DNA of 64,000 bases, from contig NZ_JAPEPX010000001.1 in the NCBI RefSeq assembly GCF_026339935.1, positions 2,695,001-2,759,000 of the forward strand. The letters are read 5' to 3'. The notes under the pieces are model-generated. The model was not told the origin of the DNA, made no database searches, and worked only from the letters and a program-made list of their open reading frames with translations. Shown piece by piece: positions 1 to 64,000 of this stretch (its first letter is position 1; each line of letters begins with the position of its first letter). Source of the DNA: Streptomyces sp. NBC_01551. Lineage in GTDB: Bacteria; Actinomycetota; Actinomycetes; Streptomycetales; Streptomycetaceae. Made by a program: the position numbers and the translations under genes.

Positions 1-6
1 CCTACC

Positions 7-21
7 CTGACGCCCCGTCAG
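7..21. promoter_or_regulatory. CTGACG-N3-CGTCAG operator, site 1
   Basis: Perfect 15-bp palindrome CTGACGCCCCGTCAG, 31 bases upstream of the SDR start at 53. The same sequence recurs ten more times in the window, nearly always beside acyl-CoA or redox catabolic genes. Its form and position suit a TetR-family operator; the binding protein is inferred, not shown. Confidence 0.75.
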
Positions 22-52
22 ATATGGCCCAGCCGCCCCCGGAGGACCCGTC

Positions 53-841
53 ATGCCGTTGTTGCGAGGGAAGACCGTCATCGTCTCCGGCGTCGGGGCC
101 GGGCTCGGGCACCAGGTGGCCGCCGCCGTCGTGCGCGACGGGGGGAACGCCGTGCTCGGGGCGCGGACCGAGGCGAATCTGGCCAAGGCCGCCGCCGAGA
201 TCGACCCGGACGGCGCCCACACCGCGTACCGGCCCACCGACATCACCGACGAGGCGCAGTGCGAGGCCCTCGCCGCCTTGGCGCAGGAGCGCTTCGGCGG
301 GGTCGACGCCGTCGTGCACGTCGCCGCCTGGGACTCCTACTTCGGCGGGATCGAGGACGCCGATTTCGGGACCTGGCAGCAGATCGTCGACGTCAACCTG
401 CTCGGCACGCTGAGGATGACCCGCGCGTGTCTGCCCGCGCTCAAGGAGGCCGGCGGCGGCTCCGTCGTCATCATCGGCACCCAGTCCGCCGTGGCGGCCC
501 CCAACGAGGTGCAGCAGGCCGCCTACGCCGCCTCCAAGGGGGCTCTGACCTCAGCCATGTACTCCATGGCCCGCGAGCTCGGCCCCCACCGGATCCGGGT
601 CAACACCGTGCTCCCCGGCTGGATGTGGGGACCTCCGGTGCAGGCGTTCGTCACCTTCACCGCCCACACCGAGGGCGTTCCCGAGGCCGAGGTGCACGCC
701 CGCCTCACCGAGCGGATGGCGCTTCCGGACCTCGCCACCGACGGGGACGTGGCCGACGCCGCCGTCTTCCTCGCCTCCGACCGGGCCAGGGCGATAACCG
801 GCCAGTCGCTGCTGGTCAACGCCGGTGAGGTGATGCGGTGA
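53..841 (+). CDS. SDR-family oxidoreductase
   Basis: A 262-residue classical short-chain dehydrogenase/reductase, the usual length for the family. The N-terminal Rossmann motif reads GVGAGLGHQ (about residues 14-22). The catalytic YAASK motif follows an upstream serine in the segment GTQSAV. The family moves hydride between NAD(P)H and alcohol/carbonyl substrates in the cytoplasm; the substrate cannot be read from sequence. The ATG at 53 is chosen because GGAGGA lies about six bases upstream. A perfect copy of the CTGACG palindrome stands just before the gene, so it is probably co-regulated with the acyl-CoA and LLM genes further along. fbiC follows 40 bases later but appears to have its own promoter. 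Confidence 0.85.
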
Positions 842-869
842 CGCCCTCCACCACCGTACGGACGGATCG

Positions 870-875
870 TATGCT
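870..875 (+). promoter_or_regulatory. Putative leaderless -10 of fbiC
   Basis: TATGCT ends six bases before the fbiC ATG and no ribosome binding site is visible between them. This is the classic actinobacterial leaderless arrangement, where transcription starts at or next to the A of ATG. No convincing -35 hexamer was found. Confidence 0.45.
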
Positions 876-881
876 CGGGCC

Positions 882-3458
882 ATGACCACTCCGAGTGACG
901 CTCCGACCGACAACGCGATGCGCCGCGCGCTCCGGCGGGCCCGCGACGGCGTCGCGCTCGACGCGACCGAGGCGGCCGTACTCCTCCAGGCGCGCGGCGA
1001 GGCCCTCACCGACCTCGCCGCCTCAGCCGCCCGGGTCCGCGACGCCGGCCTCGCCGCCGCCGGGCGGCCGGGCGTCATCACGTACTCGCGCAAGGTCTTC
1101 ATCCCGCTGACGCGCCTGTGTCGTGACAAGTGCCACTACTGCACCTTCGTCACCGTCCCCGGCAAGCTCCGCAAGGCCGGCCACGGCATGTACCTCTCCC
1201 CCGACGAGGTCCTCGACATCGCCCGCCAGGGCGCGGCCATGGGCTGCAAGGAGGCCCTGTTCACCCTCGGCGACCGCCCCGAGGACCGCTGGCCGGAGGC
1301 CCGCGAGTGGCTCGACGCGCACGGCTACGACGACACCCTCGCCTACGTACGGGCCATGGCGATCCGCGTCCTGGAGGAGACGGGGCTGCTCCCCCACCTC
1401 AACCCCGGGGTCCTGTCCTGGTCCGAGCTCCAGCGCCTCAAGCCCGTCGCGCCGTCCATGGGCATGATGCTGGAGACCACCGCCACCCGCCTGTGGTCCG
1501 AGCCCGGCGGCCCCCACCACGGCTCCCCCGACAAGGACCCCGCCGTCCGGCTGCGCGTCCTGGAGGACGCGGGCCGCTCCAACGTGCCGTTCACCACCGG
1601 GGTCCTGATCGGCATCGGCGAGTCCTACGAGGAGCGCGCCGACGCGTTCTTCGAGCTCCGCCGGATCCAGCGCAGCTACCACGGCATCCAGGAAGTCATC
1701 GTCCAGAACTTCCGGGCCAAGCCCGACACCGCCATGCGCGGCATGCCCGACGCCGAGCTGGAGGAGCTCGCCGCCGCCATCGCGGTGGCCCGCCACATCC
1801 TCGGCCCGTCGGCCCGCATCCAGGCCCCGCCGAACCTGGTCGACGCCGAGTACGCCCTGCTGATCGGCGCCGGCATCGACGACTGGGGCGGCGTCTCGCC
1901 GCTCACCCCCGACCACGTCAACCCCGAGCGGCCCTGGCCGCACATCGAGGAGCTGGCGGAGCGCACCGCCGCCGCGGGCTTCGCGCTGCGCGAGCGGCTC
2001 ACCGTCTACCCGGAGTTCCTCCAGCGCGGCGAGCCCTGGCTGGACCCCCGCCTGCTGCCGCACGTACGGGCGCTGGCCGACGGGGAGACCGGGCTGGCGG
2101 ACGAGTCGGCGGCCGTGGAGGGCCGGCCGTGGCAGGAGCCCGACGAGGGCTTCACCGCGTACGGGCGCACCGACCTGCACACCTCGATCGACACCGAGGG
2201 CCGCACCGGCGACCGCCGCGAGGACTTCGACCACGTCTACGGCGACTGGGAGGCGCTGCGCGAGGCCGCGGCCCCCGGGATGGTGCCCCAGCGCATCGAC
2301 ACCGACGTACGGGCGGCCCTCGCGCAGGCGGCCGACGATCCGACGAACCTCACCGACGACCAGGCCCTCGCCCTGCTGCACGCGGACGGCCCGGCGCTGG
2401 ACGCGCTGTGCCGGATCGCGGACGACCTGCGCAAGTCGGTGGTGGGCGACGAGGTCACGTACATCGTCACCCGGAACATCAACTTCACCAACGTCTGCTA
2501 CACCGGCTGCCGGTTCTGCGCGTTCGCGCAGCGCCGTACGGACGCCGACGCGTACACCCTCTCCCTGGACCAGGTCGCGGACCGCGCGGCCCAGGCCTGG
2601 GACGTGGGCGCGGTCGAGGTCTGCATGCAGGGCGGCATCCACCCGGACCTGCCGGGCACGGCGTACTTCGACATCGCGCGGGCGGTGAAGGAGCGGGTCC
2701 CGGGCATGCACGTGCACGCGTTCTCGCCGATGGAGGTCGTCAACGGCGCGACGCGCACGGGCATGTCGGTACGGGACTGGCTGACGGCGGCCAAGGAGGC
2801 CGGGCTGGACTCCATCCCGGGCACGGCGGCGGAGATCCTGGACGACGAGGTCCGCTGGGTGCTCACCAAGGGCAAGCTGCCCACGGCGGACTGGATCGAC
2901 GTCATCACCACGGCGCACGAGCTGGGCATCCGCTCCTCCTCCACCATGATGTACGGGCACGTGGACCAGCCCCGCCACTGGCTCGGCCACTTGCGCACCC
3001 TGGCCCGGATCCAGCAGCGGACCGGTGGCTTCACGGAGTTCGTGACGCTCCCGTTCATCCACACCAACGCCCCCGTGTACCTCGCGGGCATCGCCCGCCC
3101 GGGCCCGACGGTCCGCGACAACCGGGCGGTGACGGCGATGGCCCGGATCCTGCTGCACCCGCACATCACCAACATCCAGACGAGCTGGGTGAAGCTGGGC
3201 GCGGAGGGCGCGGCCGAAATGCTGCGGTCGGGCGCGAACGACCTCGGCGGGACGCTGATGGAGGAGACCATCTCGCGGATGGCCGGATCGAGTTACGGCT
3301 CGTACAAGTCGGTACGGGACCTGATCGCGGTCGCGGAGGCGGCCGGCCGTCCCGCGAAGGCCCGTACGACGCTGTACGGGGAAGTGCCGCGGGAACGTCA
3401 GCGGGCGGCCGCGGCCTCGGACGGGCACCTGCCGGAGCTGCTGCCCGTCCTGGACTGA
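882..3458 (+). CDS. fbiC: 7,8-didemethyl-8-hydroxy-5-deazariboflavin (FO) synthase, fused CofG-CofH
   Basis: The 858-residue protein carries two radical-SAM halves. In plants and archaea CofG and CofH are separate; in actinobacteria they are fused as FbiC. The first CxxxCxxC iron-sulfur motif is Cys80/84/87 (in CRDKCHYC) and the second is Cys539/543/546 (in CYTGCRFC). CofH joins the ribityl-diaminouracil intermediate to tyrosine and CofG closes the ring, giving FO, the chromophore of coenzyme F420. Several putative F420-type enzymes lie in the window (7056, 11909, 18773, 20814, 51637), so this gene supplies their cofactor. The start is ATG with a leaderless-type -10. A strong hairpin follows the stop. 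Confidence 0.95.
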
Positions 3459-3492
3459 CGCCCGTCCTGGACCGACGCCGGGGTGACGCGTA

Positions 3493-3534
3493 CGGGAAGA
3501 GCCCGGCCGGGACAGCCGGCCGGGCTCTTGTCCC
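3493..3534. terminator. Bidirectional hairpin terminator
   Basis: The 14-bp arms at 3497-3510 (AAGAGCCCGGCCGG) and 3516-3529 are exact reverse complements around a five-base loop. The hairpin sits between the convergent ends of fbiC and the phosphatase gene and can serve both. Confidence 0.8.
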
Positions 3535-3547
3535 GTGTCGAGCGGTG

Positions 3548-4633
3548 TCAGCCGACGAGCAGGTCCCGCTTCAGTTCCTTGAGCTCGCGGGCGTCGACCC
3601 CGAGCCCGTTCTTCAGGTAGCGGTCGAAGGTGCCGTACTCCGCCTTGACCTCGTCGTAGCCGGAGTTCAGGTACTCGGGGCGGACGTCGAGGAGCGGCTT
3701 GTACACGGCGGCCTGGGCGGCCGGGAGGTGCGAGAGGATCGCGTCGTTGGCGGCCTTGCGGTAGTCGTTGCTGGCCAGGTAGTCGGCCATCACCGTCTCC
3801 TGCGGGACGCCGAGGGCGGTCAGCAGGGTGGCGTTCGCCCAGCCCGTGCGGTCCTTGCCGGCGGTGCAGTGGAAGAGGGCGGAGCGGCCGCGGTCGTTCT
3901 GGACGCCCTCGAAGACCTGCGTGTAGGCCTTCTTGCCGCCGTCGCCGCTGACCATGGCCTTCTCGGCGTCGATCATGCTCTTGACGGCCTCGTCCGGGGA
4001 CTTCGGCATGGTCTGGAAGGACGGGGAGCCCGCGAACACGTCGGCGACGACGTACGCGGCGCCGGCCGGGACCTTGTCGGCGTCCTTGGTGCGCTCGTCC
4101 TGCATGCGCAGGTCGAAGACGGTCTTGACGCGCAGCCGCTGGAGCTTGGCGAGGTCGTTCGCGGTGAGCTTGTGCAGGGCGTCCGAGCGGTAGATCTCGC
4201 CCATCTTGACCCACTGGCCGTTGGTGGTGCGGTAGCCGCCCGCGTCACGGAAGTTGGCGGTGCCCTCCAGCGTGATCAGCCGGTCGGCCAGGCGCAGGCC
4301 CTCGCCGCGCTCCGGCTTGAAGTCGAACCACTGGCGGTCGGCGGCGGGCAGGCCCTTGACCACGGCCTGGCCCTGGGCGCCGCCCTTGGCGACGACCTTG
4401 CCGTTCGCCTTGATCTCGACGCGCTTGATGCCCTTGGCGGTCCACTTCAGCGTGTAGGAGCCGTCGGCTCCGGCGGTGACGGTGGCCTCGGTGAACGGGA
4501 TGGCGGGCTGGTTGTGCCGGTGGCCGTCGTTCCAGGGGAAGTCCCAGCCGGAGGCGGAGGCGGCGGGGGCCACGACCAGGGATGCGGTGAGCGCGGAGGC
4601 GACGACGGTCGCGGCGAGGAGTGCCTTCTTCAT
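3548..4633 (-). CDS. Secreted tyrosine-protein phosphatase
   Basis: A 361-residue protein with a clear Sec signal peptide (MKKALLAATVV, a hydrophobic core, then APAASAS near residue 27). After a small beta-rich N-terminal part comes a tyrosine/dual-specificity phosphatase domain. Its P-loop is HCTAGKDRTG, with Cys256 as nucleophile and Arg262 binding phosphate. An upstream segment, NFRDAGGYRT, is typical of the Y_phosphatase3 family (bacterial PtpB/LipA-like enzymes). The family hydrolyses phosphotyrosine and often phosphoinositides; the substrate here is unknown. It acts outside the membrane. It converges on fbiC with a shared terminator. No strong ribosome binding site precedes the ATG. Confidence 0.88.
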   Translation of the reverse strand: MKKALLAATVVASALTASLVVAPAASASGWDFPWNDGHRHNQPAIPFTEATVTAGADGSYTLKWTAKGIKRVEIKANGKVVAKGGAQGQAVVKGLPAADRQWFDFKPERGEGLRLADRLITLEGTANFRDAGGYRTTNGQWVKMGEIYRSDALHKLTANDLAKLQRLRVKTVFDLRMQDERTKDADKVPAGAAYVVADVFAGSPSFQTMPKSPDEAVKSMIDAEKAMVSGDGGKKAYTQVFEGVQNDRGRSALFHCTAGKDRTGWANATLLTALGVPQETVMADYLASNDYRKAANDAILSHLPAAQAAVYKPLLDVRPEYLNSGYDEVKAEYGTFDRYLKNGLGVDARELKELKRDLLVG

Positions 4634-4859
4634 GCCCTTGAGGCTGGGCGCCCGCGGGAAACCTCACATGAACGGGGAGTGGCCGAAAACAGCCGGCCCG
4701 ACGGACAGTGGCAAAACGTGCCACATGATCAATTCATGCCGTGAACACTTCGCTTTCCGGCCGTTCTCCGGTCACTTACGGGCTGTCCGACTCTCCGCTT
4801 CCGGTTTCGACCGGACATGTCCACTACAGTGCGCGCCAGAGCCAGCGGGGGGAATCGGC

Positions 4860-6044
4860 ATGGACACGACGGCTACGACGGCCGCCACGGAAACGGGCAC
4901 ATCGGCGACGGCGACGGGAGTGACCGCGACCGCCCTGTGGGGCCGCGCCGAGCAGCAGGACTTCCGCAGCCGTGTCCGCGGCGCCCTCCTCGGCTCCGCC
5001 ATCGGCGACGCCCTCGGCGCCCCCGTCGCCGGCCTCACCCTCACCGGCATCCGCGAGACCCACGGCCCCCGGGGCCTGACCGAACTCGCCCCCGCCTACG
5101 GCCGCCGGGGCGCCGTCACCGCCTCCACCCAGCTCACCCTCTTCACCGTCGACGGCCTGATCCGCGCCCACGTACGCCGCGACACCGGCGCCTGGCACCC
5201 GCCGACCGACATCCACCGCGCCCACCGCCGCTGGCTGGCGACCCAGCACGACTGGGGCCCCGACGAGCGGCGCAAGGACAACGGCTGGCTGGCCCGGGAG
5301 GAGTGGCTCTACGCCCGCCGGGCCCCCGACCGGGCCTGCATGACCGGCTTCGCCGACGACGTCCTCGGCACCCCCGACCGGCCGAAGAACCCGACCGCGC
5401 GCACCGCGGCCGCCGCCGCCCGCTCGGCGCCGTTCGGGCTGCTGGTGGGCTGGGAGCCCGCGCTGGTGTTCCAGCTCGCCGTGGAATGCGCCGCGCAGAG
5501 CCACGGGCATCCTTGCGCGTACCTCTCCGCCGGGGCCTTCGCCGTGATCGTCCACGGCCTGACCCGGGGCGAGCCGCTGCACGCCGCCGTCCAGCGCGCC
5601 CTCGCCCTGCTCGCCACCCGCCCCGCGCACGAGCCCGTCACGGACGCCCTGCAGCGCGCGCTCGCCGCCGTCACCGGCGCCGCGCCCGGACCCGAGGTCG
5701 TCGCGTCCCTCTCCCCGGGCGACGGCCGCGACGGCCATGCCGCCGAGGACGCCCTCGCCGTCGCCGTTTACAGCGCCCTCGTCGCCGAGGACATCCCGCA
5801 CGGCCTGCGCCTCGCCGTCAACCACGCCGGCGACTCCGCCGCCACCGGCGCGCTCTGCGGGGCGCTGCTCGGCGCCCTGCACGGCGAGACCGCCCTGCCG
5901 CCCGGCTGGCTCACCGACCTCCAGGGCCGCGCCACCCTCCTGGAGGCGGCCGACGACTTCGCCCTGGAGATGACCCAGGGCCCGGCCCTCCACGGCCCGA
6001 CCACCCCGGCCCCCTCCTGGCTCACCCGCTACCCCCGCGACTGA
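4860..6044 (+). CDS. ADP-ribosylglycohydrolase family protein
   Basis: A 394-residue protein of the DraG/ARH fold. The first metal-binding block is GSAIGDALGAP (Asp50). The C-terminal block is NHAGDSAATGALCG (Asn321, Asp325). Family members remove ADP-ribose from proteins or small molecules using two Mg or Mn ions. In the usual C-terminal motif, GD-S-D-T/S, an aspartate sits where this protein has Ala327. One metal ligand may therefore be missing and activity is uncertain. The ATG at 4860 is chosen because GGGGGGAA lies six bases upstream; reading further upstream gives no family similarity. The preceding 226 bases form a divergent promoter region with the palindrome GGACATGTCC at 4813-4822. 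Confidence 0.8.
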   Translation: MDTTATTAATETGTSATATGVTATALWGRAEQQDFRSRVRGALLGSAIGDALGAPVAGLTLTGIRETHGPRGLTELAPAYGRRGAVTASTQLTLFTVDGLIRAHVRRDTGAWHPPTDIHRAHRRWLATQHDWGPDERRKDNGWLAREEWLYARRAPDRACMTGFADDVLGTPDRPKNPTARTAAAAARSAPFGLLVGWEPALVFQLAVECAAQSHGHPCAYLSAGAFAVIVHGLTRGEPLHAAVQRALALLATRPAHEPVTDALQRALAAVTGAAPGPEVVASLSPGDGRDGHAAEDALAVAVYSALVAEDIPHGLRLAVNHAGDSAATGALCGALLGALHGETALPPGWLTDLQGRATLLEAADDFALEMTQGPALHGPTTPAPSWLTRYPRD

Positions 6045-6081
6045 CCGCACGCCTACGGCCGCCCACTCGGGGCCGACGGAT

Positions 6082-6183
6082 CACGCGGGCCACCCGGGCA
6101 CGGGCGGCAGGTCACGCGCGCCACACGGCCCGGCTCACGGAACACGCGGGCCACCCGGGCACGGGGCGGCAGGTCACGCGCGC
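6082..6183. repeat. Two-copy direct repeat, 61-bp period
   Basis: About 41 bases starting CACGCGGGCCACCCGGGCAC occur at 6082-6122 and again at 6143-6183, nearly identical. The repeat lies between convergent genes. It could act as a termination or RNA-processing structure, but nothing proves that. Confidence 0.6.
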
Positions 6184-6231
6184 CCACCCGGGCACGGCCC
6201 GCGCCCGGCTGCCCCTCGGTCGTCCGGGCGG

Positions 6232-6969
6232 CTAGCCCCGCGGCACCACCCACAGCGCCTCGCCCACCGCGCAGAGTTCCCCGGCCGCGGTGGCGAGCGC
6301 CGTGCCCACCGTGTACTTGCGGCCGCCGCTCTCCCGCATCCAGGCGTACGAGACCAGCCCCGCCCCCGCGAGGACCGGCACCGGCCGCAGCAGCCGCGCC
6401 GTCAGCGCCGCCGTCACCGCCCCGGCCGGCCGCCCGTCGAGCAGCCGCCCGGCCGCGTTCCCCGGGCAGTCCAGCGCGCCCCACACCAGCTCGTCCGGCA
6501 GCGTCCCCGCCCCTGCGGCGAGTTCGGGTCCCGGCGTCCACGCGGCGGCGACCACGTCCCGCCCGGCCACCCGCCCGCAGTGCAGCCGCAGCCCCGTCCC
6601 CGGCGTCCGGTCCAGCCCGCAGCCGAAGCAGTCGACCTGCCCCTCCGGCGGCGCCGCCCGGTACGCCTCGGCCGCCGCCGACGCCTGCGCCCAGGACGGC
6701 ACCGGCGGCAGCTCCCCGGCCTCCCACGGCACCGGGAGCGCGGCCGCCAGCAGCAGCTCCCCGTCCATCAGCGCGCTGCCGCCGTCCGGGGCCTCGGCGA
6801 AGGACACCGCCGTCCCGACCGGCACGGGCCGCCGGAAGTCGACCCGTACCGCCTCCGCACCCACCCGGGCCGCCAGGACGCCCGCCACGTACCCGCCGAA
6901 CGCCACCCCCGGATACCCGTGCAGCCGCTCCGGCACCGTGATCGTCTTCGCGTCCGTTCCGTCACCCAT
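6232..6969 (-). CDS. Hotdog-fold (PaaI/thioesterase-like) protein
   Basis: A 245-residue protein that looks like two hotdog halves. A helix-strand motif, HGYPGVAFGGYVAGVLA, lies near the N terminus, and a second half begins near VDCFGCG. Hotdog proteins commonly hydrolyse or bind acyl-CoA or acyl-ACP thioesters in the cytoplasm. No catalytic residue can be assigned with confidence. The CxxC pair in the centre is seen in related actinobacterial proteins of unknown role. A longer reading starts at 7053, but that overlaps the ribosome binding site of the divergent LLM gene. The ATG at 6969 has GGAAGTGG upstream and gives the expected N terminus. Confidence 0.6.
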   Translation of the reverse strand: MGDGTDAKTITVPERLHGYPGVAFGGYVAGVLAARVGAEAVRVDFRRPVPVGTAVSFAEAPDGGSALMDGELLLAAALPVPWEAGELPPVPSWAQASAAAEAYRAAPPEGQVDCFGCGLDRTPGTGLRLHCGRVAGRDVVAAAWTPGPELAAGAGTLPDELVWGALDCPGNAAGRLLDGRPAGAVTAALTARLLRPVPVLAGAGLVSYAWMRESGGRKYTVGTALATAAGELCAVGEALWVVPRG

Positions 6970-7055
6970 GCCCGCCACTTCCTCACTCGCCCCCTGCCGC
7001 GTTCGCACGGAACGCCGTACGTTGGCCGCCCCACGTATCGGAGGTGCCATCACTC

Positions 7056-7916
7056 ATGCGGATCGCCGCGACCATCTTCCTCACCGACCGCACCGTCTCC
7101 CCCACCAGCCTCGCCCGGACGCTCGAAGAGCGCGGCTTCTCCGGCCTCTACCTCCCGGAGCACACCCACATCCCCGTCGCCCGCGACACCGCCGCGCCCA
7201 TGGGCGGCGAACTCCCGGAGATGTACGGACGCACCCTCGACCCGTTCGTCGCCCTCGGGCAGGCCGCCGCCGTGACCGAGCGGCTGCACCTGGGCACCGG
7301 CATCACCCTGGTGGCCCAGCACGACCCGATCGGCCTCGCGAAGCAGGCGGCCACCCTGGACCACCTCTCCGGCGGCCGCCTCACGCTCGGCATCGGCTAC
7401 GGATGGAACGTCGAGGAGGCCGCCGACCACGGCGTCGAGTGGCGCACCCGCCGCGAACTGGTCCGGGACAAGATGGCGCTGATGCGCGCGCTGTGGGCGC
7501 CGCAGCCGACCGCGTACGTCGGCCAGTTCTGCTCCGTCGAGGCCAGCGCGGCGTACCCCAAGCCGGTCCAGGCCCCCCGCGACCTCGGCGGCGGCCAGCC
7601 CCTGTACGGCCCCCGCACACTGCTCGGCGGCTCGGCCGGCCCGAAGCTGTTCGCAGCGATCGCCGACCACGGCGACGGCTGGATGCCGATCGGCGGACGC
7701 GGCCTGACCGAGTCCCTGCCGGTGCTGCGGGAGGTCTGGGAGACGGCGGGCCGGGACCCGAAGTCGCTCCGGATCGTCCCGTACGCGATCCAACCGAGCC
7801 CGGGCAAGCTGGCCCACTACGCCGACCTGGGCATCGACGAGGTCGTCGTCCAGCTCCCGTCGGCCACGGAGGCGGAACTCCTGCCAGTACTGGACGAGTT
7901 CGCGCAGTACCTCTGA
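7056..7916 (+). CDS. LLM-class F420-dependent oxidoreductase
   Basis: A 286-residue luciferase-like monooxygenase-family TIM barrel. Diagnostic segments are LYLPEHTHIP, the strand-turn GTGITLVAQHDP, LDHLSGGRLTLGIGYGWN, and DGWMPIGGRG near the C terminus. The length and motif spacing match the actinobacterial TIGR03619-type group, which usually takes reduced F420 rather than FMN. fbiC, which makes the F420 chromophore, is 3.6 kb away. The ATG at 7056 follows GGAGGTG by nine bases; a GTG at 7044 lies inside that ribosome binding site and is rejected. The gene is divergent from the hotdog gene. The substrate is unknown. Confidence 0.82.
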   Translation: MRIAATIFLTDRTVSPTSLARTLEERGFSGLYLPEHTHIPVARDTAAPMGGELPEMYGRTLDPFVALGQAAAVTERLHLGTGITLVAQHDPIGLAKQAATLDHLSGGRLTLGIGYGWNVEEAADHGVEWRTRRELVRDKMALMRALWAPQPTAYVGQFCSVEASAAYPKPVQAPRDLGGGQPLYGPRTLLGGSAGPKLFAAIADHGDGWMPIGGRGLTESLPVLREVWETAGRDPKSLRIVPYAIQPSPGKLAHYADLGIDEVVVQLPSATEAELLPVLDEFAQYL

Positions 7917-7968
7917 CGCCCCTGAGACCAGGGGGCCGTCGTCCGGGAGGGCTTCGGCCCGGAGGAGT

Positions 7969-8448
7969 TCACGAAGAGCGGCGCGATGCCGACGCCGCCC
8001 CTGAAGACGCCGGTCCTGCCGAAGCCCTGAGGCTGAGCTCGGCCCACACCGTCTTGCCGACGACGCGGTCGCAGACGCCCCAGCCGACGGCGACCGCGTC
8101 GACGAGCCGCAGCCCGTACCCGGACTCGGCCTGGTACGCGTGCGGGGCGACCTCCGGCCGCCGGTCCCGCCGCGCGTCGGAGACCTCGATGCGGAGCACC
8201 CCCTCCAGCAGCACCATCCGCAACTCGAAGCCCCGACCCGGAACCAGGCCGTGGACAACGGCGTTGGCGGCGAGCTCGGCGACGAGGAGCCCGGCGTCGT
8301 CGGAGACCCGGGTGCGCTCGGGAATCCCCCAGTCGTGCAGCTGGACGAGCGCCAGCTGCCGGGCGAGCCGGGCGCCCCGGCGGGTGGCGCTGAAACGCTG
8401 AGTGAACACGCGTACGAGGGTCCGGGCGGGGCCGGAAGGTGCGGTCAT
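7969..8448 (-). CDS. ATP-binding (HATPase_c, anti-sigma-like) protein
   Basis: A 159-residue single-domain GHKL ATPase of the RsbW/SpoIIAB type. The N-box is ELAANAVVHG and the ATP-lid/G2 region is GYGLRLVDAVAVGWG. Such proteins bind ATP and either phosphorylate an anti-sigma antagonist or bind a regulator directly. In Streptomyces, many paralogues of this kind sit beside XRE-type regulators and DUF397 proteins in WhiJ-like developmental modules, as here. The ATG at 8448 is chosen over an upstream TTG at 8457. The gene is divergent from the XRE regulator, with an inverted repeat between them. Confidence 0.82.
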   Translation of the reverse strand: MTAPSGPARTLVRVFTQRFSATRRGARLARQLALVQLHDWGIPERTRVSDDAGLLVAELAANAVVHGLVPGRGFELRMVLLEGVLRIEVSDARRDRRPEVAPHAYQAESGYGLRLVDAVAVGWGVCDRVVGKTVWAELSLRASAGPASSGAASASRRSS

Positions 8449-8503
8449 GGCGACCAACGTCCCGCCCGGCCTGGCGAGTTACCAGCGCTTCAACTACTAC
8501 TTT

Positions 8504-8520
8504 TGAACTGTACGAGTTCA
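8504..8520. promoter_or_regulatory. Inverted repeat TGAACT-N5-AGTTCA, likely operator
   Basis: A perfect 6-5-6 inverted repeat in the 129-base gap between the divergent ATP-binding gene and the XRE regulator gene. The surrounding bases are AT-rich for this genome. A reasonable inference is that the XRE regulator binds here and controls both directions. Confidence 0.5.
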
Positions 8521-8577
8521 CTCCCTGGACAGTGGGGGTTACGGTCCGTGAACATTTCGTTCGGGGAGGTGACCGCC

Positions 8578-9414
8578 ATGGTGAGCGACGACGACAGCGG
8601 TGACTACGAGGGCAAATCCGATGCCAACCTGCGGAACTTCGGCGCAACGGTCAAGGCGTTCCGCAAGCGGGCTGGGTTAACACAGGAGCAACTAGCGCCG
8701 CTGGTCGGCTACTCGGTGCAGTACGTGGGATCGGTCGAGCAGGGCCGACGACATCCCTCCAGGAGGTTCGTCGACCGGGCAGAGGTGGCGCTCGACGCTT
8801 TCGGCGTGATCGAGATCGCAGCCAGGGAGCTGAGCCGACGCCGGGGCATCGCGTCCTGGTTCCACAGGTGGGCGGAGCTGGAAGAGGAAGCCGTCACGCT
8901 CAACACGTACGAGTGCCGATCGATCCCAGGCCTCCTTCAAACGGAGCGCTACGCACGCACGTTGATCGAGGACGTCCCACCCGTTCCCTCGCAGGAAGAG
9001 GTGGAGGCCCGTGTTTCAGCCCGCATGGAGCGCCAGGAAATACTCCGCCGCACGCCTCTCACGACCTTCAGCTTCATCATCGAGCTATCCGTGATCGAAC
9101 GGCAGACAGGCGGGCCGGAGGTAACCAAGGAGCTGATCGACCACCTGCTGGAGTGCGCGGCGCTGCCCAATGTCGACATCCAGATCATGCCGACGATCCA
9201 GCCTCACCACTCGGGCACAGGCGGCCCCTTCTGCACGCTCGAAACCAGTGAGCATCAGTGGGTGGGCTACAGCGAAGGTCCGAAGTCAGGACGGGTAATC
9301 TCCGACCCGAAAGAGGTCAGCGCACTCAACCAGCGGTATGCCAAACTTCGCATCCAGGCCCTCAACCCTGCGGACAGCGTGGGCCTGTTGATGCGAATGC
9401 GAGGAAGACTGTGA
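8578..9414 (+). CDS. XRE-family regulator with DUF5753 (WhiJ-like), contains a TTA codon
   Basis: A 278-residue regulator. An N-terminal helix-turn-helix of the XRE type (about residues 22-75, around LTQEQLAPLVGYS) precedes the conserved DUF5753 region, with the signature IPGLLQTERYAR and a C-terminal sensor-like part. WhiJ and its many Streptomyces paralogues have this architecture and regulate development or antibiotic onset. Leu34 is encoded by TTA at 8677-8679, the rare codon read by the bldA tRNA. It is the only in-frame TTA found in a by-eye check of the window, so translation is probably linked to development. The ATG at 8578 follows GGGGAGGTG. The last base pairs overlap the DUF397 gene (GTGA), so the two are coupled. 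Confidence 0.88.
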   Translation: MVSDDDSGDYEGKSDANLRNFGATVKAFRKRAGLTQEQLAPLVGYSVQYVGSVEQGRRHPSRRFVDRAEVALDAFGVIEIAARELSRRRGIASWFHRWAELEEEAVTLNTYECRSIPGLLQTERYARTLIEDVPPVPSQEEVEARVSARMERQEILRRTPLTTFSFIIELSVIERQTGGPEVTKELIDHLLECAALPNVDIQIMPTIQPHHSGTGGPFCTLETSEHQWVGYSEGPKSGRVISDPKEVSALNQRYAKLRIQALNPADSVGLLMRMRGRL

Positions 9415-9653
9415 ACAGCTCCCAGTTGCGGTGGTTCAAGAGCAGCTACAGCAGCAGCGAGGGCGACAACTGCGTCGAGGTAGCCCTCTCCTGGCACAAG
9501 TCCACGTACAGCGGCAGCGAGGGTGACGACTGCGTCGAGGTCGCCTCCTGCGCCGACACCGTGCACATCCGCGACTCCAAGCTCACCGCGAGCCCCGAGC
9601 TGGCCGTCGGGCCCGCCTCCTGGACCGCGTTCCTGAGCGACGTCACCCGCTAG
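9411..9653 (+). CDS. DUF397 protein with duplicated motif
   Basis: An 80-residue DUF397 protein, the usual small partner of WhiJ-like regulators and normally 60-70 residues long. The family's N-terminal block (W-x-K-S-S/T-Y-S-S-x-E-G-D-N-C-V-E-V) appears twice in tandem here, at about residues 6-22 and 26-42, followed by the normal tail with VHIRDSK and W-TAFLSDV. It starts at a GTG overlapping the stop of the XRE gene. The partner role, binding or antagonising the XRE regulator, is known only for a few family members. The stop codon is shared in CTAG with the convergent gene. Confidence 0.85.
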   Translation: MNSSQLRWFKSSYSSSEGDNCVEVALSWHKSTYSGSEGDDCVEVASCADTVHIRDSKLTASPELAVGPASWTAFLSDVTR

Positions 9654-9985
9654 GGCGGCGGAATCGGTCCCGGGGCGGCGACGCCCGCCGCGGGGCGCCA
9701 AAAGCGCCCGTCGGGCAAGGCCTGACGGGCGCCGAGGAAGTAGTCGACATCGCGCTGGAACGCGAGGCCCGGGACGGCCCGGCACAGGTGGGGCCAGATG
9801 CTCGGCGCCACGTGGTACTCGCCGGCCACCATCCAGGGGTCGTCGCCCAGCACGAACAGGTGCCGGATCTCCAGGAACTGGTCCCGGGACAACGAGACGG
9901 ACTGCGCTATCTCCTCGTCCGCGCCGAAGCCGGTCAGGTCCCAGACGAGGTTGTACCCGTCGGCGAATGGATAGTCGCTGCTCAC
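9650..9985 (-). CDS. Hypothetical protein
   Basis: A 111-residue protein, acidic and rich in aromatic residues (YNLVWDLTGFG, FLVLGDDPWMVAGEY-like centre). It has no signal peptide, membrane segment or motif I recognise. It starts at GTG with TAGCTT (complement of 9992-9997) ending six bases upstream, a leaderless-type arrangement. Its TAG stop overlaps the TAG stop of the convergent DUF397 gene in the tetranucleotide CTAG. It may belong to the regulatory module, but nothing beyond adjacency supports this. Confidence 0.55.
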   Translation of the reverse strand: MSSDYPFADGYNLVWDLTGFGADEEIAQSVSLSRDQFLEIRHLFVLGDDPWMVAGEYHVAPSIWPHLCRAVPGLAFQRDVDYFLGARQALPDGRFWRPAAGVAAPGPIPPP

Positions 9986-10043
9986 GGCCTCAAGCTAGGC
10001 CGCCCCCACCCGCACCCGCACCTGCTTTTCGGCCCGCCGGCGA

Positions 10044-10838
10044 CTACGACGCCGGCCAGAACTGGGCCAGCGCAGCCTCCTTGTACGGGGCCGGGGTGAC
10101 GCTCAGCTCGCCCGCGAAGGGACGGTCCAGGACCATCACCAGCAGCAGGCTGAAGCCGATCAGCCCGGCCACCGCCGACACGAACACCAGCTGCATCTTC
10201 AGGCTCCGCAGCCCGAACAGGAACGTCAGCGGCAGGATCACCAGCGCGCCCCCGTACACCAGCACCTGCATCAGCGCCGGCAGGGACGTTTCGGCCATCG
10301 TGATGCGGGCCCGGCGCTGCGCCGCGACGTCGTTGAGGTGACTGGCGGCCTCCTGGTAGAAGGTCTCGCTGCGCGTGCCGACGGGTTCGTACGCCTGGAG
10401 CGCGGTGTACATGGCGTGCGTCTGCTGAGCGGTGGCGTCGTAGCTTGGCCGGCCCTCGCGCATCAGCGGCCACTGCACCTCGACGACGGCGTGGGCGTAG
10501 TCCCCGACGGCCCTCTCGACGCGCGCTCGTTCGGCGGGCGGGAAGGCCTCGGCGCTGCGGACGACGAGGGCCAGGTCGGTGGCTTCCGTCGCCACGATGG
10601 TCTGGGTGTTCTCCAACTGCGTCCAGAGGGTGACGACGACGAACGCGAGGATGATCCCGTAGATCGCGCCGAACATGCCGAGGGCGACGCCGACCATCTC
10701 GTTGTGCTCGCCGCCCGCGAGGTGCGGGAAGCGGCGGCGCGCGGCGAGGCTGCCGCCGACGGCTAGGGCGACGAAGCCGCCGACGAGGACGACGCCGAGC
10801 GAGAAGGTGCTGAGGTGGTTGAGCAACCAGAGGATCAT
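10044..10838 (-). CDS. DUF4239 membrane protein (bestrophin-like)
   Basis: A 264-residue integral membrane protein. Two hydrophobic helices lie at the N terminus (about residues 8-32 and 47-70) and two near the C terminus (about 190-235), separated by a soluble helical region of about 115 residues. This layout, with an N-terminal GVALGMFGAIYGIILAF segment, is that of DUF4239, a family with distant similarity to bestrophin channels. Function is unknown. It lies seven bases downstream of the HxlR regulator gene in the same direction, so the two are probably co-transcribed. Confidence 0.75.
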   Translation of the reverse strand: MILWLLNHLSTFSLGVVLVGGFVALAVGGSLAARRRFPHLAGGEHNEMVGVALGMFGAIYGIILAFVVVTLWTQLENTQTIVATEATDLALVVRSAEAFPPAERARVERAVGDYAHAVVEVQWPLMREGRPSYDATAQQTHAMYTALQAYEPVGTRSETFYQEAASHLNDVAAQRRARITMAETSLPALMQVLVYGGALVILPLTFLFGLRSLKMQLVFVSAVAGLIGFSLLLVMVLDRPFAGELSVTPAPYKEAALAQFWPAS

Positions 10839-10845
10839 GCGCTGT

Positions 10846-11232
10846 TCAACGACCGCCCCCGCCCGAGGACCCGCCCGCCTCCTGGGCGTCGATCAGCTCG
10901 TCCCAGTGTTCCCGGGTCCAGTCGCAGGCAGCGTCCAGCGGGCCGAGCAGGCCGCGGCCGAGCGGGGTGAGGGCGTAGTCGACGCGGCGCTCGGGGGTTT
11001 CGTACGCGGTGCGGGTGACGAAGCCGTCGCGCTCCAGCCCGCGCAGGGACTGCGTCAGGGACTTGGAGGTGATGCCGCGGATCGGGACCTTGAGCTCGGA
11101 GAAGCGGCGCGGGCCGGCCTCCAGGCAGCGCAGGATCAGGGTGGCCCACTTGTCGCCGACACGGAACGGGACGAGCGGCGACGGGCACACGGGGTCGAAC
11201 ATCTCCGGGTCCAGGGGCGGCGGTGTCGTCAT
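10846..11232 (-). CDS. HxlR-family transcriptional regulator
   Basis: A 128-residue winged-helix protein with the HxlR signature: VGDKWATLILRCLEAGPRRFSEL, then ITSKSLTQSLRGLERDGFVTR and a wing with DYALTPLGR. These regulators typically respond to aldehydes, quinones or redox stress and control a divergent oxidoreductase gene, which matches this layout. ATG at 11232 is chosen because the hexamer TACGGT (complement of 11240-11245) ends seven bases upstream, a leaderless promoter; a GTG at 11241 lies inside that hexamer. An operator-like palindrome stands between this gene and the divergent operon. DUF4239 follows in the operon. Confidence 0.88.
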   Translation of the reverse strand: MTTPPPLDPEMFDPVCPSPLVPFRVGDKWATLILRCLEAGPRRFSELKVPIRGITSKSLTQSLRGLERDGFVTRTAYETPERRVDYALTPLGRGLLGPLDAACDWTREHWDELIDAQEAGGSSGGGGR

Positions 11233-11250
11233 GATCGACACCGTAGGCCG

Positions 11251-11266
11251 GTATCCGATCGGTAAC
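11251..11266. promoter_or_regulatory. Imperfect palindrome GTATCCGATCGGTAAC between divergent promoters
   Basis: A palindrome with core CCGATCGG lies between the -10 elements of the HxlR gene (11240-11245, minus) and of the divergent reductase gene (TACGCT, 11279-11284, plus). HxlR-type operators are usually inverted repeats of this size, so autoregulation plus control of the divergent operon is likely. This is inferred from position. Confidence 0.5.
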
Positions 11267-11291
11267 CAGCCCCTTCCCTACGCTCGCCCGC

Positions 11292-11912
11292 ATGACGAAG
11301 AAGCAGACGCATCCGAAGCAGCGGAAGATCATCGTGTTCGGCGCCGGCGGTCGGGTCGGGCGGGCCGCGGTCGCGCGGGCGCGGGCACTGGGGTACGAGG
11401 TCACACCGGCGGGCCGGGCCGACGGGGACGTGACCTCGGCGGCGGACGTTGCCCGGCTGGCGGCGGGCCACGACGCGGCCGTGGCCGCGGTGTACGACGC
11501 CCAGGCGGCACCCGGGGTGTTCTTCCCGGCGGTGGCGCGGGCGCTGGCCGAGGGGCTCCCGCGGGCGGGGGTGCGGCGGCTCGTGTCGGTCGGGCTGGCC
11601 TCCGTCCTGCCCACCGCGTCCGGGACCCTGCTGATGGACACCGCCGGGTATCCGCAGGAGTGGCGGGAGTTCTACGTCGGCCACGCGGCCGGTACCGAGG
11701 CCTTGCGGGCGGCCGCTCCGACGGGGCTGGACTGGGCGGTCCTGAGCCCGGCGGGCGACTTCGACCACGCGGGCGGGGCGGGCGGCGGATACGCGCTCGC
11801 CCCGGCCGACGCCGACGCCCGCGTCTCCCAGGCGGCCTTCGCGCGGGCCCTGCTGGCCGAGATCGAGGCGCCGTCGCTGCACGGCACGCACGCGGGGGTG
11901 GTCGCGGCGTGA
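11292..11912 (+). CDS. NAD(P)H-binding (NmrA/atypical SDR) protein
   Basis: A 206-residue Rossmann-fold protein of the atypical SDR or NAD(P)H-binding class. The N-terminal motif is VFGAGGRVGRAAVARA. There is no YxxxK catalytic pair, as is common in this class of sugar-epimerase-like or quinone-sensing proteins. Later segments RLVSVGLAS and LDWAVLSPAGDF match the family pattern. The role may be NAD(P)H-dependent reduction or redox sensing. It is divergent from the HxlR gene and translationally coupled to the next gene by a GTGA overlap. TACGCT ends seven bases before the ATG and no ribosome binding site is visible, so a leaderless transcript is likely. Confidence 0.78.
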   Translation: MTKKQTHPKQRKIIVFGAGGRVGRAAVARARALGYEVTPAGRADGDVTSAADVARLAAGHDAAVAAVYDAQAAPGVFFPAVARALAEGLPRAGVRRLVSVGLASVLPTASGTLLMDTAGYPQEWREFYVGHAAGTEALRAAAPTGLDWAVLSPAGDFDHAGGAGGGYALAPADADARVSQAAFARALLAEIEAPSLHGTHAGVVAA

Positions 11913-12343
11913 CGGCGACGGAATCCGTGACGGACAGCCCGAACGCGTGGGTCGCGGAGCACATCCGCCGCTTCGAGGAGACCGGCGGCCGCCCGCGGCC
12001 CGGGATCTCGGACCTGCTGCTGACCACCCGGGGCCGCCGCTCGGGGCTGCTGCGCCGCACGGCGCTGGCATACGTACGACACGGGGACGCCTACGTCCTG
12101 ACGGCCTCGAACGCGGGCGCGGACCGTCACCCGGCCTGGTACCTGAACCTGGCCGCCGACCCGGCCGTGACCCTGCGGGTCGGCGCGGAGGAGTTCCCGG
12201 CGGCGGCCCGCCGCGCGAGCCCGGCCGAGGCGGAGCGGCTGTGGCCGGCGGTGGTGGCCGCGATGCCCTCGTACGCGGCGTACCGGGAGGCGACGGCGCG
12301 CGAGATCCCGCTGGTGCTGGTCACCCGTACGGAGTCCGGCTAG
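11909..12343 (+). CDS. Deazaflavin (F420)-dependent nitroreductase-family protein
   Basis: A 144-residue protein of the DDN/FDOR-A split beta-barrel group. Typical segments are TTRGRRSGLLRRTALAYV, YVLTASNAGADRHPAWYLNL and a C-terminal YREATAREIPLVLL-like stretch. Members use F420H2 to reduce quinones, nitro compounds or enones, often at the membrane. It starts at a GTG overlapping the stop of the NAD(P)H-binding gene, so both are expressed together under probable HxlR control. The stop shares CTAG with the convergent small secreted protein gene. Confidence 0.85.
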   Translation: MTATESVTDSPNAWVAEHIRRFEETGGRPRPGISDLLLTTRGRRSGLLRRTALAYVRHGDAYVLTASNAGADRHPAWYLNLAADPAVTLRVGAEEFPAAARRASPAEAERLWPAVVAAMPSYAAYREATAREIPLVLVTRTESG

Positions 12344-12621
12344 CCGACCTTCGGGGCGTGCGGGAGGCCGGACTTGAGGGCCGGTCCGGCGCCCGAGAGG
12401 GAGCCCTCCGTCGCCTGCGTGGTGGACCCGACGGCCGTCGCGGCCGCACCGACGGCCGTCTTCGTGTCCCGGACGGTCGACCCGGGGTGGTCGACGATCT
12501 CGCCGACGCGCTGCGTGATCGGCGGCCCCTTGATCTCGGGCCCCTCCGCGTGCGCGGCAACGGGCGTCAGGGCCAGCGCGGCCCCACCGGACAGAACCAG
12601 AGCGGCAAGGCCGCGCTTCAT
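12340..12621 (-). CDS. Small secreted protein
   Basis: A 93-residue protein with a clear signal peptide: MKRGLAALVLSG followed by a hydrophobic stretch and the cleavage region VAAHAEG. The mature part is about 65 residues, rich in Ala, Thr and Gly, with no cysteine and no motif I recognise. The ATG at 12621 puts the basic residues at the very N terminus; an upstream ATG at 12630 adds MAF and sits almost on the GGGGAGGG ribosome binding site. Function unknown. Confidence 0.6.
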   Translation of the reverse strand: MKRGLAALVLSGGAALALTPVAAHAEGPEIKGPPITQRVGEIVDHPGSTVRDTKTAVGAAATAVGSTTQATEGSLSGAGPALKSGLPHAPKVG

Positions 12622-12676
12622 GAATGCCATGCCCTCCCCAACGACCCGCCACCCCAGGGGTCACCGCCCCACGCGG

Positions 12677-12706
12677 ACGGCCCCGGATCGGGGGGTCCGG
12701 GGCCGT
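12677..12706 (-). terminator. Hairpin terminator
   Basis: Perfect 11-bp stem ACGGCCCCGGA / TCCGGGGCCGT with an eight-base loop, about 25 bases beyond the permease stop. Its position suits termination of the minus-strand permease transcript before the small secreted protein gene. Confidence 0.7.
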
Positions 12707-12729
12707 GGGACGACTCGGGTGGGGTGGGG

Positions 12730-14295
12730 TCAGTCTTCGACCACCAGGGCCGGGGTGGACTTCGTCAGGACCTGGCCGCGGAAGAAGGCGGGGCTGCGGC
12801 GCTCCGTGACGAACATGATCACCAGGCCGAGGGCCAGCAGGCCGACGCCGATGACGAAGACGCTGCCGACGCCGAGGACGGTGGAGCCGGAGCCGTACGA
12901 CGGATTCCACATGTCGATCAGGGTCTTGAAGAAGACCGAGGCGAGGAGGAGGCCGCCCAGCACCGGGAAGACGCCCTTGAAGAACAGGTCGCGGGCGGAG
13001 CGGCGCAGCTCGCCGCGGAAGTACCAGGCGCAGGCGAAGGCCGTCAGCGAGTAGTAGAAGCAGATCATCAGGCCGAGCGCGAAGATCGTGTCGGTGAGGA
13101 CGTTCTCGCTGAGCAGGGTCATCACGGTGTAGAAGACGCCGGTCGCGACGCCCGCCATGACGGTGGCGCGGCCGGGGGTCTTGAAGCGCGGGTGGACCTT
13201 GGCGTAGGAGGGCGGCAGCGCCTCGTACGTGGACATGGCCAGGACCGTGCGGGCGACCGGGATGAAGGTGGTCTGGAGCGACGCGGCCGCGGAGGCGAGC
13301 ACGGCGACGAAGAGCAGGATGCCGAGCACCGGGCCCATCACCGGGCCGGCGAGGGCGGCGAAGACGTTGTCGGAGGTCTCCGGGTTGCCGAGGCCGAGGC
13401 CCTGGTCGCCGGAGCCGACGGCCATCTGCGCGGCGATGCCGGTGGCCAGGTACGAGCCGACCAGGACGACCATCGCGATGAGCGAGGCGCGGCCGGGGGT
13501 CTTGGCGGAGCCGGTGGTCTCCTCGTTGGTGGCCAGGCAGGCGTCCCAGCCCCAGTACATGAAGATCGAGAGCGAGAGTCCGGCGGTGAAGGCCGCCATG
13601 GACTCGACCGCGAAGGGGTTCATCCACTGCCAGGAGAAGTCCAGGCCGGTGTCGAAGGTGCCGGCCGAGGCCTTCTGGAAGGCCATCGCGACGAAGATGG
13701 CGAGCACCGCGAGCTGGAGGCCGACCAGCGCGTACTGGACGCCCTTGGTGGCGGTCATGCCGCGGTAGCTGATGGCGGTCGCGACGGCGATCAGGGTCAG
13801 GCAGGTGGCGATGTGGACGAGTTTGTTGTCGTCCAGGGCGGCGATCGACGGGTTGTTCGTGATCTCGCCGGCCAGCAACCAGAAGTAGGAGGTGGCGACG
13901 CCGGCCAGGTTGGACAGGACGATGATCGTGGCGATCACCAGGCCCCAGCCGCACATCCAGCCGATCCGCGGGCCGAAGGCCTTGACGGTCCAGGTGAAGG
14001 AGGTGCCGCAGTCGGGCACGGCCTTGTTGAGCTCGCGGTAGGCGAAGGCGACCAGGAGCATCGGGAGGAAGCCGGCGAGGAAGACCGCCGGCATCTGGAG
14101 TCCGACCTCGCCGGCGGTGGAGCCGAGGGTCGAGGTCAGGCAGTAGACGGGGGCGACGGTGGAGATGCCGATGACCGCGCTTCCCACCAGGCCGACGGAC
14201 CCCTTGCCGAGGCCCTTGCCGCGCACGTCGCCCTCGCCGCAGGCGACGCCGCTTACCGTGTCTCCGACCTGAGGCCGAACGTCCAGCTGTGTCAT
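12730..14295 (-). CDS. APC-superfamily amino-acid permease
   Basis: A 521-residue integral membrane protein with about twelve to fourteen hydrophobic segments. The first helices carry the APC signature GLVGSAVIGISTVAPVY and GFLPMLLVAFAYRELNKAVPDCG. Segment GWDACLATNEETTG follows helix six, as in related amino-acid/polyamine permeases. It probably imports an amino acid or related cation with protons; substrate unknown. The N-terminal 30 residues are soluble. It is monocistronic: a hairpin follows the stop, and a 310-base regulatory gap precedes it, containing a perfect 12-bp palindrome. Confidence 0.85.
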   Translation of the reverse strand: MTQLDVRPQVGDTVSGVACGEGDVRGKGLGKGSVGLVGSAVIGISTVAPVYCLTSTLGSTAGEVGLQMPAVFLAGFLPMLLVAFAYRELNKAVPDCGTSFTWTVKAFGPRIGWMCGWGLVIATIIVLSNLAGVATSYFWLLAGEITNNPSIAALDDNKLVHIATCLTLIAVATAISYRGMTATKGVQYALVGLQLAVLAIFVAMAFQKASAGTFDTGLDFSWQWMNPFAVESMAAFTAGLSLSIFMYWGWDACLATNEETTGSAKTPGRASLIAMVVLVGSYLATGIAAQMAVGSGDQGLGLGNPETSDNVFAALAGPVMGPVLGILLFVAVLASAAASLQTTFIPVARTVLAMSTYEALPPSYAKVHPRFKTPGRATVMAGVATGVFYTVMTLLSENVLTDTIFALGLMICFYYSLTAFACAWYFRGELRRSARDLFFKGVFPVLGGLLLASVFFKTLIDMWNPSYGSGSTVLGVGSVFVIGVGLLALGLVIMFVTERRSPAFFRGQVLTKSTPALVVED

Positions 14296-14605
14296 GGGTC
14301 AGGACGGTAGACGGTGCGGTTTCCACATCCGGATGTTTTGGGTCCGTATCACCACACGGCTGGATGCCTTGAATCTTGAGGCCGAGAGAGTTCGCATTCA
14401 CGCAATGCAAGGTTCACTTCGACATCCGGCCGCGATTCGCGAGGCACCGGACAGGCCGTTCCGTTATGCGGAAACCGCACTCATGTCCGTTTTGGGCGTT
14501 TCCAAACTTTCCCGTGTCAATTTTGGGCAATCTTGCCGCGGACATGACGATCACCCTAGAGTCGCGGCCGTTCAAGGTCATTCACCAAGGGGGATCAACA
14601 GCCTC
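14296..14605. promoter_or_regulatory. Divergent regulatory region, lower GC
   Basis: A gap of 310 bases without a gene, visibly richer in A and T than its neighbours. It holds a perfect 12-bp palindrome, ACATCCGGATGT, at 14325-14336, close to the permease start and a likely operator for it. For the lipoprotein gene it holds a plausible promoter: TTGCCG at 14533-14538 and TAGAGT at 14557-14562, spaced by 18 bases. Confidence 0.5.
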
Positions 14606-15226
14606 ATGCGCATCAAGCCGCTCCTCGCCATCACCGCGACGCTCCTCGCCATCACCGCCTGCGGAAGCGGGGACAGCGGCGTCGGCAGCATCGGTGGCAA
14701 CCTCGCCGAGGGCGGCGCCGGCGCGGGCGCGGCCCAGCCCGGCAAGGGGCCGGAGCCCCAGGGCTTGATCAAGGCGGGCTCCATGGCCGAGGCCGGCCGC
14801 ATCGTGGGCAGGTACGCCGAATGCGCCAGGGTCTCCACGACCAAGGAGGGCTCCGCCCCGGGCACGGGCCCGAACGACAAGTACGGCGCCTCGTACTCCG
14901 TCACCGAGCGCGGATACTGCAACGACAGCGACGGAACCTCCATCCTCCTCTTCAAGGACGCGAAGGCCTTCCAGACCGCGGTCAAGGCCGACGCCGACAA
15001 GGAGTACGCCGAGAACCGGGACGGGCAGCGCAACATGGGCGTGGTCATCGGCCAGGACTTCGCCACCGGCTCCGAGAGCACGGACGTGATGGCGTCCATG
15101 CTGAGCGCCAAGAGCGGGATGCTCGTGCTGAACTGCCACCCGGCCTTCAATCCTCCGAGCGGCTACCGCAAGGACCCGGCCCTGGTGAAGGGCTGCGTCC
15201 TCACGAACTACCTCTCGGAGGAGTGA
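14606..15226 (+). CDS. Putative lipoprotein
   Basis: A 206-residue protein with a lipoprotein signal peptide: hydrophobic LLAITATLLAITAC with Cys19 as the lipidation residue, then a Gly/Ser-rich linker. The mature part has four further cysteines (in YAECARVS, GYCNDSD, VLNCHPAF and VKGCVLT), consistent with two extracytoplasmic disulfides. No enzymatic motif is seen. The ATG follows AAGGGGGAT by ten bases. It is monocistronic and converges on the aldehyde dehydrogenase gene across a hairpin. Confidence 0.72.
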   Translation: MRIKPLLAITATLLAITACGSGDSGVGSIGGNLAEGGAGAGAAQPGKGPEPQGLIKAGSMAEAGRIVGRYAECARVSTTKEGSAPGTGPNDKYGASYSVTERGYCNDSDGTSILLFKDAKAFQTAVKADADKEYAENRDGQRNMGVVIGQDFATGSESTDVMASMLSAKSGMLVLNCHPAFNPPSGYRKDPALVKGCVLTNYLSEE

Positions 15227-15233
15227 CGCGCCC

Positions 15234-15271
15234 GGGAGCGGGTCCGGGGCCGATCGTCCGCGCCCGCTCCC
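15234..15271. terminator. Hairpin between convergent genes
   Basis: GGGAGCGGG (15234-15242) pairs with CCCGCTCCC (15263-15271) around a 20-base loop. It lies between the lipoprotein stop and the end of the minus-strand dehydrogenase gene. Confidence 0.5.
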
Positions 15272-15297
15272 CGCGTCTCAGCCCGCCACAGCCCGTC

Positions 15298-16785
15298 TCA
15301 GCCCGGCCAGACGATCGACTGGATCTCGCTGTACGCGTGCAGCGCGTACGAGCCCACGTCCCGGCCGACCCCGGAGCGCTTGAAGCCGCCGAACGGCGCC
15401 TCCATGTTCCGGCCGATCGTGTTGATCCCGACCCCGCCCGCCCGCAGCCGCCGCGCCACCCGGAAGGCACGCGCCGAGTCCCCGGACCAGACGTAGCTCA
15501 GCAGGCCGAAGTCGCTGTCGTTGGCGAGCCCGACGGCCTCCTCCTCGCCCGCGTCCCCGTCACCGTCGAAGGGGACCACCACGACCACCGGGCCGAAGAT
15601 CTCCTCCCGGACCACGCGCATGTCGTTCGTACAGTCCACGAGCAGCGTCGGGGCGACGTAGAACCCCTTGCCCGCCTCCCCCACGACCGGGCGCTCCCCG
15701 CCGTACGCGATCCGCGCGCCCTCCTTGCGCCCCAGCTCGACGTACGACTCCACACGGTCCCGGTGCGCCGCCGAGATCACCGGGCCGACCACCGTGCCGC
15801 GCACCGCCGGGTCCCCGACCTTCATGAAGGCCAGGTAGCCGGTCAGCTTCTCCACCAGCCGCTCGTACACCGCCCGGTGGACGATCACCCGGGTCGGGGC
15901 CGTGCAGATCTGGCCGCTGTAGAAGGAGAAGGTGGTCCCGATCCCCATCACCGCCGCGTCCAGGTCGGCGTCCTCGAAGACGATCGCCGCGCCCTTGCCG
16001 CCCAGCTCCATCAGCTGCCGCTTCATCGTCCGGCCGCAGACTTCGGCGATGCGCTGGCCGACGCCCGTCGAGCCGGTGAACGACACCATGTCCACGTACG
16101 GGGAGTCGACGGCCGCCTCCCCCACCTCCACCGAGGTGCCGGAGACCACGTTGACCACGCCCGCCGGGACGCCCGCCTCGTGCAGCGCCTGCGCCATCCG
16201 GAACACCGACAGCGGGTCCTGCGGGGCCGGCTTGACCACCACCGTGTTGCCCATGGCCAGCGCCGGGGCCACCTTGCCCGCCGGGTTCGCCCACGGGTTG
16301 TTGTACGAGGTGATGCAGGTGACCACGCCGACCGGCTGGCGCACCTCCAGCGCGCCCAGGATGCTCGCCTTCCCCATCGGGCCGGCCTCGGTGACCTGCG
16401 GCGCGAGCCCCCGCTCCACCGGCTCCAGGGCGCCCTTCGCGTAGCGCCGGAACCGGGACACCCCGACGCCGACCTGCATCCCCCGGGCGATGCCCGTCGG
16501 GGCGCCCGTCTCGGCCTGGGCCAGGGCGGCCCACGGCTCGAACTCGCGCTGCATGACGTCGGCGGCCCGGTCCAGGATCGCGGCCCGCGCCTCGGGGCTC
16601 GTACGGGACCAGCCCTCGAACGCCTCGGCGGCGGCGCGGGCGGCCTGCGCCACCTGGTCGCGGGAGGCCTCGGGGGCGAGGCCCACCACCGATTCGTCCG
16701 CCGGGTTGACCACCTCGTAGTGGCCTCCGGCGGGCTCCACCCACTCCCCGCCGATGTACAGCTGCTGCGGTCCTCGCAAGGTCAT
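15298..16785 (-). CDS. Aldehyde dehydrogenase
   Basis: A 495-residue enzyme of the NAD(P)-dependent aldehyde dehydrogenase superfamily, full length. The oxyanion asparagine lies in TSYNNPWANP (residues 160-168), the general base Glu260 in MELGGKG, and the nucleophile Cys294 in GQICTAPTR. It oxidises an aldehyde to the acid, or possibly to a CoA ester. The ATG overlaps the stop of the upstream amidohydrolase gene (ATGA), so the two are translated together. The block also contains LLM and SDR genes under CTGACG palindromes, suggesting it handles an aldehyde made in that pathway; this is inference from context. Confidence 0.9.
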   Translation of the reverse strand: MTLRGPQQLYIGGEWVEPAGGHYEVVNPADESVVGLAPEASRDQVAQAARAAAEAFEGWSRTSPEARAAILDRAADVMQREFEPWAALAQAETGAPTGIARGMQVGVGVSRFRRYAKGALEPVERGLAPQVTEAGPMGKASILGALEVRQPVGVVTCITSYNNPWANPAGKVAPALAMGNTVVVKPAPQDPLSVFRMAQALHEAGVPAGVVNVVSGTSVEVGEAAVDSPYVDMVSFTGSTGVGQRIAEVCGRTMKRQLMELGGKGAAIVFEDADLDAAVMGIGTTFSFYSGQICTAPTRVIVHRAVYERLVEKLTGYLAFMKVGDPAVRGTVVGPVISAAHRDRVESYVELGRKEGARIAYGGERPVVGEAGKGFYVAPTLLVDCTNDMRVVREEIFGPVVVVVPFDGDGDAGEEEAVGLANDSDFGLLSYVWSGDSARAFRVARRLRAGGVGINTIGRNMEAPFGGFKRSGVGRDVGSYALHAYSEIQSIVWPG

Positions 16786-18521
16786 CGCGTGCTCACCGTC
16801 CTCGTGTCCCGGCCCGAGCGGAGCACGATCCCGGGGATCGCGCCGGTCACCTCGTCGTCGCGGACGGTCTCCACGCCGTTGACGCGGACGGAGACGATGC
16901 CGATCGCCCGCGCGTCCAGCCGGGGGCTGTCCCCGGGCAGGTCGTGCACGAGCGTCGCGGGGCCCGCCTCGATCCGCTCCGGGTCGAAGAGCACCAGGTC
17001 CGCGTGGAACCCCTCGGCGATGCGGCCGCGCTCGCGCAGGCCGAACAGCTGCGCCGGATCGTCGGTGAGCATCCGTACCGCCTGCTCCAGCGGCACCAGC
17101 TTGCGGCCGCGCAGGCAGTCCCCGAGGAAGCGGGTCGTGTACGGGGCGCCGCACATGCGGTCCAGGTGCGCGCCGGCGTCGGAGCCGCCGAGCATCACGT
17201 CCTCGTGCTGCCAGGTCTCGGCGCGCAGCGCCCAGGTCGCGGGGTCGTTGTCGGTCGGCATGGGCCACAGGACGGTGCGCAGGTCGTCGTTGGCGCAGAT
17301 CTCGACGAGGCACTGAAAGGCGTCCTGGCCGCGCTCGGCGGCGATGTCGCCCACGACGCGGCCGGAGAGGCCCTCGTTCTCCTTGCTGTACGTGTCCCCG
17401 ATGACGTAGCGCCCGAAGCCGGCCAGGCGGCGGAACACGCCGGCCTCCTTGCTGTCGGCGCGGCGCAGCATCTCGGCCCGGGTGACGGGGTCGCGGAGCT
17501 TCGCGATCCGCTCGGGGACGGGGAGCGCGAGGATCTCGCCCCAGCCGGGGATGAGGTTGAGCGCGCAGAACGTGCCGAGGGACATGTTCATGGGGGTCAG
17601 GATCGGCATGGTCAGCGCGACGATCCGGCCGCCGGACTTGCGGGCGCGCTCGCTCGGCATCAGTTGGCGGGGGACCCGTTCGGGGACGGCGGCGTCGATG
17701 GTCAGGACGTTCCAGTTCAGGGGGCGCCCGGCGGCGGCGCTCATCTCGACGAAGAGGTCGATCTCGGCGTCGGAGAACTGGTCGAGGCAGCCGGCGACGA
17801 TGGCTTCGAGCTGGGTGCCGTCGTGTTCGCCGACGGCTCTCGACAGCGCGAGGAGCTCCGCCGGTTCGGCGTGGCGGGAGGCGACGGGGGCGCCGGCGCC
17901 GTCGGAGTGGGTGGAGGACTGGGTGGTGGACAGCCCCCAGGCGCCGGCGTCCATGGCGTCGTGGAGCAGCCCGAGCATCTGCTCCATCTGCTCGGGCGTG
18001 GGCCGGCCGCCGACGGCCTCCTCCCCCATCACGTACCTTCGGAGCGCGCAATGCCCGACCATGAACCCGGCGTTGACGGCGATCCGCCCTTCGAGCGCGT
18101 CCAGGTACTCCGCGAAGGTGGACCAGGTCCAGTCGACGCCCTCCTCCAGGGCCTTGAGGGCCATGCCCTCGACCTTGCTCATCATGCGGCGGGTGTAGTC
18201 GGCGTCCTGCGGGCGGGCCGGGTTGAGGGGCGCGAGAGTGAAACCGCAGTTGCCGCCGGCGACGGTGGTGACGCCGTGGTTCATGGACGGGGTGGCGTAG
18301 GGGTCCCAGAACAGCTGGGCGTCGTAGTGCGTGTGGGGGTCGATGAACCCGGGGGTCAGGACGAGCCCGGTGGCGTCCTCGGCGGTCCGGGCCTCCTCCG
18401 TTATGGTGCCGGGCCCGGCGATGACGGCGATCCGCCCGTCCCGGATCCCGACGTCGGCGACGTACCCGGCCGCGCCGGTCCCGTCCACGACGGTGGCTCC
18501 CTTGATCAGGTGGTCGAGCAT
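16782..18521 (-). CDS. N-acyl-D-amino-acid deacylase-type amidohydrolase
   Basis: A 579-residue amidohydrolase-3 / D-aminoacylase family protein. The metal-binding HxH lies in TPGFIDPHTHYD (about residues 57-68); GNCGFTLAPL follows, and the late metal/catalytic aspartate sits in LGGSDAGAHLDR. Known members cleave the amide of N-acyl-D-amino acids, and some are dihydropyrimidinase-like. Actinobacterial relatives near acyl-CoA genes are of unknown substrate. The ATG at 18521 follows GAGGAAGGG; a longer reading to 18632 adds residues without similarity. The gene overlaps the aldehyde dehydrogenase gene. The preceding 251-base gap contains a dispersed repeat. Confidence 0.85.
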   Translation of the reverse strand: MLDHLIKGATVVDGTGAAGYVADVGIRDGRIAVIAGPGTITEEARTAEDATGLVLTPGFIDPHTHYDAQLFWDPYATPSMNHGVTTVAGGNCGFTLAPLNPARPQDADYTRRMMSKVEGMALKALEEGVDWTWSTFAEYLDALEGRIAVNAGFMVGHCALRRYVMGEEAVGGRPTPEQMEQMLGLLHDAMDAGAWGLSTTQSSTHSDGAGAPVASRHAEPAELLALSRAVGEHDGTQLEAIVAGCLDQFSDAEIDLFVEMSAAAGRPLNWNVLTIDAAVPERVPRQLMPSERARKSGGRIVALTMPILTPMNMSLGTFCALNLIPGWGEILALPVPERIAKLRDPVTRAEMLRRADSKEAGVFRRLAGFGRYVIGDTYSKENEGLSGRVVGDIAAERGQDAFQCLVEICANDDLRTVLWPMPTDNDPATWALRAETWQHEDVMLGGSDAGAHLDRMCGAPYTTRFLGDCLRGRKLVPLEQAVRMLTDDPAQLFGLRERGRIAEGFHADLVLFDPERIEAGPATLVHDLPGDSPRLDARAIGIVSVRVNGVETVRDDEVTGAIPGIVLRSGRDTRTVSTR

Positions 18522-18625
18522 GACGTCCCTTCCTCGGTGGACCGCTGCCGTTGCGCTGCCGCTTCTGTTACGGGGACTCCGCCGGCCCCGGCCGACCGGT
18601 TCCACCCGGCCCGGCGGCAATTCCG

Positions 18626-18648
18626 GCCTCAAACGCCGACGAGGCTGA
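18626..18648. repeat. Dispersed Streptomyces intergenic repeat
   Basis: GGCCTCAAACGCCGACGAGG is close to a GC-rich, partly palindromic element (containing CTCAAACGCC) that I recall as scattered through Streptomyces intergenic DNA. A second partial copy is at 62185-62211. It lies in a gene-free stretch of 251 bases. Confidence 0.45.
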
Positions 18649-18772
18649 TTCCCCCGAGGTCCGGCCGGAGGGGGCGCTGGCCGCTGCCGTGTGCCTCCGG
18701 CCGGATCCGGGTGGGGGCCGGGGCCCCCGGGGCGGCGGTCCGGGAAACCGCCGCCCCCGTTCCCCCGCCGGC

Positions 18773-19903
18773 TCAGACGGCCTGGCGGAAGCGGGTCGTG
18801 CGGTGGACCGGGTCCGTGTCTATCTCCGGGATGACGTGCTCACCGATCAGCTTGATCGTCGTCATCGTGTCCTCGTACGAGACCCCCGTCGGCAGGCCGA
18901 AGGAGAGCTGGTCCGCGCCCGCCTGCTCCCAGCGCTTGCACTGGGCCTTGACCTCAGAGGGGTCACCGCAGATCAGCAGCTCCTCCGCGATGAGGAGTTC
19001 GATGATCTCCGCGTTGTACTCCGGCAGGGTCTCCGGCCACTGCGGGATCGCCTCCGGCCGCGGGAACGTGTCGTGGTAGCGGAACACCAGCGATTGGAAG
19101 CGGTTCATGTTCGCGTTGACCGCGATCTCCACCGCCTTGTCGTGCGTCTCCGCACAGATCGCCGTGGAGGTGACCATCACGTTGTCGTTCACGAAGGCCC
19201 CGATCGCCTTCGCCTCCTGGATCGCCGTCTTGTACTGCTCCAGCACCCACTCCATGTCGGAGACCTTCTGGACGCTGAACCCGAGGACGCCGAGGCCCTT
19301 CTTCGCCGCCATCGCGTACGAGGAGGGCGACCCGGCGGCGTACCACATGGCCGGGTGCGCCTTGCCGTACGGCTTCGGGAAGATCTTGCGGGGCGGGAGC
19401 GACCAGTGCTTGCCCTGGAACCCCTCGTATTCCTCCTGGAGGAACATCTTGGGGAACTCCGCGATGGTCTCCTCCCAGATCTCCTTGGTGGCGTTCATGT
19501 CCGTGATGCCGGGCAGGAACCCGAGGATCTCGTGGCTGCCGGCACCGCGCCCGGTGCCGAACTCGAAGCGCCCCTTGGAGAGGTGGTCGAGCATGGTGAC
19601 CTTCTCGGCCACCTTCACCGGGTGGTTGACCGGGGCCAGCGGGTTGAAGATGCCGGAGCCGAGGTGGATGCGCTCGGTGGCGTGGGCGAGGTACGCGAGG
19701 AACACCTCGTTCGCCGACAGGTGCGAGTACTCCTCCAGGAAGTGGTGCTCGGAGGCCCAGGCGTACTTGAAGCCGGACTTGTCGGCCTGGATGACGTACT
19801 CGGTCTCCTCGACCAGCGCCTTGTGCTCTGCCTCGGGGTCGACCTTGGACCGCGCCTCAGGCACGTATCCCTGCACGAAGAGCCCGAATTCCAAGGGGTT
19901 CAC
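18773..19903 (-). CDS. LLM-class flavin-dependent oxidoreductase
   Basis: A 376-residue luciferase-like TIM barrel. Recognisable segments are FKYAWASEHHFLEEYSHLS, HLGSGIFNPLAPVNHP, LDHLSKGRFEFGTGRGAG and, late, LLICGDPSEVKAQC. This subgroup (about 370 residues with a long central part) includes alkanal- and ketone-monooxygenase-like enzymes; whether FMN or F420 is used cannot be told from sequence. The start is GTG with TAAGGACG upstream. A perfect CTGACG palindrome lies 14 bases before the start and a one-mismatch copy at 19978-19992. Codon use is like the neighbours. Confidence 0.85.
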   Translation of the reverse strand: MNPLEFGLFVQGYVPEARSKVDPEAEHKALVEETEYVIQADKSGFKYAWASEHHFLEEYSHLSANEVFLAYLAHATERIHLGSGIFNPLAPVNHPVKVAEKVTMLDHLSKGRFEFGTGRGAGSHEILGFLPGITDMNATKEIWEETIAEFPKMFLQEEYEGFQGKHWSLPPRKIFPKPYGKAHPAMWYAAGSPSSYAMAAKKGLGVLGFSVQKVSDMEWVLEQYKTAIQEAKAIGAFVNDNVMVTSTAICAETHDKAVEIAVNANMNRFQSLVFRYHDTFPRPEAIPQWPETLPEYNAEIIELLIAEELLICGDPSEVKAQCKRWEQAGADQLSFGLPTGVSYEDTMTTIKLIGEHVIPEIDTDPVHRTTRFRQAV

Positions 19904-19916
19904 CGTCCTTAAGTTT

Positions 19917-19931
19917 CTGACGTGTCGTCAG
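19917..19931. promoter_or_regulatory. CTGACG-N3-CGTCAG operator, site 2
   Basis: Perfect arms (CTGACGTGTCGTCAG), 14 bases upstream of the GTG of the minus-strand LLM gene at 19903. A repressor bound here would overlap the expected promoter or leader. Confidence 0.75.
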
Positions 19932-19977
19932 ATTTGATGTCCCGACTGTTCCACCGCCGAGGCGGGAGCGTCAATAC

Positions 19978-19992
19978 CTGACGCTTCATCAG
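19978..19992. promoter_or_regulatory. CTGACG-type operator, site 3 (one mismatch)
   Basis: CTGACGCTTCATCAG, with 11 of 12 arm positions conserved, 61 bases from site 2. Both lie in the 95-base gap between the SDR stop and the LLM start, so they may bind cooperatively. It is the only copy that is not the nearest one to a gene start. Confidence 0.55.
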
Positions 19993-19998
19993 ATGCGC

Positions 19999-20796
19999 TC
20001 AGAGGATGCTGACGCCCGCCATCCAGCCACCGTCGATCACGAACGGCTGGCCGGTGATGTACGAGGAGTCCTCGCTGGTCAGGAAGAGGGCGAGGCGGGC
20101 GATCTCCTCCGGCTGCCCGACCCGGCCCATCGGCACGACCCGCTTGTAGAGCTCCGCCATGGCGTCCCTGGCCTCGTCCGTCATCCCGGCCGGATCCAGC
20201 AGCCCCGGGTTGGCCATCGGGGTGTCCACGGCCCCCGGGCACATCGCGTTGACCCGGATGCCCCGCGCGGCCAGCTCCAGCGCGGCGACCCGGGTCAGGC
20301 CGAGGATCGCCGCCTTGGTGGCCGCGTACGTGCCGACGTAGGCCATGCCCGTCAGGCCGGTGTAGGAGGAGGTGTTGACGATGGTCCCGCCGCCCGCCTC
20401 CGCGATCTCGGGGGCAACGGACTTGATGCCGAGGAAGGCGCCGACCTGGTTGACCTGGACCACCTGCTGGAACTCCTCCAGCGGCGTCGCCGTCAGCTCG
20501 TTGAAGCGGAGGATGCCGGCGTTGTTGACCAGGCCGTTCACCGGACCGAAGGCCTCCTTCGCGGTGGCGATCGCGGCGGCCCAGTCCTCCTCCCGGCTCA
20601 CGTCCAGCCGCACGTAGCGGGCGCGGTCCGCTCCGGCCTCCTTGGCTATGTCCTGCGCGACGGCGGCGCCCTGCTCGTCCAGTACGTCGCCGAGCAGCAC
20701 CGAGGCCCCCTCGGCGGCGAAGAGGCGGGCCTCCTGCTCGCCCTGGCCGCGCGCCGCACCGGTGATGATGACGACGCGCCCGTCCAGCTTGCCCAT
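19999..20796 (-). CDS. SDR-family oxidoreductase
   Basis: A 265-residue classical SDR. The cofactor motif is ITGAARGQGEQEARLFA, then NNAGILRFNE, catalytic SSYTGLTGMAYVGTYAATK with the Y-x-x-x-K pair, and the C-terminal YITGQPFVIDGGW. The motif TGxxxGQG is common in mycofactocin-type or steroid-type SDRs, but this one lacks the long insertion of the mycofactocin group. It probably oxidises or reduces a hydroxy/keto group on a catabolic intermediate. It lies 17 bases downstream of the LLM gene at 20814-21761, in one operon behind the palindrome at 21831. Confidence 0.88.
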   Translation of the reverse strand: MGKLDGRVVIITGAARGQGEQEARLFAAEGASVLLGDVLDEQGAAVAQDIAKEAGADRARYVRLDVSREEDWAAAIATAKEAFGPVNGLVNNAGILRFNELTATPLEEFQQVVQVNQVGAFLGIKSVAPEIAEAGGGTIVNTSSYTGLTGMAYVGTYAATKAAILGLTRVAALELAARGIRVNAMCPGAVDTPMANPGLLDPAGMTDEARDAMAELYKRVVPMGRVGQPEEIARLALFLTSEDSSYITGQPFVIDGGWMAGVSIL

Positions 20797-20813
20797 GCCC
20801 GTACCCCTGTTCG

Positions 20814-21761
20814 CTAGTCGTTGAGGAGCGGGGCGACCCCGTCCCCGAAAGCGGTGATCTGATCGGTGAGTTCGGCGCGGTCGCGGCTGCGGAAGCGGAC
20901 CTGGATCTGGTCCACGCCGAGCGCCTTGTACGCGCGGAGGGACTCGGCGAGCACCTCCGGCTTTCCGGTGAGCGCCCGCCGGCCGGTGTCCCAGCCGGGC
21001 TCGCCCACGTAGAGCGGCTCGGTGATGGCGCCGATCTCGATGGGGGTGGTGACGCCCGCCGCCTGCCGCAGTTCCCCGATACGGGCGATCTGCGCCGGGA
21101 TCTTGTCCCTCGGGTCGCCCTGCGGGAGCCAGCCGTCACCGCGGACGGCGGCCCGGCGCACGGCGGCGGGCGAGGAGCCGCCGACCCAGACGGGGATCCG
21201 TTCCTGGGCGGGGCGGGGCAGCTGCCCGAGGTCCTTGAACGCGAACAGCTCGCCCTCGAACTCCGGGTACTCCTCGGGACCGAGGGCGGCGCGCAGCGCG
21301 TCGAGGGTCTCGTCGAGGACGGCCCCGCGGCGGGCGAAGCCGACGCCGAGGGCCTCGAACTCCTCCTGGACGTGCCCGGCGCCTACGCCGAGGATCAGGC
21401 GTCCGCCGCAGAGGTGGTCGAGGGTGGCGTACTGCTTGGCGCTGATCAGCGGGTGGCGCAGGCCGACGATGGCGACGTGGCTCAGCAGCCGGACGCGTTC
21501 GGTGATCCCGGCCAGGAAGGAGAGGGTGGCGACGGGGTCGTACCAGACGGTGCTCATGGGGCCGGCGAGCCGGCGCGGGATGGCCACGTGGTCGCAGGTG
21601 GCCAGGTATCCGAACCCGGCCAGGTCGGCGGCCCGGGCCACCGCGGCGAGGTCGGCGGCGGTGGCCGTCGCCTCCCAGGGCTCGGCGTAGATGGTGCTCT
21701 GCGACTGGATCGGGAGCTGCATCCCGTACGCCAGCCGGCCTTCCGCAAACACGCGCGCCAT
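20814..21761 (-). CDS. LLM-class F420-type oxidoreductase
   Basis: A 315-residue luciferase-like protein. Segments GFGYLATCDHVAIP, LLSHVAIVGLRHP, LDHLCGGRLILGVGAGHVQEEF, PVWVGGSSPAAVRRAA and GDGWLPQG are those of the F420-dependent LLM group (TIGR03619-like). The ATG at 21761 is chosen for its GAGGCGGGGA ribosome binding site and because it removes an unlikely Arg-rich leader. It is the first gene of an operon with the SDR and carries a perfect CTGACG palindrome 70 bases upstream. Two LLM enzymes in one controlled block suggest successive redox or monooxygenase steps on one substrate. Confidence 0.83.
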   Translation of the reverse strand: MARVFAEGRLAYGMQLPIQSQSTIYAEPWEATATAADLAAVARAADLAGFGYLATCDHVAIPRRLAGPMSTVWYDPVATLSFLAGITERVRLLSHVAIVGLRHPLISAKQYATLDHLCGGRLILGVGAGHVQEEFEALGVGFARRGAVLDETLDALRAALGPEEYPEFEGELFAFKDLGQLPRPAQERIPVWVGGSSPAAVRRAAVRGDGWLPQGDPRDKIPAQIARIGELRQAAGVTTPIEIGAITEPLYVGEPGWDTGRRALTGKPEVLAESLRAYKALGVDQIQVRFRSRDRAELTDQITAFGDGVAPLLND

Positions 21762-21830
21762 GCCGTCCCCGCCTCGCCTTCGCCTGCGTCTGCCGATTCG
21801 TCCCATCGGCGCCGGGGGTCATCGTCGTAG

Positions 21831-21845
21831 CTGACGGTCCGTCAG
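21831..21845. promoter_or_regulatory. CTGACG-N3-CGTCAG operator, site 4
   Basis: Perfect arms, CTGACGGTCCGTCAG, 70 bases upstream of the LLM start at 21761 (minus strand). It heads the LLM-SDR operon. Confidence 0.75.
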
Positions 21846-21974
21846 GCAAGGGTTTCGACAGCGCCACCCGACCACACGGCCCTACGCTGGGCCGGCGCGC
21901 CGACGGCTGAACAGCGGCGGTACCCAGAGGGGGAGCTGGACCGGCGGTTGGCCGGAGGGTGAGGAAGGTCGGGC

Positions 21975-22661
21975 GTGGAGCTGTTTCTGACGCTGGTCAG
22001 CGGAGTGGCGTGGACCGTGGTGTACGTCGAGGCGATCCGGGTCGGGCTGCGGGACCGGACGTACGCGATGCCGGTCGCCGCGCTCGCGCTGAACTTCGCC
22101 TGGGAGTCGATCTACGCCGTCAACGAGGTCACGGCCGGGGTGTCCGCGCAGGGCGTCGTCAACGTGGTGTGGGCCGTCGCCGACATCGCCATCATCGGCA
22201 CCTACCTGCGCTTCGGGCGGGCCGAGCTGCCCGGGTTCGTGACGCGGCCGCTGTTCGCGGGGTGGAGCGGGCTCGTGTTCGCCAGTGCCTTCGCCGTGCA
22301 GTGGCTCTTCCTCGCGCACTTCGGGACGCACGACGCGACCCGCTACTCCGCGTTCCTGCAGAACCTGCTGATGTCCGGGCTGTTCATCGCCCTCTACGCC
22401 GGACGGCAGGGCCCGCGCGGACAGTCGCTCGTCATCGCGGTGGCGAAGTGGCTGGGGACGCTCGCGCCGACCCTGCTGTTCGGGGTCATCGAGGACTCGC
22501 CGTTCATCCTCGGGCTCGGAGTCCTGTGCTCCGTGTTCGACCTGGCGTACATCGGGCTGCTGGTGGGCGGGCGGCGGGGCCTCGGTGCGAGCACGGCCGG
22601 CCCCACCGGTGCGGCGGACGGTCCTGGGCCGCTCAGAAGCCGGCCGGGCCCATCGCGATGA
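21975..22661 (+). CDS. Putative transmembrane terpene-cyclase family protein
   Basis: A 228-residue integral membrane protein with about seven hydrophobic segments and almost no soluble loops until the polar C terminus. Two conserved acidic sites match the fungal Pyr4/PaxB cyclase pattern: NFAWESIYAVNE in an early helix and CSVFDLAYIGLL in the last. Essential Glu and Asp residues occupy such places in Pyr4. Those enzymes protonate and cyclise polyprenyl epoxides in meroterpenoid synthesis; bacterial relatives mostly have unknown substrates. No prenyltransferase gene lies in the window. It starts at GTG after GAGGAAGG. The 3' end overlaps the convergent transpeptidase gene by 29 bases. Confidence 0.55.
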   Translation: MELFLTLVSGVAWTVVYVEAIRVGLRDRTYAMPVAALALNFAWESIYAVNEVTAGVSAQGVVNVVWAVADIAIIGTYLRFGRAELPGFVTRPLFAGWSGLVFASAFAVQWLFLAHFGTHDATRYSAFLQNLLMSGLFIALYAGRQGPRGQSLVIAVAKWLGTLAPTLLFGVIEDSPFILGLGVLCSVFDLAYIGLLVGGRRGLGASTAGPTGAADGPGPLRSRPGPSR

Positions 22662-23451
22662 CCGGGTGGGCGGCCGGGTCCAGGGTCTGCAGGAGCGTCC
22701 GCATCGCCTCCTTCGAGATGCCGACGCAGCCCCGCGAGGGGCCGTCGTGGTCCACGTGGAGCCAGATGTTGCCGCCCTTGTCCTCGCCGTCCGGCTGCCT
22801 CGGGTCGAGCGGGGACACACCGCGCTCGCGGTTGAAGTCGATCGCGACGACGTAGTCGAAGGCGCCGGCCAGGGACTCTCCGTTCACGCCCTCCCCCGTC
22901 GGGACGAAGAGGCGGCTGCGGTCGTACGGGAACCTGGTGCCCGGCGGCTTCGGCAGCAGGCCGCCCGCGTCCGTCAGGGTGAACAAGCCCACCGGCGAGG
23001 TCAGGTCCCCCTGCTCCCGCTCGGCCGCCGGGGACCAGCCGTTGGCCCCGTTGCGGGCCGGCCAGGTCACGGCCGGGGTCCAGTCGGCACCCGGCCCGGG
23101 CCGGTCGTACAGGGTCACGGTGGACTCCGAGGAGTCCTCCGCCTTTCCGGTGACCAGGACCAGCTGGCGGGCGTCCGCCGGGATGCCGGCCAGGGTCGCC
23201 TCGCTGATGCCGGTCAGGCCCTGGAGGGGGTCCCGGTGCGTCACGCGCCCGGCGCGGTCGGCCGCCGCCACGGCCGCCGCGGCCGCCGTCGGGCGGTCGT
23301 CGAGCGACGCCCGGGCGGGCCGCGCACCGTCCGGCCTGTCGTGGACGGCGTTGGCCCAGGCAGCCGTGGCGGTCAGCAGGCCGAGCGCGGCCGCGACGGC
23401 GACGCGCTTCGACGTACGGGAGCGGGAGCGGACTCGGACGTGCTTGCTCAT
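22633..23451 (-). CDS. L,D-transpeptidase (YkuD family), exported
   Basis: A 272-residue protein with an N-terminal membrane anchor or signal peptide (basic start, hydrophobic residues about 17-33). Residues about 95-270 form the YkuD domain. Its active-site pattern is HVDHDGPSRGCVGI, with Cys242 as nucleophile and His232/His235 nearby. Such enzymes make 3-3 crosslinks in peptidoglycan or attach proteins to it; this branch, with VVAIDFNRERG, resembles short secreted YkuD proteins of unknown acceptor. It starts at ATG and is followed downstream (to the left) only by the convergent membrane gene. The two-component genes lie upstream in the same orientation. Confidence 0.82.
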   Translation of the reverse strand: MSKHVRVRSRSRTSKRVAVAAALGLLTATAAWANAVHDRPDGARPARASLDDRPTAAAAAVAAADRAGRVTHRDPLQGLTGISEATLAGIPADARQLVLVTGKAEDSSESTVTLYDRPGPGADWTPAVTWPARNGANGWSPAAEREQGDLTSPVGLFTLTDAGGLLPKPPGTRFPYDRSRLFVPTGEGVNGESLAGAFDYVVAIDFNRERGVSPLDPRQPDGEDKGGNIWLHVDHDGPSRGCVGISKEAMRTLLQTLDPAAHPVIAMGPAGF

Positions 23452-23476
23452 TGTTCCGACCGTACACAGCGGAGCC

Positions 23477-24703
23477 TCAGGAGCCGGGGAAGCGGACCCG
23501 GATCGTCAGCCCGCCGCCGGGTGCCGGGTTCGCCTCGGCGCGCAGTTTCGCGCCGTGCGCCCGCGCGATCGAGGCCACGATCGACAGGCCCAGCCCGGCG
23601 CCCTCGCCCGCGGTGTGCCGGCGCTCGGCGCGCCGCCGGAACGGCTCCAGCAGCCGCGGGACGTCGCCCGGCGCGATCACCGGGCCGGTGTTGGACACCG
23701 TCAGCACCCCGTCGCGGGAGGTGGCCAGCGCGATCTCGCCGCCCGGGCTGTTGTGACGTACCGCGTTGACCAGCAGGTTCCGTACCAGATGGCCCAGCAG
23801 CGTGCCGTCGCCGGTCACGGTCAGCGGCGCGAGGGCCCGTACGACGGTGAGGCCCGCCGACGCCCGCGCGTCCGCCTCGACCGCGGCCAGCTCGGCCTCC
23901 GCGAGGGCAGCGAGATCCACCGGTCGGGCGGATTCCAGCCCCTCCTCCGACACGGCGAGCAGCAGCAGCGACTCGATGAGGTGCTCGCTGGAGTCGGCGA
24001 CGCCGATCAGCTTGTCGCGGATCCGGGCGACCCGCTCCGGCGGCGGGTCGCCCGCCAGCCCGATCTCGGCGGCCGCCCGCTGGACGGCCAGCGGGGTGCG
24101 CAGCTCGTGCGCGGCGTTGGCGGCGAACCGCCGCTGCGCGCCGAGGAGGTCCTCCATCCGGTCGAGCATGCCGTCGAAGGTGTCGGCGAGCCGCTTGAGC
24201 TCGCCGGGCGGGGCCTTGAGGCCGATCCGCTCGTGCAGGTTCTCCCCCGACAGGCGGCGCGCCGTCTCGGTGATGACGCCGACGGGGCGCAGCACGCGGC
24301 CGGCCATCCACCAGGCCAGCCAGATCGACAGCACGGCGAAGACGGCGAGGGCGATGAGCGAGACGATCAGGAGTTCGTGGAGGGTGGCCGCCTCGACGGC
24401 GGTGGAGAGGTTGCGGGTGACGGCCCACTGCTGGAGCTGCTCCTGCGAGGGGGTGGCGGCGCCGGAGGGGGCCCGCTCGGCGGGTGTCGCGGGGATGGCC
24501 GGGGCCGCCGTCTGCCCTTCGCGGGCGGCGCGCTCGAAGGCGGTACCGGGGACGACGGTGGTGACGGCGCCGCTGATGCGGGTGTAGAGGGCGCCCCGGA
24601 GCAGGAGGTTGATGAGCGCGATCAGGCCGCCGCCCGCGAGGACGAGGAGCGAGCCGTAGAGCACGGTGAGACGGGTGCGCTCGGATTGGATCAGTGCTCT
24701 CAT
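23477..24703 (-). CDS. Sensor histidine kinase
   Basis: A 408-residue membrane histidine kinase. Transmembrane segments are at about residues 12-36 and 110-132, bounding an extracytoplasmic domain of about 75 residues rich in Ala, Pro and Thr. HAMP follows, then the H-box FAANAAHELRTPL with His199 as phosphoacceptor, an N-box NLLVNAVRHNSPGG and G-boxes including GEGAGLGLSIV. It pairs with the response regulator just upstream. The ATG sits inside a 17-bp tandem duplication that inserts a six-codon mini-ORF between regulator and kinase. The divergent transporter operon is the likely target. Confidence 0.92.
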   Translation of the reverse strand: MRALIQSERTRLTVLYGSLLVLAGGGLIALINLLLRGALYTRISGAVTTVVPGTAFERAAREGQTAAPAIPATPAERAPSGAATPSQEQLQQWAVTRNLSTAVEAATLHELLIVSLIALAVFAVLSIWLAWWMAGRVLRPVGVITETARRLSGENLHERIGLKAPPGELKRLADTFDGMLDRMEDLLGAQRRFAANAAHELRTPLAVQRAAAEIGLAGDPPPERVARIRDKLIGVADSSEHLIESLLLLAVSEEGLESARPVDLAALAEAELAAVEADARASAGLTVVRALAPLTVTGDGTLLGHLVRNLLVNAVRHNSPGGEIALATSRDGVLTVSNTGPVIAPGDVPRLLEPFRRRAERRHTAGEGAGLGLSIVASIARAHGAKLRAEANPAPGGGLTIRVRFPGS

Positions 24704-24722
24704 CGGATCAGTGCTCTCATCG
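24689..24722. repeat. 17-bp tandem duplication at the regulator/kinase junction
   Basis: GATCAGTGCTCTCATCG occurs twice in perfect tandem (24689-24705, 24706-24722). On the minus strand each copy holds an ATGA. The regulator's TGA (24719-24717) overlaps an ATG at 24720 that opens the mini-ORF MRALIR. That mini-ORF's TGA (24702-24700) in turn overlaps the kinase ATG at 24703. Confidence 0.85.
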
Positions 24723-25382
24723 TGGACCGGTGATCCGGTAGCCCGCCCCCGGGACCGTCTCGATCAGCGCGGGCTCCCCCAGCTTCGCGCGCAGCTTGCT
24801 CAGCGTGACCCGTACGGCGTTCGTGCTGTACGAGGTGTCCTCCTCCCACACCTGCTCGATCAGGTCGTCGCTGCTGAGCACGGCCCCGCCGGCCCGCAGC
24901 AGCGCCTCCAGGACGGCGAACTCCTTGCGGGACAGCGCCAGCCGGTGCCCGTCGCGGGTCGCGGTGCGCCGCGCGGTGTCGACGGCGACCCCGGCCCGTT
25001 CCAGGACGGGCGGCAGCGCGGGCCGGGCGCGCCGGCCCAGGGCCAGGACGCGGGCGAGGAGCTCGTCGTAGGCGAAGGGCTTGGTGAGGTAGTCGTCGGC
25101 GCCCAGGCCGAGGCCCTCGACGCGGTCCCGTACGGTCCCGGACGCGGTCAGCATCAGCACCCGGGTCAGCAGCCGCTCGCGCACGACCTGGCGGCAGACC
25201 TCGTCGCCGTGCAGGCCGGGCAGATCGCGGTCGAGGACGAGGACGTCGTACGCGCCCAGGCGCAGCCGGCGCAGGGCTTCCAGGCCGTCGCCCGCCTCGT
25301 CGACGGCCAGCGCGTCGCGGCGCAGGCCCTCGGCGATCATCTCCCGGAGGAATTCCTCGTCCTCCACCACCAGAACTCGCAT
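24717..25382 (-). CDS. OmpR-family response regulator
   Basis: A 221-residue two-domain regulator. The receiver domain starts MRVLVVEDEE, with phosphoacceptor Asp51 in VLVLDRDLPG and the conserved lysine in LTKPFAYDELLARV. The C-terminal winged helix has the recognition region NAVRVTLSKLRAKLG and ends ETVPGAGYRITGPR. It is activated by the adjacent kinase and binds DNA as a dimer. Divergent genes for a lipoprotein, adaptor and ABC transporter begin 90 bases away and are the likely targets. The stop overlaps an ATG of the tandem repeat at the kinase junction. Confidence 0.93.
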   Translation of the reverse strand: MRVLVVEDEEFLREMIAEGLRRDALAVDEAGDGLEALRRLRLGAYDVLVLDRDLPGLHGDEVCRQVVRERLLTRVLMLTASGTVRDRVEGLGLGADDYLTKPFAYDELLARVLALGRRARPALPPVLERAGVAVDTARRTATRDGHRLALSRKEFAVLEALLRAGGAVLSSDDLIEQVWEEDTSYSTNAVRVTLSKLRAKLGEPALIETVPGAGYRITGPR

Positions 25383-25472
25383 GCCGTCCTCTCTACCGGA
25401 AGAGGACATTTCCTCGCTGTAAGCGTGGGCGGAGAGAGAAGCGAAACGCGCTCTTCGCGCACGCTCGGCCGC

Positions 25473-25991
25473 ATGAACCGATCCATGACCATGACCATGG
25501 CAGCGGCCCTGACCGGGCTGACCCTCTTCGTCACCGCGTGCACGGGCGGCGGCTCCTCGGACGGGAAGAAGGACGGCAAGGACGACGGGAAGACGTCGAA
25601 CGCGTCGAGCGGGACAGGGAAGGGCTCCGGCACGAGCGGCGCCGACGCCGACAAGGCCCTCAAGACGCGCAAGTGCCTGCGCGAGCACGGCATAGACGCG
25701 CCCGACCCGGAGCCGGGCCAGGACCCGCGCGGGATGACGCTCGGCAGCGGCAGCGAGGACCCGGAGGCCCTGAAGAAGGCCTTCGAGGCGTGCGGGATGC
25801 AGGCTCCCGGCTCGGGCGAGATGTCGCAGGCCGACAAGGACAAGGCCCTGAAGTGGGCCAAGTGCATGCGGGACAACGGCGTCAACATCCCGGACCCGAC
25901 CTTCAACGGGAGCGCGATGAGCGCGACGCAGATCCCCGAGGGCCAGGAGAAGGCCTTCGAGGAGGCCCAGAAGAAGTGCGAAGCCGCGTGA
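25473..25991 (+). CDS. Putative lipoprotein linked to an export operon
   Basis: A 172-residue protein. Residues 1-23 form a lipoprotein signal ending LFVTAC, with Cys23. A Lys/Gly/Ser-rich linker follows, then a helical region with two related segments, KTRKCLREHGIDAPDPEP and KWAKCMRDNGVNIPDPTF. This looks like an internal duplication of a Cys-x2-3-(H/N)G motif around Asp-Pro. It resembles small extracytoplasmic proteins that accompany MacAB-type exporters in Streptomyces. The stop overlaps the adaptor start (GTGA). No good ribosome binding site precedes the ATG. Confidence 0.72.
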   Translation: MNRSMTMTMAAALTGLTLFVTACTGGGSSDGKKDGKDDGKTSNASSGTGKGSGTSGADADKALKTRKCLREHGIDAPDPEPGQDPRGMTLGSGSEDPEALKKAFEACGMQAPGSGEMSQADKDKALKWAKCMRDNGVNIPDPTFNGSAMSATQIPEGQEKAFEEAQKKCEAA

Positions 25992-27106
25992 GGCGGCGCG
26001 GCAGGTGGCTGCTGGGCTCGCTGGCCGTGGTCCTCGCGGTCACGGGCGGCGGGTACGCGGTGACGGCGCGGCCTGGGGCGGCCTCCGACGGGTCGAAGGA
26101 CCGGCGGGCGGACGGGCTGCCGCCGCAGACCTCGCCGGTGCGGCGCGGGGACCTGAGCTCCGGGCTCAAGGTCGAGGGCACCCTCGGGTACGCGAAGGAG
26201 CGCAAGCTGGGCGCGGGCGCGGCCGGGGTCCTGACCTGGGTGGCGGCCGAGGGTGCGGCGATCGAGCGGGACGGGAGGCTGTACGAGGTCAACGGCCGGC
26301 CGGTGCGGCTGATGTACGGCTCCACGCCGACGTACCGGACGATGAAGGCGGGGGACAAGGGCGAGGACGTCAAGCAGCTGAAGCGGAACCTGCAGGCGCT
26401 CGGCTACGGCGTCGGGCTCGACGCCTCCGACGGCACCTTCACGGCGGGCACGGCCACGGGCGTCAAGCGCTGGCAGAAGTCGCACGGCATGAAGCAGACG
26501 GGCGAGGTCGGCAAGGAGGACGTCGCGTTCGCGTCGGGGCCGCAGCGGGTGCAGCGGGCCGACGCGGCGGTCGGCGACGAGCCGGCGCCGGGCAAGGCGG
26601 TGCTGACCCTGACGGGGACCGAGCGGATGGTCCGCTTCCAGATGGACGTGGCCAAGGCGGCGGCGTCCGCGAAGCCCGGTGACAAGGTGACGGTCGGCCT
26701 GCCGGGCGGCGGGACGGCCACCGGGAAGATCGAGTCGGTGGGATCCACCGCCAACCCGGAGGACCAGGGCGGTCCCGGCGGGGGCGGAGGCGGCGGAGGC
26801 GGAGGCGGAGGCGACAAGAAGCCGAAGGTCGAGGTGACCGTCGCCCTCGACGACGCGGACGGGGTCAAGGGCCCCGACCAGTCACCGGTGACCGTCAGCC
26901 TGACCGGCGAAACCCGCAAGGGCGTGCTCTCCGTACCCGTGAACGCGCTGCTCGCGCTCTCCGGCGGCGGCTTCGGCGTCCAGGTCGTGGAGAACGGCAG
27001 GGTGCGCGAAGTCCCCGTCGAACTCGGCATGTTCGGGCAGGGCCGGGTCGAGGTGAAGGGCGACGGCCTCAAGGAAGGCGCCCAGGTGGGGGTCCCGGCA
27101 TCGTGA
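25988..27106 (+). CDS. Peptidoglycan-binding-type periplasmic adaptor of an ABC exporter
   Basis: A 372-residue protein with one N-terminal membrane anchor (about residues 6-28). It is followed by a biotinyl-lipoyl-like start of the HlyD/MacA adaptor fold, then a PG_binding_1 domain (DVKQLKRNLQALGYGVG through VKRWQKSHGMKQTG), and a C-terminal adaptor beta-barrel. A run of about a dozen glycines near residue 265 breaks the barrel. Such adaptors in Gram-positive MacAB-like systems connect the transporter to the wall. It starts at GTG overlapping the lipoprotein stop; its own stop overlaps the ABC gene. Confidence 0.8.
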   Translation: MRRRGRWLLGSLAVVLAVTGGGYAVTARPGAASDGSKDRRADGLPPQTSPVRRGDLSSGLKVEGTLGYAKERKLGAGAAGVLTWVAAEGAAIERDGRLYEVNGRPVRLMYGSTPTYRTMKAGDKGEDVKQLKRNLQALGYGVGLDASDGTFTAGTATGVKRWQKSHGMKQTGEVGKEDVAFASGPQRVQRADAAVGDEPAPGKAVLTLTGTERMVRFQMDVAKAAASAKPGDKVTVGLPGGGTATGKIESVGSTANPEDQGGPGGGGGGGGGGGGDKKPKVEVTVALDDADGVKGPDQSPVTVSLTGETRKGVLSVPVNALLALSGGGFGVQVVENGRVREVPVELGMFGQGRVEVKGDGLKEGAQVGVPAS

Positions 27107-27852
27107 CCTCCGAGGACGTGACCCTGCCGAGGGATCCGAGTACGCACGGCCGCGCCGTCGTCGAGCTGACCGGGGTGACGAAGGATTACCCCGGCGGGGT
27201 CGCGGCCCTGCGCGGCGTCGACCTGACCGTCATGAGCGGCGAACTCCTGTCCATCGTCGGCCCGTCGGGCTCCGGCAAGTCCACGCTGCTGCACATCGTC
27301 GGCACCCTGGACCGGCCGAGCGCCGGCCGGGTCGCCATCGCCGGACACGACATCGCGACCCTGTCCGACCGGGCGCTGTCGGCGCTGCGCTCGCGCCACG
27401 TCGGGTTCGTCTTCCAGTCCTTCCACCTGGTGCCGGGCATCAGCGCCAAGGCCAACGTCGCCGAGGGCCTGCTCTACTCCGGGCTCTCCCGGGCCGAGCG
27501 CGGCCGCCGGGCGGCGCGGGCGCTGGAGCGGGTCGGCCTCGGCGACCGCATGGACCACCGGCCGCACGAGCTGTCGGGCGGGCAGAAGCAGCGCGTGGCG
27601 ATCGCGCGGGCGGTCGCGGGCGAGCCGGACCTGCTGCTCGCCGACGAGCCGACGGGCGCGCTGGACACGGCGTCCGGGGAGTCGGTGATGGAGCTGCTGC
27701 GCGAACTGAACCGGGACGGGGCCACCATCGCCGTGATCACCCACGACAACGAGATCGCGGCGAGCCTGCCGCGCCAGGTCCGCATCCGCGACGGCGAGAT
27801 CGTCGCGGACGTCTGGAACGCCGGGCCCATGTCGCACGCGGGGGCCCTCTGA
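27103..27852 (+). CDS. ABC transporter ATP-binding protein (MacB/LolD-like)
   Basis: A 249-residue ATPase. Walker A is GPSGSGKST (residues 53-61), the signature LSGGQKQRVAIARA, Walker B LLLADEPTGALD, and an H-loop histidine lies in AVITHDNEI. The whole resembles the ATPase of MacB-type antimicrobial-peptide or macrolide exporters. It starts at a GTG overlapping the adaptor stop and is itself joined to the permease by TGATG. It provides the energy for the permease encoded next. Confidence 0.93.
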   Translation: MTSEDVTLPRDPSTHGRAVVELTGVTKDYPGGVAALRGVDLTVMSGELLSIVGPSGSGKSTLLHIVGTLDRPSAGRVAIAGHDIATLSDRALSALRSRHVGFVFQSFHLVPGISAKANVAEGLLYSGLSRAERGRRAARALERVGLGDRMDHRPHELSGGQKQRVAIARAVAGEPDLLLADEPTGALDTASGESVMELLRELNRDGATIAVITHDNEIAASLPRQVRIRDGEIVADVWNAGPMSHAGAL

Positions 27853-29057
27853 TGGCTCGTACGAGGAAGGGGCTGACGCCCCCGCGCCTGACTCCCCGGG
27901 ACGTCCTGCACGTCGGGTCGGCCGGGCTGCGCTCGCGGCCCATGCGGGTGTTCCTGTCGGCGCTGGGCATCGCCATCGGCATCGCGACGATGATCGCGGT
28001 CGTCGGCGTCTCGGCGTCCAGCCAGGCCAAGCTGCTGCGGGAGCTCGACAAGCTGGGTACGAACATGCTGGTCGCGACCCCGGGTCAGTCGATGTTCGCG
28101 GGCCAGGACACCAAGCTGCCGAAGGAGGCCCCGGGGATGGTCTCCCGCATCGAGGGCGTCGAGTCGGTCGGCACGACGGGTGACGTGCCGGTGTCGGTAC
28201 GTCGGTCGGAGAACATCCCGAAGGAGGAGACGGGCGGCATCGCGGTCAAGGCGGCCAAGGACGACCTCCTCAAGACGCTGCGGGCCCGGATGGGCAGCGG
28301 CACCTGGCTGAACGCCGCGACGGGCGGCTACCCCTCGGTGGTGCTCGGCAACGTCTCCGCCGCCCGGCTCGGCATCACCGCGCCGGGGCAGCAGGTGTTC
28401 ATCGCCGGCCAGTACTTCACGGTGATCGGCATCCTGGACCCGATCCCGCTGGCGCCGGAGATCGAGCGCTCGGCGCTGGTCGGCTGGGACGCGGCGGAGC
28501 GGCTGCTCGGCTTCGACGGGCACCCCACGGCGGTGTACGAGCGCTCGTCGGACGACCGCGTGGCGGCGGTCCGGGAGCTGATCGCGCGGACGGCCAACCC
28601 GCAGACGCCGAGCGCGGTCTCGGTGACCGACCCCTCGGCGGCGCTCCAGGCGAAGGCCGCCACGGAGGGCGCCTTCAGCACCCTCCTGTTGGGGCTGGGC
28701 GGCATCGCCCTGCTGGTGGGCGGGGTCGGGGTGGCCAACACCATGATCATCTCGGTGCTGGAGCGGCGCCACGAGATCGGCCTGCGCCGGTCGCTGGGCG
28801 CGACCAAGGGACAGGTCCGGATCCAGTTCGTGACGGAGTCCCTGCTCCTGTCGGGCCTCGGCGGCCTGGCCGGCCTGGCCCTCGGCGCGACGGCCACGGC
28901 CCTCTACGCCCACGCGGGCGACCTCCCCTGGGTGGTCCCCCTCTGGTCCCTGACGGGGGGCTTCGCCTCCACCCTGGCCATCGGCACCCTGGCGGGCCTC
29001 TACCCGGCCACGCGCGCGGCCCGCTTGTCCCCAACCCTGGCCTTGCGGGCGGGGTAG
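27852..29057 (+). CDS. MacB-like ABC transporter permease
   Basis: A 401-residue permease of the MacB/FtsX type. An N-terminal transmembrane helix (about residues 34-56) precedes an extracytoplasmic MacB-PCD domain of about 200 residues. Three helices lie at the C terminus, with the conserved LERRHEIGLRRSLGATKGQVRIQF segment between them (quoted in part). Tripartite relatives expel peptides, lipids or antibiotics, and the gene set here matches that role. It is probably induced by the divergent two-component system. No terminator of note follows; the 163 bases to the Nudix gene are GC-rich without a clear motif. Confidence 0.9.
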   Translation: MARTRKGLTPPRLTPRDVLHVGSAGLRSRPMRVFLSALGIAIGIATMIAVVGVSASSQAKLLRELDKLGTNMLVATPGQSMFAGQDTKLPKEAPGMVSRIEGVESVGTTGDVPVSVRRSENIPKEETGGIAVKAAKDDLLKTLRARMGSGTWLNAATGGYPSVVLGNVSAARLGITAPGQQVFIAGQYFTVIGILDPIPLAPEIERSALVGWDAAERLLGFDGHPTAVYERSSDDRVAAVRELIARTANPQTPSAVSVTDPSAALQAKAATEGAFSTLLLGLGGIALLVGGVGVANTMIISVLERRHEIGLRRSLGATKGQVRIQFVTESLLLSGLGGLAGLALGATATALYAHAGDLPWVVPLWSLTGGFASTLAIGTLAGLYPATRAARLSPTLALRAG

Positions 29058-29208
29058 GCGGCGGGGCCCTCGGGGGGCGGGCGGTGCCGGGGGCGGGGTG
29101 CCCGTCGGGCCGGCCCGGACCGGAAGGACGGTGAGACTGACGGGAAGCCCCCGCCCCTGTCCGAGTCCGCTCCGCGGAAACTCCAACCCGCCGCCCGCAC
29201 GCCCGCCG

Positions 29209-29214
29209 TAGGCT
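29209..29214 (+). promoter_or_regulatory. Putative leaderless -10 of the Nudix gene
   Basis: TAGGCT ends six bases before the ATG at 29221 and no ribosome binding site is present. Confidence 0.4.
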
Positions 29215-29220
29215 GCTCTG

Positions 29221-29688
29221 ATGCGACCCGGATTCCTCCGCCCCCGTGCCCGAAAGCCCCGTCAGGCAGCGCGACTTGTCGTGCTGGCGCCCAGTGGGGC
29301 CGTGTTCCTCTTCCGGGAGGACAACGTCGAGGTCGGCATCCACTGGCTGCCGCCCGGCGGGGGCATCGACCCCGGCGAGAGTCCCGAGGACTGCGTGCGG
29401 CGGGAGTTGTGGGAGGAGACCGGGTGGACGGATCTCGCCCCGCAGCGGCTGCTGTGCACGTGGGAGCACGACTTCACCCACCTCGGGGTTCCCGTCCGCC
29501 AGCACGAGCACATCTACGTCACCACCGGCCCCGAGCGCGACCCCGTACCGGAGTCCCCGGACGCCCATTGGCGCTGGCTCTCCCCCGACGCGCTCGCCGC
29601 GCTCGGCGAACCGCTCTGGCCCCCGCGCCTTCCGGACCTGCTCGCCGACCCTCCAGCGGAGCCGGTCCACCTGGGGCTCCTGGCATAG
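29221..29688 (+). CDS. Nudix hydrolase
   Basis: A 155-residue protein whose central Nudix box matches GX5EX7REUXEEXGU exactly. The key residues lie in GGIDPGE, then RELWEETGW. It cleaves a nucleoside diphosphate linked to another group, with Mg bound by the REUXEE glutamates. The substrate cannot be told from this box alone. It has a leaderless-type start. The gene converges on a small secreted peptide gene 12 bases further on. Confidence 0.88.
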   Translation: MRPGFLRPRARKPRQAARLVVLAPSGAVFLFREDNVEVGIHWLPPGGGIDPGESPEDCVRRELWEETGWTDLAPQRLLCTWEHDFTHLGVPVRQHEHIYVTTGPERDPVPESPDAHWRWLSPDALAALGEPLWPPRLPDLLADPPAEPVHLGLLA

Positions 29689-29699
29689 TTGGCACCCCG

Positions 29700-29897
29700 T
29701 CAGGAGATGGCTTCGCCGTCGTGGGAGCCGCCCACGCAGGTCCATCCGCCTCTAGTCGCGTCGTACTGCGCGCCTCCGCCCTCGGCCTGACACGTCTGCA
29801 CGTCGACACGGGGCACGGCGGCCTCCACGCCGGGGGCCACCACTCCGAGGGTGGCCAGAATCACCGCAGCGGCAAAGGCCAGAAGTCGTGTGCGCAT
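29700..29897 (-). CDS. Small secreted peptide with one Cys pair
   Basis: A 65-residue protein. The signal peptide (MRTRLLAFAAAVILATLG with a cleavage region around PGVEAAVP) leaves a mature peptide of about 38 residues. That part contains VQTCQAEGGG and GGWTCVGGSHDG, so a single disulfide is possible. AGAGGAGAGA at 29901-29910 is a strong ribosome binding site, showing this is a real gene despite its size. No family is recognised; a wall-associated or signalling peptide is conceivable. Confidence 0.62.
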   Translation of the reverse strand: MRTRLLAFAAAVILATLGVVAPGVEAAVPRVDVQTCQAEGGGAQYDATRGGWTCVGGSHDGEAIS

Positions 29898-30004
29898 GGT
29901 TCTCTCCTCTGGGACCGAGCCATGGGTTAAGACCAGTTCACCTCACACCGCGCCAAGTCGCACGCCCACGAGCGCCGACCCGGGTTCGGCGTCAGACTGA
30001 AGTC

Positions 30005-31507
30005 ATGGCGAACACGCCCGTAGTGGCCGTGGGACGGCCAGACGCTCTCGGCTTGCGGAAAGTCGCGATCGACGGTAAGACCGTCGGCAAGGTGCGCTCC
30101 ACGAAGGAACTGCAAACGCTCCTGCGCCATGCCGGTCTGGCATTCGGGCCCAATATCCATTGGTCCGGCGGAGGCCCAGACGTCTGGCCGGACCGCTCGT
30201 GGCGGCGGTGCCGGCGGTGGGCGACGGGCGCACTCATGGCGGTCGGCCTCCTGCTGACGGCGTACGCACTCAGCAAGATCGGATTCGTGGACGCTTTCGA
30301 CGCCCTGTCCTTTGCCGGGCGCATCACGGGATTCATCTTCCTCGCCGCCACCGTGGTGGAAGTGCTCGCCGCGGCAGCCACGCTCGACTACTGGCGCAAG
30401 CGGGACATACCCTACTCGGGAACGATCATCCTGATCGGCGTCTCGGTCTCCTTCGCCTTCAATTGCCTCCTGCTCTTCGTGCAGATCATCGGCGGGGTTT
30501 ACACACCGTACCTTTGGCTGTGGATCACCCTCACCCTCTGGGGCGCATGGGCCCTGTGGACACTCATCCGGGGCCGCGCTTGGAACGGACTTCTCAATCC
30601 CAGGCGAGTCGCGATCGGGGCGGTCTTCTCCGCCGTCCTCGCCGTCACCAATCTGACCTATTCGCAGGTGTACGTCCCCCACATGACGTCCCCGCTGGTG
30701 GAGAGTGCGGCCGAAGTCGGAACGCCAAGCTTCAGCCGGGACCGGACGAGGATGTACCTGCCCGTCCATGTGCACGTAAAGAACTCCGGCGAGATTCCCG
30801 TGTACATCATCGGCAGCATCTACTTGATCGACGGCCGACTCTCGGACCGATGCAAGGGTAATGCGGGATATGAGCTGATCGATGCCCGCGAGTTCGTCCA
30901 GCCTGCGGGGCGATCACTGGATCCGGGGGAAGAGATCTCAGAAGACGAGGTCCATGAGATGGATTTCCCCCGCCGCTGCACCTCCAAGGACAAGAAAGCA
31001 AATCCCACCCAGGACAGATTCGACGCCATCCGGGCCCGGACAGAGGTGCGCGTGGTCAGGAAGGACCGGATGACACTGAACGCCAGCTACGAGCTGTCCA
31101 AAAAGACCATCGGGGCACTCACCAAGGAAGGCAAAGCAGATGATCCGGAGGGTCCGAGCGGGCAGTACTTCCGGTATCAGGCCGAGATCTCGAACAGCAA
31201 TGAGATCCTCAATGTGACCCGAGGTCGACAACGCGTCACGGTGTGGTGGGTATACGACCCCAAGCAGCCGTTCATCTATGTGGACGTGGCGGCACCCGGC
31301 CGCCGGAAGGCCTTCGACCCCCATCACCCCACCGCGAACGACGAGGCCAACGACCGGTACGGCCTGGAGGCCGTACCCGGCTCCATGACCCAGAGGCCCT
31401 ACATGGAGCTCCTGGAGGCGGCCGAAGCCGAGCAGCCCGGCGACGGGGAGCAGAAGACTCCCGACACCGGGCAGTCCCCCGACGCCTCACCCCCGCCCGC
31501 CGGCTGA
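30005..31507 (+). CDS. Multi-pass membrane protein with large C-terminal domain
   Basis: A 500-residue protein of unknown function. After about 70 soluble residues come roughly five membrane helices (about residues 78-225), including FITGFIFLAATVVEV-like and GTIILIGVSVSFAFNCLLLF segments. A domain of about 270 residues follows, predicted to be outside because of the helix count; it has two cysteines (DRCKGN, RRCTSK) and beta-rich sequence. The Pro/Asp-rich tail looks disordered. Codon use is less GC-biased than in the neighbours, hinting at more recent acquisition. The 107 bases upstream are shared with the divergent small peptide gene. Confidence 0.6.
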   Translation: MANTPVVAVGRPDALGLRKVAIDGKTVGKVRSTKELQTLLRHAGLAFGPNIHWSGGGPDVWPDRSWRRCRRWATGALMAVGLLLTAYALSKIGFVDAFDALSFAGRITGFIFLAATVVEVLAAAATLDYWRKRDIPYSGTIILIGVSVSFAFNCLLLFVQIIGGVYTPYLWLWITLTLWGAWALWTLIRGRAWNGLLNPRRVAIGAVFSAVLAVTNLTYSQVYVPHMTSPLVESAAEVGTPSFSRDRTRMYLPVHVHVKNSGEIPVYIIGSIYLIDGRLSDRCKGNAGYELIDAREFVQPAGRSLDPGEEISEDEVHEMDFPRRCTSKDKKANPTQDRFDAIRARTEVRVVRKDRMTLNASYELSKKTIGALTKEGKADDPEGPSGQYFRYQAEISNSNEILNVTRGRQRVTVWWVYDPKQPFIYVDVAAPGRRKAFDPHHPTANDEANDRYGLEAVPGSMTQRPYMELLEAAEAEQPGDGEQKTPDTGQSPDASPPPAG

Positions 31508-31514
31508 CCGGCCG

Positions 31515-32393
31515 TCACCCACGACGGGAGCCCGCCACCGCCTTCGCGTACAGCTCGGCGGCGTACGGGCCGAAGACCGGGCTCGTCGAGACGTCGTCCG
31601 TGTCGCCGCCCGTGAGGACGCCGATTATCTTGCCGTCCCCGGCTATCCACGCGCTGCCGCTGGTGCCGCCCGGGAAGTCCGCGCAGTCGAAGCGCTGCTC
31701 CGCCGTCCCCTGGCGCACCGCGGCCGCCGTGCAGGTGCGGGAGACCTTGCGGTCGGCGGGGTAGCCGGTGACCGTGACCTTCTCGCCCGCGCGGCCCGAG
31801 GCGTCGAGCTCGGCGCCGCCGGTGAGGTCCTCGATCTCGCGGCCCGAGGCGTCGGGGGCGAGGCGGGCGAACGCCAGGTCGTAGGCCTTGTCGCCGCCGG
31901 AGGACCAGCGGGCGTCCTCGTAGACCTCCTCCAGCTTCCACGTGCCGTACGGGGCCTGCCCGTTCGCGTACGCGGGTGCGAAGACGGCCCCGCCGGCGCC
32001 TGAGGTTCCGGCCAGCAGGCAGTGTCCGGCGGTGACGATCAGGTTGCGCCCGGGGCTGCGCACGACCGTGGCCGTGCAGAAGTGATCGCCGTCCAGGCCG
32101 CCCGCGAACAGCGCGCCGGTGAAGGTCGCGGCGCCGCCCGGGGCGGGCGTGGTCGCCGGCGCCGGAGCCGGTGATCCCGTGCCCGGGGAGGCACCCGGCG
32201 TACCGGACAGCTGGGGCTCCTTTGGTGCTTGCGACCGCGAAGGAGACTTCGTCGCGGCACCCCCCGTCGCCCCGGCCTTCGGCTGGGCCGACACCTTGCC
32301 CTCCGCCGGCGGCACCACCTTCGTCATCGCCGCCGACGCCCCCAGCGCCGCCGCCACGCACAACACCGCGGTCACCACGGTCCGCTTGTCCAT
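31515..32393 (-). CDS. Secreted trypsin-like serine protease
   Basis: A 292-residue protein. The signal or anchor helix (residues about 5-25) leads to a Pro/Ala/Ser-rich linker (to about residue 88) and then a chymotrypsin-fold domain. The triad is His124 in VTAGHC, Asp172 in KAYDLAFARL and Ser245 in PGGTSGSAW. Extra cysteines (FC at 106, GHC at 125, TC at 221 and DC at 237) suit two disulfides. The specificity pocket suggests V8/glutamyl-like relatives, but this is uncertain. The ATG at 32393 follows GGAGGGGG; a GTG at 32402 overlaps that site and is rejected. Confidence 0.85.
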   Translation of the reverse strand: MDKRTVVTAVLCVAAALGASAAMTKVVPPAEGKVSAQPKAGATGGAATKSPSRSQAPKEPQLSGTPGASPGTGSPAPAPATTPAPGGAATFTGALFAGGLDGDHFCTATVVRSPGRNLIVTAGHCLLAGTSGAGGAVFAPAYANGQAPYGTWKLEEVYEDARWSSGGDKAYDLAFARLAPDASGREIEDLTGGAELDASGRAGEKVTVTGYPADRKVSRTCTAAAVRQGTAEQRFDCADFPGGTSGSAWIAGDGKIIGVLTGGDTDDVSTSPVFGPYAAELYAKAVAGSRRG

Positions 32394-32521
32394 CACAGAC
32401 ACCCCCTCCAGCTTTGCTCTGGCGAAGCATGCCTTGGCGGCACTTCCCCCGCAAGGCGGAGGCGGTCGACAGCGGGCGCCGGCCGCCGGATTCCCGCCAC
32501 CTCACCCTCCACGCACACCCG

Positions 32522-32550
32522 TTGACAGGAGGCGACCCCCACCCGACAAT
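32522..32550 (+). promoter_or_regulatory. Sigma-70-type promoter for the alpha/beta hydrolase gene
   Basis: TTGACA (32522-32527), a 17-base spacer and GACAAT (32545-32550) form a good HrdB-type promoter; the ATG follows 36 bases after the -10. Confidence 0.6.
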
Positions 32551-32586
32551 AAACCGCATACACCGGACACAGTTTTGGGGGAAACA

Positions 32587-33681
32587 ATGATCGGCACCGT
32601 CCTCGCCACCGCCGCCACCGCCGCGGGCGCCCTCGCCCTCCCCGGCGCCGGCCTGCTCGGGCACCGGGCGCTGCGCCGGTCGCGGAACGCGGGGCTGATG
32701 CGGATCGACTCCCCCCGCGGCATCGACGAGCAGGGCTTCGTCCGGATCGGCGGCATCGACCAGTGGGTCTCGGTGCGCGGCGAGGACCGGGCCAACCCGG
32801 TGATCGTGGAGGTCCACGGCGGCCCCGGCGCCACCAACTCGCCGTACGGCATACGCACCCGCTCCTGGGAGCGGCACTTCACGATCGTCCGCTGGGACAT
32901 GCGCGGCGCCGGCAAGACCTTCGGCCGCGGCGGAGCCGAGGGGCAGGGCGAGACCACCTTCGAGCGGCTCTACGAGGACGCCCTGGAGGTCACGCGCCAC
33001 GCGTGCGAGCGGCTCGGCGTGGAGCGGGTCCTGCTGCTCGCGAACTCCTTCGGCACCACCTTCGGGCTGCGCCTGGCCCGCAACCACCCCGAGCTGTACT
33101 CGGCGTACGTCGGCACCGACCAGAACGTCCACGACGGCGGCCGCGACACCAGCGGCTACCGGGCGCTGCTGGAGCGGCTGCGCGCGGCCGGCCGGTCGAA
33201 GGACGTCAAGACGGTCGAGGCGATGGGCTCCGACCGGCACCGCTGGACGGCGAAGCAGCGGGCGGCGTACGACAAGCTCTGCACGGCGAGCGACCCGCTG
33301 ACGCTGGACACCCTCAAGAAGGTGGTCCTGGGTTCGATGTGGCTGTCGCCACTGCACTCGCTGCGGGACCTCAGGGACTTCTTCAAGGGGCAGGCCTTCT
33401 CGGAGCGCATCACCCCGGCCACCGCCGCGTTCGACGACTGGGCGGACGGCACCGTCTTCGAGGTGCCGTTCTTCCTCTTCCAGGGCGACAGTGACGTGAT
33501 CACCCCGACGGAGCGCGCCCGGGCCTACTTCGACGACGTGAAGGCCCCGGTCAAGGAGTTCGCCCTGATCGAGAACGCCAGCCACTGGGCGGGCTTCCGC
33601 CACCCGGACGCCTTCCTGCACCTCCTCCTGACCCGGGTCCGCCCGGTCATCACCGCCCCGACCCACCCCACGACGGCCTGA
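32587..33681 (+). CDS. Alpha/beta hydrolase, prolyl-iminopeptidase-like
   Basis: A 364-residue protein with an N-terminal hydrophobic segment (residues 4-25), probably an anchor or signal. The S33-type oxyanion motif HGGPG is at residues 77-81. The nucleophile elbow LANSFGTTFG gives Ser154, with the first glycine of GxSxG replaced by Ala. Acid and histidine are likely in FQGDSDVITP and ENASHWAG. Relatives are aminopeptidases or lactone hydrolases of exported peptides. The gene is divergent from the protease and has a clear sigma-70-type promoter. Confidence 0.82.
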   Translation: MIGTVLATAATAAGALALPGAGLLGHRALRRSRNAGLMRIDSPRGIDEQGFVRIGGIDQWVSVRGEDRANPVIVEVHGGPGATNSPYGIRTRSWERHFTIVRWDMRGAGKTFGRGGAEGQGETTFERLYEDALEVTRHACERLGVERVLLLANSFGTTFGLRLARNHPELYSAYVGTDQNVHDGGRDTSGYRALLERLRAAGRSKDVKTVEAMGSDRHRWTAKQRAAYDKLCTASDPLTLDTLKKVVLGSMWLSPLHSLRDLRDFFKGQAFSERITPATAAFDDWADGTVFEVPFFLFQGDSDVITPTERARAYFDDVKAPVKEFALIENASHWAGFRHPDAFLHLLLTRVRPVITAPTHPTTA

Positions 33682-33684
33682 CGG

Positions 33685-33730
33685 TCGCCGCGGGGCTCGC
33701 CGCAGGGCTCTCGCCGCGGGGCTCGCCGCG
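33685..33730. repeat. Short tandem repeats between convergent genes
   Basis: Imperfect repeats of TCGCCGCGGGGC (starting at 33685, 33697, 33711 and 33723) fill the gap between the hydrolase and amidohydrolase ends. They can fold and may act in termination. Confidence 0.55.
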
Positions 33731-33748
33731 ATCACGCCGTAGCCGCCG

Positions 33749-34969
33749 CTACGCCCCCGCCCACAGTCCCTCCTGGGTCAGCCCCAGGAGGTCGATGGCG
33801 TTGCCCCGGACGATGCGGTCGATCACGTCCGGGGGCAGGTGGCCCATCTGGGCCTCGCCCACCTCGCGGGATTTCGGCCACGTCGAGTCCGAGTGCGGGT
33901 AGTCCGTCTCGTAGAGGACGTTGCCGACGCCGATCGCGTCCAGGTTGCGCAGCCCGAAGGCGTCGTCGAAGAAGCAGCCGAAGACGTGCTCGGCGAAGAG
34001 TTCCGACGGCGGGCGCAGCACCTTGTCCGCGACGCCGCCCCAGCCGCGGTTCTCCTCCCAGACCACGTTCGCCCGCTCCAGGATGTACGGGATCCAGCCG
34101 ATCTGGCCCTCCGCGTACATGATCTTCAGGTTCGGGTAGCGCTCGAACTTGCCGCTCATCAGCCAGTCGACCATCGAGAAGCAGCAGTTGGCGAAGGTGA
34201 TGGTGGAGCCGACGGCCGGCGGGGCGTCCGCCGAGGTGGACGGCATGCGCGACGAGGAGCCGATGTGCATGGCGATGACCGTGCCGGTCTCGTCGCAGGC
34301 CTGTAGGAAGGGGTCCCACTCGTCCGTGTGGATCGAGGGCAGCCCCAGGTGCGGCGGGATCTCCGAGAAGGCGACCGCGCGCACGCCGCGCGCCGCGTTG
34401 CGGCGGACCTCGGCGGCGGCCAGCCGGGCGTCCCAGAGCGGGATCAGGGTGAGCGGGATCAGCCGCCCCGCCGCGTCGGGGCCGCACCACTCCTCCACCA
34501 TCCAGTCGTTGTAGGCGCGCACGCCGAGCAGTCCCAGCTCGCGGTCCCGGGCCTCGGTGAAGGTCTGGCCGCAAAAGCGCGGGAAGGTCGGGAAGCAGAG
34601 GGCCGACTGGACGTGGTTGACGTCCATGTCCGCGAGCCGCTCGGGAACCGAGAAGGACCCGGGGCGCATCTGCTCGTACGTGATGACCTCCAGCTTGATC
34701 TCGTCGCGGTCGTATCCCACCGCGGTGTCCAGCCGGGTGAGCGGCCGGTGCAGGTCTTCGTAGACCCACCAGTCGCCGATCGGTCCGTCGTCGCCCTTGG
34801 CCCCCATCACGGGGGCGAACTTGCCGCCGAGGAAGGTCATTTCCTTCAAGGGGGCGCGGACGACGCGCGGGCCGGTGTCCCGGTACTTGGACGGGAGCCG
34901 GTCCCGCCAGACGTGGGGGGGCTCAACCGTGTGGTCGTCCACCGAGATGATCTTCGGGAAGGTCTCCAT
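33749..34969 (-). CDS. Amidohydrolase-2 family protein
   Basis: A 406-residue TIM-barrel amidohydrolase of the ACMSD-like (amidohydrolase 2) group. The metal motif is altered: DDHTVEPP near the N terminus takes the place of HxH. Later blocks are IAMHIGSSSRMP, NLKIMYAEGQIGWIP and the catalytic YETDYPHSDSTWP. These proteins decarboxylate or hydrolyse ring-derived acids, and many actinobacterial copies lie in steroid- or aromatic-degradation loci. ATG at 34969 is favoured because TACCGT (complement of 34977-34982) ends seven bases before it. A perfect CTGACG palindrome is next upstream. The gene is divergent from afsR. Confidence 0.83.
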   Translation of the reverse strand: METFPKIISVDDHTVEPPHVWRDRLPSKYRDTGPRVVRAPLKEMTFLGGKFAPVMGAKGDDGPIGDWWVYEDLHRPLTRLDTAVGYDRDEIKLEVITYEQMRPGSFSVPERLADMDVNHVQSALCFPTFPRFCGQTFTEARDRELGLLGVRAYNDWMVEEWCGPDAAGRLIPLTLIPLWDARLAAAEVRRNAARGVRAVAFSEIPPHLGLPSIHTDEWDPFLQACDETGTVIAMHIGSSSRMPSTSADAPPAVGSTITFANCCFSMVDWLMSGKFERYPNLKIMYAEGQIGWIPYILERANVVWEENRGWGGVADKVLRPPSELFAEHVFGCFFDDAFGLRNLDAIGVGNVLYETDYPHSDSTWPKSREVGEAQMGHLPPDVIDRIVRGNAIDLLGLTQEGLWAGA

Positions 34970-34990
34970 GTGGTCCACGGTAGCGTTGAT

Positions 34991-35005
34991 CTGACGAACC
35001 GTCAG
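34991..35005. promoter_or_regulatory. CTGACG-N3-CGTCAG operator, site 5
   Basis: Perfect arms, CTGACGAACCGTCAG, eight bases upstream of the -10-like TACCGT of the amidohydrolase gene, where a bound repressor would block the -35/spacer region. It also lies 96 bases upstream of afsR on the other strand. Confidence 0.75.
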
Positions 35006-35101
35006 CTACTTGGGAACGGATCGCTCCGCCACGGGCTGACGTGTACGCGCAAGACAGGGCAGACTGACCCTTACACCGACGGAAGGCAGGGGGGATCACA
35101 G

Positions 35102-38095
35102 ATGGACGGCATACCGGCCATCCCGCACCAGCGGAACCACCCCGAGACAGCCCCCCGGGCAGCACGCGCAGACACCCCCGGACAGTTCACCGAACCGGCT
35201 CCCGGCGGCGCCCGGTTCGCCGTCCTCGGCCCCATCCGCGCCTGGCGCGGCCGTGAGGCGCTGCCCTCCGGCAGCCCCCAGCAGCGCGCCCTGCTCGCCG
35301 TGCTGCTGCTCCGCAACGGCCGTACCGCCACCGCGCCCGAGCTCATCGACGCGATCTGGGGCGAGGACCCGCCCCAGCAGGCCCTCGCCACCATCCGCAC
35401 CTACGCCTCCCGCCTGCGCAAGGTCCTCGACCCCGGGCTGCTCGTCAGCGAGTCCGGCGGATACGCCATCCGGCTGCGCCACATGGAGGCCCTCGACCTC
35501 GGCGTGGCCCGCGCCCTGGCCGCCGACGCCGAGAAGGCCCGCGCCGGCGGGGACCGCACCCTCGCCCGTACGCTGCTCGCCCGCACCCTCGACCTCTGGG
35601 ACGGCGAACCCCTCGCCGGAGTCCCCGGCCCGCACGCCGAGACCGAACGCACCCGTCTCGCCGAGTGGCGCGTCCAGCTGCTGGAGACCCGCCTGGACCT
35701 CGACCTGGAGGTCGGCCACCACGCCGAGGCCGTCTCCGAGCTCACCGCGCTGACCGCTGCTCACCCCCTGCGCGAACGGCTGCGCGAGCTGCTGATGCTC
35801 GCCCTCTACCGCAGCGGCCGCCAGGCCGAGGCCCTCGCCGTCTACGCCGACACCCGCCGGCTCCTCGCCGAGGAACTCGGCGTCGACCCGCGCCCCGAGC
35901 TCTCCGCCCTCCAGCAGCGCATCCTGCGCGCCGACGCCGAACTGGCCCGCGCCGAAGACCCCGCACCGGCCGCCGCCGCCGTCCACGTGAGGCCCGCCCA
36001 ATTGCCCGCCACCGTGCCGGACTTCACCGGCCGCACCCCCTTCGTCACCGAGCTCGGCCAGATCCTTTCGGGCGCCGAGGGCCAGGTCATGGCCGTCTCC
36101 GCGCTCGCGGGCATCGGCGGCGTCGGCAAGACCACCCTCGCCGTGCACGTCGCGCACGCCGCCCGCCCGCACTTCCCCGACGGCCAGCTCTACGTGGACC
36201 TCCAGGGCACCGAACCCCGCCCCGCCGAGCCCGAGGCCGTCCTCGGCTCCTTCCTGCGGGCCCTCGGCACCCCCGACACCGCGATCCCCGACTCCCCCGC
36301 CGAACGGGCCGCGCTCTACCGCTCCACCCTCGACGGCCGCCGCGTCCTGGTCCTGCTCGACAACGCCCGCGACGCCGCCCAGGTACGGCCGCTGCTGCCG
36401 GGCACCGCGGGCTGCGCCGCCCTCGTCACCAGCCGGGTCCGCATGTCGGGCCTCGCCGGGGCCCATCTCGTCGACCTCGACGTGATGAGCCCCGAGGAGG
36501 CCCTGCAGCTGTTCACCCGGATCGTGGGCGTCGAGCGCGTCGCCGCCGAACGCCAGGCCGCCCTCGACGTCGTCGGCGCCTGCGGGTTCCTGCCGCTCGC
36601 CATCCGCATCGCCGCCTCCCGGCTCGCCGCCCGCCGCACCTGGACCGTCTCGGTCCTGGCCGCCAAGCTCGCCGACGAACGCCGCCGCCTCGACGAGCTC
36701 CAGTCCGGCGACCTCGCCGTCAAAGCCACCTTCGAACTCGGCTACGGGCAGCTGGAGCCCGCCCAGCAGCGCGCGTTCCGCCTCCTCGGGCTCGCCGACG
36801 GACCCGACATCTCCCTCGCCGCCGCGGCCGCCGTCCTGGACCGGGCCGAGCACGACACCGAGGACCTCCTGGAGGCCCTCGTCGACTGCTCCCTCATCGA
36901 ATCCGCCGCACCCGGCCGCTACCGCTTCCACGACCTCGTACGCCTCTACGCGCGTGCCTGCGCCGAACGCGACGAACAGCCGCCCAGCGAGCGCGACACC
37001 GCCCTGTCCCGACTGCTGGACTTCTACCTCGCCACCGCCTCCCGCGTGTACGCCCTGGAGCGCCCCGGCGACCGTACGGTGGACCACCTGCCGCCCACCG
37101 ACCGCGCCGGGCTCGTCTTCACCGGCCGCCCCGCCGCCCTCGACTGGCTCTACGGCGAGGCCGACTGCCTCCTGGCCTGCGTCCAGCAGTCCGTGGGCCG
37201 GGGCCGGCTCGACCGGTCCGTCGGCCTGCTGATGGCCGCCAAGGACCTCGCCGAGTCCGGGGCCAGCTCCCGGATGTACGAGAACGCCGCCGTCATGGTC
37301 CGCGACGCCGCCCGCTCCCTGGGCAACGCCCGCGCCGAGGGCAGGGCCCGTACGACGCTGGCGCAGGCGCAGATCACCGCCGGCCGCTTCGACGCGGCCG
37401 TCACCGAGGCCACCACCGCCCTGGAGCTGGGACGGGTCGCCGACGACCCCTGGACCTGCGGCAACGCCCCCAACGAGCGGGGCATCATCGCGATCTACCG
37501 CAAGGAGCACGCCGCCGGCGAGGAGGCCCTGAGCCAGGCCCGGGACGCCTTCCGCGCCGACGGGAACCGCCCCGGCGAGGCCAGCGCCCTGTGCAACCTG
37601 TCGCGGATCCACCTCGCCCAGGACCGCACCGGCAGCGCCGTCGAGCTCGCCCGCCAGGGCATCGAGATCTACGCCGAACTCGGCCTGGAACTGCGGCTCG
37701 CCAACGGGCGCTACGCGCTGGGCCTGGCGCTGAGCCAGGCCGGCCGGTTCCCGGAGGCGCTGGCCCAGTTCACACAGGCGCTGGAGATCTTCCACGACAA
37801 CCGCCAGCCGCTGTGGGAGGGCGTGACACACTTCCGGCTGGCCGAGGTGCACCTGGCCGCCGGCCGGGCCACGCTCGCCGCCTCGCACGCCGAACAGGCC
37901 ATCGCGCTGCGCGGCATCGGCGGCGTCTGGAGGCGCGGCACCGTCCTGCAGGTCCTCGGCAAGGCGCTGACGGAGCTGGGGCAGCCGGACCGGGCGAGTG
38001 CCTGCTGGCGCGAGGCGCTGGCGATCTACGAGGGACTGGGGTCGCCGGAAGCGTCCGAGGTCAGGATGCTGCTGGCGCTCGCCGCCGCCTCCTGA
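35102..38095 (+). CDS. afsR: AfsR, SARP-type global regulator of secondary metabolism
   Basis: A 997-residue regulator matching AfsR in domain order and in sequence I recognise (the N-terminal LGPIRAWRGREAL region). A winged-helix DNA-binding domain (about residues 38-125) and BTAD (about 130-275) are followed by an NB-ARC ATPase with Walker A GIGGVGKTT (Lys343), then TPR repeats to the end. In S. coelicolor, AfsK phosphorylates AfsR on Ser/Thr; AfsR then binds the afsS promoter and recruits RNA polymerase. afsS follows directly here. The ATG has AGGGGGGA upstream. The gene is divergent from a CTGACG-controlled amidohydrolase. Confidence 0.95.
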   Translation: MDGIPAIPHQRNHPETAPRAARADTPGQFTEPAPGGARFAVLGPIRAWRGREALPSGSPQQRALLAVLLLRNGRTATAPELIDAIWGEDPPQQALATIRTYASRLRKVLDPGLLVSESGGYAIRLRHMEALDLGVARALAADAEKARAGGDRTLARTLLARTLDLWDGEPLAGVPGPHAETERTRLAEWRVQLLETRLDLDLEVGHHAEAVSELTALTAAHPLRERLRELLMLALYRSGRQAEALAVYADTRRLLAEELGVDPRPELSALQQRILRADAELARAEDPAPAAAAVHVRPAQLPATVPDFTGRTPFVTELGQILSGAEGQVMAVSALAGIGGVGKTTLAVHVAHAARPHFPDGQLYVDLQGTEPRPAEPEAVLGSFLRALGTPDTAIPDSPAERAALYRSTLDGRRVLVLLDNARDAAQVRPLLPGTAGCAALVTSRVRMSGLAGAHLVDLDVMSPEEALQLFTRIVGVERVAAERQAALDVVGACGFLPLAIRIAASRLAARRTWTVSVLAAKLADERRRLDELQSGDLAVKATFELGYGQLEPAQQRAFRLLGLADGPDISLAAAAAVLDRAEHDTEDLLEALVDCSLIESAAPGRYRFHDLVRLYARACAERDEQPPSERDTALSRLLDFYLATASRVYALERPGDRTVDHLPPTDRAGLVFTGRPAALDWLYGEADCLLACVQQSVGRGRLDRSVGLLMAAKDLAESGASSRMYENAAVMVRDAARSLGNARAEGRARTTLAQAQITAGRFDAAVTEATTALELGRVADDPWTCGNAPNERGIIAIYRKEHAAGEEALSQARDAFRADGNRPGEASALCNLSRIHLAQDRTGSAVELARQGIEIYAELGLELRLANGRYALGLALSQAGRFPEALAQFTQALEIFHDNRQPLWEGVTHFRLAEVHLAAGRATLAASHAEQAIALRGIGGVWRRGTVLQVLGKALTELGQPDRASACWREALAIYEGLGSPEASEVRMLLALAAAS

Positions 38096-38103
38096 ACGGA
38101 CGC

Positions 38104-38125
38104 GTTCATCATTCGTTTATCGCCG
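38104..38125 (+). promoter_or_regulatory. AfsR/PhoP-type direct repeat upstream of afsS
   Basis: Two 11-base direct repeats, GTTCATCATTC and GTTTATCGCCG, immediately after the afsR stop. Overlapping AfsR and PhoP (PHO-box) repeats of this kind are known in the S. coelicolor afsS promoter. A possible -10 is TAGTTG at 38138-38143. Confidence 0.65.
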
Positions 38126-38291
38126 GACGGCACTCTGTAGTTGTCGATCCGGCGGACACGGCGGGTGGACGGCTCGACAACAGGAGGGCACCTCCCAGGT
38201 GCCGAATCCGCGCAGATCCGTCCGGCGGCCCTCGGGGGAGTCGCCGGGCGGGTCCGCCGGACGACGAACCACATACGTTCAGGAGTGCGCC

Positions 38292-38519
38292 ATGACTGAT
38301 GCGATCACGCCACAGACGCCGAAGAAGCCGGTGAAGCCGCTCGACAGCCACGCCTCGGGTGCGGAAGCCGCCGCGGACATCCAGACGATGGACAGCCACG
38401 CCTCGGGCGAGCCGATCGACCGCCCGGTCCCGCCGGTGAAGCCGCAGGACAGCCACGCGTCCTCCGAGCCGGTGCAGAGCATGGACAGCCACGCCTCCAG
38501 CGAGCCGTTCAAGCCGTAA
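38292..38519 (+). CDS. afsS: AfsS, small sigma-like regulator with four DSHAS repeats
   Basis: A 75-residue protein. DSHAS occurs four times, at residues 18-22, 34-38, 53-57 and 65-69, each followed by Gly/Ser and an acidic residue. Tandem repeats with DSHA are the hallmark of AfsS (AfsR2), which raises actinorhodin and undecylprodigiosin output in S. coelicolor. The S. coelicolor protein, as I recall it, has 63 residues and three repeats, so this one is longer. How AfsS acts is not established. AGGAG lies nine bases before the ATG. It sits 196 bases downstream of afsR behind the direct repeats. Confidence 0.92.
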   Translation: MTDAITPQTPKKPVKPLDSHASGAEAAADIQTMDSHASGEPIDRPVPPVKPQDSHASSEPVQSMDSHASSEPFKP

Positions 38520-38638
38520 CCAGGACTGGCCGCGCGGCGACGGGGGTTCGGCCGCGCGGCCGACAGACCAACGGGGGAAGCGCCTCGGGTCCTACGGGGG
38601 GACCGACGGGATCTTGAGGCGACGGGGGAAGACGACGA

Positions 38639-38669
38639 CCGCGGTGGCCCGGAGGGGGAGCCACCGCGG
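38639..38669 (+). terminator. Terminator after afsS
   Basis: CCGCGGTGGC (38639-38648) and GCCACCGCGG (38660-38669) form a perfect 10-bp stem with an 11-base loop, extended outward by partly paired bases. It ends the afsS transcript before the methyltransferase promoter. Confidence 0.75.
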
Positions 38670-38703
38670 CCGTCGTATCCGCGTGTCCGGACACGGGAGC
38701 GCC

Positions 38704-38709
38704 TAGGCT
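38704..38709 (+). promoter_or_regulatory. Putative leaderless -10 of the methyltransferase gene
   Basis: TAGGCT ends six bases before the GTG at 38716. A perfect 12-bp palindrome, GTGTCCGGACAC (38683-38694), lies nine bases upstream, where a regulator could control it. Confidence 0.5.
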
Positions 38710-38715
38710 GAAGGG

Positions 38716-39438
38716 GTGTTCACCTCCCAGGGGCCCAGTGTCCGCGAGCTGGCCGTGCAGGCCCTCTCCTCCGTCGAGCGGGGCTACGACCTGCTCTCGC
38801 CCAAGTTCGACCAGACGCCCTTCCGCACCCCGGACCGGATCCTCGACGCCGTCGAGGAGACCCTGGCGCAGCGGGAGGGCTCCTTCGGCGCCGGGCTGGA
38901 CCTGTGCTGCGGCACCGGCGCCGGGCTGGGCATGCTGCGCCGGCTGTGCCGGGACCGGGTGACCGGGGTGGACGTCAGCGCCGGGATGCTGGCCGAGGCC
39001 GCGCGGGCGCACCCCGACGGGGTGGACTTCGTACGGGCCGACGCGCGGGCGCTGCCGCCCGCGCTGGCGGATTCGTACGACCTGGCGGTCAGCTTCGGGG
39101 CCTTCGGGCACTTCCTGCCGGCCGAGCGGCCCGCCCTCTTCGCCGGGGTCCACGCGGCGCTGCGCCCCGGCGGGCTGTTCGCGTTCCCGATCGGGGCGCC
39201 GATCCCGACGGGCTCCGGGCTGTGGTGGATGCTGACGGGCTTCGACGCGGCGATGCGGGTGCGCAACGCGGTGTGGCGGCCGCCGTTCGTCATGTACTAC
39301 CGGACGTTCCCGCTGAGCGGCGTCCGCGCCGACCTGCGCGCGGCCGGGTTCACGGTGGAGACAGCGCCGCTGGAGCACTTCGGGCGCCGGGAGGACGGCA
39401 GTCCGCACTGGCGGCTGGTCCTGGCCCGGCGCCCCTGA
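38716..39438 (+). CDS. Class I SAM-dependent methyltransferase
   Basis: A 240-residue methyltransferase. SAM-binding motif I is GLDLCCGTGAGLG (about residues 59-71), then VTGVDVSAGMLAEA (acidic end of strand two), FVRADARALPP and the post-I DLAVSFGAFGHF. The acceptor is unknown. The start is GTG, with a leaderless-type promoter and a palindrome upstream. It lies between afsS and a convergent acyl-CoA ligase gene, about 30 bases from its end. No CTGACG site is near it, so it probably does not belong to the catabolic group. Confidence 0.83.
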   Translation: MFTSQGPSVRELAVQALSSVERGYDLLSPKFDQTPFRTPDRILDAVEETLAQREGSFGAGLDLCCGTGAGLGMLRRLCRDRVTGVDVSAGMLAEAARAHPDGVDFVRADARALPPALADSYDLAVSFGAFGHFLPAERPALFAGVHAALRPGGLFAFPIGAPIPTGSGLWWMLTGFDAAMRVRNAVWRPPFVMYYRTFPLSGVRADLRAAGFTVETAPLEHFGRREDGSPHWRLVLARRP

Positions 39439-39469
39439 CCGCATCGGACGCTGCGGCGGCGAAGTCGGC

Positions 39470-41080
39470 TCAGCGCGAGCGGAGTTCCCGCTTCAGCACC
39501 TTGCCACTGGCGTTGCGCGGCAGCTCCCCGACGAACTCCACCTCGCGGGGAACCTTGTAGTTGGCCATCTCCCGGCGCGACCAGGCGATCAGGTCGTCGG
39601 CGGTGAGGGTGGCGCCGGGGCGCCGCACCGCGTACGCCTTGCCGACCTCGCCGAGCCGCGCGTCGGGGACGCCGACGACCGCGACGTCCGCGATGTCCGG
39701 GTGCAGGCCGAGGAGCTGCTCTATCTCGGCGGGGTAGGCGTTGAAGCCGCCGACGATGAACATGTCCTTGATCCGGTCGGTGATGCGCAGGTTGCCGTCC
39801 GCGTCGAGGACCCCGACGTCGCCGGTGCGCAGCCAGCCCTCGGGGGTGATGGCCTTCGCGGTCTCGTCCGGGTCCTCGAAGTAGCCCCGCATGACATGGT
39901 GGCCGCGCACCCACACCTCGCCCGCCTGCCCGGCCGGCAGTGCCCGGCCGTCGGTGTCCGCGACGATCACCTCGGTGTCGGGGACGGCCCGCCCGGAGGT
40001 CTCGGCGATGACCTCGGCCGAGTCGCCGCGCCGGCACATGGTGACGATGCCGCTGGCCTCGGACAGTCCGTACGCGGTGAGCACGGTGGCGATCCGCAGC
40101 TCGCCGCGCAGCCGTTCGACCAGGCGCAGCGGGACGACGGCCGCGCCGGTGACGACCAGGCGCAGCGCCGACAGGTCGTGGTGGTCGCGCTGCGGGTGGT
40201 CCAGGAGCGACTGGTGCAGGGTGGGCGGCCCGGGGAGTACGGAGATCCGCTCGGCGGCGACGTTGGCGAGGACGGTGTCCACGTTGAAGACGGGCTGCGG
40301 GACCATCGTCGCGCCGCGCGTCAGGCAGGCGATGATCCCGGCCTTGTAGCCGAAGGTGTGGAAGAAGGGGTTCACGATCAGGTAGCGGTCGCCCTCGCGC
40401 AGTCCGGCCAGCTCGCTCCACACGTCGTAGCAGCGCAGGGTCTGGGCGTGGGTGATGACGGCGCCCTTGGGGCTGCCGGTGGTGCCGGAGGTGAAGACGA
40501 TGTCGGAGGGGGCGTCGGGGCGGATCGCGTCGGCGCGCTCGCGGACGGCCCCGGCCGCCACGGCGTCCCCGCCGGCCAGGAAGTCCTTCCAGGTGCGGAA
40601 GGACTCCGGGGCGTCCTCGGCGAGGACGACGACCTGCTCCAGGTGTTCCAGCCCGGGCAGCGGCCCGGTGCCGGGGCCTTCGGCCGCGGCGCGGCGCAGG
40701 GAGGCGACGTAGGAGGTGCCGAGGAAGGTGCCGGTGACGAAGAGGAGCCTGGCGCGGCTGCGCTGGAGGACGTACGCGGCTTCGGCGCCCTTGAAACGGG
40801 TGTTGAGGGGGACGAGGACGGCGCCCGCGGAGACGGCGCCGAGGGCGCAGACGATCCACTCCAGGGTGTTGGGCGCCCAGACGGCGACCCGGTCGCCCGG
40901 CTCCACCCCGGCGGCCATGCAGGCGGCCGCGGCGCGCTCGACGCGCTCGCCGAGCTGGGCGTAGTCGATCCGGACGCGGCCGTCGACGACGGCCTCGCGG
41001 TCGGCGTACCGCAGCGCCGCCTCGCGCACCAGCCCCGCGATGCTGCCCCAGCGCAGATCGCCCCGCGCGTCTTCGGTCAT
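39470..41080 (-). CDS. Acyl-CoA synthetase (AMP-dependent, FadD3-like)
   Basis: A 536-residue ANL-superfamily ligase. The ATP-binding loop is IVFTSGTTGSPKGA, then TAYGLSEASG, GWLRTGDVGVLDADGN and the C-terminal catalytic lysine in NASGKVLKREL. It activates an acid with ATP and CoA in the first step of its breakdown. The overall pattern, FFHTFGYKAG and PGPPTLHQ, resembles FadD3 and related ligases for ring-derived acids such as HIP in steroid catabolism; substrate identity is inference. It is divergent from the Ltp-like gene with one CTGACG-type palindrome between. GGAGGGGAG precedes the ATG. Confidence 0.9.
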   Translation of the reverse strand: MTEDARGDLRWGSIAGLVREAALRYADREAVVDGRVRIDYAQLGERVERAAAACMAAGVEPGDRVAVWAPNTLEWIVCALGAVSAGAVLVPLNTRFKGAEAAYVLQRSRARLLFVTGTFLGTSYVASLRRAAAEGPGTGPLPGLEHLEQVVVLAEDAPESFRTWKDFLAGGDAVAAGAVRERADAIRPDAPSDIVFTSGTTGSPKGAVITHAQTLRCYDVWSELAGLREGDRYLIVNPFFHTFGYKAGIIACLTRGATMVPQPVFNVDTVLANVAAERISVLPGPPTLHQSLLDHPQRDHHDLSALRLVVTGAAVVPLRLVERLRGELRIATVLTAYGLSEASGIVTMCRRGDSAEVIAETSGRAVPDTEVIVADTDGRALPAGQAGEVWVRGHHVMRGYFEDPDETAKAITPEGWLRTGDVGVLDADGNLRITDRIKDMFIVGGFNAYPAEIEQLLGLHPDIADVAVVGVPDARLGEVGKAYAVRRPGATLTADDLIAWSRREMANYKVPREVEFVGELPRNASGKVLKRELRSR

Positions 41081-41099
41081 CGCACTCCCCTCCCAGTAG

Positions 41100-41114
41100 C
41101 TGACTATCCGTCAG
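41100..41114. promoter_or_regulatory. CTGACG-type operator, site 6 (one mismatch)
   Basis: CTGACTATCCGTCAG, 11 of 12 arm bases conserved, in the 86-base gap between the divergent ligase and thiolase-like genes. One bound repressor could control both promoters. Confidence 0.7.
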
Positions 41115-41166
41115 ATTAGCTGTAGCCTTCGCGGCTGTCAGTACTGGCGCAGCCCCGGAGGTGGCG

Positions 41167-42318
41167 ATGGCCATAACACTCAAGGACGCTACGGCGATAG
41201 TCGGGATCGGGCAGACGGCCTTTGCCAAACGGCTCCCGCAGTCCGAGAAGGAATTGGCGTGCCGTGCGATTCTGGCCGCCCTCGCGGACGCCGGCATCGC
41301 CCCCTCCGAGGTCGACGCCTTCGCCTCGTACACGATGGAGGAGACCGACGAGGTCGAGGTCGCCAAGGCCATCGGCGCCGGCGACGTCACCTTCTTCTCC
41401 AAGGTCGGCTACGGCGGCGGCGGCTCCTGCGCCACCGTCGGCCACCTCGCGGCCGCCGTCGCCACCGGGCAGGCGAGCGTGGGCGTCGCCTGGCGCTCCC
41501 GCAAACGCGGCTCGGGGCCGCGCCCCTGGAAGAACACCGCCGTACAGCTGCCCACCCCCGGCCAGTGGACCCGCCCGTTCGGGCTGCTGCGGCCGGCCGA
41601 CGAGATCGGCATGCTGGCCCGGCGCTACATGCACGAGTACGGGGCCACCCGCGAGCACCTGTTCAACGTCGCGATGGCCTGCCGCAACCGGGCCAACGAG
41701 AACCCGGCCGCGATGATGTACGAGCGACCGCTGACCCGCGAGATGTACATGACCGCCCGCATGATCAGCGAGCCGCTCTGCCTCTTCGACAACTGTCTGG
41801 AGACGGACGGGGCGCTGGCCTGCGTGATCGTCTCCGCCGAGCGGGCCCGGGACTGCCGGCAGAAGCCGGTGTACGTGCACTCCGTGGCCCAGGGGCTGCC
41901 CGCCCAGCACCACGGGATGGTCAACTACTGGAACGACGACCCGCTGTCCGGGCCGGCCTGGACCGCCGCCCGGCACCTGTGGAAGCAGGCCGACTTCGGG
42001 CCGCAGGACGTGGACGTGGCCCAGATCTACGACGCGTTCACCCCGCTGATCCCGCTGTCCCTGGAGGGCTACGGCTTCTGCGGGCGCGGCGAGGGCGCCG
42101 CGTTCACCGAGGGCGGGGCGCTGGAGATGGGCGGCCGGCTGCCCGTCAACACGGGCGGCGGCGGACTCAGCGAGGCCTACGTACACGGCTTCAACCTGAT
42201 CAACGAGGGCGTCAAGCAACTGCGCGGCATCTCCACCGCACAGGTGCCGGACGCCGCGACCTGCCTGGTGACGGCGGGCGAGGGCGTCCCGACGTCCGCG
42301 ATCCTGCTGCGAGCCTGA
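41167..42318 (+). CDS. Thiolase-like lipid-transfer protein (Ltp-type), steroid-aldolase-like
   Basis: A 383-residue thiolase-fold protein of the SCP-x/Ltp group. Typical segments are VGIGQTAFAKRLP, ARRYMHEYGATREHL, QIYDAFTPLIPLSLEGYGFC and PVNTGGGGLSEAYVHGFN. The thiolase nucleophilic Cys region reads SYGGGGSCATV-like but the canonical Cys is not at the expected place, as in Ltp2-type retro-aldolases. Ltp2 needs a DUF35 partner to cleave side chains in cholesterol breakdown; a DUF35 gene follows 13 bases later. It is the first gene of an operon with DUF35 and an enoyl-CoA hydratase. The ATG at 41167 follows GGAGG; a GTG at 41161 is inside that site. Confidence 0.85.
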   Translation: MAITLKDATAIVGIGQTAFAKRLPQSEKELACRAILAALADAGIAPSEVDAFASYTMEETDEVEVAKAIGAGDVTFFSKVGYGGGGSCATVGHLAAAVATGQASVGVAWRSRKRGSGPRPWKNTAVQLPTPGQWTRPFGLLRPADEIGMLARRYMHEYGATREHLFNVAMACRNRANENPAAMMYERPLTREMYMTARMISEPLCLFDNCLETDGALACVIVSAERARDCRQKPVYVHSVAQGLPAQHHGMVNYWNDDPLSGPAWTAARHLWKQADFGPQDVDVAQIYDAFTPLIPLSLEGYGFCGRGEGAAFTEGGALEMGGRLPVNTGGGGLSEAYVHGFNLINEGVKQLRGISTAQVPDAATCLVTAGEGVPTSAILLRA

Positions 42319-42331
42319 GGAGCGAGCGACG

Positions 42332-42859
42332 ATGACGACGACCCCGGCCGCCGACGCGGCCACTGCTGCCACTGCTGCCACTGCTTCCGCTTCCGCTTCC
42401 GCCTCCGCCTCCGCCTCCGCCTCCGCCGACGAGCTGCTGCTTCCCGTCCCGGACGAGGACGGCGCGCCCTTCTGGGAGTACGCCGCCCGGGGCGAGCTGC
42501 GGATCCAGGCCTGCGCCTCCTGCGGCAGACTCCGCTTCCCGCCCAGACCGTGCTGCCCGCATTGCCAGTCGTTCGACTCCGAGTGGCGCCTGATGAGCGG
42601 ACGCGGGCGTATCTGGTCGTACGTCCGGCCGCACCCGCCCCTGCTGCCCGCCTACGCGGCGCAGGCCCCGTACAACGTGATCCTCGTGGAGCTCGCCGAC
42701 GCGCCGGGGATCCGGCTCGCCGGGAACCTGGTGGCCTCCCCCGACGCCCCGCTCGACTCGGTGGACCCGGGGCGGCTGCGCATCGGCGCCCGGGTCCAGG
42801 TCGCGTTCACCGAGACCGGCGGGATGGCCGTGCCCCGCTGGCTGCTGGAGCGGTCGTGA
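42332..42859 (+). CDS. DUF35 OB-fold protein with zinc ribbon
   Basis: A 175-residue protein. Residues 1-33 form a low-complexity Ala/Ser/Thr leader coded by hexanucleotide repeats. The zinc ribbon (CASCGRLRFPPRPCCPHC) and the OB domain follow, with YNVILVELADAPGIRLAGNLV. DUF35 proteins bind acyl-CoA and partner thiolase-fold proteins, as ChsH2's DUF35 domain does with Ltp2. It lies between the Ltp-like and the enoyl-CoA hydratase genes, overlapping the latter (GTGA). The operator at 41100 probably controls all three. Confidence 0.87.
   Translation: MTTTPAADAATAATAATASASASASASASASADELLLPVPDEDGAPFWEYAARGELRIQACASCGRLRFPPRPCCPHCQSFDSEWRLMSGRGRIWSYVRPHPPLLPAYAAQAPYNVILVELADAPGIRLAGNLVASPDAPLDSVDPGRLRIGARVQVAFTETGGMAVPRWLLERS
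42383..42424 (+). repeat. Hexanucleotide repeat inside the DUF35 gene
   Basis: Seven tandem units of GCTTCC or GCCTCC coding for Ala-Ser repeats near the N terminus. The number of units may vary among strains by slippage; changes keep the reading frame. Confidence 0.8.
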
Positions 42860-43632
42860 CGGTGCGGGTGGAGCGGGACAAGGCGACCGGGGTCGCGGTC
42901 GTCACCCTGGACCGGGAGCGCCGGCACAACGCCGTCGACCTGGAGACGGCCGCCGAACTGGCCGCCGTGTGGCGTGAGTTCCGGTTCGAGGACGAGGTGC
43001 GGGCGGCGGTGGTGACGGGCGCCGGGACGGCCGCGTTCTGCACCGGCATCGACCGCTCGGTCCAGGTCCCGCAGCCGGGTTCCCCGTACTCGGTCGACGA
43101 CCCGCTGGTGGCGATCGGCCCGAAGGCCAACGACCTGTGGAAGCCGGTGATCGCCGCCGTCAACGGCATGGCCTGCGGCGGCGCCTTCTACGTCCTGGGC
43201 GAGGCGGAGTTCCTGATCGCCTCCGACACGGCGAGCTTCTTCGACCCGCACACCACGTACGGGATGGTCAGCGCCTACGAGGCCGTCTACATGGCGCAGC
43301 GGATGCCGTTCGGCGAGGTCGCCCGGATGTCCCTGATGGGCACGGCGGAACGGCTCTCGGCGCGCCGGGCCTACGAGATCGGCCTGGTCTCCGAGCTGAC
43401 GGCGCCCGGGGAGCTGCTCCCGGCGGCGCTGCGGGCGGCGCAGACTCTGGCCGGATTTCCGACGGAGGGCGTGCAGGGCACCGTACGGGCGCTGTGGTCC
43501 GCGAAGCGGGCGGCGCTGCAACAGGCCCTGGACCAGGCGCCGGCGCTTATCGCGCTGGGGAACCTGACTCCGGAGCGGCAGGCCTCGCTGTTCGCGGGGC
43601 GGCGGGAGGCGCCGGAGCCCCGGGTGCGGTGA
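42856..43632 (+). CDS. Enoyl-CoA hydratase/isomerase family protein
   Basis: A 258-residue crotonase-fold enzyme. The oxyanion-hole segments are GTAAFCTGIDRS and NGMACGGAFYVLGEAEFLIAS. Other conserved parts include the DPHTTYGMVSAYEAVYMAQRM region. It hydrates an enoyl-CoA or performs a related crotonase reaction. The usual second catalytic glutamate region is altered, so an isomerase-type or hydrolase-type reaction is possible. GTG overlaps the DUF35 stop. It ends 11 bases from a convergent gene. Confidence 0.85.
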   Translation: MTVRVERDKATGVAVVTLDRERRHNAVDLETAAELAAVWREFRFEDEVRAAVVTGAGTAAFCTGIDRSVQVPQPGSPYSVDDPLVAIGPKANDLWKPVIAAVNGMACGGAFYVLGEAEFLIASDTASFFDPHTTYGMVSAYEAVYMAQRMPFGEVARMSLMGTAERLSARRAYEIGLVSELTAPGELLPAALRAAQTLAGFPTEGVQGTVRALWSAKRAALQQALDQAPALIALGNLTPERQASLFAGRREAPEPRVR

Positions 43633-43643
43633 GCGCCGGCCGG

Positions 43644-44261
43644 TCAGCGGGTGCGCTTGGGCTTCGGCTTGGAGGTGGACTTCGGCTTGGGCTTGCCGAT
43701 GCCGGAGCCGCCGTCGGTGGAAGTCTCGCCGGGGCTCGCAGTGGCGGTCGGGACGGCGTCGATCCGCCCGATGACGCAGCCGCGCACGTCCCCGGCCTTG
43801 GCCGGGAGGTCCATCGGCACCTCCACGGTCCGGCTCTCGCGCGCTTTCAGCGCGACCTCGACGGAGGCGGAGTCGACGCGGCCGGCCGCGCCCTCGAAGA
43901 CGAGGGGCACCCGGAAGGTGCGGTCGCCCGCCGTGTCGGAGGTGACCTTGAGGGTGGCCTTCGTACGGCCCGGGCCGGCGCAGGTGACGACCTCGGCGTG
44001 GGCGGGCGGGGCGGTCGGCGTCGAGGTGGCGGTGGGGGTGGCCGGGGCGGTCGCGTCGGCGCCGCTGCCCCCGCCGCCGCCGTAGGACTTCTTCTTCGGC
44101 TTGCCGCTCTTGGAGCTCGAACACCCGCCGCCGCTGCTCTTGCCGTTGCCCTTGCCGCTGCCCTTGCCGTCACTCTTGCCGCCGCTCGACGAGAAGCCCG
44201 TGAGCGCCAGTACGACGGCCGCGAGCACCGCCGCGAACCTGATCCGACGTCCAGCCACCAT
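43644..44261 (-). CDS. Exported protein with atypical lipobox
   Basis: A 205-residue protein. The signal segment VLALTGFSSSGG looks like a lipoprotein signal whose Cys is Phe at residue 23 (codon TTC where TGC would be expected). A Gly/Ser/Lys-rich region with a single Cys follows (SGGGCSSSKSG), then a short beta domain (about residues 88-170) and a Pro/Lys-rich tail. If unlipidated it would be secreted or membrane-anchored by the leader. No function is recognised. The gene lies between the convergent hydratase and the TetR gene. Confidence 0.62.
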   Translation of the reverse strand: MVAGRRIRFAAVLAAVVLALTGFSSSGGKSDGKGSGKGNGKSSGGGCSSSKSGKPKKKSYGGGGGSGADATAPATPTATSTPTAPPAHAEVVTCAGPGRTKATLKVTSDTAGDRTFRVPLVFEGAAGRVDSASVEVALKARESRTVEVPMDLPAKAGDVRGCVIGRIDAVPTATASPGETSTDGGSGIGKPKPKSTSKPKPKRTR

Positions 44262-44302
44262 GGCCCGAACCCCTCCCCCGTGGACAACGGCGGGCCACGC
44301 TA

Positions 44303-44983
44303 TCAGGAGCCGGCGCGGCCGTACCGGCTGAGGAAGAGGTCCACCCCGAGGCCCGCCCGGTCCCGCAGTTCCGCCTCCGACACCCGGTACGCCGGGTCGA
44401 AGGCCTTCGCGAGCTGCGGGACCGACACGGTGACCGCGACCAGCTGCCGGACGGCGAGTTCCACGTCCGGTACGTCGAGCACCCCGCGCGCGACGAGCAC
44501 CCGGACGGCCTCGACCAGGGGGCTGTTCATGGCGGCGTAGCTGCGCAGGTACCAGAGGCGGCCGAGCTGCGGGAAGCGCTCGGCCTCGCCGATGACGAGG
44601 CGGCGCAGCGACGTCAGCCGGTCGCAGAGCTGGAGCCGCATCCAGTCGGCCTGTACCGCGACGAGGGCTTCGCGCAGGTCAGGGGCGCGGGTGAGCATGT
44701 TTGCGCAGGGCTCCAGGCCGGCGTAGGCGTTGCCGAGGACGCCGCCGATGACGGCGAGGAAGAGCCGCTCCTTGCTGCCGAAGTGCTTGTACACGGTCGG
44801 CTTGGAGACCTCGGCGCGGGAGGCGATGGCGTCGACGGAGGCGGCGCTGTAGCCGCCGGCGAGGAACTCGGCCACGGCGGCCTTGGTGATCGCGCTCCGC
44901 TTGGCCCGCGAGACACCGGCCGCGTCGGGGATCACCGGGATCCCGAAGGCGTCGTACACGTCAGTGGCGGCGGGTGCGCTCAT
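44303..44983 (-). CDS. TetR-family regulator of the FMN reductase
   Basis: A 226-residue TetR protein. The helix-turn-helix (about residues 30-70) includes AIASRAEVSKPTVYKHFGSKE and the C-terminal ligand domain is typical in length. Start ATG 44983 is supported by TAGGGT (complement of 44991-44996), which ends seven bases upstream; a GTG at 44992 falls within that hexamer. A long inverted repeat lies between it and the divergent FMN reductase, so it probably represses both genes. Ligand unknown. Confidence 0.88.
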   Translation of the reverse strand: MSAPAATDVYDAFGIPVIPDAAGVSRAKRSAITKAAVAEFLAGGYSAASVDAIASRAEVSKPTVYKHFGSKERLFLAVIGGVLGNAYAGLEPCANMLTRAPDLREALVAVQADWMRLQLCDRLTSLRRLVIGEAERFPQLGRLWYLRSYAAMNSPLVEAVRVLVARGVLDVPDVELAVRQLVAVTVSVPQLAKAFDPAYRVSEAELRDRAGLGVDLFLSRYGRAGS

Positions 44984-45003
44984 GGGACTCACCCTACCCC
45001 CGA

Positions 45004-45049
45004 ACTAAACCAAACGGTGTAGTTGCGAGGTTGAACTACACGGTTTAGT
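45004..45049. promoter_or_regulatory. Inverted-repeat operator between TetR and FMN reductase
   Basis: AAACGGTGTAGTT (45012-45024) and AACTACACGGTTT (45034-45046) are inverted copies with one mismatch. ACTAAAC and GTTTAGT flank them. The region is AT-rich for this genome and lies just upstream of both genes. Confidence 0.65.
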
Positions 45050-45140
45050 CTCATCCCCGTCGAGCCGCCAACAGCCCGACGCAGCACGTGCCTTGCCGAC
45101 GTCCCGCGACGTCCCGCCGACGCCTTCCCAGGGGGAACCC

Positions 45141-45713
45141 ATGTCCGAGTACAAGATCCTCGCCATCTCCGGCAGCCTGCGCGCCGCCTCGCACAACACC
45201 GCCCTGGTGCGCGCCGCACAGAAGCACCAGCCCGGCGGCCTGAACATCGAGATCTACGAGGGCCTGCGCGAGATCCCCCCGTACGACATGGACATCGACA
45301 ACCCGCAGGACCGCCCGGCGGTCGTCAACGAACTGCGCCGGCTCGTCGCGGAGGCGGACGGCCTGTTCATCGCGACGCCGGAGTTCAACTACTCGATCCC
45401 CGGCACCCTGAAGAACGCCATCGACTGGATCAGCACCGACTGGACCAAGACCGAGGGCCTGCCGCTGCTGCGCAAGCCGATCGCGATCTCGGGCGCCGCC
45501 CCGACGAACTTCGGCTCGGTCCGCGCCCAGCTGGCGCTGCGCCAGGTGTTCGTGTGGACGGACAGCGACGTCGTCGTCAAGCCCGAGGTCATCCTCTTCC
45601 GCTCCTCCGAGCGCTTCGACGAGGCGGGCAACCTGACGGACGAGACCTCGATCGAACTCCTCAAGGGCCTGCTCGGCGCCCTGAAGACGAAGATCGACAA
45701 GTCCCGCGCCTGA
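45141..45713 (+). CDS. NADPH-dependent FMN reductase (flavodoxin-like)
   Basis: A 190-residue flavodoxin-fold protein. GSLRAASHNTALVRAA binds flavin phosphate near the N terminus, and TPEFNYSIPGTLKNAIDWIS is the family signature. The enzymes reduce FMN or quinones with NAD(P)H. It could feed reduced flavin to the LLM enzymes of the window, but nothing shows this. ATG has GGGGGAAC upstream. It is probably repressed by the divergent TetR protein. Confidence 0.9.
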   Translation: MSEYKILAISGSLRAASHNTALVRAAQKHQPGGLNIEIYEGLREIPPYDMDIDNPQDRPAVVNELRRLVAEADGLFIATPEFNYSIPGTLKNAIDWISTDWTKTEGLPLLRKPIAISGAAPTNFGSVRAQLALRQVFVWTDSDVVVKPEVILFRSSERFDEAGNLTDETSIELLKGLLGALKTKIDKSRA

Positions 45714-45851
45714 CCCCTCCCGGGCCCGTCCCCGGCCGCCGCCGTACCCCCCAACCCACGGGGGGTACACGCGTTTTGACCGGGAGCGGACCACACCCGA
45801 CTCCCCTCAGCGGCAGTCGGACGCCCGGGGGAAGTCCGTGGCAATCACCCC

Positions 45852-46426
45852 ATGCCGACACACTCCGTAGGCCCGGAAATCATCGCCTTCTACAGCGAGA
45901 CGATCAGCGAATCCGACCGGCTGAGCAGCAGCGCGGACGGCTTGCTGGAGATGGTCCGCACCCAAGAGCTGCTGCGGCGCCACCTTCCGATCGCGCCGGC
46001 CAAGGTCATCGACATCGGTGGCGGACCCGGCGCGCACGCACGATGGCTGACCAAGGACGGCTACGACGTCGACCCGATCGACCCGGTACCGCGTCACGTC
46101 GCGGAGGCTGCCGCCGCCGGGTTCAGCAGCGCGCTCGGCGATGCCCGCGCGTTGTCCGCCGCCGACGACTCGTACGACGTCGCGCTCGTCCTGGGCCCGC
46201 TGTACCACCTGCTCGACCCCGGCGACCGCATCCGGGCCCTGCGCGAAGCGGCCACGGCATCGAGGGCCCGGCGTGGTCGGCGCTCAAGGCCGCCGAACAG
46301 CACACCGGGAGCAGCCTGGCCGACACGAAGATGTTCGAGGCCGCGCTGACGGCGGCGCAGCTGGCCGAGCCGCACCCGGACCTGCTCGCCGCGAGCTCGC
46401 ACATGCTCGCCGTGGCCACGGCGTAG
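45852..46426 (+). pseudogene. Methyltransferase remnant, frameshifted and internally deleted
   Basis: The first part (45852 to about 46250) reads as the N-terminal half of a class I methyltransferase with VIDIGGGPGAHARWLTKDGY. The frame then fails: from 46251 onward it gives Arg-rich nonsense to a stop near 46349. The +1 or -1 frame continues instead as HGIEGPAWSALKAAEQHTGS and LAASSHMLAVATA, the normal C-terminal end of the same family. About 70-90 residues between the halves are missing. A deletion with frameshift near 46250-46262 explains this; a sequencing error alone would not, because residues are absent. Confidence 0.75.
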
Positions 46427-46495
46427 CCGGAGCCCCCGCCCCTCGAGCCCCGCCGGGCCCGCGCCCCGGGCCCCGCCGGGCCCGGGCATGACGGC

Positions 46496-46522
46496 GGCCC
46501 CGTCCCGCGAGGGGACGGGGCC
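46496..46522 (-). terminator. Terminator after the cyclophilin gene
   Basis: GGCCCCGTCCC and GGGACGGGGCC form an 11-bp perfect stem around a five-base loop, 26 bases beyond the cyclophilin stop. Confidence 0.75.
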
Positions 46523-46547
46523 GGCCAGCCGTGAAAGGCGGGGAAAA

Positions 46548-47054
46548 TCAGGCGGCTTCGACGACGCCCGAGGCGGCGATCTCGATCTTGCCGCGGGTGG
46601 CGCCCGAGGGGGTGCCGAGCTTCTCGATCGTGTCCACGATCTCCTGGCCCTGGACGACCTCGCCGAAGACGACGTGCTTGCCGTCCAGCCACGGGGTGAC
46701 GACGGTCGTGATGAAGAACTGCGAGCCGTTGGTGTTGCGGCCGGCGTTCGCCATCGACAGCAGGTACGGGCGGTCGTGCTTCAGCTGGAAGTTCTCGTCG
46801 GCGAACTTCTCGCCGTAGATGCTCTTGCCACCGGTGCCGTTGTGGTTGGTGAAGTCACCGCCCTGCAGCATGAACTGCGGGATGACGCGGTGGAAGCCGG
46901 AGCCCGCGTAGCCGAAGCCGTTCTGGCCGGTGGCCAGCTCGCGGAAGTTCCGCGCGGTCTGCGGGACGACCTCGTCGAAGAGGTTGAAGACGATACGGCC
47001 GGCGTCCTGGCCGTCGATCTTGATGTCGAAGTAAACGTTGCTCATGGGGTCCAT
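46548..47054 (-). CDS. Cyclophilin-type peptidyl-prolyl isomerase
   Basis: A 168-residue single-domain cyclophilin. Active-site segments are [20 protein letters not shown], with the catalytic Arg, and [26 protein letters not shown] closes the domain. It speeds proline isomerisation during protein folding in the cytoplasm; there is no signal peptide. The start at 47054 has GGGAG seven bases upstream; a second ATG at 47045 (MSNVYFD) is nearly as good and matches the usual N terminus of related proteins. It lies just downstream of afsK in the same direction. Confidence 0.92.
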
Positions 47055-47170
47055 CCTGTCACTCCCGGTGCCGTACGCGACTCAGCGGGGCCCGGGCGCC
47101 GCCCGAACCGGGCACCGGGCCGCGCGCCGGGCCGGGCCCCGCGCGGGCCCGGGCCGGGCGACGTCCCAGG

Positions 47171-49639
47171 TCAGGTGCTCGTACGGGTGCCGGTTCCCTT
47201 GGCCGCGTCCAGGGCGTACACGCAGCGGTCCTTGCTGCACGCGTAGACCACGCCCGCCTCGGCCACCGGGGCACCGGTGATCTCCCCGCCCGTGGCGAGC
47301 TTCCAGCGGAGCTGGCCCCCCGCCGCGTCCAGGGTGTACAGGCAGTGGTCCGCCGAGCCGAAGTGCACCCGGCCGTCCGCGACCGCCGGCGGGCCGGTGA
47401 TCTCGCCGCCCGCCGCGAACCGCCACTTCGGGGTGCCCGTGACCGCGTCCAGGGTGTACAGCGCGCTGCCCGCCCCGAGGTGGACGTTGCCGCCCACGAC
47501 CAGCACCGGGTCCGAGGACGGCCGCGGCTCGGTCGCGATGCGCCAGCGGTCGGTGCCGGTCAGCGCGTCCAGGGCGTAGACGGTGCCCAGGTGGTCGGCG
47601 AGGTAGACCCCGCCGCCCGTGACCGCCGCGCCCGGCGCGAAGGCCGGGGCCGCCAGGAACACCGCCGGGGCCTCGAAGTGCCAGCGGACCCGGCCAGAGG
47701 CCCGGTCGACCGACAGCACGCGGGTGCCGGCGCTCACGTAGACGTTGCCGTCGGGCGCGGGAGTGACCCGTACGGGCACGTTCGCGCAGGACGCCGCGTC
47801 GCCGACCGGGTACGACCAGGCCTCCAGGCCGGAGCGGGCGTCCAGGGCGCGCAGCCGGGCGTCCTGCCACACGTACACCGTGCCGTCGTGGAGGACGGGG
47901 GCCGCCTCCGGGGTCTCGAAGTCGGTCTGCGCGCCGGTCAGCTCCCACAGCTTCTGGCCGTTGGAGGCCTCCCAGCCCTGTACGCCGCCGCCGCGCGTGG
48001 CGGTGACGACGGTGCCGCGCTCGGCGCGCAGGGCGTACACCCAGGCGTCGGCGGAGACCCGCCAGCGCTCGGAGCCGTCGGTGGCGTCGAGGGCGAAGAG
48101 GGAGGGGCCGTCGGAGGCGTGGATCCTGCCGTCGGCGACGGCCATGGACCAGGCGACGTCGCGCGTCTTGAACTGGCGGCGGCCGCTGGCCACGTCCAGG
48201 GCGTGCACCTCGAAGGAGGTGACGTACAGCAGGTCACCGGCGACGGTCGGGGTGCCCCACACCTCGTTGGACATGCGGAAGCGCCACGGCCGCCAGCGGC
48301 CGCTGTCCGGTGCGGGAGCGCCGGTACGGGAGCTCGTACGAGGGCCCGCACCGGAAACGGAGGAGACGGAGGAGGCGGAGGAGGCGGAGGAACCCGGCCC
48401 GGGGATGCCCGCGACGGCTTCCACCGCCGCCGCCGAGGAGCCGCCCGGCGGGCGCACCCATCCGGTCGCCGAATCCGCCGCGGCCTGCCCGGCCGACGCC
48501 ACGACGCCCGCCCGCGGACCGGGACCGATCGGCACCGGCGAGCCGCCGAGCCGCACCGGCTCGCCCGAGCGCACCGGGGACATCGGCGGATGGTGCGGGC
48601 GCGGCGGGGCCGCGTGCCCGGTGCGCGGGTCCACGTACGGCTCGACGCCGCGCGGGCGGCGGTGGGTGGCCGCCTCGGAACCCGAACCCGAACCCGAACC
48701 GGGACCGGGCGACGGGCGCGGGACCGGCGTGGCCGGGGCGGTGCGCTGCCCGGCCCGGCGGGCCTCGATCATCGCGACGGCCCGGCCGGGCAGCCACGCG
48801 GAGGCGGTGCCGCTGTCGTCGCCGCCGTCGAAGAGGTGCGGGGCCAGCTGGGCCTGGAGGTCGGCCGGGGTGGGCCGCAGCGTCGCGTCCATCTGCATGC
48901 AGGACTCGATCAGCGGCCGCAGCTCCTCGGGGAGCCCCTCCAGGTTGGGGCCCTCGCGCAGCAGCATGAACACCGTCTCCACCGGGTTCGCCCCGTGGTA
49001 CGGCGGATGCCCGGTCGCGGCGAAGACGAGCGTCGAGCCGAGCGAGAACACGTCGCTGGCGCCCTTGACGCTGCGCGAGTCCTTCGCCTGCTCGGGCGAC
49101 ATGTACGCAGGGGTGCCGACCGCGACGTTCGTCATGGTCAGGCGGGTGTTGGAGACGCCGCTCGCGATGCCGAAGTCGATCACGCGGGGGCCGTCCTCGA
49201 CGACCAGCACGTTGGACGGCTTCAGGTCGCGGTGCACCAGCCCCGCCCCGTGGATGGACTGCAGCGCCTCGGCGATGCCGGCCGCGAGCCACCGTACGGC
49301 CTGGGCGGGCATCGGCCCGCACTCGTTGACGATCTCCTCCAGGGAGGGCGCCGGGACGTACGCGGTCGCCAGCCACGGCACGGCGGCGCGCGGGTCGGCG
49401 TCGACGACGGCCGCCGTGTAGAAGCCGGACACCGCGCGCGCGGCCTCCACCTCGCGGGTGAAGCGCACCCGGAACAGCTGGTCCTCGGCGAGCTCGGTGC
49501 GCACCGTCTTGATCGCGACTCTGCGTCCGGACGCCGACCGTGCGAGATAGACCAGCCCCATGCCGCCGGCGCCGAGCCGTCCCAGCACCTCGAAGGGGCC
49601 GATCCGTCTCGGGTCGTGCTGCGTCAGCTGCTCCACCAC
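47171..49639 (-). CDS. afsK: AfsK, membrane-associated Ser/Thr protein kinase
   Basis: An 822-residue kinase. The kinase domain (about residues 13-275) has GAGGMG, Lys44 in [14 protein letters not shown] (Asp138), DFG (Asp155) and the activation segment [18 protein letters not shown]. Thr168, the known autophosphorylation site of S. coelicolor AfsK, is conserved at the same number, supporting this GTG start. A Pro/Ser-rich linker joins the kinase to a C-terminal PQQ-type beta-propeller (about residues 450-815) with repeats such as [15 protein letters not shown]. AfsK phosphorylates AfsR. GGAGG lies just upstream of the GTG. It is 8.6 kb from afsS, with unrelated genes between. Confidence 0.95.
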
Positions 49640-49771
49640 TCGCCTCCACACCTCCCCGTACGGACCCTCGCCGGGCCCGTTTCCACCGGTCGCGCGGCGG
49701 CACGCGGCGGTCGGCCCCGTGCAGCGTCTCACTCCGGGGCGCCGCCCCGGGGTCGCGCAACCCCGATTCTG

Positions 49772-50599
49772 TCAGGCCCGCGCCTGCTCCGGTCCCTGCT
49801 CAGGCTGTGCTTTCGCACGAGGCTCCGAGAGGATGCCGAAGACGGCCCCCTGATTGTCCGCGAGGACGGCGATCCGCCCGTACGGCGTATCGAAGGGATC
49901 GGCCGTGACCCGGCCGCCGAGGCGCTTGGCCGTGGCGACCGTCTGGTCGCAGTCGGGGACCGCGAAGTAGAGCAGGAAGTGCGCCGGCATGATCTCCGGG
50001 AAGGCGTCGGTGATCAAGGTCCGGCCGAGGACGGCGGTGTCGGAGCCGGGGGCGCTGCCGGGCGGGGACCAGACCCGGTACTCGACGCCGCTCTCGGGGT
50101 CGTCCTGGTCCTCGGGGACGTAGCCGAAGACCTTGGCGTAGAAGACGTCCACGGCGTCGCGGGCGCGGGTGTAGACCTCCGCCCAGCAGTACGTGTACGG
50201 CTCCTGCTGGGCGTCGAAGCCGTGGTGGGTGCCGGGCTGCCAGAGGCCGAAGACGGCCCCGCCGGGGTCGGCGGCCATGGCGGCCGTGCCGTACGGGCCG
50301 ACGGGCTGGGGGTCCATCACCATCTGGCCGCCGGCGGCGCGGATGCGGGCGGCGCAGGCGTAGGCGTCCGAGGTGTACAGGTAGACGCCCCAGACGGTCG
50401 GCATCCGGCCGTCGGGCTTGGGGGCGAGGGCGGCGACGTTGCGGCCGAGGCTGTACGCCTGGGTGTAGCCGCCGTACTGGGGTCCCGCGCCGGGGCCGAA
50501 GGTCCACCCGAAGAGCTCACCGTAGAAGCGCTTGCCCGCCTCGACGTCCGGGAGGGAGGCGTCGACCCAGCAGGGTGCGCCTTCCGCGAATGCGGCCAT
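49772..50599 (-). CDS. VOC-family (glyoxalase-like) protein with two domains
   Basis: A 275-residue protein with two vicinal-oxygen-chelate modules, each about 125 residues. The first starts GAPCWVDASLPDVEAGKRFY and the second CWAEVYTRARDAVDVFY, each ending in a DPxGAVFG or DNQGAVFG strand. Members include glyoxalases, dioxygenases and antibiotic-binding proteins; metal ligands are not obvious here. GGAAGGAA lies about 11 bases before the ATG. It is divergent from the TetR gene at 50878 across 278 bases, which contain DnaA-box sequences. Confidence 0.78.
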   Translation of the reverse strand: MAAFAEGAPCWVDASLPDVEAGKRFYGELFGWTFGPGAGPQYGGYTQAYSLGRNVAALAPKPDGRMPTVWGVYLYTSDAYACAARIRAAGGQMVMDPQPVGPYGTAAMAADPGGAVFGLWQPGTHHGFDAQQEPYTYCWAEVYTRARDAVDVFYAKVFGYVPEDQDDPESGVEYRVWSPPGSAPGSDTAVLGRTLITDAFPEIMPAHFLLYFAVPDCDQTVATAKRLGGRVTADPFDTPYGRIAVLADNQGAVFGILSEPRAKAQPEQGPEQARA

Positions 50600-50648
50600 G
50601 AGCCCGGTTCCTTCCGTTGTGCCCCTGAAACAGGATGTGCCCGAAAAC

Positions 50649-50669
50649 TTGTCCACAGCCTGTTGATAA
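50649..50669. promoter_or_regulatory. Two DnaA-box-like sequences
   Basis: TTGTCCACA (50649-50657) equals the Streptomyces DnaA-box consensus. Three bases on, TGTTGATAA (50661-50669) is TTATCAACA on the other strand, one base from a DnaA box. They lie between the VOC and TetR genes, far from any visible replication origin, so a DnaA-linked regulatory role is possible. Confidence 0.45.
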
Positions 50670-50865
50670 GACTATTCGGGGGATACGCCACGATACGTAC
50701 CGGGGCCGATTCCGGCCTCGCCGGCACCGCCCGGCCCCGACGGCACGCCCCCGGCCCCGCCTCACCACCGGGCCCGGGCCGGGCCGATTCCAGCCCCGCG
50801 GGCGTGTGAGGCGGCCGGGTAACCCCATTTGCAGGCGGCCGAATCGCGCGCCGATCACCCCTCGG

Positions 50866-50871
50866 TAAGCT
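50866..50871 (+). promoter_or_regulatory. Putative leaderless -10 of the TetR gene
   Basis: TAAGCT ends six bases before the ATG at 50878. A degenerate CTGACG-type site (CTGACGGCATGACAG, 50870-50884, 10 of 12 arm bases) overlaps the hexamer and the start codon. Confidence 0.45.
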
Positions 50872-50877
50872 GACGGC

Positions 50878-51525
50878 ATGACAGGACAAGTACGCACCGT
50901 CGACGGGCGTGTCGCCGGCCGGCGCGGCCAGGCGACGCGGCAGAAGCTGCTCGACTGCCTCAGCGAGATGCTCAGCTCCTCGCCGTACCGCGACGTCAAG
51001 GTGATCGACGTCGCGCGCAAGGCCGGTACCTCCCCCGCGACCTTCTACCAGTATTTCCCGGACGTCGAAGGCGCCGTCCTGGAGATCGCCGAGCAAATGG
51101 CCACCGAGGGCGCGCAGTTGACGTCGCTCGTCGAGGGCCGGAACTGGGTCGGCAAGGCCGGCTGGGCGGCGGCCGAGGAACTCGTCGAGGGATTCCTGGA
51201 CTTCTGGCGGGCCAACGACGCGATCCTCCGGGTCGTCGACCTCGGCGCGGCCGAGGGCGACAAGCGGTTCTACAAGATCCGCATGAAGATCCTGAACTCC
51301 GTCACCAACTCCCTCACGGAGTCGATGAAGGAACTCCAGGCCAAGGGCAAGGTCGACAAGGACGTCAGCCCGGCGGCCATGGCGGGATCCCTGGTCGCGA
51401 TGCTGGCCGCGGTCGCCTCGCACCAGAAGGGCTTCCAGACCTGGGGCGTGAAACAGGCCGAGCTCAAGCCGAACCTGGCGCTGCTCGTGCACCTGGGCAT
51501 CACCGGCAAGAAGCCGACCAAGTAA
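50878..51525 (+). CDS. TetR-family regulator, candidate for the CTGACG regulon
   Basis: A 215-residue TetR protein. The DNA-binding part (about residues 18-65) has VIDVARKAGTSPATFYQYFPDVEGAV and the ligand domain is helical with GLWRAND-like and LNSVTNSLTESM segments. A near-copy of the CTGACG palindrome overlaps its own start, which suggests autoregulation. Two perfect or near-perfect copies lie at 53381 and 53458, close downstream. Those facts make it the best candidate in the window for binding the eleven palindromes. The other TetR gene (44303) has a different operator. Ligand unknown; an acyl-CoA would fit. Confidence 0.85.
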   Translation: MTGQVRTVDGRVAGRRGQATRQKLLDCLSEMLSSSPYRDVKVIDVARKAGTSPATFYQYFPDVEGAVLEIAEQMATEGAQLTSLVEGRNWVGKAGWAAAEELVEGFLDFWRANDAILRVVDLGAAEGDKRFYKIRMKILNSVTNSLTESMKELQAKGKVDKDVSPAAMAGSLVAMLAAVASHQKGFQTWGVKQAELKPNLALLVHLGITGKKPTK

Positions 51526-51526
51526 C

Positions 51527-51560
51527 GGCGGACCCCGGGGTCTTCCTCCGGGGATCCGCC
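51527..51560 (+). terminator. Terminator after the TetR gene
   Basis: GGCGGACCCCGG (51527-51538) pairs with CCGGGGATCCGCC (51548-51560) around a nine-base loop, with one bulged base. It begins two bases beyond the stop codon. Confidence 0.65.
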
Positions 51561-51636
51561 GCCACGTCAACCACCCGACCACCCGCGGTCAGCCGCTACG
51601 CCTGCGGCCCGCCGCTCGCGGCCAGCCGCCCCGCGA

Positions 51637-52110
51637 TCAGCGACGCTCCAGGCGGAACAGCCGGATCTCGCGCTCGATGCGCGCCTGGTACGTCGCGTAC
51701 GGCGGCCAGAACCCCAGCACCGCCCGCCACGCCGCCGCGCGCTCCTCGCCCTCCAGCAGGCGGGCTCGTACGGCGATGTCCCGACCCTTCCAACTCACGT
51801 CCGCGTCGGGGTTCTTGAGGAGGTTCCCGGTCCATGCCGGGTGCCCCGGTCGGCCGAAGTTGGAGCCGATCAGCAGCCAGGTCCTGCCGCCGTCCTCCGG
51901 CATGCAGGCGAGCGGCGTGGTGCGCGGCTCGCCGGTCTTGGCGCCCTTGGCGGTGAGGATCACACCGGGGAGCATCTGGGCGCTGAGCATGACCTTGCCG
52001 CGGGTCAGCTTGTGCACCGCCTTGTCCAGGGCGGGGATGAAGTGCGGTGCCAGCTTGGCGAACAGCACGGTCGAGGAGACCTTCTGCATGAGCTTGACGC
52101 CGGGAGCCAT
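51637..52110 (-). CDS. Deazaflavin (F420)-dependent nitroreductase-family protein
   Basis: A 157-residue split-barrel protein of the DDN/FDOR-A group. Segments LILTAKGAKTGEPRTTPLACMP-like and WLLIGSNFGRPGHPAWTGNLLKNP are typical, with the F420-phosphate-binding region in the first. Family members reduce quinones, nitro groups or enoyl-type bonds with F420H2. The ATG overlaps the acyl-CoA dehydrogenase stop (ATGA), so it is co-translated and very likely works in the same pathway. A CTGACG-type palindrome precedes the operon. Confidence 0.85.
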   Translation of the reverse strand: MAPGVKLMQKVSSTVLFAKLAPHFIPALDKAVHKLTRGKVMLSAQMLPGVILTAKGAKTGEPRTTPLACMPEDGGRTWLLIGSNFGRPGHPAWTGNLLKNPDADVSWKGRDIAVRARLLEGEERAAAWRAVLGFWPPYATYQARIEREIRLFRLERR

Positions 52111-53360
52111 CAGACGGCCACCCTCTCCTGGGTCGGTTGCCGGTCGAACAGGCCCGCCCGTTCCGCGGCGTGCGCCCGGAGCCGGTGGACGGGGCCGAAC
52201 AGCAGCTCGTCGGCCGCGGCCCGCTTGAAGTAGAGGTGCGCGTCGTGCTCCCAGGTGAAGCCGATGCCGCCGTGCAGCTGGATCGCCTCGCCCGCGGTGA
52301 TCCGCAGAGCCTCCAGGGCCTGGGCGAGGGCGAGGCCCGCCTGGTCCGGGTCCCAGGCGGCGTAACAGGCCGCCGAGCGGGCCGCCTGGATCTGTACGTA
52401 GAGGTCGGCGAGCCGGTGTTTGACCGCCTGGAAGGACCCGACCGGCCGGCCGAACTGCTCGCGCCGGCAGACGTACTCGACCGTGCGGGCGAGCGCCTGC
52501 CCGGCCGCGCCGACCGCCTCGGAGGCGAGCACGGCGGCCGCGGTGCATCCGGTGGCGGCGAGCGCGCCCGGCACGTCGACCGCCCCGCCGATCCCCCCGC
52601 CGGTCCCGTCGTACGTCCCGCCTCCGGTCCCTTCGCACGTCCCGTCGCCCAGCAACTCGGCCGGTACGTCGCGCAGTTGCACCCGCGCCTGCGGCCGGGT
52701 CTCGTCGAGGGCGGTCTGCCGGGTCCGTACGAGGCCGGGCGCGTCCTCCCGCACCAGGAACAGCAGGATCCGGCTGCGGGCGAAGCCGCCGGTGTGCGCG
52801 GCGACGAGGAGCAGCCCGGCGCTGTGCCCGTCGAGGACCTGGGCGGCCTCCCCGTAGAGCCGCCAGCCGCCGCCGGCCGCGTCGGCGCGGGCCTGGACCC
52901 CGCCGGCGCGACCGCCGCCGGCCCATTCGCCGACGGTGTTGTCGCCGGTCAGCGCGAGGGCGGTGGCCAGGGCCGGGCCGGGGACGACGAGCGCGGCGGT
53001 GAGCCCGCCGGCCGCGAGCCGCGGCAGCAGGGCGGAGCGCTGGGCGGCAGTCCCGAGCGCGGTGACCAGCGGCACGGCGAGCGCGGCGGTGGCCAGCAGC
53101 GGCGACGGCAGCAGTGCCCGCCCGGTCTCCTCGCAGGCCAGGGCCAGGTCGGCGGGGGTGCAGCCGACGCCTCCGTACTCCTCGGCGACGGCGAGGCCGG
53201 GCAGGCCGAGCCGCTCGGAGAGCTGCTGCCACAGCTCCGGGTCGTATCCGGCGACGGTGCGGACGGCGGCCTTGACCTCGTCCGGGCCGCAGCGTTTGCC
53301 CAGGATCTCGCGCAGGGTGCGGCGCATCTCGTCCTGCTCCGCGGTGAAGGCGGCGTCCAT
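52110..53360 (-). CDS. Acyl-CoA dehydrogenase (FadE-like)
   Basis: A 416-residue flavoprotein of the acyl-CoA dehydrogenase family. N-terminal helices (GLPGLAVAEEYGGVG), then the central beta domain, then the C-terminal helical part with the FAD-binding segment REQFGRPVGSFQAVKHRLAD and QLHGGIGFTWEHDAHLY. It introduces the 2,3-double bond in an acyl-CoA. The layout resembles the steroid-side-chain FadE group; some of those need a partner subunit, and none other is present here. A Gly/Thr-rich insertion (about residues 240-260, coded by short repeats) interrupts the middle. GGGGAGGAG precedes the ATG. Confidence 0.9.
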   Translation of the reverse strand: MDAAFTAEQDEMRRTLREILGKRCGPDEVKAAVRTVAGYDPELWQQLSERLGLPGLAVAEEYGGVGCTPADLALACEETGRALLPSPLLATAALAVPLVTALGTAAQRSALLPRLAAGGLTAALVVPGPALATALALTGDNTVGEWAGGGRAGGVQARADAAGGGWRLYGEAAQVLDGHSAGLLLVAAHTGGFARSRILLFLVREDAPGLVRTRQTALDETRPQARVQLRDVPAELLGDGTCEGTGGGTYDGTGGGIGGAVDVPGALAATGCTAAAVLASEAVGAAGQALARTVEYVCRREQFGRPVGSFQAVKHRLADLYVQIQAARSAACYAAWDPDQAGLALAQALEALRITAGEAIQLHGGIGFTWEHDAHLYFKRAAADELLFGPVHRLRAHAAERAGLFDRQPTQERVAV

Positions 53361-53380
53361 CGGCGGGCTCCTCCCCGTAT

Positions 53381-53395
53381 CTGACGGGGCGTCAT
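53381..53395. promoter_or_regulatory. CTGACG-type operator, site 7 (one mismatch)
   Basis: CTGACGGGGCGTCAT, 11 of 12 arm bases, 20 bases upstream of the acyl-CoA dehydrogenase start (minus strand). Confidence 0.65.
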
Positions 53396-53457
53396 GTTAG
53401 GGCGGGGCGGGCGAGATGCACAGGGGGCGGGGGCGCCGGGTCGCCGCGGACTAGAAA

Positions 53458-53481
53458 CTGACGTACCGTCAGTTGTACGGT
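53458..53481 (+). promoter_or_regulatory. CTGACG operator, site 8, with leaderless -10
   Basis: The perfect palindrome CTGACGTACCGTCAG spans 53458-53472. TACGGT follows at 53476-53481 and the ATG of the thiolase-like gene begins six bases later. The operator therefore fills the spacer between -35 and -10, a typical repressor site. Confidence 0.7.
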
Positions 53482-53487
53482 CGGCTC

Positions 53488-54720
53488 ATGTCGCCTGCCA
53501 TGTCTGGACCCCTCCACGCCGGCGCCGGGACCGAACCCGCCGCCGCCACCTCCGCGCGCCGCCGCCGGGTCGCGGTCGTCGGCGTCGCCCTGTCGGACTG
53601 CGGCCGCGTGGACGGCCCCACCCCCTACGCCCTGCACGCGCAGGCCGCCCGCCGGGCCCTGGCCGACTCCGGCCTCGACCGCTCCGTCATCGACGGCCTC
53701 GCCTCGGCGGGCCTCGGCACGCTCGCGCCGGTCGAGGTGGCCGAGTACCTGGGGCTGCGCCCCACCTGGGTCGACTCCACCTCGGTCGGCGGCTCCACCT
53801 GGGAGGTCATGGCGGCGCACGCCGCGGACGCGATCGCGGCCGGGCACGCGAACGCCGTGCTCCTGGTCTACGGATCGACGGCCCGGGCCGACATCAAGGC
53901 CCGCCGCCGCACCTCGAACCTCTCCTTCGGAGCACGGGGGCCGCTCCAGTTCGAGGTGCCGTACGGGCACACCCTGATCTCCAAGTACGCGATGGCGGCC
54001 CGCCGCCACATGCACGAGTACGGGACGACCCTGGAGCAGCTCGCCGCGGTGGCCGTCCAGGCCCGGGCGAACGCGGCGACCAACCCGGACGCGATGTTCC
54101 GCGACCCGATCACGGTCGACGACGTCCTGTCGGCCGACATGATCGCGGACCCGTTCACGAAGCTGCACTGCTGCATCCGCTCGGACGGCGGCTGCGCGGT
54201 GCTGCTGGCGGCGGAGGACTACGTACCGGACACCGCCAAGTCCCCGGTGTGGATCCTGGGCACGGGCACCTCCGTCTCCCACACCACCATGTCGGAGTGG
54301 GAGGACTTCACCGTCTCCCCCGCGGCCGTCTCGGGCCGCCAGGCCTTCGCCCGCGCGGGCCTCACCCCGGCGGACGTGGACCTCGCCGAAATCTACGACG
54401 CCTTCACCTACATGACCCTGGTCACCCTGGAGGACCTCGGCTTCTGCGCCAAGGGCGAGGGCGGCGCCTTCGTCGAGAAGGGCCGCCTCCTGCGCGACGG
54501 CGAACTCCCGGTCAACACGGACGGCGGCGGCCTCTCGGCCTGCCACCCGGGCATGCGCGGCCTGTTCCTCCTGGTGGAAGCGGTCCGCCAACTCCGCGGC
54601 GAGGCGGGCCCGGACCGCCAGGTCACCCGCCGCAACGGCCACCTACCGCAGATCGCCCTCGCCTCGGGCACGGGGGGCTGGTTCTGCTCGTCGGGAACGC
54701 TGATCCTGGGACGGGGGTAG
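53488..54720 (+). CDS. Thiolase-like lipid-transfer protein (Ltp-type), second copy
   Basis: A 410-residue thiolase-fold protein related to that at 41167. Segments VAVVGVALSDCGRVDG, SKYAMAARRHMHEYGTTLE, AEIYDAFTYMTLVTLEDLGFC and PVNTDGGGLSACHPGM match the Ltp group. A candidate general-base tyrosine lies in EIYDAF. The N-terminal leader of about 25 residues is low in structure. Its DUF35 partner is not adjacent; one lies at 59578. A perfect CTGACG palindrome with a leaderless -10 directly precedes the start, and the gene is divergent from the acyl-CoA dehydrogenase operon. The ATG at 53488 is preferred over others because of that -10. Confidence 0.83.
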   Translation: MSPAMSGPLHAGAGTEPAAATSARRRRVAVVGVALSDCGRVDGPTPYALHAQAARRALADSGLDRSVIDGLASAGLGTLAPVEVAEYLGLRPTWVDSTSVGGSTWEVMAAHAADAIAAGHANAVLLVYGSTARADIKARRRTSNLSFGARGPLQFEVPYGHTLISKYAMAARRHMHEYGTTLEQLAAVAVQARANAATNPDAMFRDPITVDDVLSADMIADPFTKLHCCIRSDGGCAVLLAAEDYVPDTAKSPVWILGTGTSVSHTTMSEWEDFTVSPAAVSGRQAFARAGLTPADVDLAEIYDAFTYMTLVTLEDLGFCAKGEGGAFVEKGRLLRDGELPVNTDGGGLSACHPGMRGLFLLVEAVRQLRGEAGPDRQVTRRNGHLPQIALASGTGGWFCSSGTLILGRG

Positions 54721-54739
54721 GGCCCGCCGCCGCAGGGCG

Positions 54740-54927
54740 GCGTCCCGCTCCTGGTACCAAGCGGACCGCGTCCGCCTCCCACCGCGTTCCGTACCGGACG
54801 ACCGAGCCGATCTCCAGGACCGTGCGCTCCTCGTCGAGGTCGAGGTGACGCAGTCTCTTCCGCAGCCCGGTCGACGAACCGCCAGCGCCCCTCCTTGTCC
54901 TGAACGGGAATCCATCTGCCGGTTCAC
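54740..54927 (-). pseudogene. Possible decayed small gene
   Basis: Three minus-strand frames each hold a short, well-formed stretch in order: RWIPVQDKEGRWRFVDRAAE (about 54914-54851), LDLDEERTVLEIGSVVRYGT (about 54846-54785), then a stretch reading AWYQERDAALRRR. Third-position GC is good only within each piece. A GTG at 54927 overlaps the stop of the gene at 54924. This suggests a short downstream partner gene broken by two or three frameshifts. I recognise no family, and sequencing error is an alternative. Confidence 0.35.
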
Positions 54928-55400
54928 CTGGACTCCTCCAGCCGTGCGACCCCCACGCGGACAAGGAGTGCGATCGAGGCCGGGTCGCAGTGGCCGGGGC
55001 GGACGCCGGGAACGGCCCAGTAGATCGGCGTATGGGGCGCGTACTCGCAGCGGCTCATGGCCGGGACGCCGAGGTGGGTGCGTGGGGCCAGGCGTTCCAC
55101 ACCGGTTGCGGCGGTCCGCCAGTTGATGTGCGCGTCGGGCCTGATCAGCGCGTAGTAGTTGCGACCGCGGCCGTCGTGGATGACCGGGCCGTCGAGACGG
55201 TCGGCGAGCGCGAAGCCGACGTCGTCGCGGTCGGTGGACCCGACGGCCGCGTGCACGACGGCCTCGGGGAGCCGGACCGCGCCGAAGGTCGCCCCCACGG
55301 GAATCACGGCGACCCCGCGCTCCGCCCACTCGGCGTACGCCTGCCCCGGATCCGGGTGGCCGCCGGCCAGCCAATCGGTCATACGCGTACGACTGCCCAC
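54924..55400 (-). CDS. Hypothetical protein
   Basis: A 158-residue protein. WLAGGHPDPGQAYAEWAERGVAVIPVGATFGAVRL near the start (quoted as two segments: AYAEWAERGVAVIPVGATFG and VRLPEAVVHA) resembles the N-terminal part of bifunctional primase/polymerase-type domains, but only weakly. No catalytic motif can be assigned. It starts at GTG with AGGGAG nine bases upstream; MTDWLAGG at 55382 is an alternative. It is divergent from the TPR regulator at 55524, which suggests a regulator/partner pair. Confidence 0.5.
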   Translation of the reverse strand: MGSRTRMTDWLAGGHPDPGQAYAEWAERGVAVIPVGATFGAVRLPEAVVHAAVGSTDRDDVGFALADRLDGPVIHDGRGRNYYALIRPDAHINWRTAATGVERLAPRTHLGVPAMSRCEYAPHTPIYWAVPGVRPGHCDPASIALLVRVGVARLEESR

Positions 55401-55523
55401 GACTGCGCTCCCTGCCTTCGTCCCGCTCGGTCACCGTTCAGGTAACCGCGCGACCACTCCCCGCGAGTACCGTTGGAGAGTCGGAGAAGTATGCAAGCCA
55501 TGCACCTGTCCCGGGAGTTGCTC

Positions 55524-56867
55524 ATGGCGCAACGCTCACGCACACCCAACACCGGCCTCCCCGTGTTGCTCGATCAGGCCGGATGGTCGCGGTCCCAGTT
55601 CGCGTCGATCATCAATCGACTCGGCGCGGAGGCCGGGATGAGCCTCAAGTACGGGCAGCCCGCCGTGTCCCAGTGGGTCGCCGGACATGAACCACGCGCG
55701 CAGGTCCGGGCGCTCCTCGTCGAAGCGTTCGAACGGAAACTCGGCCGCCCCGTCACCTACGCCGAGGCAGGACTCACGCCACCGGCCGGACCGGGGGAGG
55801 CGGACACTGTCCGAGAACTCGTAGACCTCGGAAGGGCCGACATGGATCCGTCCCGACGGCGCGTCATCACGACAGCGGTGTTCTCCGCCGCGCTCGCCAT
55901 CCCCCTCTTCCCCGAGCTCGCACACGCGGACAGCCCCGACCCGATCAGGCCGGGGAAGGCCACGACCCGTGTCGGCCAAGGCCAGGTCGAGGCCGTCCGG
56001 TCCATGACGGACCGGATCGCCGACATCCTCGACGAGCTCGGCGCCGGGCACGCACGCCCCATGGCCGCCGCGTTCCTCGTCAACACCGTGGGCCCCTGGC
56101 TCAAGGCCGAGGCGGCCGCCCCCGTACGGCGCAGCATGCTGGCGGCGGCCTCCGACCTGGTCTACCTCACCGGATGGATGGCCATGTACGAGCGCCAACA
56201 CCGGCTCGGCCAGGACTACTACGTGAGCGCCCTCAAACTGGCCGGCGAGGCCGAGGACCACCTCACCTACTGCCGCACGCTGCGGGGCATGAGCCTCCAG
56301 GCATCGAACCTCGGCTACGGCCGCCGAGCCCTGGAGCTCGCGGACTCCGCCGCCGAGGCCGCCCCGGCAGCCGGCCCCCGCCTGGTGGCATTCCTGCGCG
56401 GGCAGCAGGCCCACAGCGCGGCGATGGTCGGCGACCGCCGCACCGCCTTCACCCGACTACGCGAGGCCGAGTCGGCCCTCGCCCGCGCCGACGACCGGCG
56501 GGAGTCGGTCGGCGGCTACGACCGCACTGCGTACCTCTTCCACGTCGCCCACGTTCTGAACGAGACCAAGGACCTGCCCGGTTCGGTCAGAACCCTGAAG
56601 GAGTCGATCCGGGTACAGCCCGCGAACGAACGACAGGGCCGACTGCACTCTTACGGCCTGCTGGCACAGAGGCAGCTGGCCATCGGCCACGTCGAAGCCG
56701 CATGCGAGTCCTGGGGCCGGTTCCTCGACGAGTACGAGGGCCTGAGCTCAGCGCGCGGGGACGAGCATTTCGAGGTGATGACACTGCGCCTGAAACCTCA
56801 CACCAAGGTCCGCGCGGTACGCGAGCTCCGCGACCGCGCACAGATGGTAGGCGCGCTCAAGCGCTGA
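55524..56867 (+). CDS. Helix-turn-helix regulator with TPR-like C-terminal domain
   Basis: A 447-residue protein. The N-terminal part (QAGWSRSQFASIINRLGAEA, then QPAVSQWVAGHEPR) is a helix-turn-helix variant; a Pro-rich linker and a helical TPR-like domain (about residues 160-447) follow, with repeats such as YCRTLRGMSLQASNLGYGRR. Such Streptomyces regulators often bind small ligands or peptides. ATG at 55524 follows GGGAG and gives the best spacing; ATGs at 55491 and 55500 are also possible. A possible -10 (TACCGT, 55468-55473) lies upstream. Function unknown. Confidence 0.72.
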   Translation: MAQRSRTPNTGLPVLLDQAGWSRSQFASIINRLGAEAGMSLKYGQPAVSQWVAGHEPRAQVRALLVEAFERKLGRPVTYAEAGLTPPAGPGEADTVRELVDLGRADMDPSRRRVITTAVFSAALAIPLFPELAHADSPDPIRPGKATTRVGQGQVEAVRSMTDRIADILDELGAGHARPMAAAFLVNTVGPWLKAEAAAPVRRSMLAAASDLVYLTGWMAMYERQHRLGQDYYVSALKLAGEAEDHLTYCRTLRGMSLQASNLGYGRRALELADSAAEAAPAAGPRLVAFLRGQQAHSAAMVGDRRTAFTRLREAESALARADDRRESVGGYDRTAYLFHVAHVLNETKDLPGSVRTLKESIRVQPANERQGRLHSYGLLAQRQLAIGHVEAACESWGRFLDEYEGLSSARGDEHFEVMTLRLKPHTKVRAVRELRDRAQMVGALKR

Positions 56868-56975
56868 CGCCCAGCACGGGGCAGCTGCGGACGCACGGGG
56901 CAGGAGGGCGTCACGATCGTGGGCGTCCCCCGGCGCTGTTCGAGATCGCTCAGTCCACGGGGTCCTGCCGGGTAA

Positions 56976-57006
56976 GCCCGGCGCCCGGCGCCCGGCGCCC
57001 GGCGCC
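56976..57006. repeat. Tandem heptamer repeat GCCCGGC
   Basis: Four perfect copies of GCCCGGC plus three bases, immediately before the stop of the minus-strand membrane gene. They lie in a 140-base gap between convergent genes and may form a terminator-like structure. Confidence 0.7.
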
Positions 57007-57007
57007 G

Positions 57008-57595
57008 CTACCAGTTCAGTGCCGCCCCTGGGCGGCCGTTCGGGGTCAGGGGGATGTCGTGGGGGCGGTGGTCCAGGTCGATCAGGCGGATCGTGTCGTG
57101 GGAGAGCCACTGCGCCTGGAGGATGCCCTTCGACCAGTCCGACGCGGCGAAGCGGGTCAGCGGCCAGCGGTGGGCCGTGGGGAAGGTGCCCTGGTCCACG
57201 TAGACCTGCCAGACCGGGTCCGCCAGCGGTGACGTCAGTTCCACCACCAGGCGCCGGGGTGCCCCGCCCCCGCCGGCCGGGGCCGTGATGTCGTACTCCC
57301 GCGCCGGGAAGGGGTCCGAGGCCATCAGCAAGAGCGGGATCGTCAGCGCGGCCAGGAGGGCGACGGCGACCACGGCGGTGACGACCGGCTGCGCGGCGGC
57401 GGGGCGCCAGGTCCGCAGCAGGATCCCCGCGGCGAGGGCGAGACCCGCGAGGGGGCCGAGCAGCCACGGGCTGTTCAGCTCCGCGACGACGGCCAGACCG
57501 CCCGGGCGCTCGTACAGGCGGCCGACGGTCGCCGCCGCCACGCACATCACCGCGACGCCGATCAGGGCGAGCCCCGCACCCCTTCGTATCCTCAT
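57008..57595 (-). CDS. Small membrane protein, unknown function
   Basis: A 195-residue protein with three hydrophobic helices in its first half (about residues 5-25, 45-62 and 70-92) and a C-terminal domain of about 95 residues, probably outside. No motif identifies it. It starts at ATG 57595, with TAGGGT (complement of 57604-57609) ending eight bases upstream. It is divergent from the PdxH-like gene and seems to share overlapping promoter elements with it. Confidence 0.62.
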   Translation of the reverse strand: MRIRRGAGLALIGVAVMCVAAATVGRLYERPGGLAVVAELNSPWLLGPLAGLALAAGILLRTWRPAAAQPVVTAVVAVALLAALTIPLLLMASDPFPAREYDITAPAGGGGAPRRLVVELTSPLADPVWQVYVDQGTFPTAHRWPLTRFAASDWSKGILQAQWLSHDTIRLIDLDHRPHDIPLTPNGRPGAALNW

Positions 57596-57603
57596 GGGCC
57601 CGC

Positions 57604-57613
57604 ACCCTAGCCT
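57604..57613. promoter_or_regulatory. Bidirectional promoter with overlapping -10 elements
   Basis: ACCCTAGCCT contains TAGCCT (57608-57613, plus strand, six bases before the ATG at 57620) and TAGGGT (complement of 57604-57609, minus strand, eight bases before the ATG at 57595). The two hexamers share a TA step, so a single short sequence may fire in both directions. Confidence 0.5.
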
Positions 57614-57619
57614 GGCCTC

Positions 57620-58285
57620 ATGACCAGCGACTTCCACGCCACCCTGCACGCCCTGCGGGTCTGGGACGGCCCGCTCCCCGCCTTCGACGCCGCGGCCGCG
57701 CCGACCGAGCCGCTCCCGCTGTTCCGGGAGTGGTTCGTGCACGCCGCGCGTGCGGGGCAGCCGGAGCCGCACACGATGAGCCTCGCCACGGTGGATTCCG
57801 GCGGGCGGCCCGACGTACGCACCCTGATGCTGCACGACGCCGACGACCGCGGCTGGCACTTCGCCACGCACGCCACCAGTGCGAAGGGCCGCCAGCTGGC
57901 CGCCCACCCGGACGCCGCGCTGGGCTTCTACTGGCCGGCCGTGGCGCGGCAGGTCCGGATCCGGGGCCGGGTCACCGCCTGTGGGCCCGAGGAGAGCCGG
58001 GCCGACCTGGCGGTCCGGTCGCGGGGTGCGCTCGCGGCCGCGCTCACGGGCCGTCAGAGCGAGGTGCTGGGCAGCGCCGAGGAGCTGGCCGAGGCTTCGG
58101 CGGCCGCGTGGGAGCGGGCCGGCGCGGAGCCGGACGCCCCGGCTCCGACCTGGACCCGGTACGTCCTGGACGCGGCCGAGGTGGAGTTCTTCCAGGGCGA
58201 CCCGGCGCGCCGCCACACCCGGCTGCGCTACGTCCGCACCCCGGGCGCCGACGCCGCCTGGACGCGGCAGCTGCTCTGGCCGTAG
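57620..58285 (+). CDS. Pyridoxamine 5'-phosphate oxidase-family protein
   Basis: A 221-residue split-barrel flavoprotein like PdxH. The substrate-phosphate and FMN contacts are in TMSLATVDSGGRPDVRTLML and HFATHATSAKGRQL; the C-terminal PdxH-type ending is RLRYVRTPGADAAWTRQLLWP-like with Arg and Trp conserved. PdxH makes pyridoxal phosphate with O2. Relatives without that activity also exist, and some actinobacterial ones use F420. Leaderless-type start. It converges on the serine hydrolase with only four bases between stops. Confidence 0.82.
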   Translation: MTSDFHATLHALRVWDGPLPAFDAAAAPTEPLPLFREWFVHAARAGQPEPHTMSLATVDSGGRPDVRTLMLHDADDRGWHFATHATSAKGRQLAAHPDAALGFYWPAVARQVRIRGRVTACGPEESRADLAVRSRGALAAALTGRQSEVLGSAEELAEASAAAWERAGAEPDAPAPTWTRYVLDAAEVEFFQGDPARRHTRLRYVRTPGADAAWTRQLLWP

Positions 58286-58289
58286 GCGC

Positions 58290-59522
58290 TCAGCCGCCGC
58301 CCGGCGCCTGAGGCTTGTGCCCCGGGTACACGTGGTCCGGGGTCACGACGGCGGTGACCGCCTGGCCGAAGAGGGTGCTGGGTTCCTGGCCGTCGTAGCG
58401 GCTGTCGGTGTTGAGGAGGATGACCATGGTCGCCCGCGCCGGTGGCAGGTAGACCGGCAGCACCTCGTACCCGGGGATCGAGCCGTTGTGGCCGATCCAG
58501 CCCTGGACGTCGAAGATGCCCAGCCCGTAGCCGTCGCCCTGGACGTTCATCGGCGTCGTCTTCAGGCGCTCGGCCTGGGTCGCGGGCGTGAGCAGCGTGC
58601 CGGTGGCGAGGGTGCGGGCCCAGCTGCGCAGGTCCTGGAGGTCGGAGATCATCGCTCCGGCCGCCCAGGCCCAGGAGGGGTTCCAGTCGGTCGCGTCCTC
58701 GACCTTGCCCGAGGCCGTCTGGTTCGTGTAGCCGTGGGCGTACGGAACCGGCATGGCCGCGCTCGTCGGGAAGACGGTGCGGCGCAGCCCGGCCGGCACC
58801 AGGACGTCCTGGGTGATGACCTCGTGGAGCGGGCGTCCGGTGATCTTCTCCACCACCAGTCCGAGCAGGATCAGGTTGGTGTTGGAGTAGTCGAATTTCG
58901 CCCCCGGCGGGAACTGCACGGGATGGCCGAAGGCGTACGCGAGCAACTGCCTTGGCGTGAAGGACCGTTCGGGATCGGCCTGGAGCTTCTTGATGAAGTC
59001 CGCGTCGAGGCTGTAGTTGAACAGCCCGGAGCGCATGCCCGCCAGCTCGCGCAGCGTGATGCGGTCCCCGTTGGGTACGCCGGTCACGTATCTCCCGATG
59101 GGGTCGTCCAGCCCGGCCTTGCCCTCGTCGACGAGCTGGAGCAGGGCCGTCACGGTGAAGGTCTTGGTCTCGCTGCCGATCCGTACGTGCAGGTCGGTGG
59201 CCATCGGCGCGCGCGTCGCCTTGTCGGCGACCCCGAAGGTACGGACGTACTCGCCCTTGCCGGGGGCCCACAGCCCCACGGTCACGCCCGGCACCCCCGT
59301 CTGGCGCATGACCTCGCGCACGGCCGCGTCCAGTTGCGCCGCGACGGCCGGGGTGAGCTGCCGGAACTCCGCGTCGCCGCCCGACGGGGTGGGCGCGGCG
59401 GGCAGGGTCGCAGCCCCCGCCGCCTCGTGGGCGGAGCCGGTGGCGACGGCCGGGGCGACGAGCGCGCCCGCGGCGGCGGCGGCCACGCAGGCCCGGCGCA
59501 GCCAGGTGTGGGTTGGCTTCAC
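58290..59522 (-). CDS. Secreted serine hydrolase (class C beta-lactamase / D-Ala-D-Ala carboxypeptidase family)
   Basis: A 410-residue protein with an N-terminal signal peptide (basic start, then AAAAAGALVAPAVA). The catalytic SxxK motif lies in IGSETKTFTV, YSN in FDYSNTNLILLG and the third motif in WIGHNGSIPGYE. The family hydrolyses D-alanyl peptides, beta-lactams or esters outside the membrane. GTG start with GGGAGAG upstream. It shows no link to its neighbours and is probably monocistronic. Confidence 0.87.
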   Translation of the reverse strand: MKPTHTWLRRACVAAAAAGALVAPAVATGSAHEAAGAATLPAAPTPSGGDAEFRQLTPAVAAQLDAAVREVMRQTGVPGVTVGLWAPGKGEYVRTFGVADKATRAPMATDLHVRIGSETKTFTVTALLQLVDEGKAGLDDPIGRYVTGVPNGDRITLRELAGMRSGLFNYSLDADFIKKLQADPERSFTPRQLLAYAFGHPVQFPPGAKFDYSNTNLILLGLVVEKITGRPLHEVITQDVLVPAGLRRTVFPTSAAMPVPYAHGYTNQTASGKVEDATDWNPSWAWAAGAMISDLQDLRSWARTLATGTLLTPATQAERLKTTPMNVQGDGYGLGIFDVQGWIGHNGSIPGYEVLPVYLPPARATMVILLNTDSRYDGQEPSTLFGQAVTAVVTPDHVYPGHKPQAPGGG

Positions 59523-59577
59523 GGCACGCTCTCCCGCCGTCCGACTCCCGCCGTCCGAGGACCCCCGGGCAACACCC

Positions 59578-60120
59578 TCAGCGTAGGGTCGCGCCACCCC
59601 GGTCGCTCGGCGAGCCGTCACCGACGGCCGGCCGGAACACGGCCACCGCCACGCCTTCCGCGGCCCCGCCCACCGCGGCCGCACCCGCCGCCGCGACGCC
59701 CCCCGCCACGCTCTCCGCGGCCCCGCCCGCCGCCTCCACCCGGAACGTGACCTCCAGCGGCATGCCGATCCGCAGGTCGGCGTGCGCGCAGTCCACGACC
59801 TCCGTCATCATCCGGGGCCCCTCCGCCAGGTCGACCACCGCCGCCACGTACGGGACCCGCGTCCCGAACGGCGGGAGGTCGTTGCGGTGGATCACCGACC
59901 AGGTGTACAGCGTGGCGCGGCCGCTCGCCGCCTCCCACGTCACCCGGTCCTCCCCCGCCCAGCAGAACGGGCAGAACTCCCTCGGGTAGTGGTGCGCGCG
60001 CCCGCACTCCCCGCAGCGGCGCAGCAGCAGCCGGCCGGTCGCGGCCGCGTCCCAGTAGGGGCGGGTGAAGTCGTCGACGTCGGGCAGGTCGTAGCGGGCG
60101 GTCCCGCCGGCGGGGCTCAC
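59578..60120 (-). CDS. DUF35 OB-fold protein with zinc ribbon, second copy
   Basis: A 180-residue protein. Zinc ribbon CGECGRAHHYPREFCPFC, then the OB domain (TLYTWSVIHRNDLPPFG and VVDLAEGPRMM). The C-terminal tail is Ala/Gly/Val-rich and looks disordered. Like other DUF35 proteins it probably partners a thiolase-fold protein, here perhaps the unlinked one at 53488, whose own operon lacks a DUF35 gene. GTG overlaps the DoxX stop (GTGA). A perfect CTGACG palindrome precedes the two-gene operon. Confidence 0.85.
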   Translation of the reverse strand: MSPAGGTARYDLPDVDDFTRPYWDAAATGRLLLRRCGECGRAHHYPREFCPFCWAGEDRVTWEAASGRATLYTWSVIHRNDLPPFGTRVPYVAAVVDLAEGPRMMTEVVDCAHADLRIGMPLEVTFRVEAAGGAAESVAGGVAAAGAAAVGGAAEGVAVAVFRPAVGDGSPSDRGGATLR

Positions 60121-60569
60121 AGGAACAGTCCCGTCGCCGCGTCGACCGACCAGGTCTGCCATCCCATGGCGAAGAGCGCGACGAGCGAGATGAGGGCCAT
60201 CATCGCGTTCTGGCCCTGCTCGGCCCAGTCATGGATCATCAGCACCAGGTACAGCAGGTTCAGCAGCAGCCCGCCCACCAGCGCGATCGGCGTCAGGAGC
60301 CCGAGGACCAGGCCCAGCCCGAGCGCGAGTTCCGCGTAGACGACGACGTACGCCATCAGGCGCGGCCTCGGCTGGACGACCTTCTCGAAGCCGCCCTTCA
60401 CGAACGGCCAGCGGTGCTTGCCCGCGACGTCGGCCGCCCAGGCGATGCCGGTGCCGCGCTCGAACCAGCCCTTCTTGTCCTTGTGCCGCCAGCTCTCCAG
60501 CCACCACAGGCCGAGGCCTATCCGGAGCACGGCGAGCCATTCGGCCCCACTGAGCCAGATGGTCTGCAT
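60117..60569 (-). CDS. DoxX-family membrane protein
   Basis: A 150-residue membrane protein with four hydrophobic helices, in the DoxX arrangement: LSGAEWLAVLRIGLGLWWLES, YAELALGLGLVLGLLTPIAL and the final helix NAMMALISLVALF. DoxX proteins are linked to redox or thiosulfate metabolism and cell envelope stress, but their chemistry is unclear. GGAGGGAGGG precedes the ATG. It is the first gene of an operon with DUF35, headed by a perfect operator, so it belongs to the catabolic regulon, perhaps in substrate uptake or membrane redox. Confidence 0.8.
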   Translation of the reverse strand: MQTIWLSGAEWLAVLRIGLGLWWLESWRHKDKKGWFERGTGIAWAADVAGKHRWPFVKGGFEKVVQPRPRLMAYVVVYAELALGLGLVLGLLTPIALVGGLLLNLLYLVLMIHDWAEQGQNAMMALISLVALFAMGWQTWSVDAATGLFL

Positions 60570-60593
60570 CAGCGCCCTCCCTCCCCTCTCGAT

Positions 60594-60608
60594 CTGACGG
60601 TACGTCAG
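60594..60608. promoter_or_regulatory. CTGACG-N3-CGTCAG operator, site 9
   Basis: Perfect arms, CTGACGGTACGTCAG, 24 bases upstream of the DoxX start (minus strand). Confidence 0.75.
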
Positions 60609-60795
60609 TTCACCGGATCCGGACCGATCCCGCAAGGCCCCCCGCAACGGCCACCGGTGCCGCCGCCCACACCCCCGCCCGCCACCGCCCCCCGCACCGC
60701 CGCCAGCGGGGACCCCGGCGTCCGTGATCGATCCGCAATCGATTCCCCGCCCGTCCGAGACCCATCAACCCAGCGTGGCGATACGATCACACCTC

Positions 60796-62088
60796 ATGCC
60801 CGGAGTCACCACAGCACCCGACATGACCACCCAGCCCCGCCCCGTCTACGTGATCGGCGCCGGGCCCGGCGGCCTCGCCGTCGCCGCCGCGCTGCGCGCA
60901 CGCGGGGTGCGCGCGGTGGTCGTCGACAAGGCCGACGCCGTCGGCGCCTCCTGGCGGGGGCACTACGACCGGCTCCGCCTGCACACCACCCGCCGCCTCT
61001 CCGCCCTGCCCGGACTGGCGATTCCGCGCCGGTTCGGGCGGTGGGTGTCGCGGGACGACGTGGTGCGGTACCTGGAGAAGTACGCCGAGTTCCACGAGCT
61101 GGAGCTGGTGACCGGCGTCGAGGTGACGCGCATCGAGCGCGCCCCGGAGGACGGCGGCGACGGCGGCAACGGCAACGGCAGCAGCCACGGCGACCGCGGC
61201 GGCCCCGGCTGGCTCCTGCACGCCACCGGCGGCCGGGTGCTGGCCGCCCGGGCCGTGGTCGTGGCCACCGGCTTCAACCACACCCCGCGCCTGCCGGACT
61301 GGCCCGGCCGCGACACGTACACCGGGACGCTCACGCACGCCGCCGCCTACCGCAACCCCCGGCCGTACGAGGGCCAGGACGTGCTCGTCGTCGGCGTCGG
61401 CAACACCGGCGCCGAGATAGCCGTCGACCTGGCCGGTGGCGGGGCCGCGCGGGTCCGCCTCGCCGTGCGCACCGCCCCGCACATCGTGCGCCGCTCCACC
61501 GCCGGCTGGCCGGCCCAGCGCACCGGGATCCTGGTACGGCGGCTGCCCGTACGCCTCGTGGACCGGCTCGGCCGGCTCGTCGCCAAGGCGTCCGTCCCGG
61601 ACCTGACGGCGTACGGGCTCCCACGCCCGGAGTCCGGCCTGTACAGCAGGGCCCGACAGGGGGCGATACCGGTGCAGGACGTCGGCCTGATCGACGCCGT
61701 CCGCACGGGCCGGGTGGAGCCGGTCGCCGCCGTCGAGGCGTTCGACGGCGCCGAGGTGGTGCTCGCGGACGGCTCCCGGATCACCCCGGACGCGGTGGTC
61801 GCGGCCACCGGCTACCGGCGCGGCCTGGAGGGCCTGCTCGGCCACCTCGACGTACTGGACGAGCGCGGGCGGCCGCTCACCCACGGCCGGCGCACCCCCG
61901 AGCAGGCCCCCGGCCTGTACTTCACCGGGTACACCAACCCCATCAGCGGCATGTTCCGGGAGATGGCGCTGGACGCGGAGAAGATCGCCAAGGCCGTCGC
62001 CCGCAGGCTCGGCGTCCGGGCCGCGGCCCGGCGTTCGGCCGAGCTCCTGCCGGACACCGGCCTGCGCCCGGTGGACCCCCCGGCCTGA
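60796..62088 (+). CDS. FAD-dependent monooxygenase-like protein (FMO/TrkA type)
   Basis: A 430-residue flavoprotein. The FAD motif is VIGAGPGGLAVAAAL; the second nucleotide-binding motif is VVGVGNTGAEIAVDL (NAD(P)H). Segments LHTTRRLSALPG and ATGFNHTPRLPDWPG match flavin-containing or Baeyer-Villiger-like monooxygenases. A Gly/Asn-rich insertion at about residue 118-135 is probably a loop. TACGAT (60782-60787) ends eight bases before the ATG, a leaderless promoter. It may oxidise a pathway intermediate, but no operator is directly upstream (the site at 60594 belongs to DoxX). Confidence 0.82.
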   Translation: MPGVTTAPDMTTQPRPVYVIGAGPGGLAVAAALRARGVRAVVVDKADAVGASWRGHYDRLRLHTTRRLSALPGLAIPRRFGRWVSRDDVVRYLEKYAEFHELELVTGVEVTRIERAPEDGGDGGNGNGSSHGDRGGPGWLLHATGGRVLAARAVVVATGFNHTPRLPDWPGRDTYTGTLTHAAAYRNPRPYEGQDVLVVGVGNTGAEIAVDLAGGGAARVRLAVRTAPHIVRRSTAGWPAQRTGILVRRLPVRLVDRLGRLVAKASVPDLTAYGLPRPESGLYSRARQGAIPVQDVGLIDAVRTGRVEPVAAVEAFDGAEVVLADGSRITPDAVVAATGYRRGLEGLLGHLDVLDERGRPLTHGRRTPEQAPGLYFTGYTNPISGMFREMALDAEKIAKAVARRLGVRAAARRSAELLPDTGLRPVDPPA

Positions 62089-62564
62089 CCCCGCGCCCCC
62101 ACCCCGGCTCCGGCTCCGACGCCGACGCCGACGGCGACGGCGACGGCGACGGCCGCCGTGACCGCGTGGGCCCGGCCGGGGAACAGCCGGCCGCTCAAAC
62201 GCCGGACGCCGGACCCCGCGGCGAACTGCGGCGCGAGACCGGGCCGTCCACGCGGAGCGCGATTCGGAACGCCCGCACGACGCGAACGCGCCACGGCGCG
62301 GCGGGATCACGGGTACGGTGGCCGCTCCCTCGGCCGCCGCCATCGCCGCGACCGGACGGACGAGCCGACCCGGCCCGGACGGACGAGCCGCCCCCGGCCC
62401 GGACGGACGATCCGACCCCGCCCCGACGGCGACCCCGGCCAACGCAGCGGACGCGCCAGACCGGCGCCCCCGCAGAGCGGCCGAATCGGCCCTGGACCCC
62501 CTCCCGGGGGATCTGCGACCGTTCCACACATCACCTCCACCAGCTTTCCCGCGCAGGCCTGTTC
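62089..62564. other. Gene-free GC-rich stretch with repeats
   Basis: The bases between the monooxygenase stop and the operators hold no convincing gene. GAC/GGC-rich triplet repeats occur near 62115-62150. A partial copy of the dispersed CTCAAACGCC element is at 62185-62211. CCGGACGGACGAGCCG and its near-copies occur at 62352-62367, 62375-62390 and 62399-62414. Confidence 0.55.
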
Positions 62565-62603
62565 CTGACGGCGCGTCAGTTCAGTAATCTGACTACGCGT
62601 CAG
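62565..62603 (+). promoter_or_regulatory. CTGACG-type operators, sites 10 and 11
   Basis: CTGACGGCGCGTCAG (62565-62579, perfect) and CTGACTACGCGTCAG (62589-62603, one mismatch) stand in tandem, centre to centre 24 bases, just upstream of the CoA-ligase gene. Paired sites suggest tight or cooperative control. Confidence 0.75.
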
Positions 62604-62647
62604 TTAAGGAGTTCACGGAGATCTTCGAGCAGGGAGCGGGCGGAACG

Positions 62648-64000
62648 ATGCTTGGATCTACTCACGGCACCCTCACCACCGACTTCCGCGCACGCGTCGA
62701 CGCCTGCGGGGAAACCCCCAGGACGGCGGTCCACTCCACCGCGGCACCGTCCGCCGAGGACACCGCCGCGCTCGACGTCAGCGGACGGCCCCTGCGCTCC
62801 GAGGTGCCCGACCTGGACCGGTTCTTCCGGCCCGAGTCCGTCGCCGTCATCGGCGCCTCCGACACCGAGGGCAGGCCGAACACCGGGATCACCCGGCAGC
62901 TCATCGCCTGGGCGCAGCGCGTCGGCGCCCGGGTCCACCCCGTGCACCCCACCCGTACCAGCGTCTTCGGGCTGCCGTGCCGCGCCTCCGTGGCCGAGCT
63001 GCCCGAGCAGGTGGACCTCGCGGTGCTGCTCGTCGCCGACCCGCTGCCCGTCATCGAGGAGCTGGCCGAGGCCAAGGTGAAGTTCGCCGTCGCCTTCGCC
63101 TCCGGCTTCGCCGAGACCGGCGACGCGGGCGCCGCCGCGCAGGCCCGGCTCGCCGCCGCCGTCCGGCGCTCCGGGCTGCGGCTGCTCGGCCCCAACACCA
63201 ACCTCAACGCCTTCGAGCGCTTCCGCGACGACCTCGACGGCCCGGCCATCGCGCTGATCACCCAGTCCGGCCACCAGGGCCGCCCCGTCTACACCCTCCA
63301 GGAGCTGGGCATCCGGCTCTCCCACTGGGCGCCCACGGGCAACGAGGCCGACCTGGAGACCTCCGACTTCATCTCCTACTTCGCCGAGCGGCCCGAGGTC
63401 GGGGCCATCGCCTGCTACGTCGAGGGCCTCAAGGACGGCCGCCAGTTCCTCCTCGCCGCCGACCGGGCCGCGCGCAACGGGGTCCCCGTCGTCGCCGTCA
63501 AGGTCGGCCGTACCGAGACCGGCGCCCGGATGGCCGCCTCCCACACCGGGAAGCTGACCGGCGCGGACACCGTCGTGGACGCCGCCATGCGGCAGTTCGG
63601 GGTGATCCGGGTCGACGGGCTGGACGAACTCCAGGACACCGCGGCGCTGCTGGCCCGGGCCCGCAAGCCGCTGGCCGACGGGGTCGTCGTGTACTCCATA
63701 TCCGGCGGCACCGGCGCGCACTTCTCGGACCTGGCGACCGAGGCGGGGCTGAGCCTCCCCACCCTCCCGCAGGCCAAGCAGGACGAGCTGCACCAGTGGA
63801 TCCCGCAGTACCTGAACGTCGCCAACCCCGTCGACAACGGCGGCCACCCGGTGGGCGACTGGCGCGGCCGCAAGATCATCGACGCGATCCTGGCCGACCC
63901 GTCCGTCGGCGTGCTGATCTGTCCGATCACCGGGCCGTTCCCGCCGATGAGCGACCGGCTCGCGCAGGACCTGGTGGACGCGGCCGAGGCCTCGGACAAG
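62648..64000 (+). CDS. Acetate-CoA ligase-family protein (CoA-binding, ADP-forming type), partial
   Basis: The window shows the first 451 codons; the 3' end lies beyond position 64000. After about 50 variable residues, a CoA-binding Rossmann domain begins (FFRPESVAVIGASDTEGRPN), followed by a succinyl-CoA-synthetase-like domain with ITQSGHQGRPV and AASHTGKLTGAD. An ATP-grasp part would be expected after the edge. These enzymes form or cleave acyl-CoA with ATP/ADP or act as acyl-CoA synthetases in catabolism. Two tandem palindromes lie upstream, so it is strongly controlled with the regulon. The ATG at 62648 is the first in frame after the operators. Confidence 0.85.
   Translation, partial: MLGSTHGTLTTDFRARVDACGETPRTAVHSTAAPSAEDTAALDVSGRPLRSEVPDLDRFFRPESVAVIGASDTEGRPNTGITRQLIAWAQRVGARVHPVHPTRTSVFGLPCRASVAELPEQVDLAVLLVADPLPVIEELAEAKVKFAVAFASGFAETGDAGAAAQARLAAAVRRSGLRLLGPNTNLNAFERFRDDLDGPAIALITQSGHQGRPVYTLQELGIRLSHWAPTGNEADLETSDFISYFAERPEVGAIACYVEGLKDGRQFLLAADRAARNGVPVVAVKVGRTETGARMAASHTGKLTGADTVVDAAMRQFGVIRVDGLDELQDTAALLARARKPLADGVVVYSISGGTGAHFSDLATEAGLSLPTLPQAKQDELHQWIPQYLNVANPVDNGGHPVGDWRGRKIIDAILADPSVGVLICPITGPFPPMSDRLAQDLVDAAEASDK

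Follow-up and report, generated by a model that had tools for sequence, protein, structure and literature searches.

Results

The 64,000-nt stretch of Streptomyces sp. NBC_01551 DNA analysed here (the window) encodes, with a single gene between it and an AfsK-type kinase of the afs region, a TetR-family regulator (50878–51525, plus strand; TetR_N and PF19352 TetR_C_38), which we propose as the reader of a palindrome, CTGACG-N3-CGTCAG, found across the window. A sequence-only reading of this DNA had listed eleven such sites, and rescanning recovered each of them in place: seven are perfect (7, 19917, 21831, 34991, 53458, 60594 and 62565), four have one mismatch (19978, 41100, 53381 and 62589), and a gene finder run on the window puts all eleven between genes.

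The candidate operator CTGACGCCCCGTCAG (7–21), perfect here and at the orthologs in the relatives G246 and G096, lies 31 bp before the start codon of a predicted target, an SDR oxidoreductase (53–841, plus strand; PRK07890 above cut-off). The perfect site at 19917–19931 (without mismatch in G125 and G096 as well, with one in G246) is found 13 bp before the LLM gene of a predicted minus-strand target operon delimited by spacing (15298–19903), which comprises an LLM oxidoreductase (18773–19903), an amidohydrolase (16782–18521) and an aldehyde dehydrogenase (15298–16785). Its supposed companion at 19978–19992 is indeed one: it precedes that LLM gene by 74 bp, has a single mismatch and is matched by a one-mismatch partner in G125, G246 and G096. 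A further minus-strand operon, again by spacing (19999–21806), consists of a TIGR03619 F420-LLM gene (20814–21761 or 21806) and an SDR gene (19999–20796); the perfect site before it (21831–21845) is 24 bp from the alternative start at 21806, and its orthologs are perfect in G125 and G096 and represented by two one-mismatch sites in G246.

The site at 34991–35005, perfect in this genome and in G125, G246 and G096, precedes by 12 bp a predicted target amidohydrolase (PF04909; 33749–34978, minus strand), of which a 65% relative in the distant family f14 also has a perfect palindrome. It lies 97 bp from a divergent BTAD/NB-ARC/TPR regulator of AfsR type (997 aa; 35102–38095, plus strand), so that the earlier statement that no site stands beside a regulatory gene needs an exception here. 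The one-mismatch site at 41100–41114, with the identical mismatch in G125, G246 and G096, occupies a divergent promoter region between a FadD3-family acyl-CoA ligase (39470–41080, minus strand; PRK07656 above cut-off) and plus-strand genes (41167–43632) for an Ltp-type thiolase (41167–42318; PRK07855), a ChsH2-type OB-fold protein (42593–42859) and an enoyl-CoA hydratase-like protein (42856–43632).

On the right side of the window, the one-mismatch candidate operator CTGACGGGGCGTCAT (53381–53395), whose terminal T is common to G125, G246 and G096, lies 20 bp before minus-strand genes (51637–53360) for an IpdE2-like acyl-CoA dehydrogenase (52110–53360; 205 bits, below the cut-off of 450) and an F420H2-dependent reductase-like protein (51637–52110). 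The perfect site at 53458–53472, found with one mismatch in G125 and G246 and without a partner of at most one mismatch at the G096 ortholog, is 27 bp before a predicted target thiolase (53500–54720, plus strand; PRK06158, marginally above cut-off). A perfect site at 60594–60608, identical in G125, G246 and G096, precedes by 24 bp minus-strand genes (59578–60569) for a DoxX-like protein (60117–60569) and a ChsH2/DUF35-type protein (59578–60120). Finally, the perfect site at 62565–62579 (likewise without mismatch in G096, but with one in both G125 and G246) and, 24 bp from it, a second site with one mismatch (62589–62603; one-mismatch partner in G125, G246 and G096) stand before an NDP-forming acyl-CoA synthetase (62648–64000, plus strand; best model below cut-off) that runs past the window end.

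The chance figure initially given for the window, 0.004, was too low, as Markov models of orders 1–4 predict 0.014–0.021 perfect matches, compared with the seven observed. Perfect arms occur in the window at a spacing of 3 only, with none at spacers of 0–2 and 4–20. Since up to three mismatches give no excess in the window (51 matches; shuffled mean 72), the signal is limited to sites with no or one mismatch. An additional one-mismatch palindrome at 58043, absent from the original list, was treated as chance because it lies within a gene and the G125 ortholog of that gene has no palindrome with at most one mismatch.

Across the genome there are 14 perfect copies (none for the reversed control), eight of them inside 68 kb at this locus. 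At up to one mismatch, 96 palindromes compare with 18 for the reversed control, which is lenient: 238 genomes without the regulator still give 162 motif and 56 control matches, about 3:1. The genome-wide scan, named beforehand as a possible refutation, bore out a dispersed catabolic regulon, with catabolic or redox genes downstream of 12 of the 14 perfect sites; the exceptions lie inside a coding gene (3794321) and 84 bp before a gene without a Pfam match (4843863). Sites do cluster around the afs locus, where the regulon had been placed, but it also extends outside the window (2762985, 2766972, 2773181, 2773259, and loci at 0.75, 1.79–1.82 and 4.86 Mb). Among 23 hand-chosen site–gene pairs, the gap to the start codon is 12–74 bp in 20 and 128, 170 and 214 bp in the other three. 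Intragenic examples among the one-mismatch palindromes listed (36 of 82) are L016:10941, L022:7972 (in the KstR-like gene) and L024:1264.

As the sequence-only reading had proposed, relatives were scanned, and the palindromes recur before orthologous genes in G125, G246, G096 and family f14. In hand-matched orthologous palindromes the arms agree at 375 of 384 positions, an agreement that is partly built in because only sites with at most one mismatch were findable, and the spacers at 60 of 96. At all four f14 loci read (five carriers), a palindrome with at most one mismatch stands 38–50 bp before the TetR gene, overlapping the 3' end of an upstream SDR gene at one locus (L105). The f14 TetR gene adjoins ipdAB-like genes (annotated in L106), and palindromes are found there. 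In the f14 genome G013, 13 of 14 perfect palindromes lie outside predicted genes, and nine have a neighbouring gene whose best match in the reference set used is a target-operon gene of the present genome (39–65% identity).

The assignment of the 50878 protein to the TetR family follows from its domains (PF00440, 26.9 bits, cut-off 24; PF19352, 242.9 bits); its predicted structure is essentially all helical (pLDDT 92). A SlmA-like role in nucleoid occlusion, to which a weak NCBIfam match pointed, was rejected (30.8 bits, cut-off 120). A degenerate candidate operator with two mismatches, CTGACGGCATGACAG (50870–50884, plus strand), overlaps the start codon of the TetR gene. The recognition helix GTSPATFYQYF is exactly kept in 11 of 13 TetR homologs from motif-bearing genomes and altered in all three f16-g31 homologs read, which come from genomes without motif enrichment.

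Counts of perfect palindromes in 296 genomes of the class gave 1153 in 58 carriers of the 50878-type TetR, of which 694 are in family f13 and there not at promoters, and 162 (mean 0.68) in 238 non-carriers; these counts are not independent because the lineages are related. The 22 carriers outside the genus (E<1e-30) hold 804 palindromes compared with four control matches, again including the 694 from f13; the 17 of them outside f13 hold 110 (mean 6.5). Within f14, five carriers have 7–14 palindromes and three non-carriers 0, 0 and 1. Counterexamples are the carriers G019 and G027 with none and the non-carrier G133 (93% complete) with five. The TetR gene is present in each of the 31 same-genus genomes, of which seven have at most four perfect palindromes, and since G254 (no palindrome) and G213 (one) retain the exact helix, the TetR protein outlives the regulon and must either serve another function or linger.

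Could a different regulator, co-inherited with the 50878 TetR, read the palindrome? Co-occurrence cannot tell apart two jointly inherited genes, and the window does encode a second TetR (44303–44959; TetR_C_7). Nevertheless, we consider this improbable given that f14 palindromes lie directly before the TetR gene, that the helix is altered in the three homologs without motif enrichment, and that CTGACGGC lies across the start codon of the TetR gene in the majority of 92 distinct promoters (83–98% per-base conservation, in Streptomyces surroundings that are likewise fairly conserved). Co-occurrence, sites before its gene elsewhere and recognition-helix conservation thus make the 50878 TetR the best-supported candidate for the regulator.

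KstR is another candidate. CYP125 (E 3e-152), FadA5-like and FadE34-like genes belong to the KstR regulon and are predicted targets here, each through a one-mismatch palindrome only, and a KstR-like gene at 1803927 (NF033703, 198.6 bits, cut-off 280) sits inside the 1.79–1.82 Mb target cluster. That this KstR ortholog reads the palindrome as an altered KstR operator is nonetheless very unlikely. Motifs of the KstR type, TnnAACnnGTTnnA, exist apart from CTGACG-N3-CGTCAG, at the MaoC-hydratase and FadE34-like promoters and 174 bp before kstR, and KstR therefore seems to keep its own operator. Two promoters bear both motifs, 2 bp apart in the FadE34-like one. Moreover, 66 genomes with KstR and without the 50878-type TetR average 0.74 palindromes, whereas 11 with the TetR and no KstR match average 63.9 (inflated by f13; median 3), so that among the 296 genomes the palindrome tracks the 50878-type TetR and not KstR. 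NF033703 is not among the five NCBIfam families matched by the 50878 protein.

The KstR2 operator, AnCAAGnnCTTGnT, differs from the palindrome and has no match in 14 stretches of the genome. An ipdF/echA20/ipdA/ipdB/ipdC-like locus lies at 1.46 Mb, with no palindrome of at most one mismatch in the 40 kb read. Despite this locus, full cholesterol degradation is not supported, because TIGR03213, a model for an enzyme related to HsaC-type ring-cleavage dioxygenases, had no match in this 98.6% complete genome in a search whose controls included no known carrier.

In f13 genomes, 109–218 perfect palindromes concentrate at convergent gene ends, which also hold other hairpins, and not at promoters. 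Together with the ability of the palindrome to form a stem, this would fit an RNA hairpin with a stem of 6 bp and a loop of 3 bases, or else a repeat element, in place of a protein operator, a reading we regard as extremely unlikely: the listed sites of the present genome precede starts and do not follow stops, the stem is invariant in sequence whereas the spacers are not, and the flanks of 22 f13 palindromes have, by eye, nothing in common beyond the 15-mer. A mobile-element origin of the f13 palindromes was likewise rejected on these flanks and on a comparison of three perfect palindromes of G012 with G031 (90% identity), where two are kept with changed spacers but not the third, which borders an indel of about 260 bp. 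Speculatively, with the operator off promoters and spread along the chromosome, the TetR helix kept and the ligand domain shortened and degraded, a ligand-responsive repressor might have become in f13 a constitutive roadblock that acts genome-wide as a terminator or insulator. If the TetR binds these gene-end palindromes, this would be an unusual role change for a one-component repressor.

Discussion

Sites, neighbouring genes, co-occurrence and recurrence, all read from sequence, make it very probable that CTGACG-N3-CGTCAG is the operator of the 50878 TetR, which would repress a dispersed regulon for sterol-side-chain or steroid-like catabolism. We infer that a TetR dimer binds the palindrome closely upstream of target start codons and blocks, rather than activates, transcription, and that a hydrophobic or CoA-linked pathway compound might release it. 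The predicted regulon comprises acyl-CoA ligases, acyl-CoA dehydrogenases, hydratases, thiolases, ChsH2-type OB-fold proteins, SDR and LLM oxidoreductases, amidohydrolases and CYP125, for which a sterol side chain or steroid-like compound is the presumed substrate. KstR would share control at promoters bearing both motifs, and the TetR may weakly repress itself via the degenerate site over its own start codon. In the open-licence literature on the motif, SCO4421 and Streptomyces steroid regulators, we recognised no description of this operator. The proposal assigns a definite operator, together with a set of genes predicted to be under its control, to a TetR gene present in 31 of 31 sampled genomes of the genus.

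EthR of M. tuberculosis controls an ethA-type monooxygenase; the 50878 TetR has an EthR-like fold, but is only 19% identical, with the sequence match limited to residues 15–78. By position and description, it is the probable counterpart of SCO4421, a TetR gene near afsK in S. coelicolor, as the 50878 gene is near an AfsK-type kinase. The report on SCO4421 describes a sporulation-induced gene without known function, whose deletion gave no phenotype in the reported tests, and gives no regulon (PMC3878966), a difference from the protein proposed here; the missing phenotype would also suit a co-inherited regulator as the reader of the palindrome.

KstR (Rv3574) of mycobacteria is reported to be a TetR repressor whose short palindrome stands upstream of numerous scattered lipid genes and also in its own promoter (PMC1995591). 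The regulon proposed for the 50878 TetR resembles it in regulator type and in dispersed targets including CYP125, FadA5-like and FadE34-like genes, but differs in having a separate protein and motif, in a genome that holds a KstR-like gene with motif matches of its own. KstR2 occupies a place beside ipdAB in mycobacteria. The f14 gene of the 50878 type, which adjoins ipdAB-like genes, recalls the KstR2 regulon (steroid C/D rings, ipdAB), whereas the ipdAB-like locus of the present genome has another TetR (TetR_C_24). The 50878 TetR, a little-studied putative repressor whose motif is combined with the KstR type at some promoters, would thus join KstR and KstR2 as a third candidate for the control of sterol-type catabolism in actinobacteria.

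Palindromes in the window and genome

A pattern search recovered, where the sequence-only reading had placed them, all eleven copies of the 15-bp palindrome CTGACG-N3-CGTCAG that it had claimed in the window, seven perfect (composition-aware expectation 0.014-0.021) and four with one mismatch, and a GC-frame gene finder put all eleven in intergenic space. A further one-mismatch site absent from that list, at 58043, lies within a gene. Among spacers of 0 to 20, CTGACG...CGTCAG occurred in the window with spacer 3 only, and three site pairs were present (19917/19978, 53381/53458, and 62565/62589). Because matches with up to three mismatches were fewer (51) than the shuffled mean (72), only the class with zero or one mismatch is informative.

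The 7.05-Mb genome contains 14 perfect sites (reversed control, 0) and 96 sites with at most one mismatch (reversed control, 18), 50 places being listed for the latter. Eight perfect sites cluster within 68 kb (2695007-2762999), and catabolic or redox genes lie downstream of 12 of the 14. Predicted targets of perfect sites include a ChsH2-type protein (just below its Pfam cut-off) together with Ltp PRK06059 (751942), a MaoC-type hydratase (1790111), an F420_Rv3520c-type LLM (1798133), a flavin reductase domain (2762985), and an LLM (4857263). Site 3794321 falls within a coding gene, and site 4843863 lies 84 bp upstream of a gene without a Pfam match, where the preceding gene resembles coaD by eye. 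One-mismatch site 1794014 precedes a 710-aa double acyl-CoA dehydrogenase, which from its architecture we take to be FadE34-like. Site 1817025 lies 16 bp from a CYP125 gene (matching solved CYP125 at E 3e-152) and 214 bp from a divergent FadA5-like gene that is incomplete where the stretch ends (PRK07850, 443 bits versus a cut-off of 515); further one-mismatch target sites are 2766972, 2773181, and 2773259.

Among 23 site-gene pairs of this genome, picked for their targets and measured to the gene finder's or an alternative start codon, 20 had gaps of 12-74 bp; the three longer gaps measured 128, 170, and 214 bp. By eye, an A/T-rich hexamer such as TAGAAT immediately 5' of many sites would put the operator at the transcription start. 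In the interval 34991-35101, a perfect operator lies 97 bp upstream of an AfsR-type regulator gene, so that an influence of the putative repressor on antibiotic regulation is conceivable.

Conservation of the sites in relatives

In three related genomes (G125, G246, G096), sites with at most one mismatch recur upstream of orthologous genes. Hand-matched orthologous sites were identical at 60 of 96 spacer positions and 375 of 384 arm positions, the latter agreement being partly built in because the arms served to find the sites. G125 and G246 also have all three window site pairs, and G096 has two. Near the gene of the TetR-family protein proposed to read the palindrome (50878-51525; hereafter the TetR), three other genomes (G143, G254, G213) have few or no sites (stretches L116, L117, L150-L152), with 9 perfect sites elsewhere in G143; retention of the TetR gene despite this suggests a second role.

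In a genome of the distant actinobacterial family f14 (G013), one of the 14 perfect sites is coding, and the 13 that fall outside predicted genes comprise 8 divergent and 5 tandem ones. Against a target-rich reference, the window plus other NBC_01551 stretches that were read, nine of the 14 adjoin a gene whose best match belongs to a target operon, and five had no such neighbour. Identities were 65% for both an amidohydrolase and an aldehyde dehydrogenase, 50% for an alcohol dehydrogenase, 59%, 52%, and 51% for LLM genes, and 57%, 49% (345 bp from the site), and 39% for acyl-CoA dehydrogenases.

Palindromes at gene ends in family f13

In another actinobacterial family, f13, the TetR is present in 5/5 genomes, each with 109-218 perfect sites, and genome G012 has 687 sites at up to one mismatch (control, 18). 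The f13 TetR retains its HTH and has a shorter, divergent C-terminal domain. Placement was scored for 52 perfect sites, all distinct. Of these, 42 came from 40 site-selected stretches taken from the first part of a site list, and the other 10 from 19 unselected stretches, 17 of them at regular intervals and 2 at the TetR gene. Convergent intergenic space makes up 1.3% of bases and holds 22 of the 52, the others being in genes (19), tandem (9), or divergent (2); the unselected sites comprise 6 convergent, 3 coding, and 1 tandem. The convergent class reaches 23/64 when twelve more sites in 3-kb loci are added, of which 7 are coding, 2 are tandem, and one each is convergent, divergent, and unclassed. 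At least one stop codon of an adjoining gene falls within 22 of the 52 sites, and compact convergent stops (cTGAcg..cgTCAg) may account for part of the f13 placement, coding copies excepted. In f13 the palindrome is thus enriched at convergent ends, where it can provide the stop codons of both genes, unlike the promoter position that it occupies outside this family; gene-end examples in G012 are L155:16511, L160:11210, L170:2253, and L172:1755. The sampled stretches contain 50 convergent gaps, of which 6 held a perfect site and 10 a site with at most one mismatch; other gaps carry different hairpins. Large similar palindromes (GGGTGACACCCC...GGGGTGTCACCC) are also repeated between convergent f13 genes (G012, L160:9516-9592, L162:8231-8329, L162:14419-14518, and L171:5864-5939).

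Relation to SCO4421, KstR and steroid catabolism

Passages of PMC3878966 describe SCO4421, the probable S. coelicolor counterpart of the TetR, as a TetR gene near afsK that is up in sporulation and lowered in a whiA mutant, and report no phenotype detected upon its deletion. KstR, a TetR-family regulator of sterol-type catabolism, has its own motif and regulon, as set out in part of PMC1995591. The KstR-type motif TnnAACnnGTTnnA has 29 matches in the NBC_01551 genome (control, 7), including one 174 bp upstream of the KstR-like gene, one 65 bp from perfect site 1790111, and one separated by 2 bp from site 1794014 at the double acyl-CoA dehydrogenase promoter (L021:17998-18028; G000:C1:1793998-1794028). 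Given these positions, KstR seems to retain an operator of its own, and the promoters at 1790111 and 1794014 bear both motif types.

An IpdF/EchA20/IpdA/IpdB/IpdC-like cluster is present at L136:2789-7181 (G000:C1:1462789-1467181) with another TetR (TetR_C_24) nearby, and the 40 kb read around it held no palindrome with up to one mismatch. A profile search of the genome found no TIGR03213, the model for a ring-cleavage enzyme, which agrees with the scoring in a section of PMC4810484 of the steroid pathway as absent in 55/57 Streptomyces genomes and calls for caution over the label "full steroid degradation". As for the CYP125 target, CYP125A13 of S. peucetius is described in part of PMC9728343 as binding and hydroxylating cholesterol.
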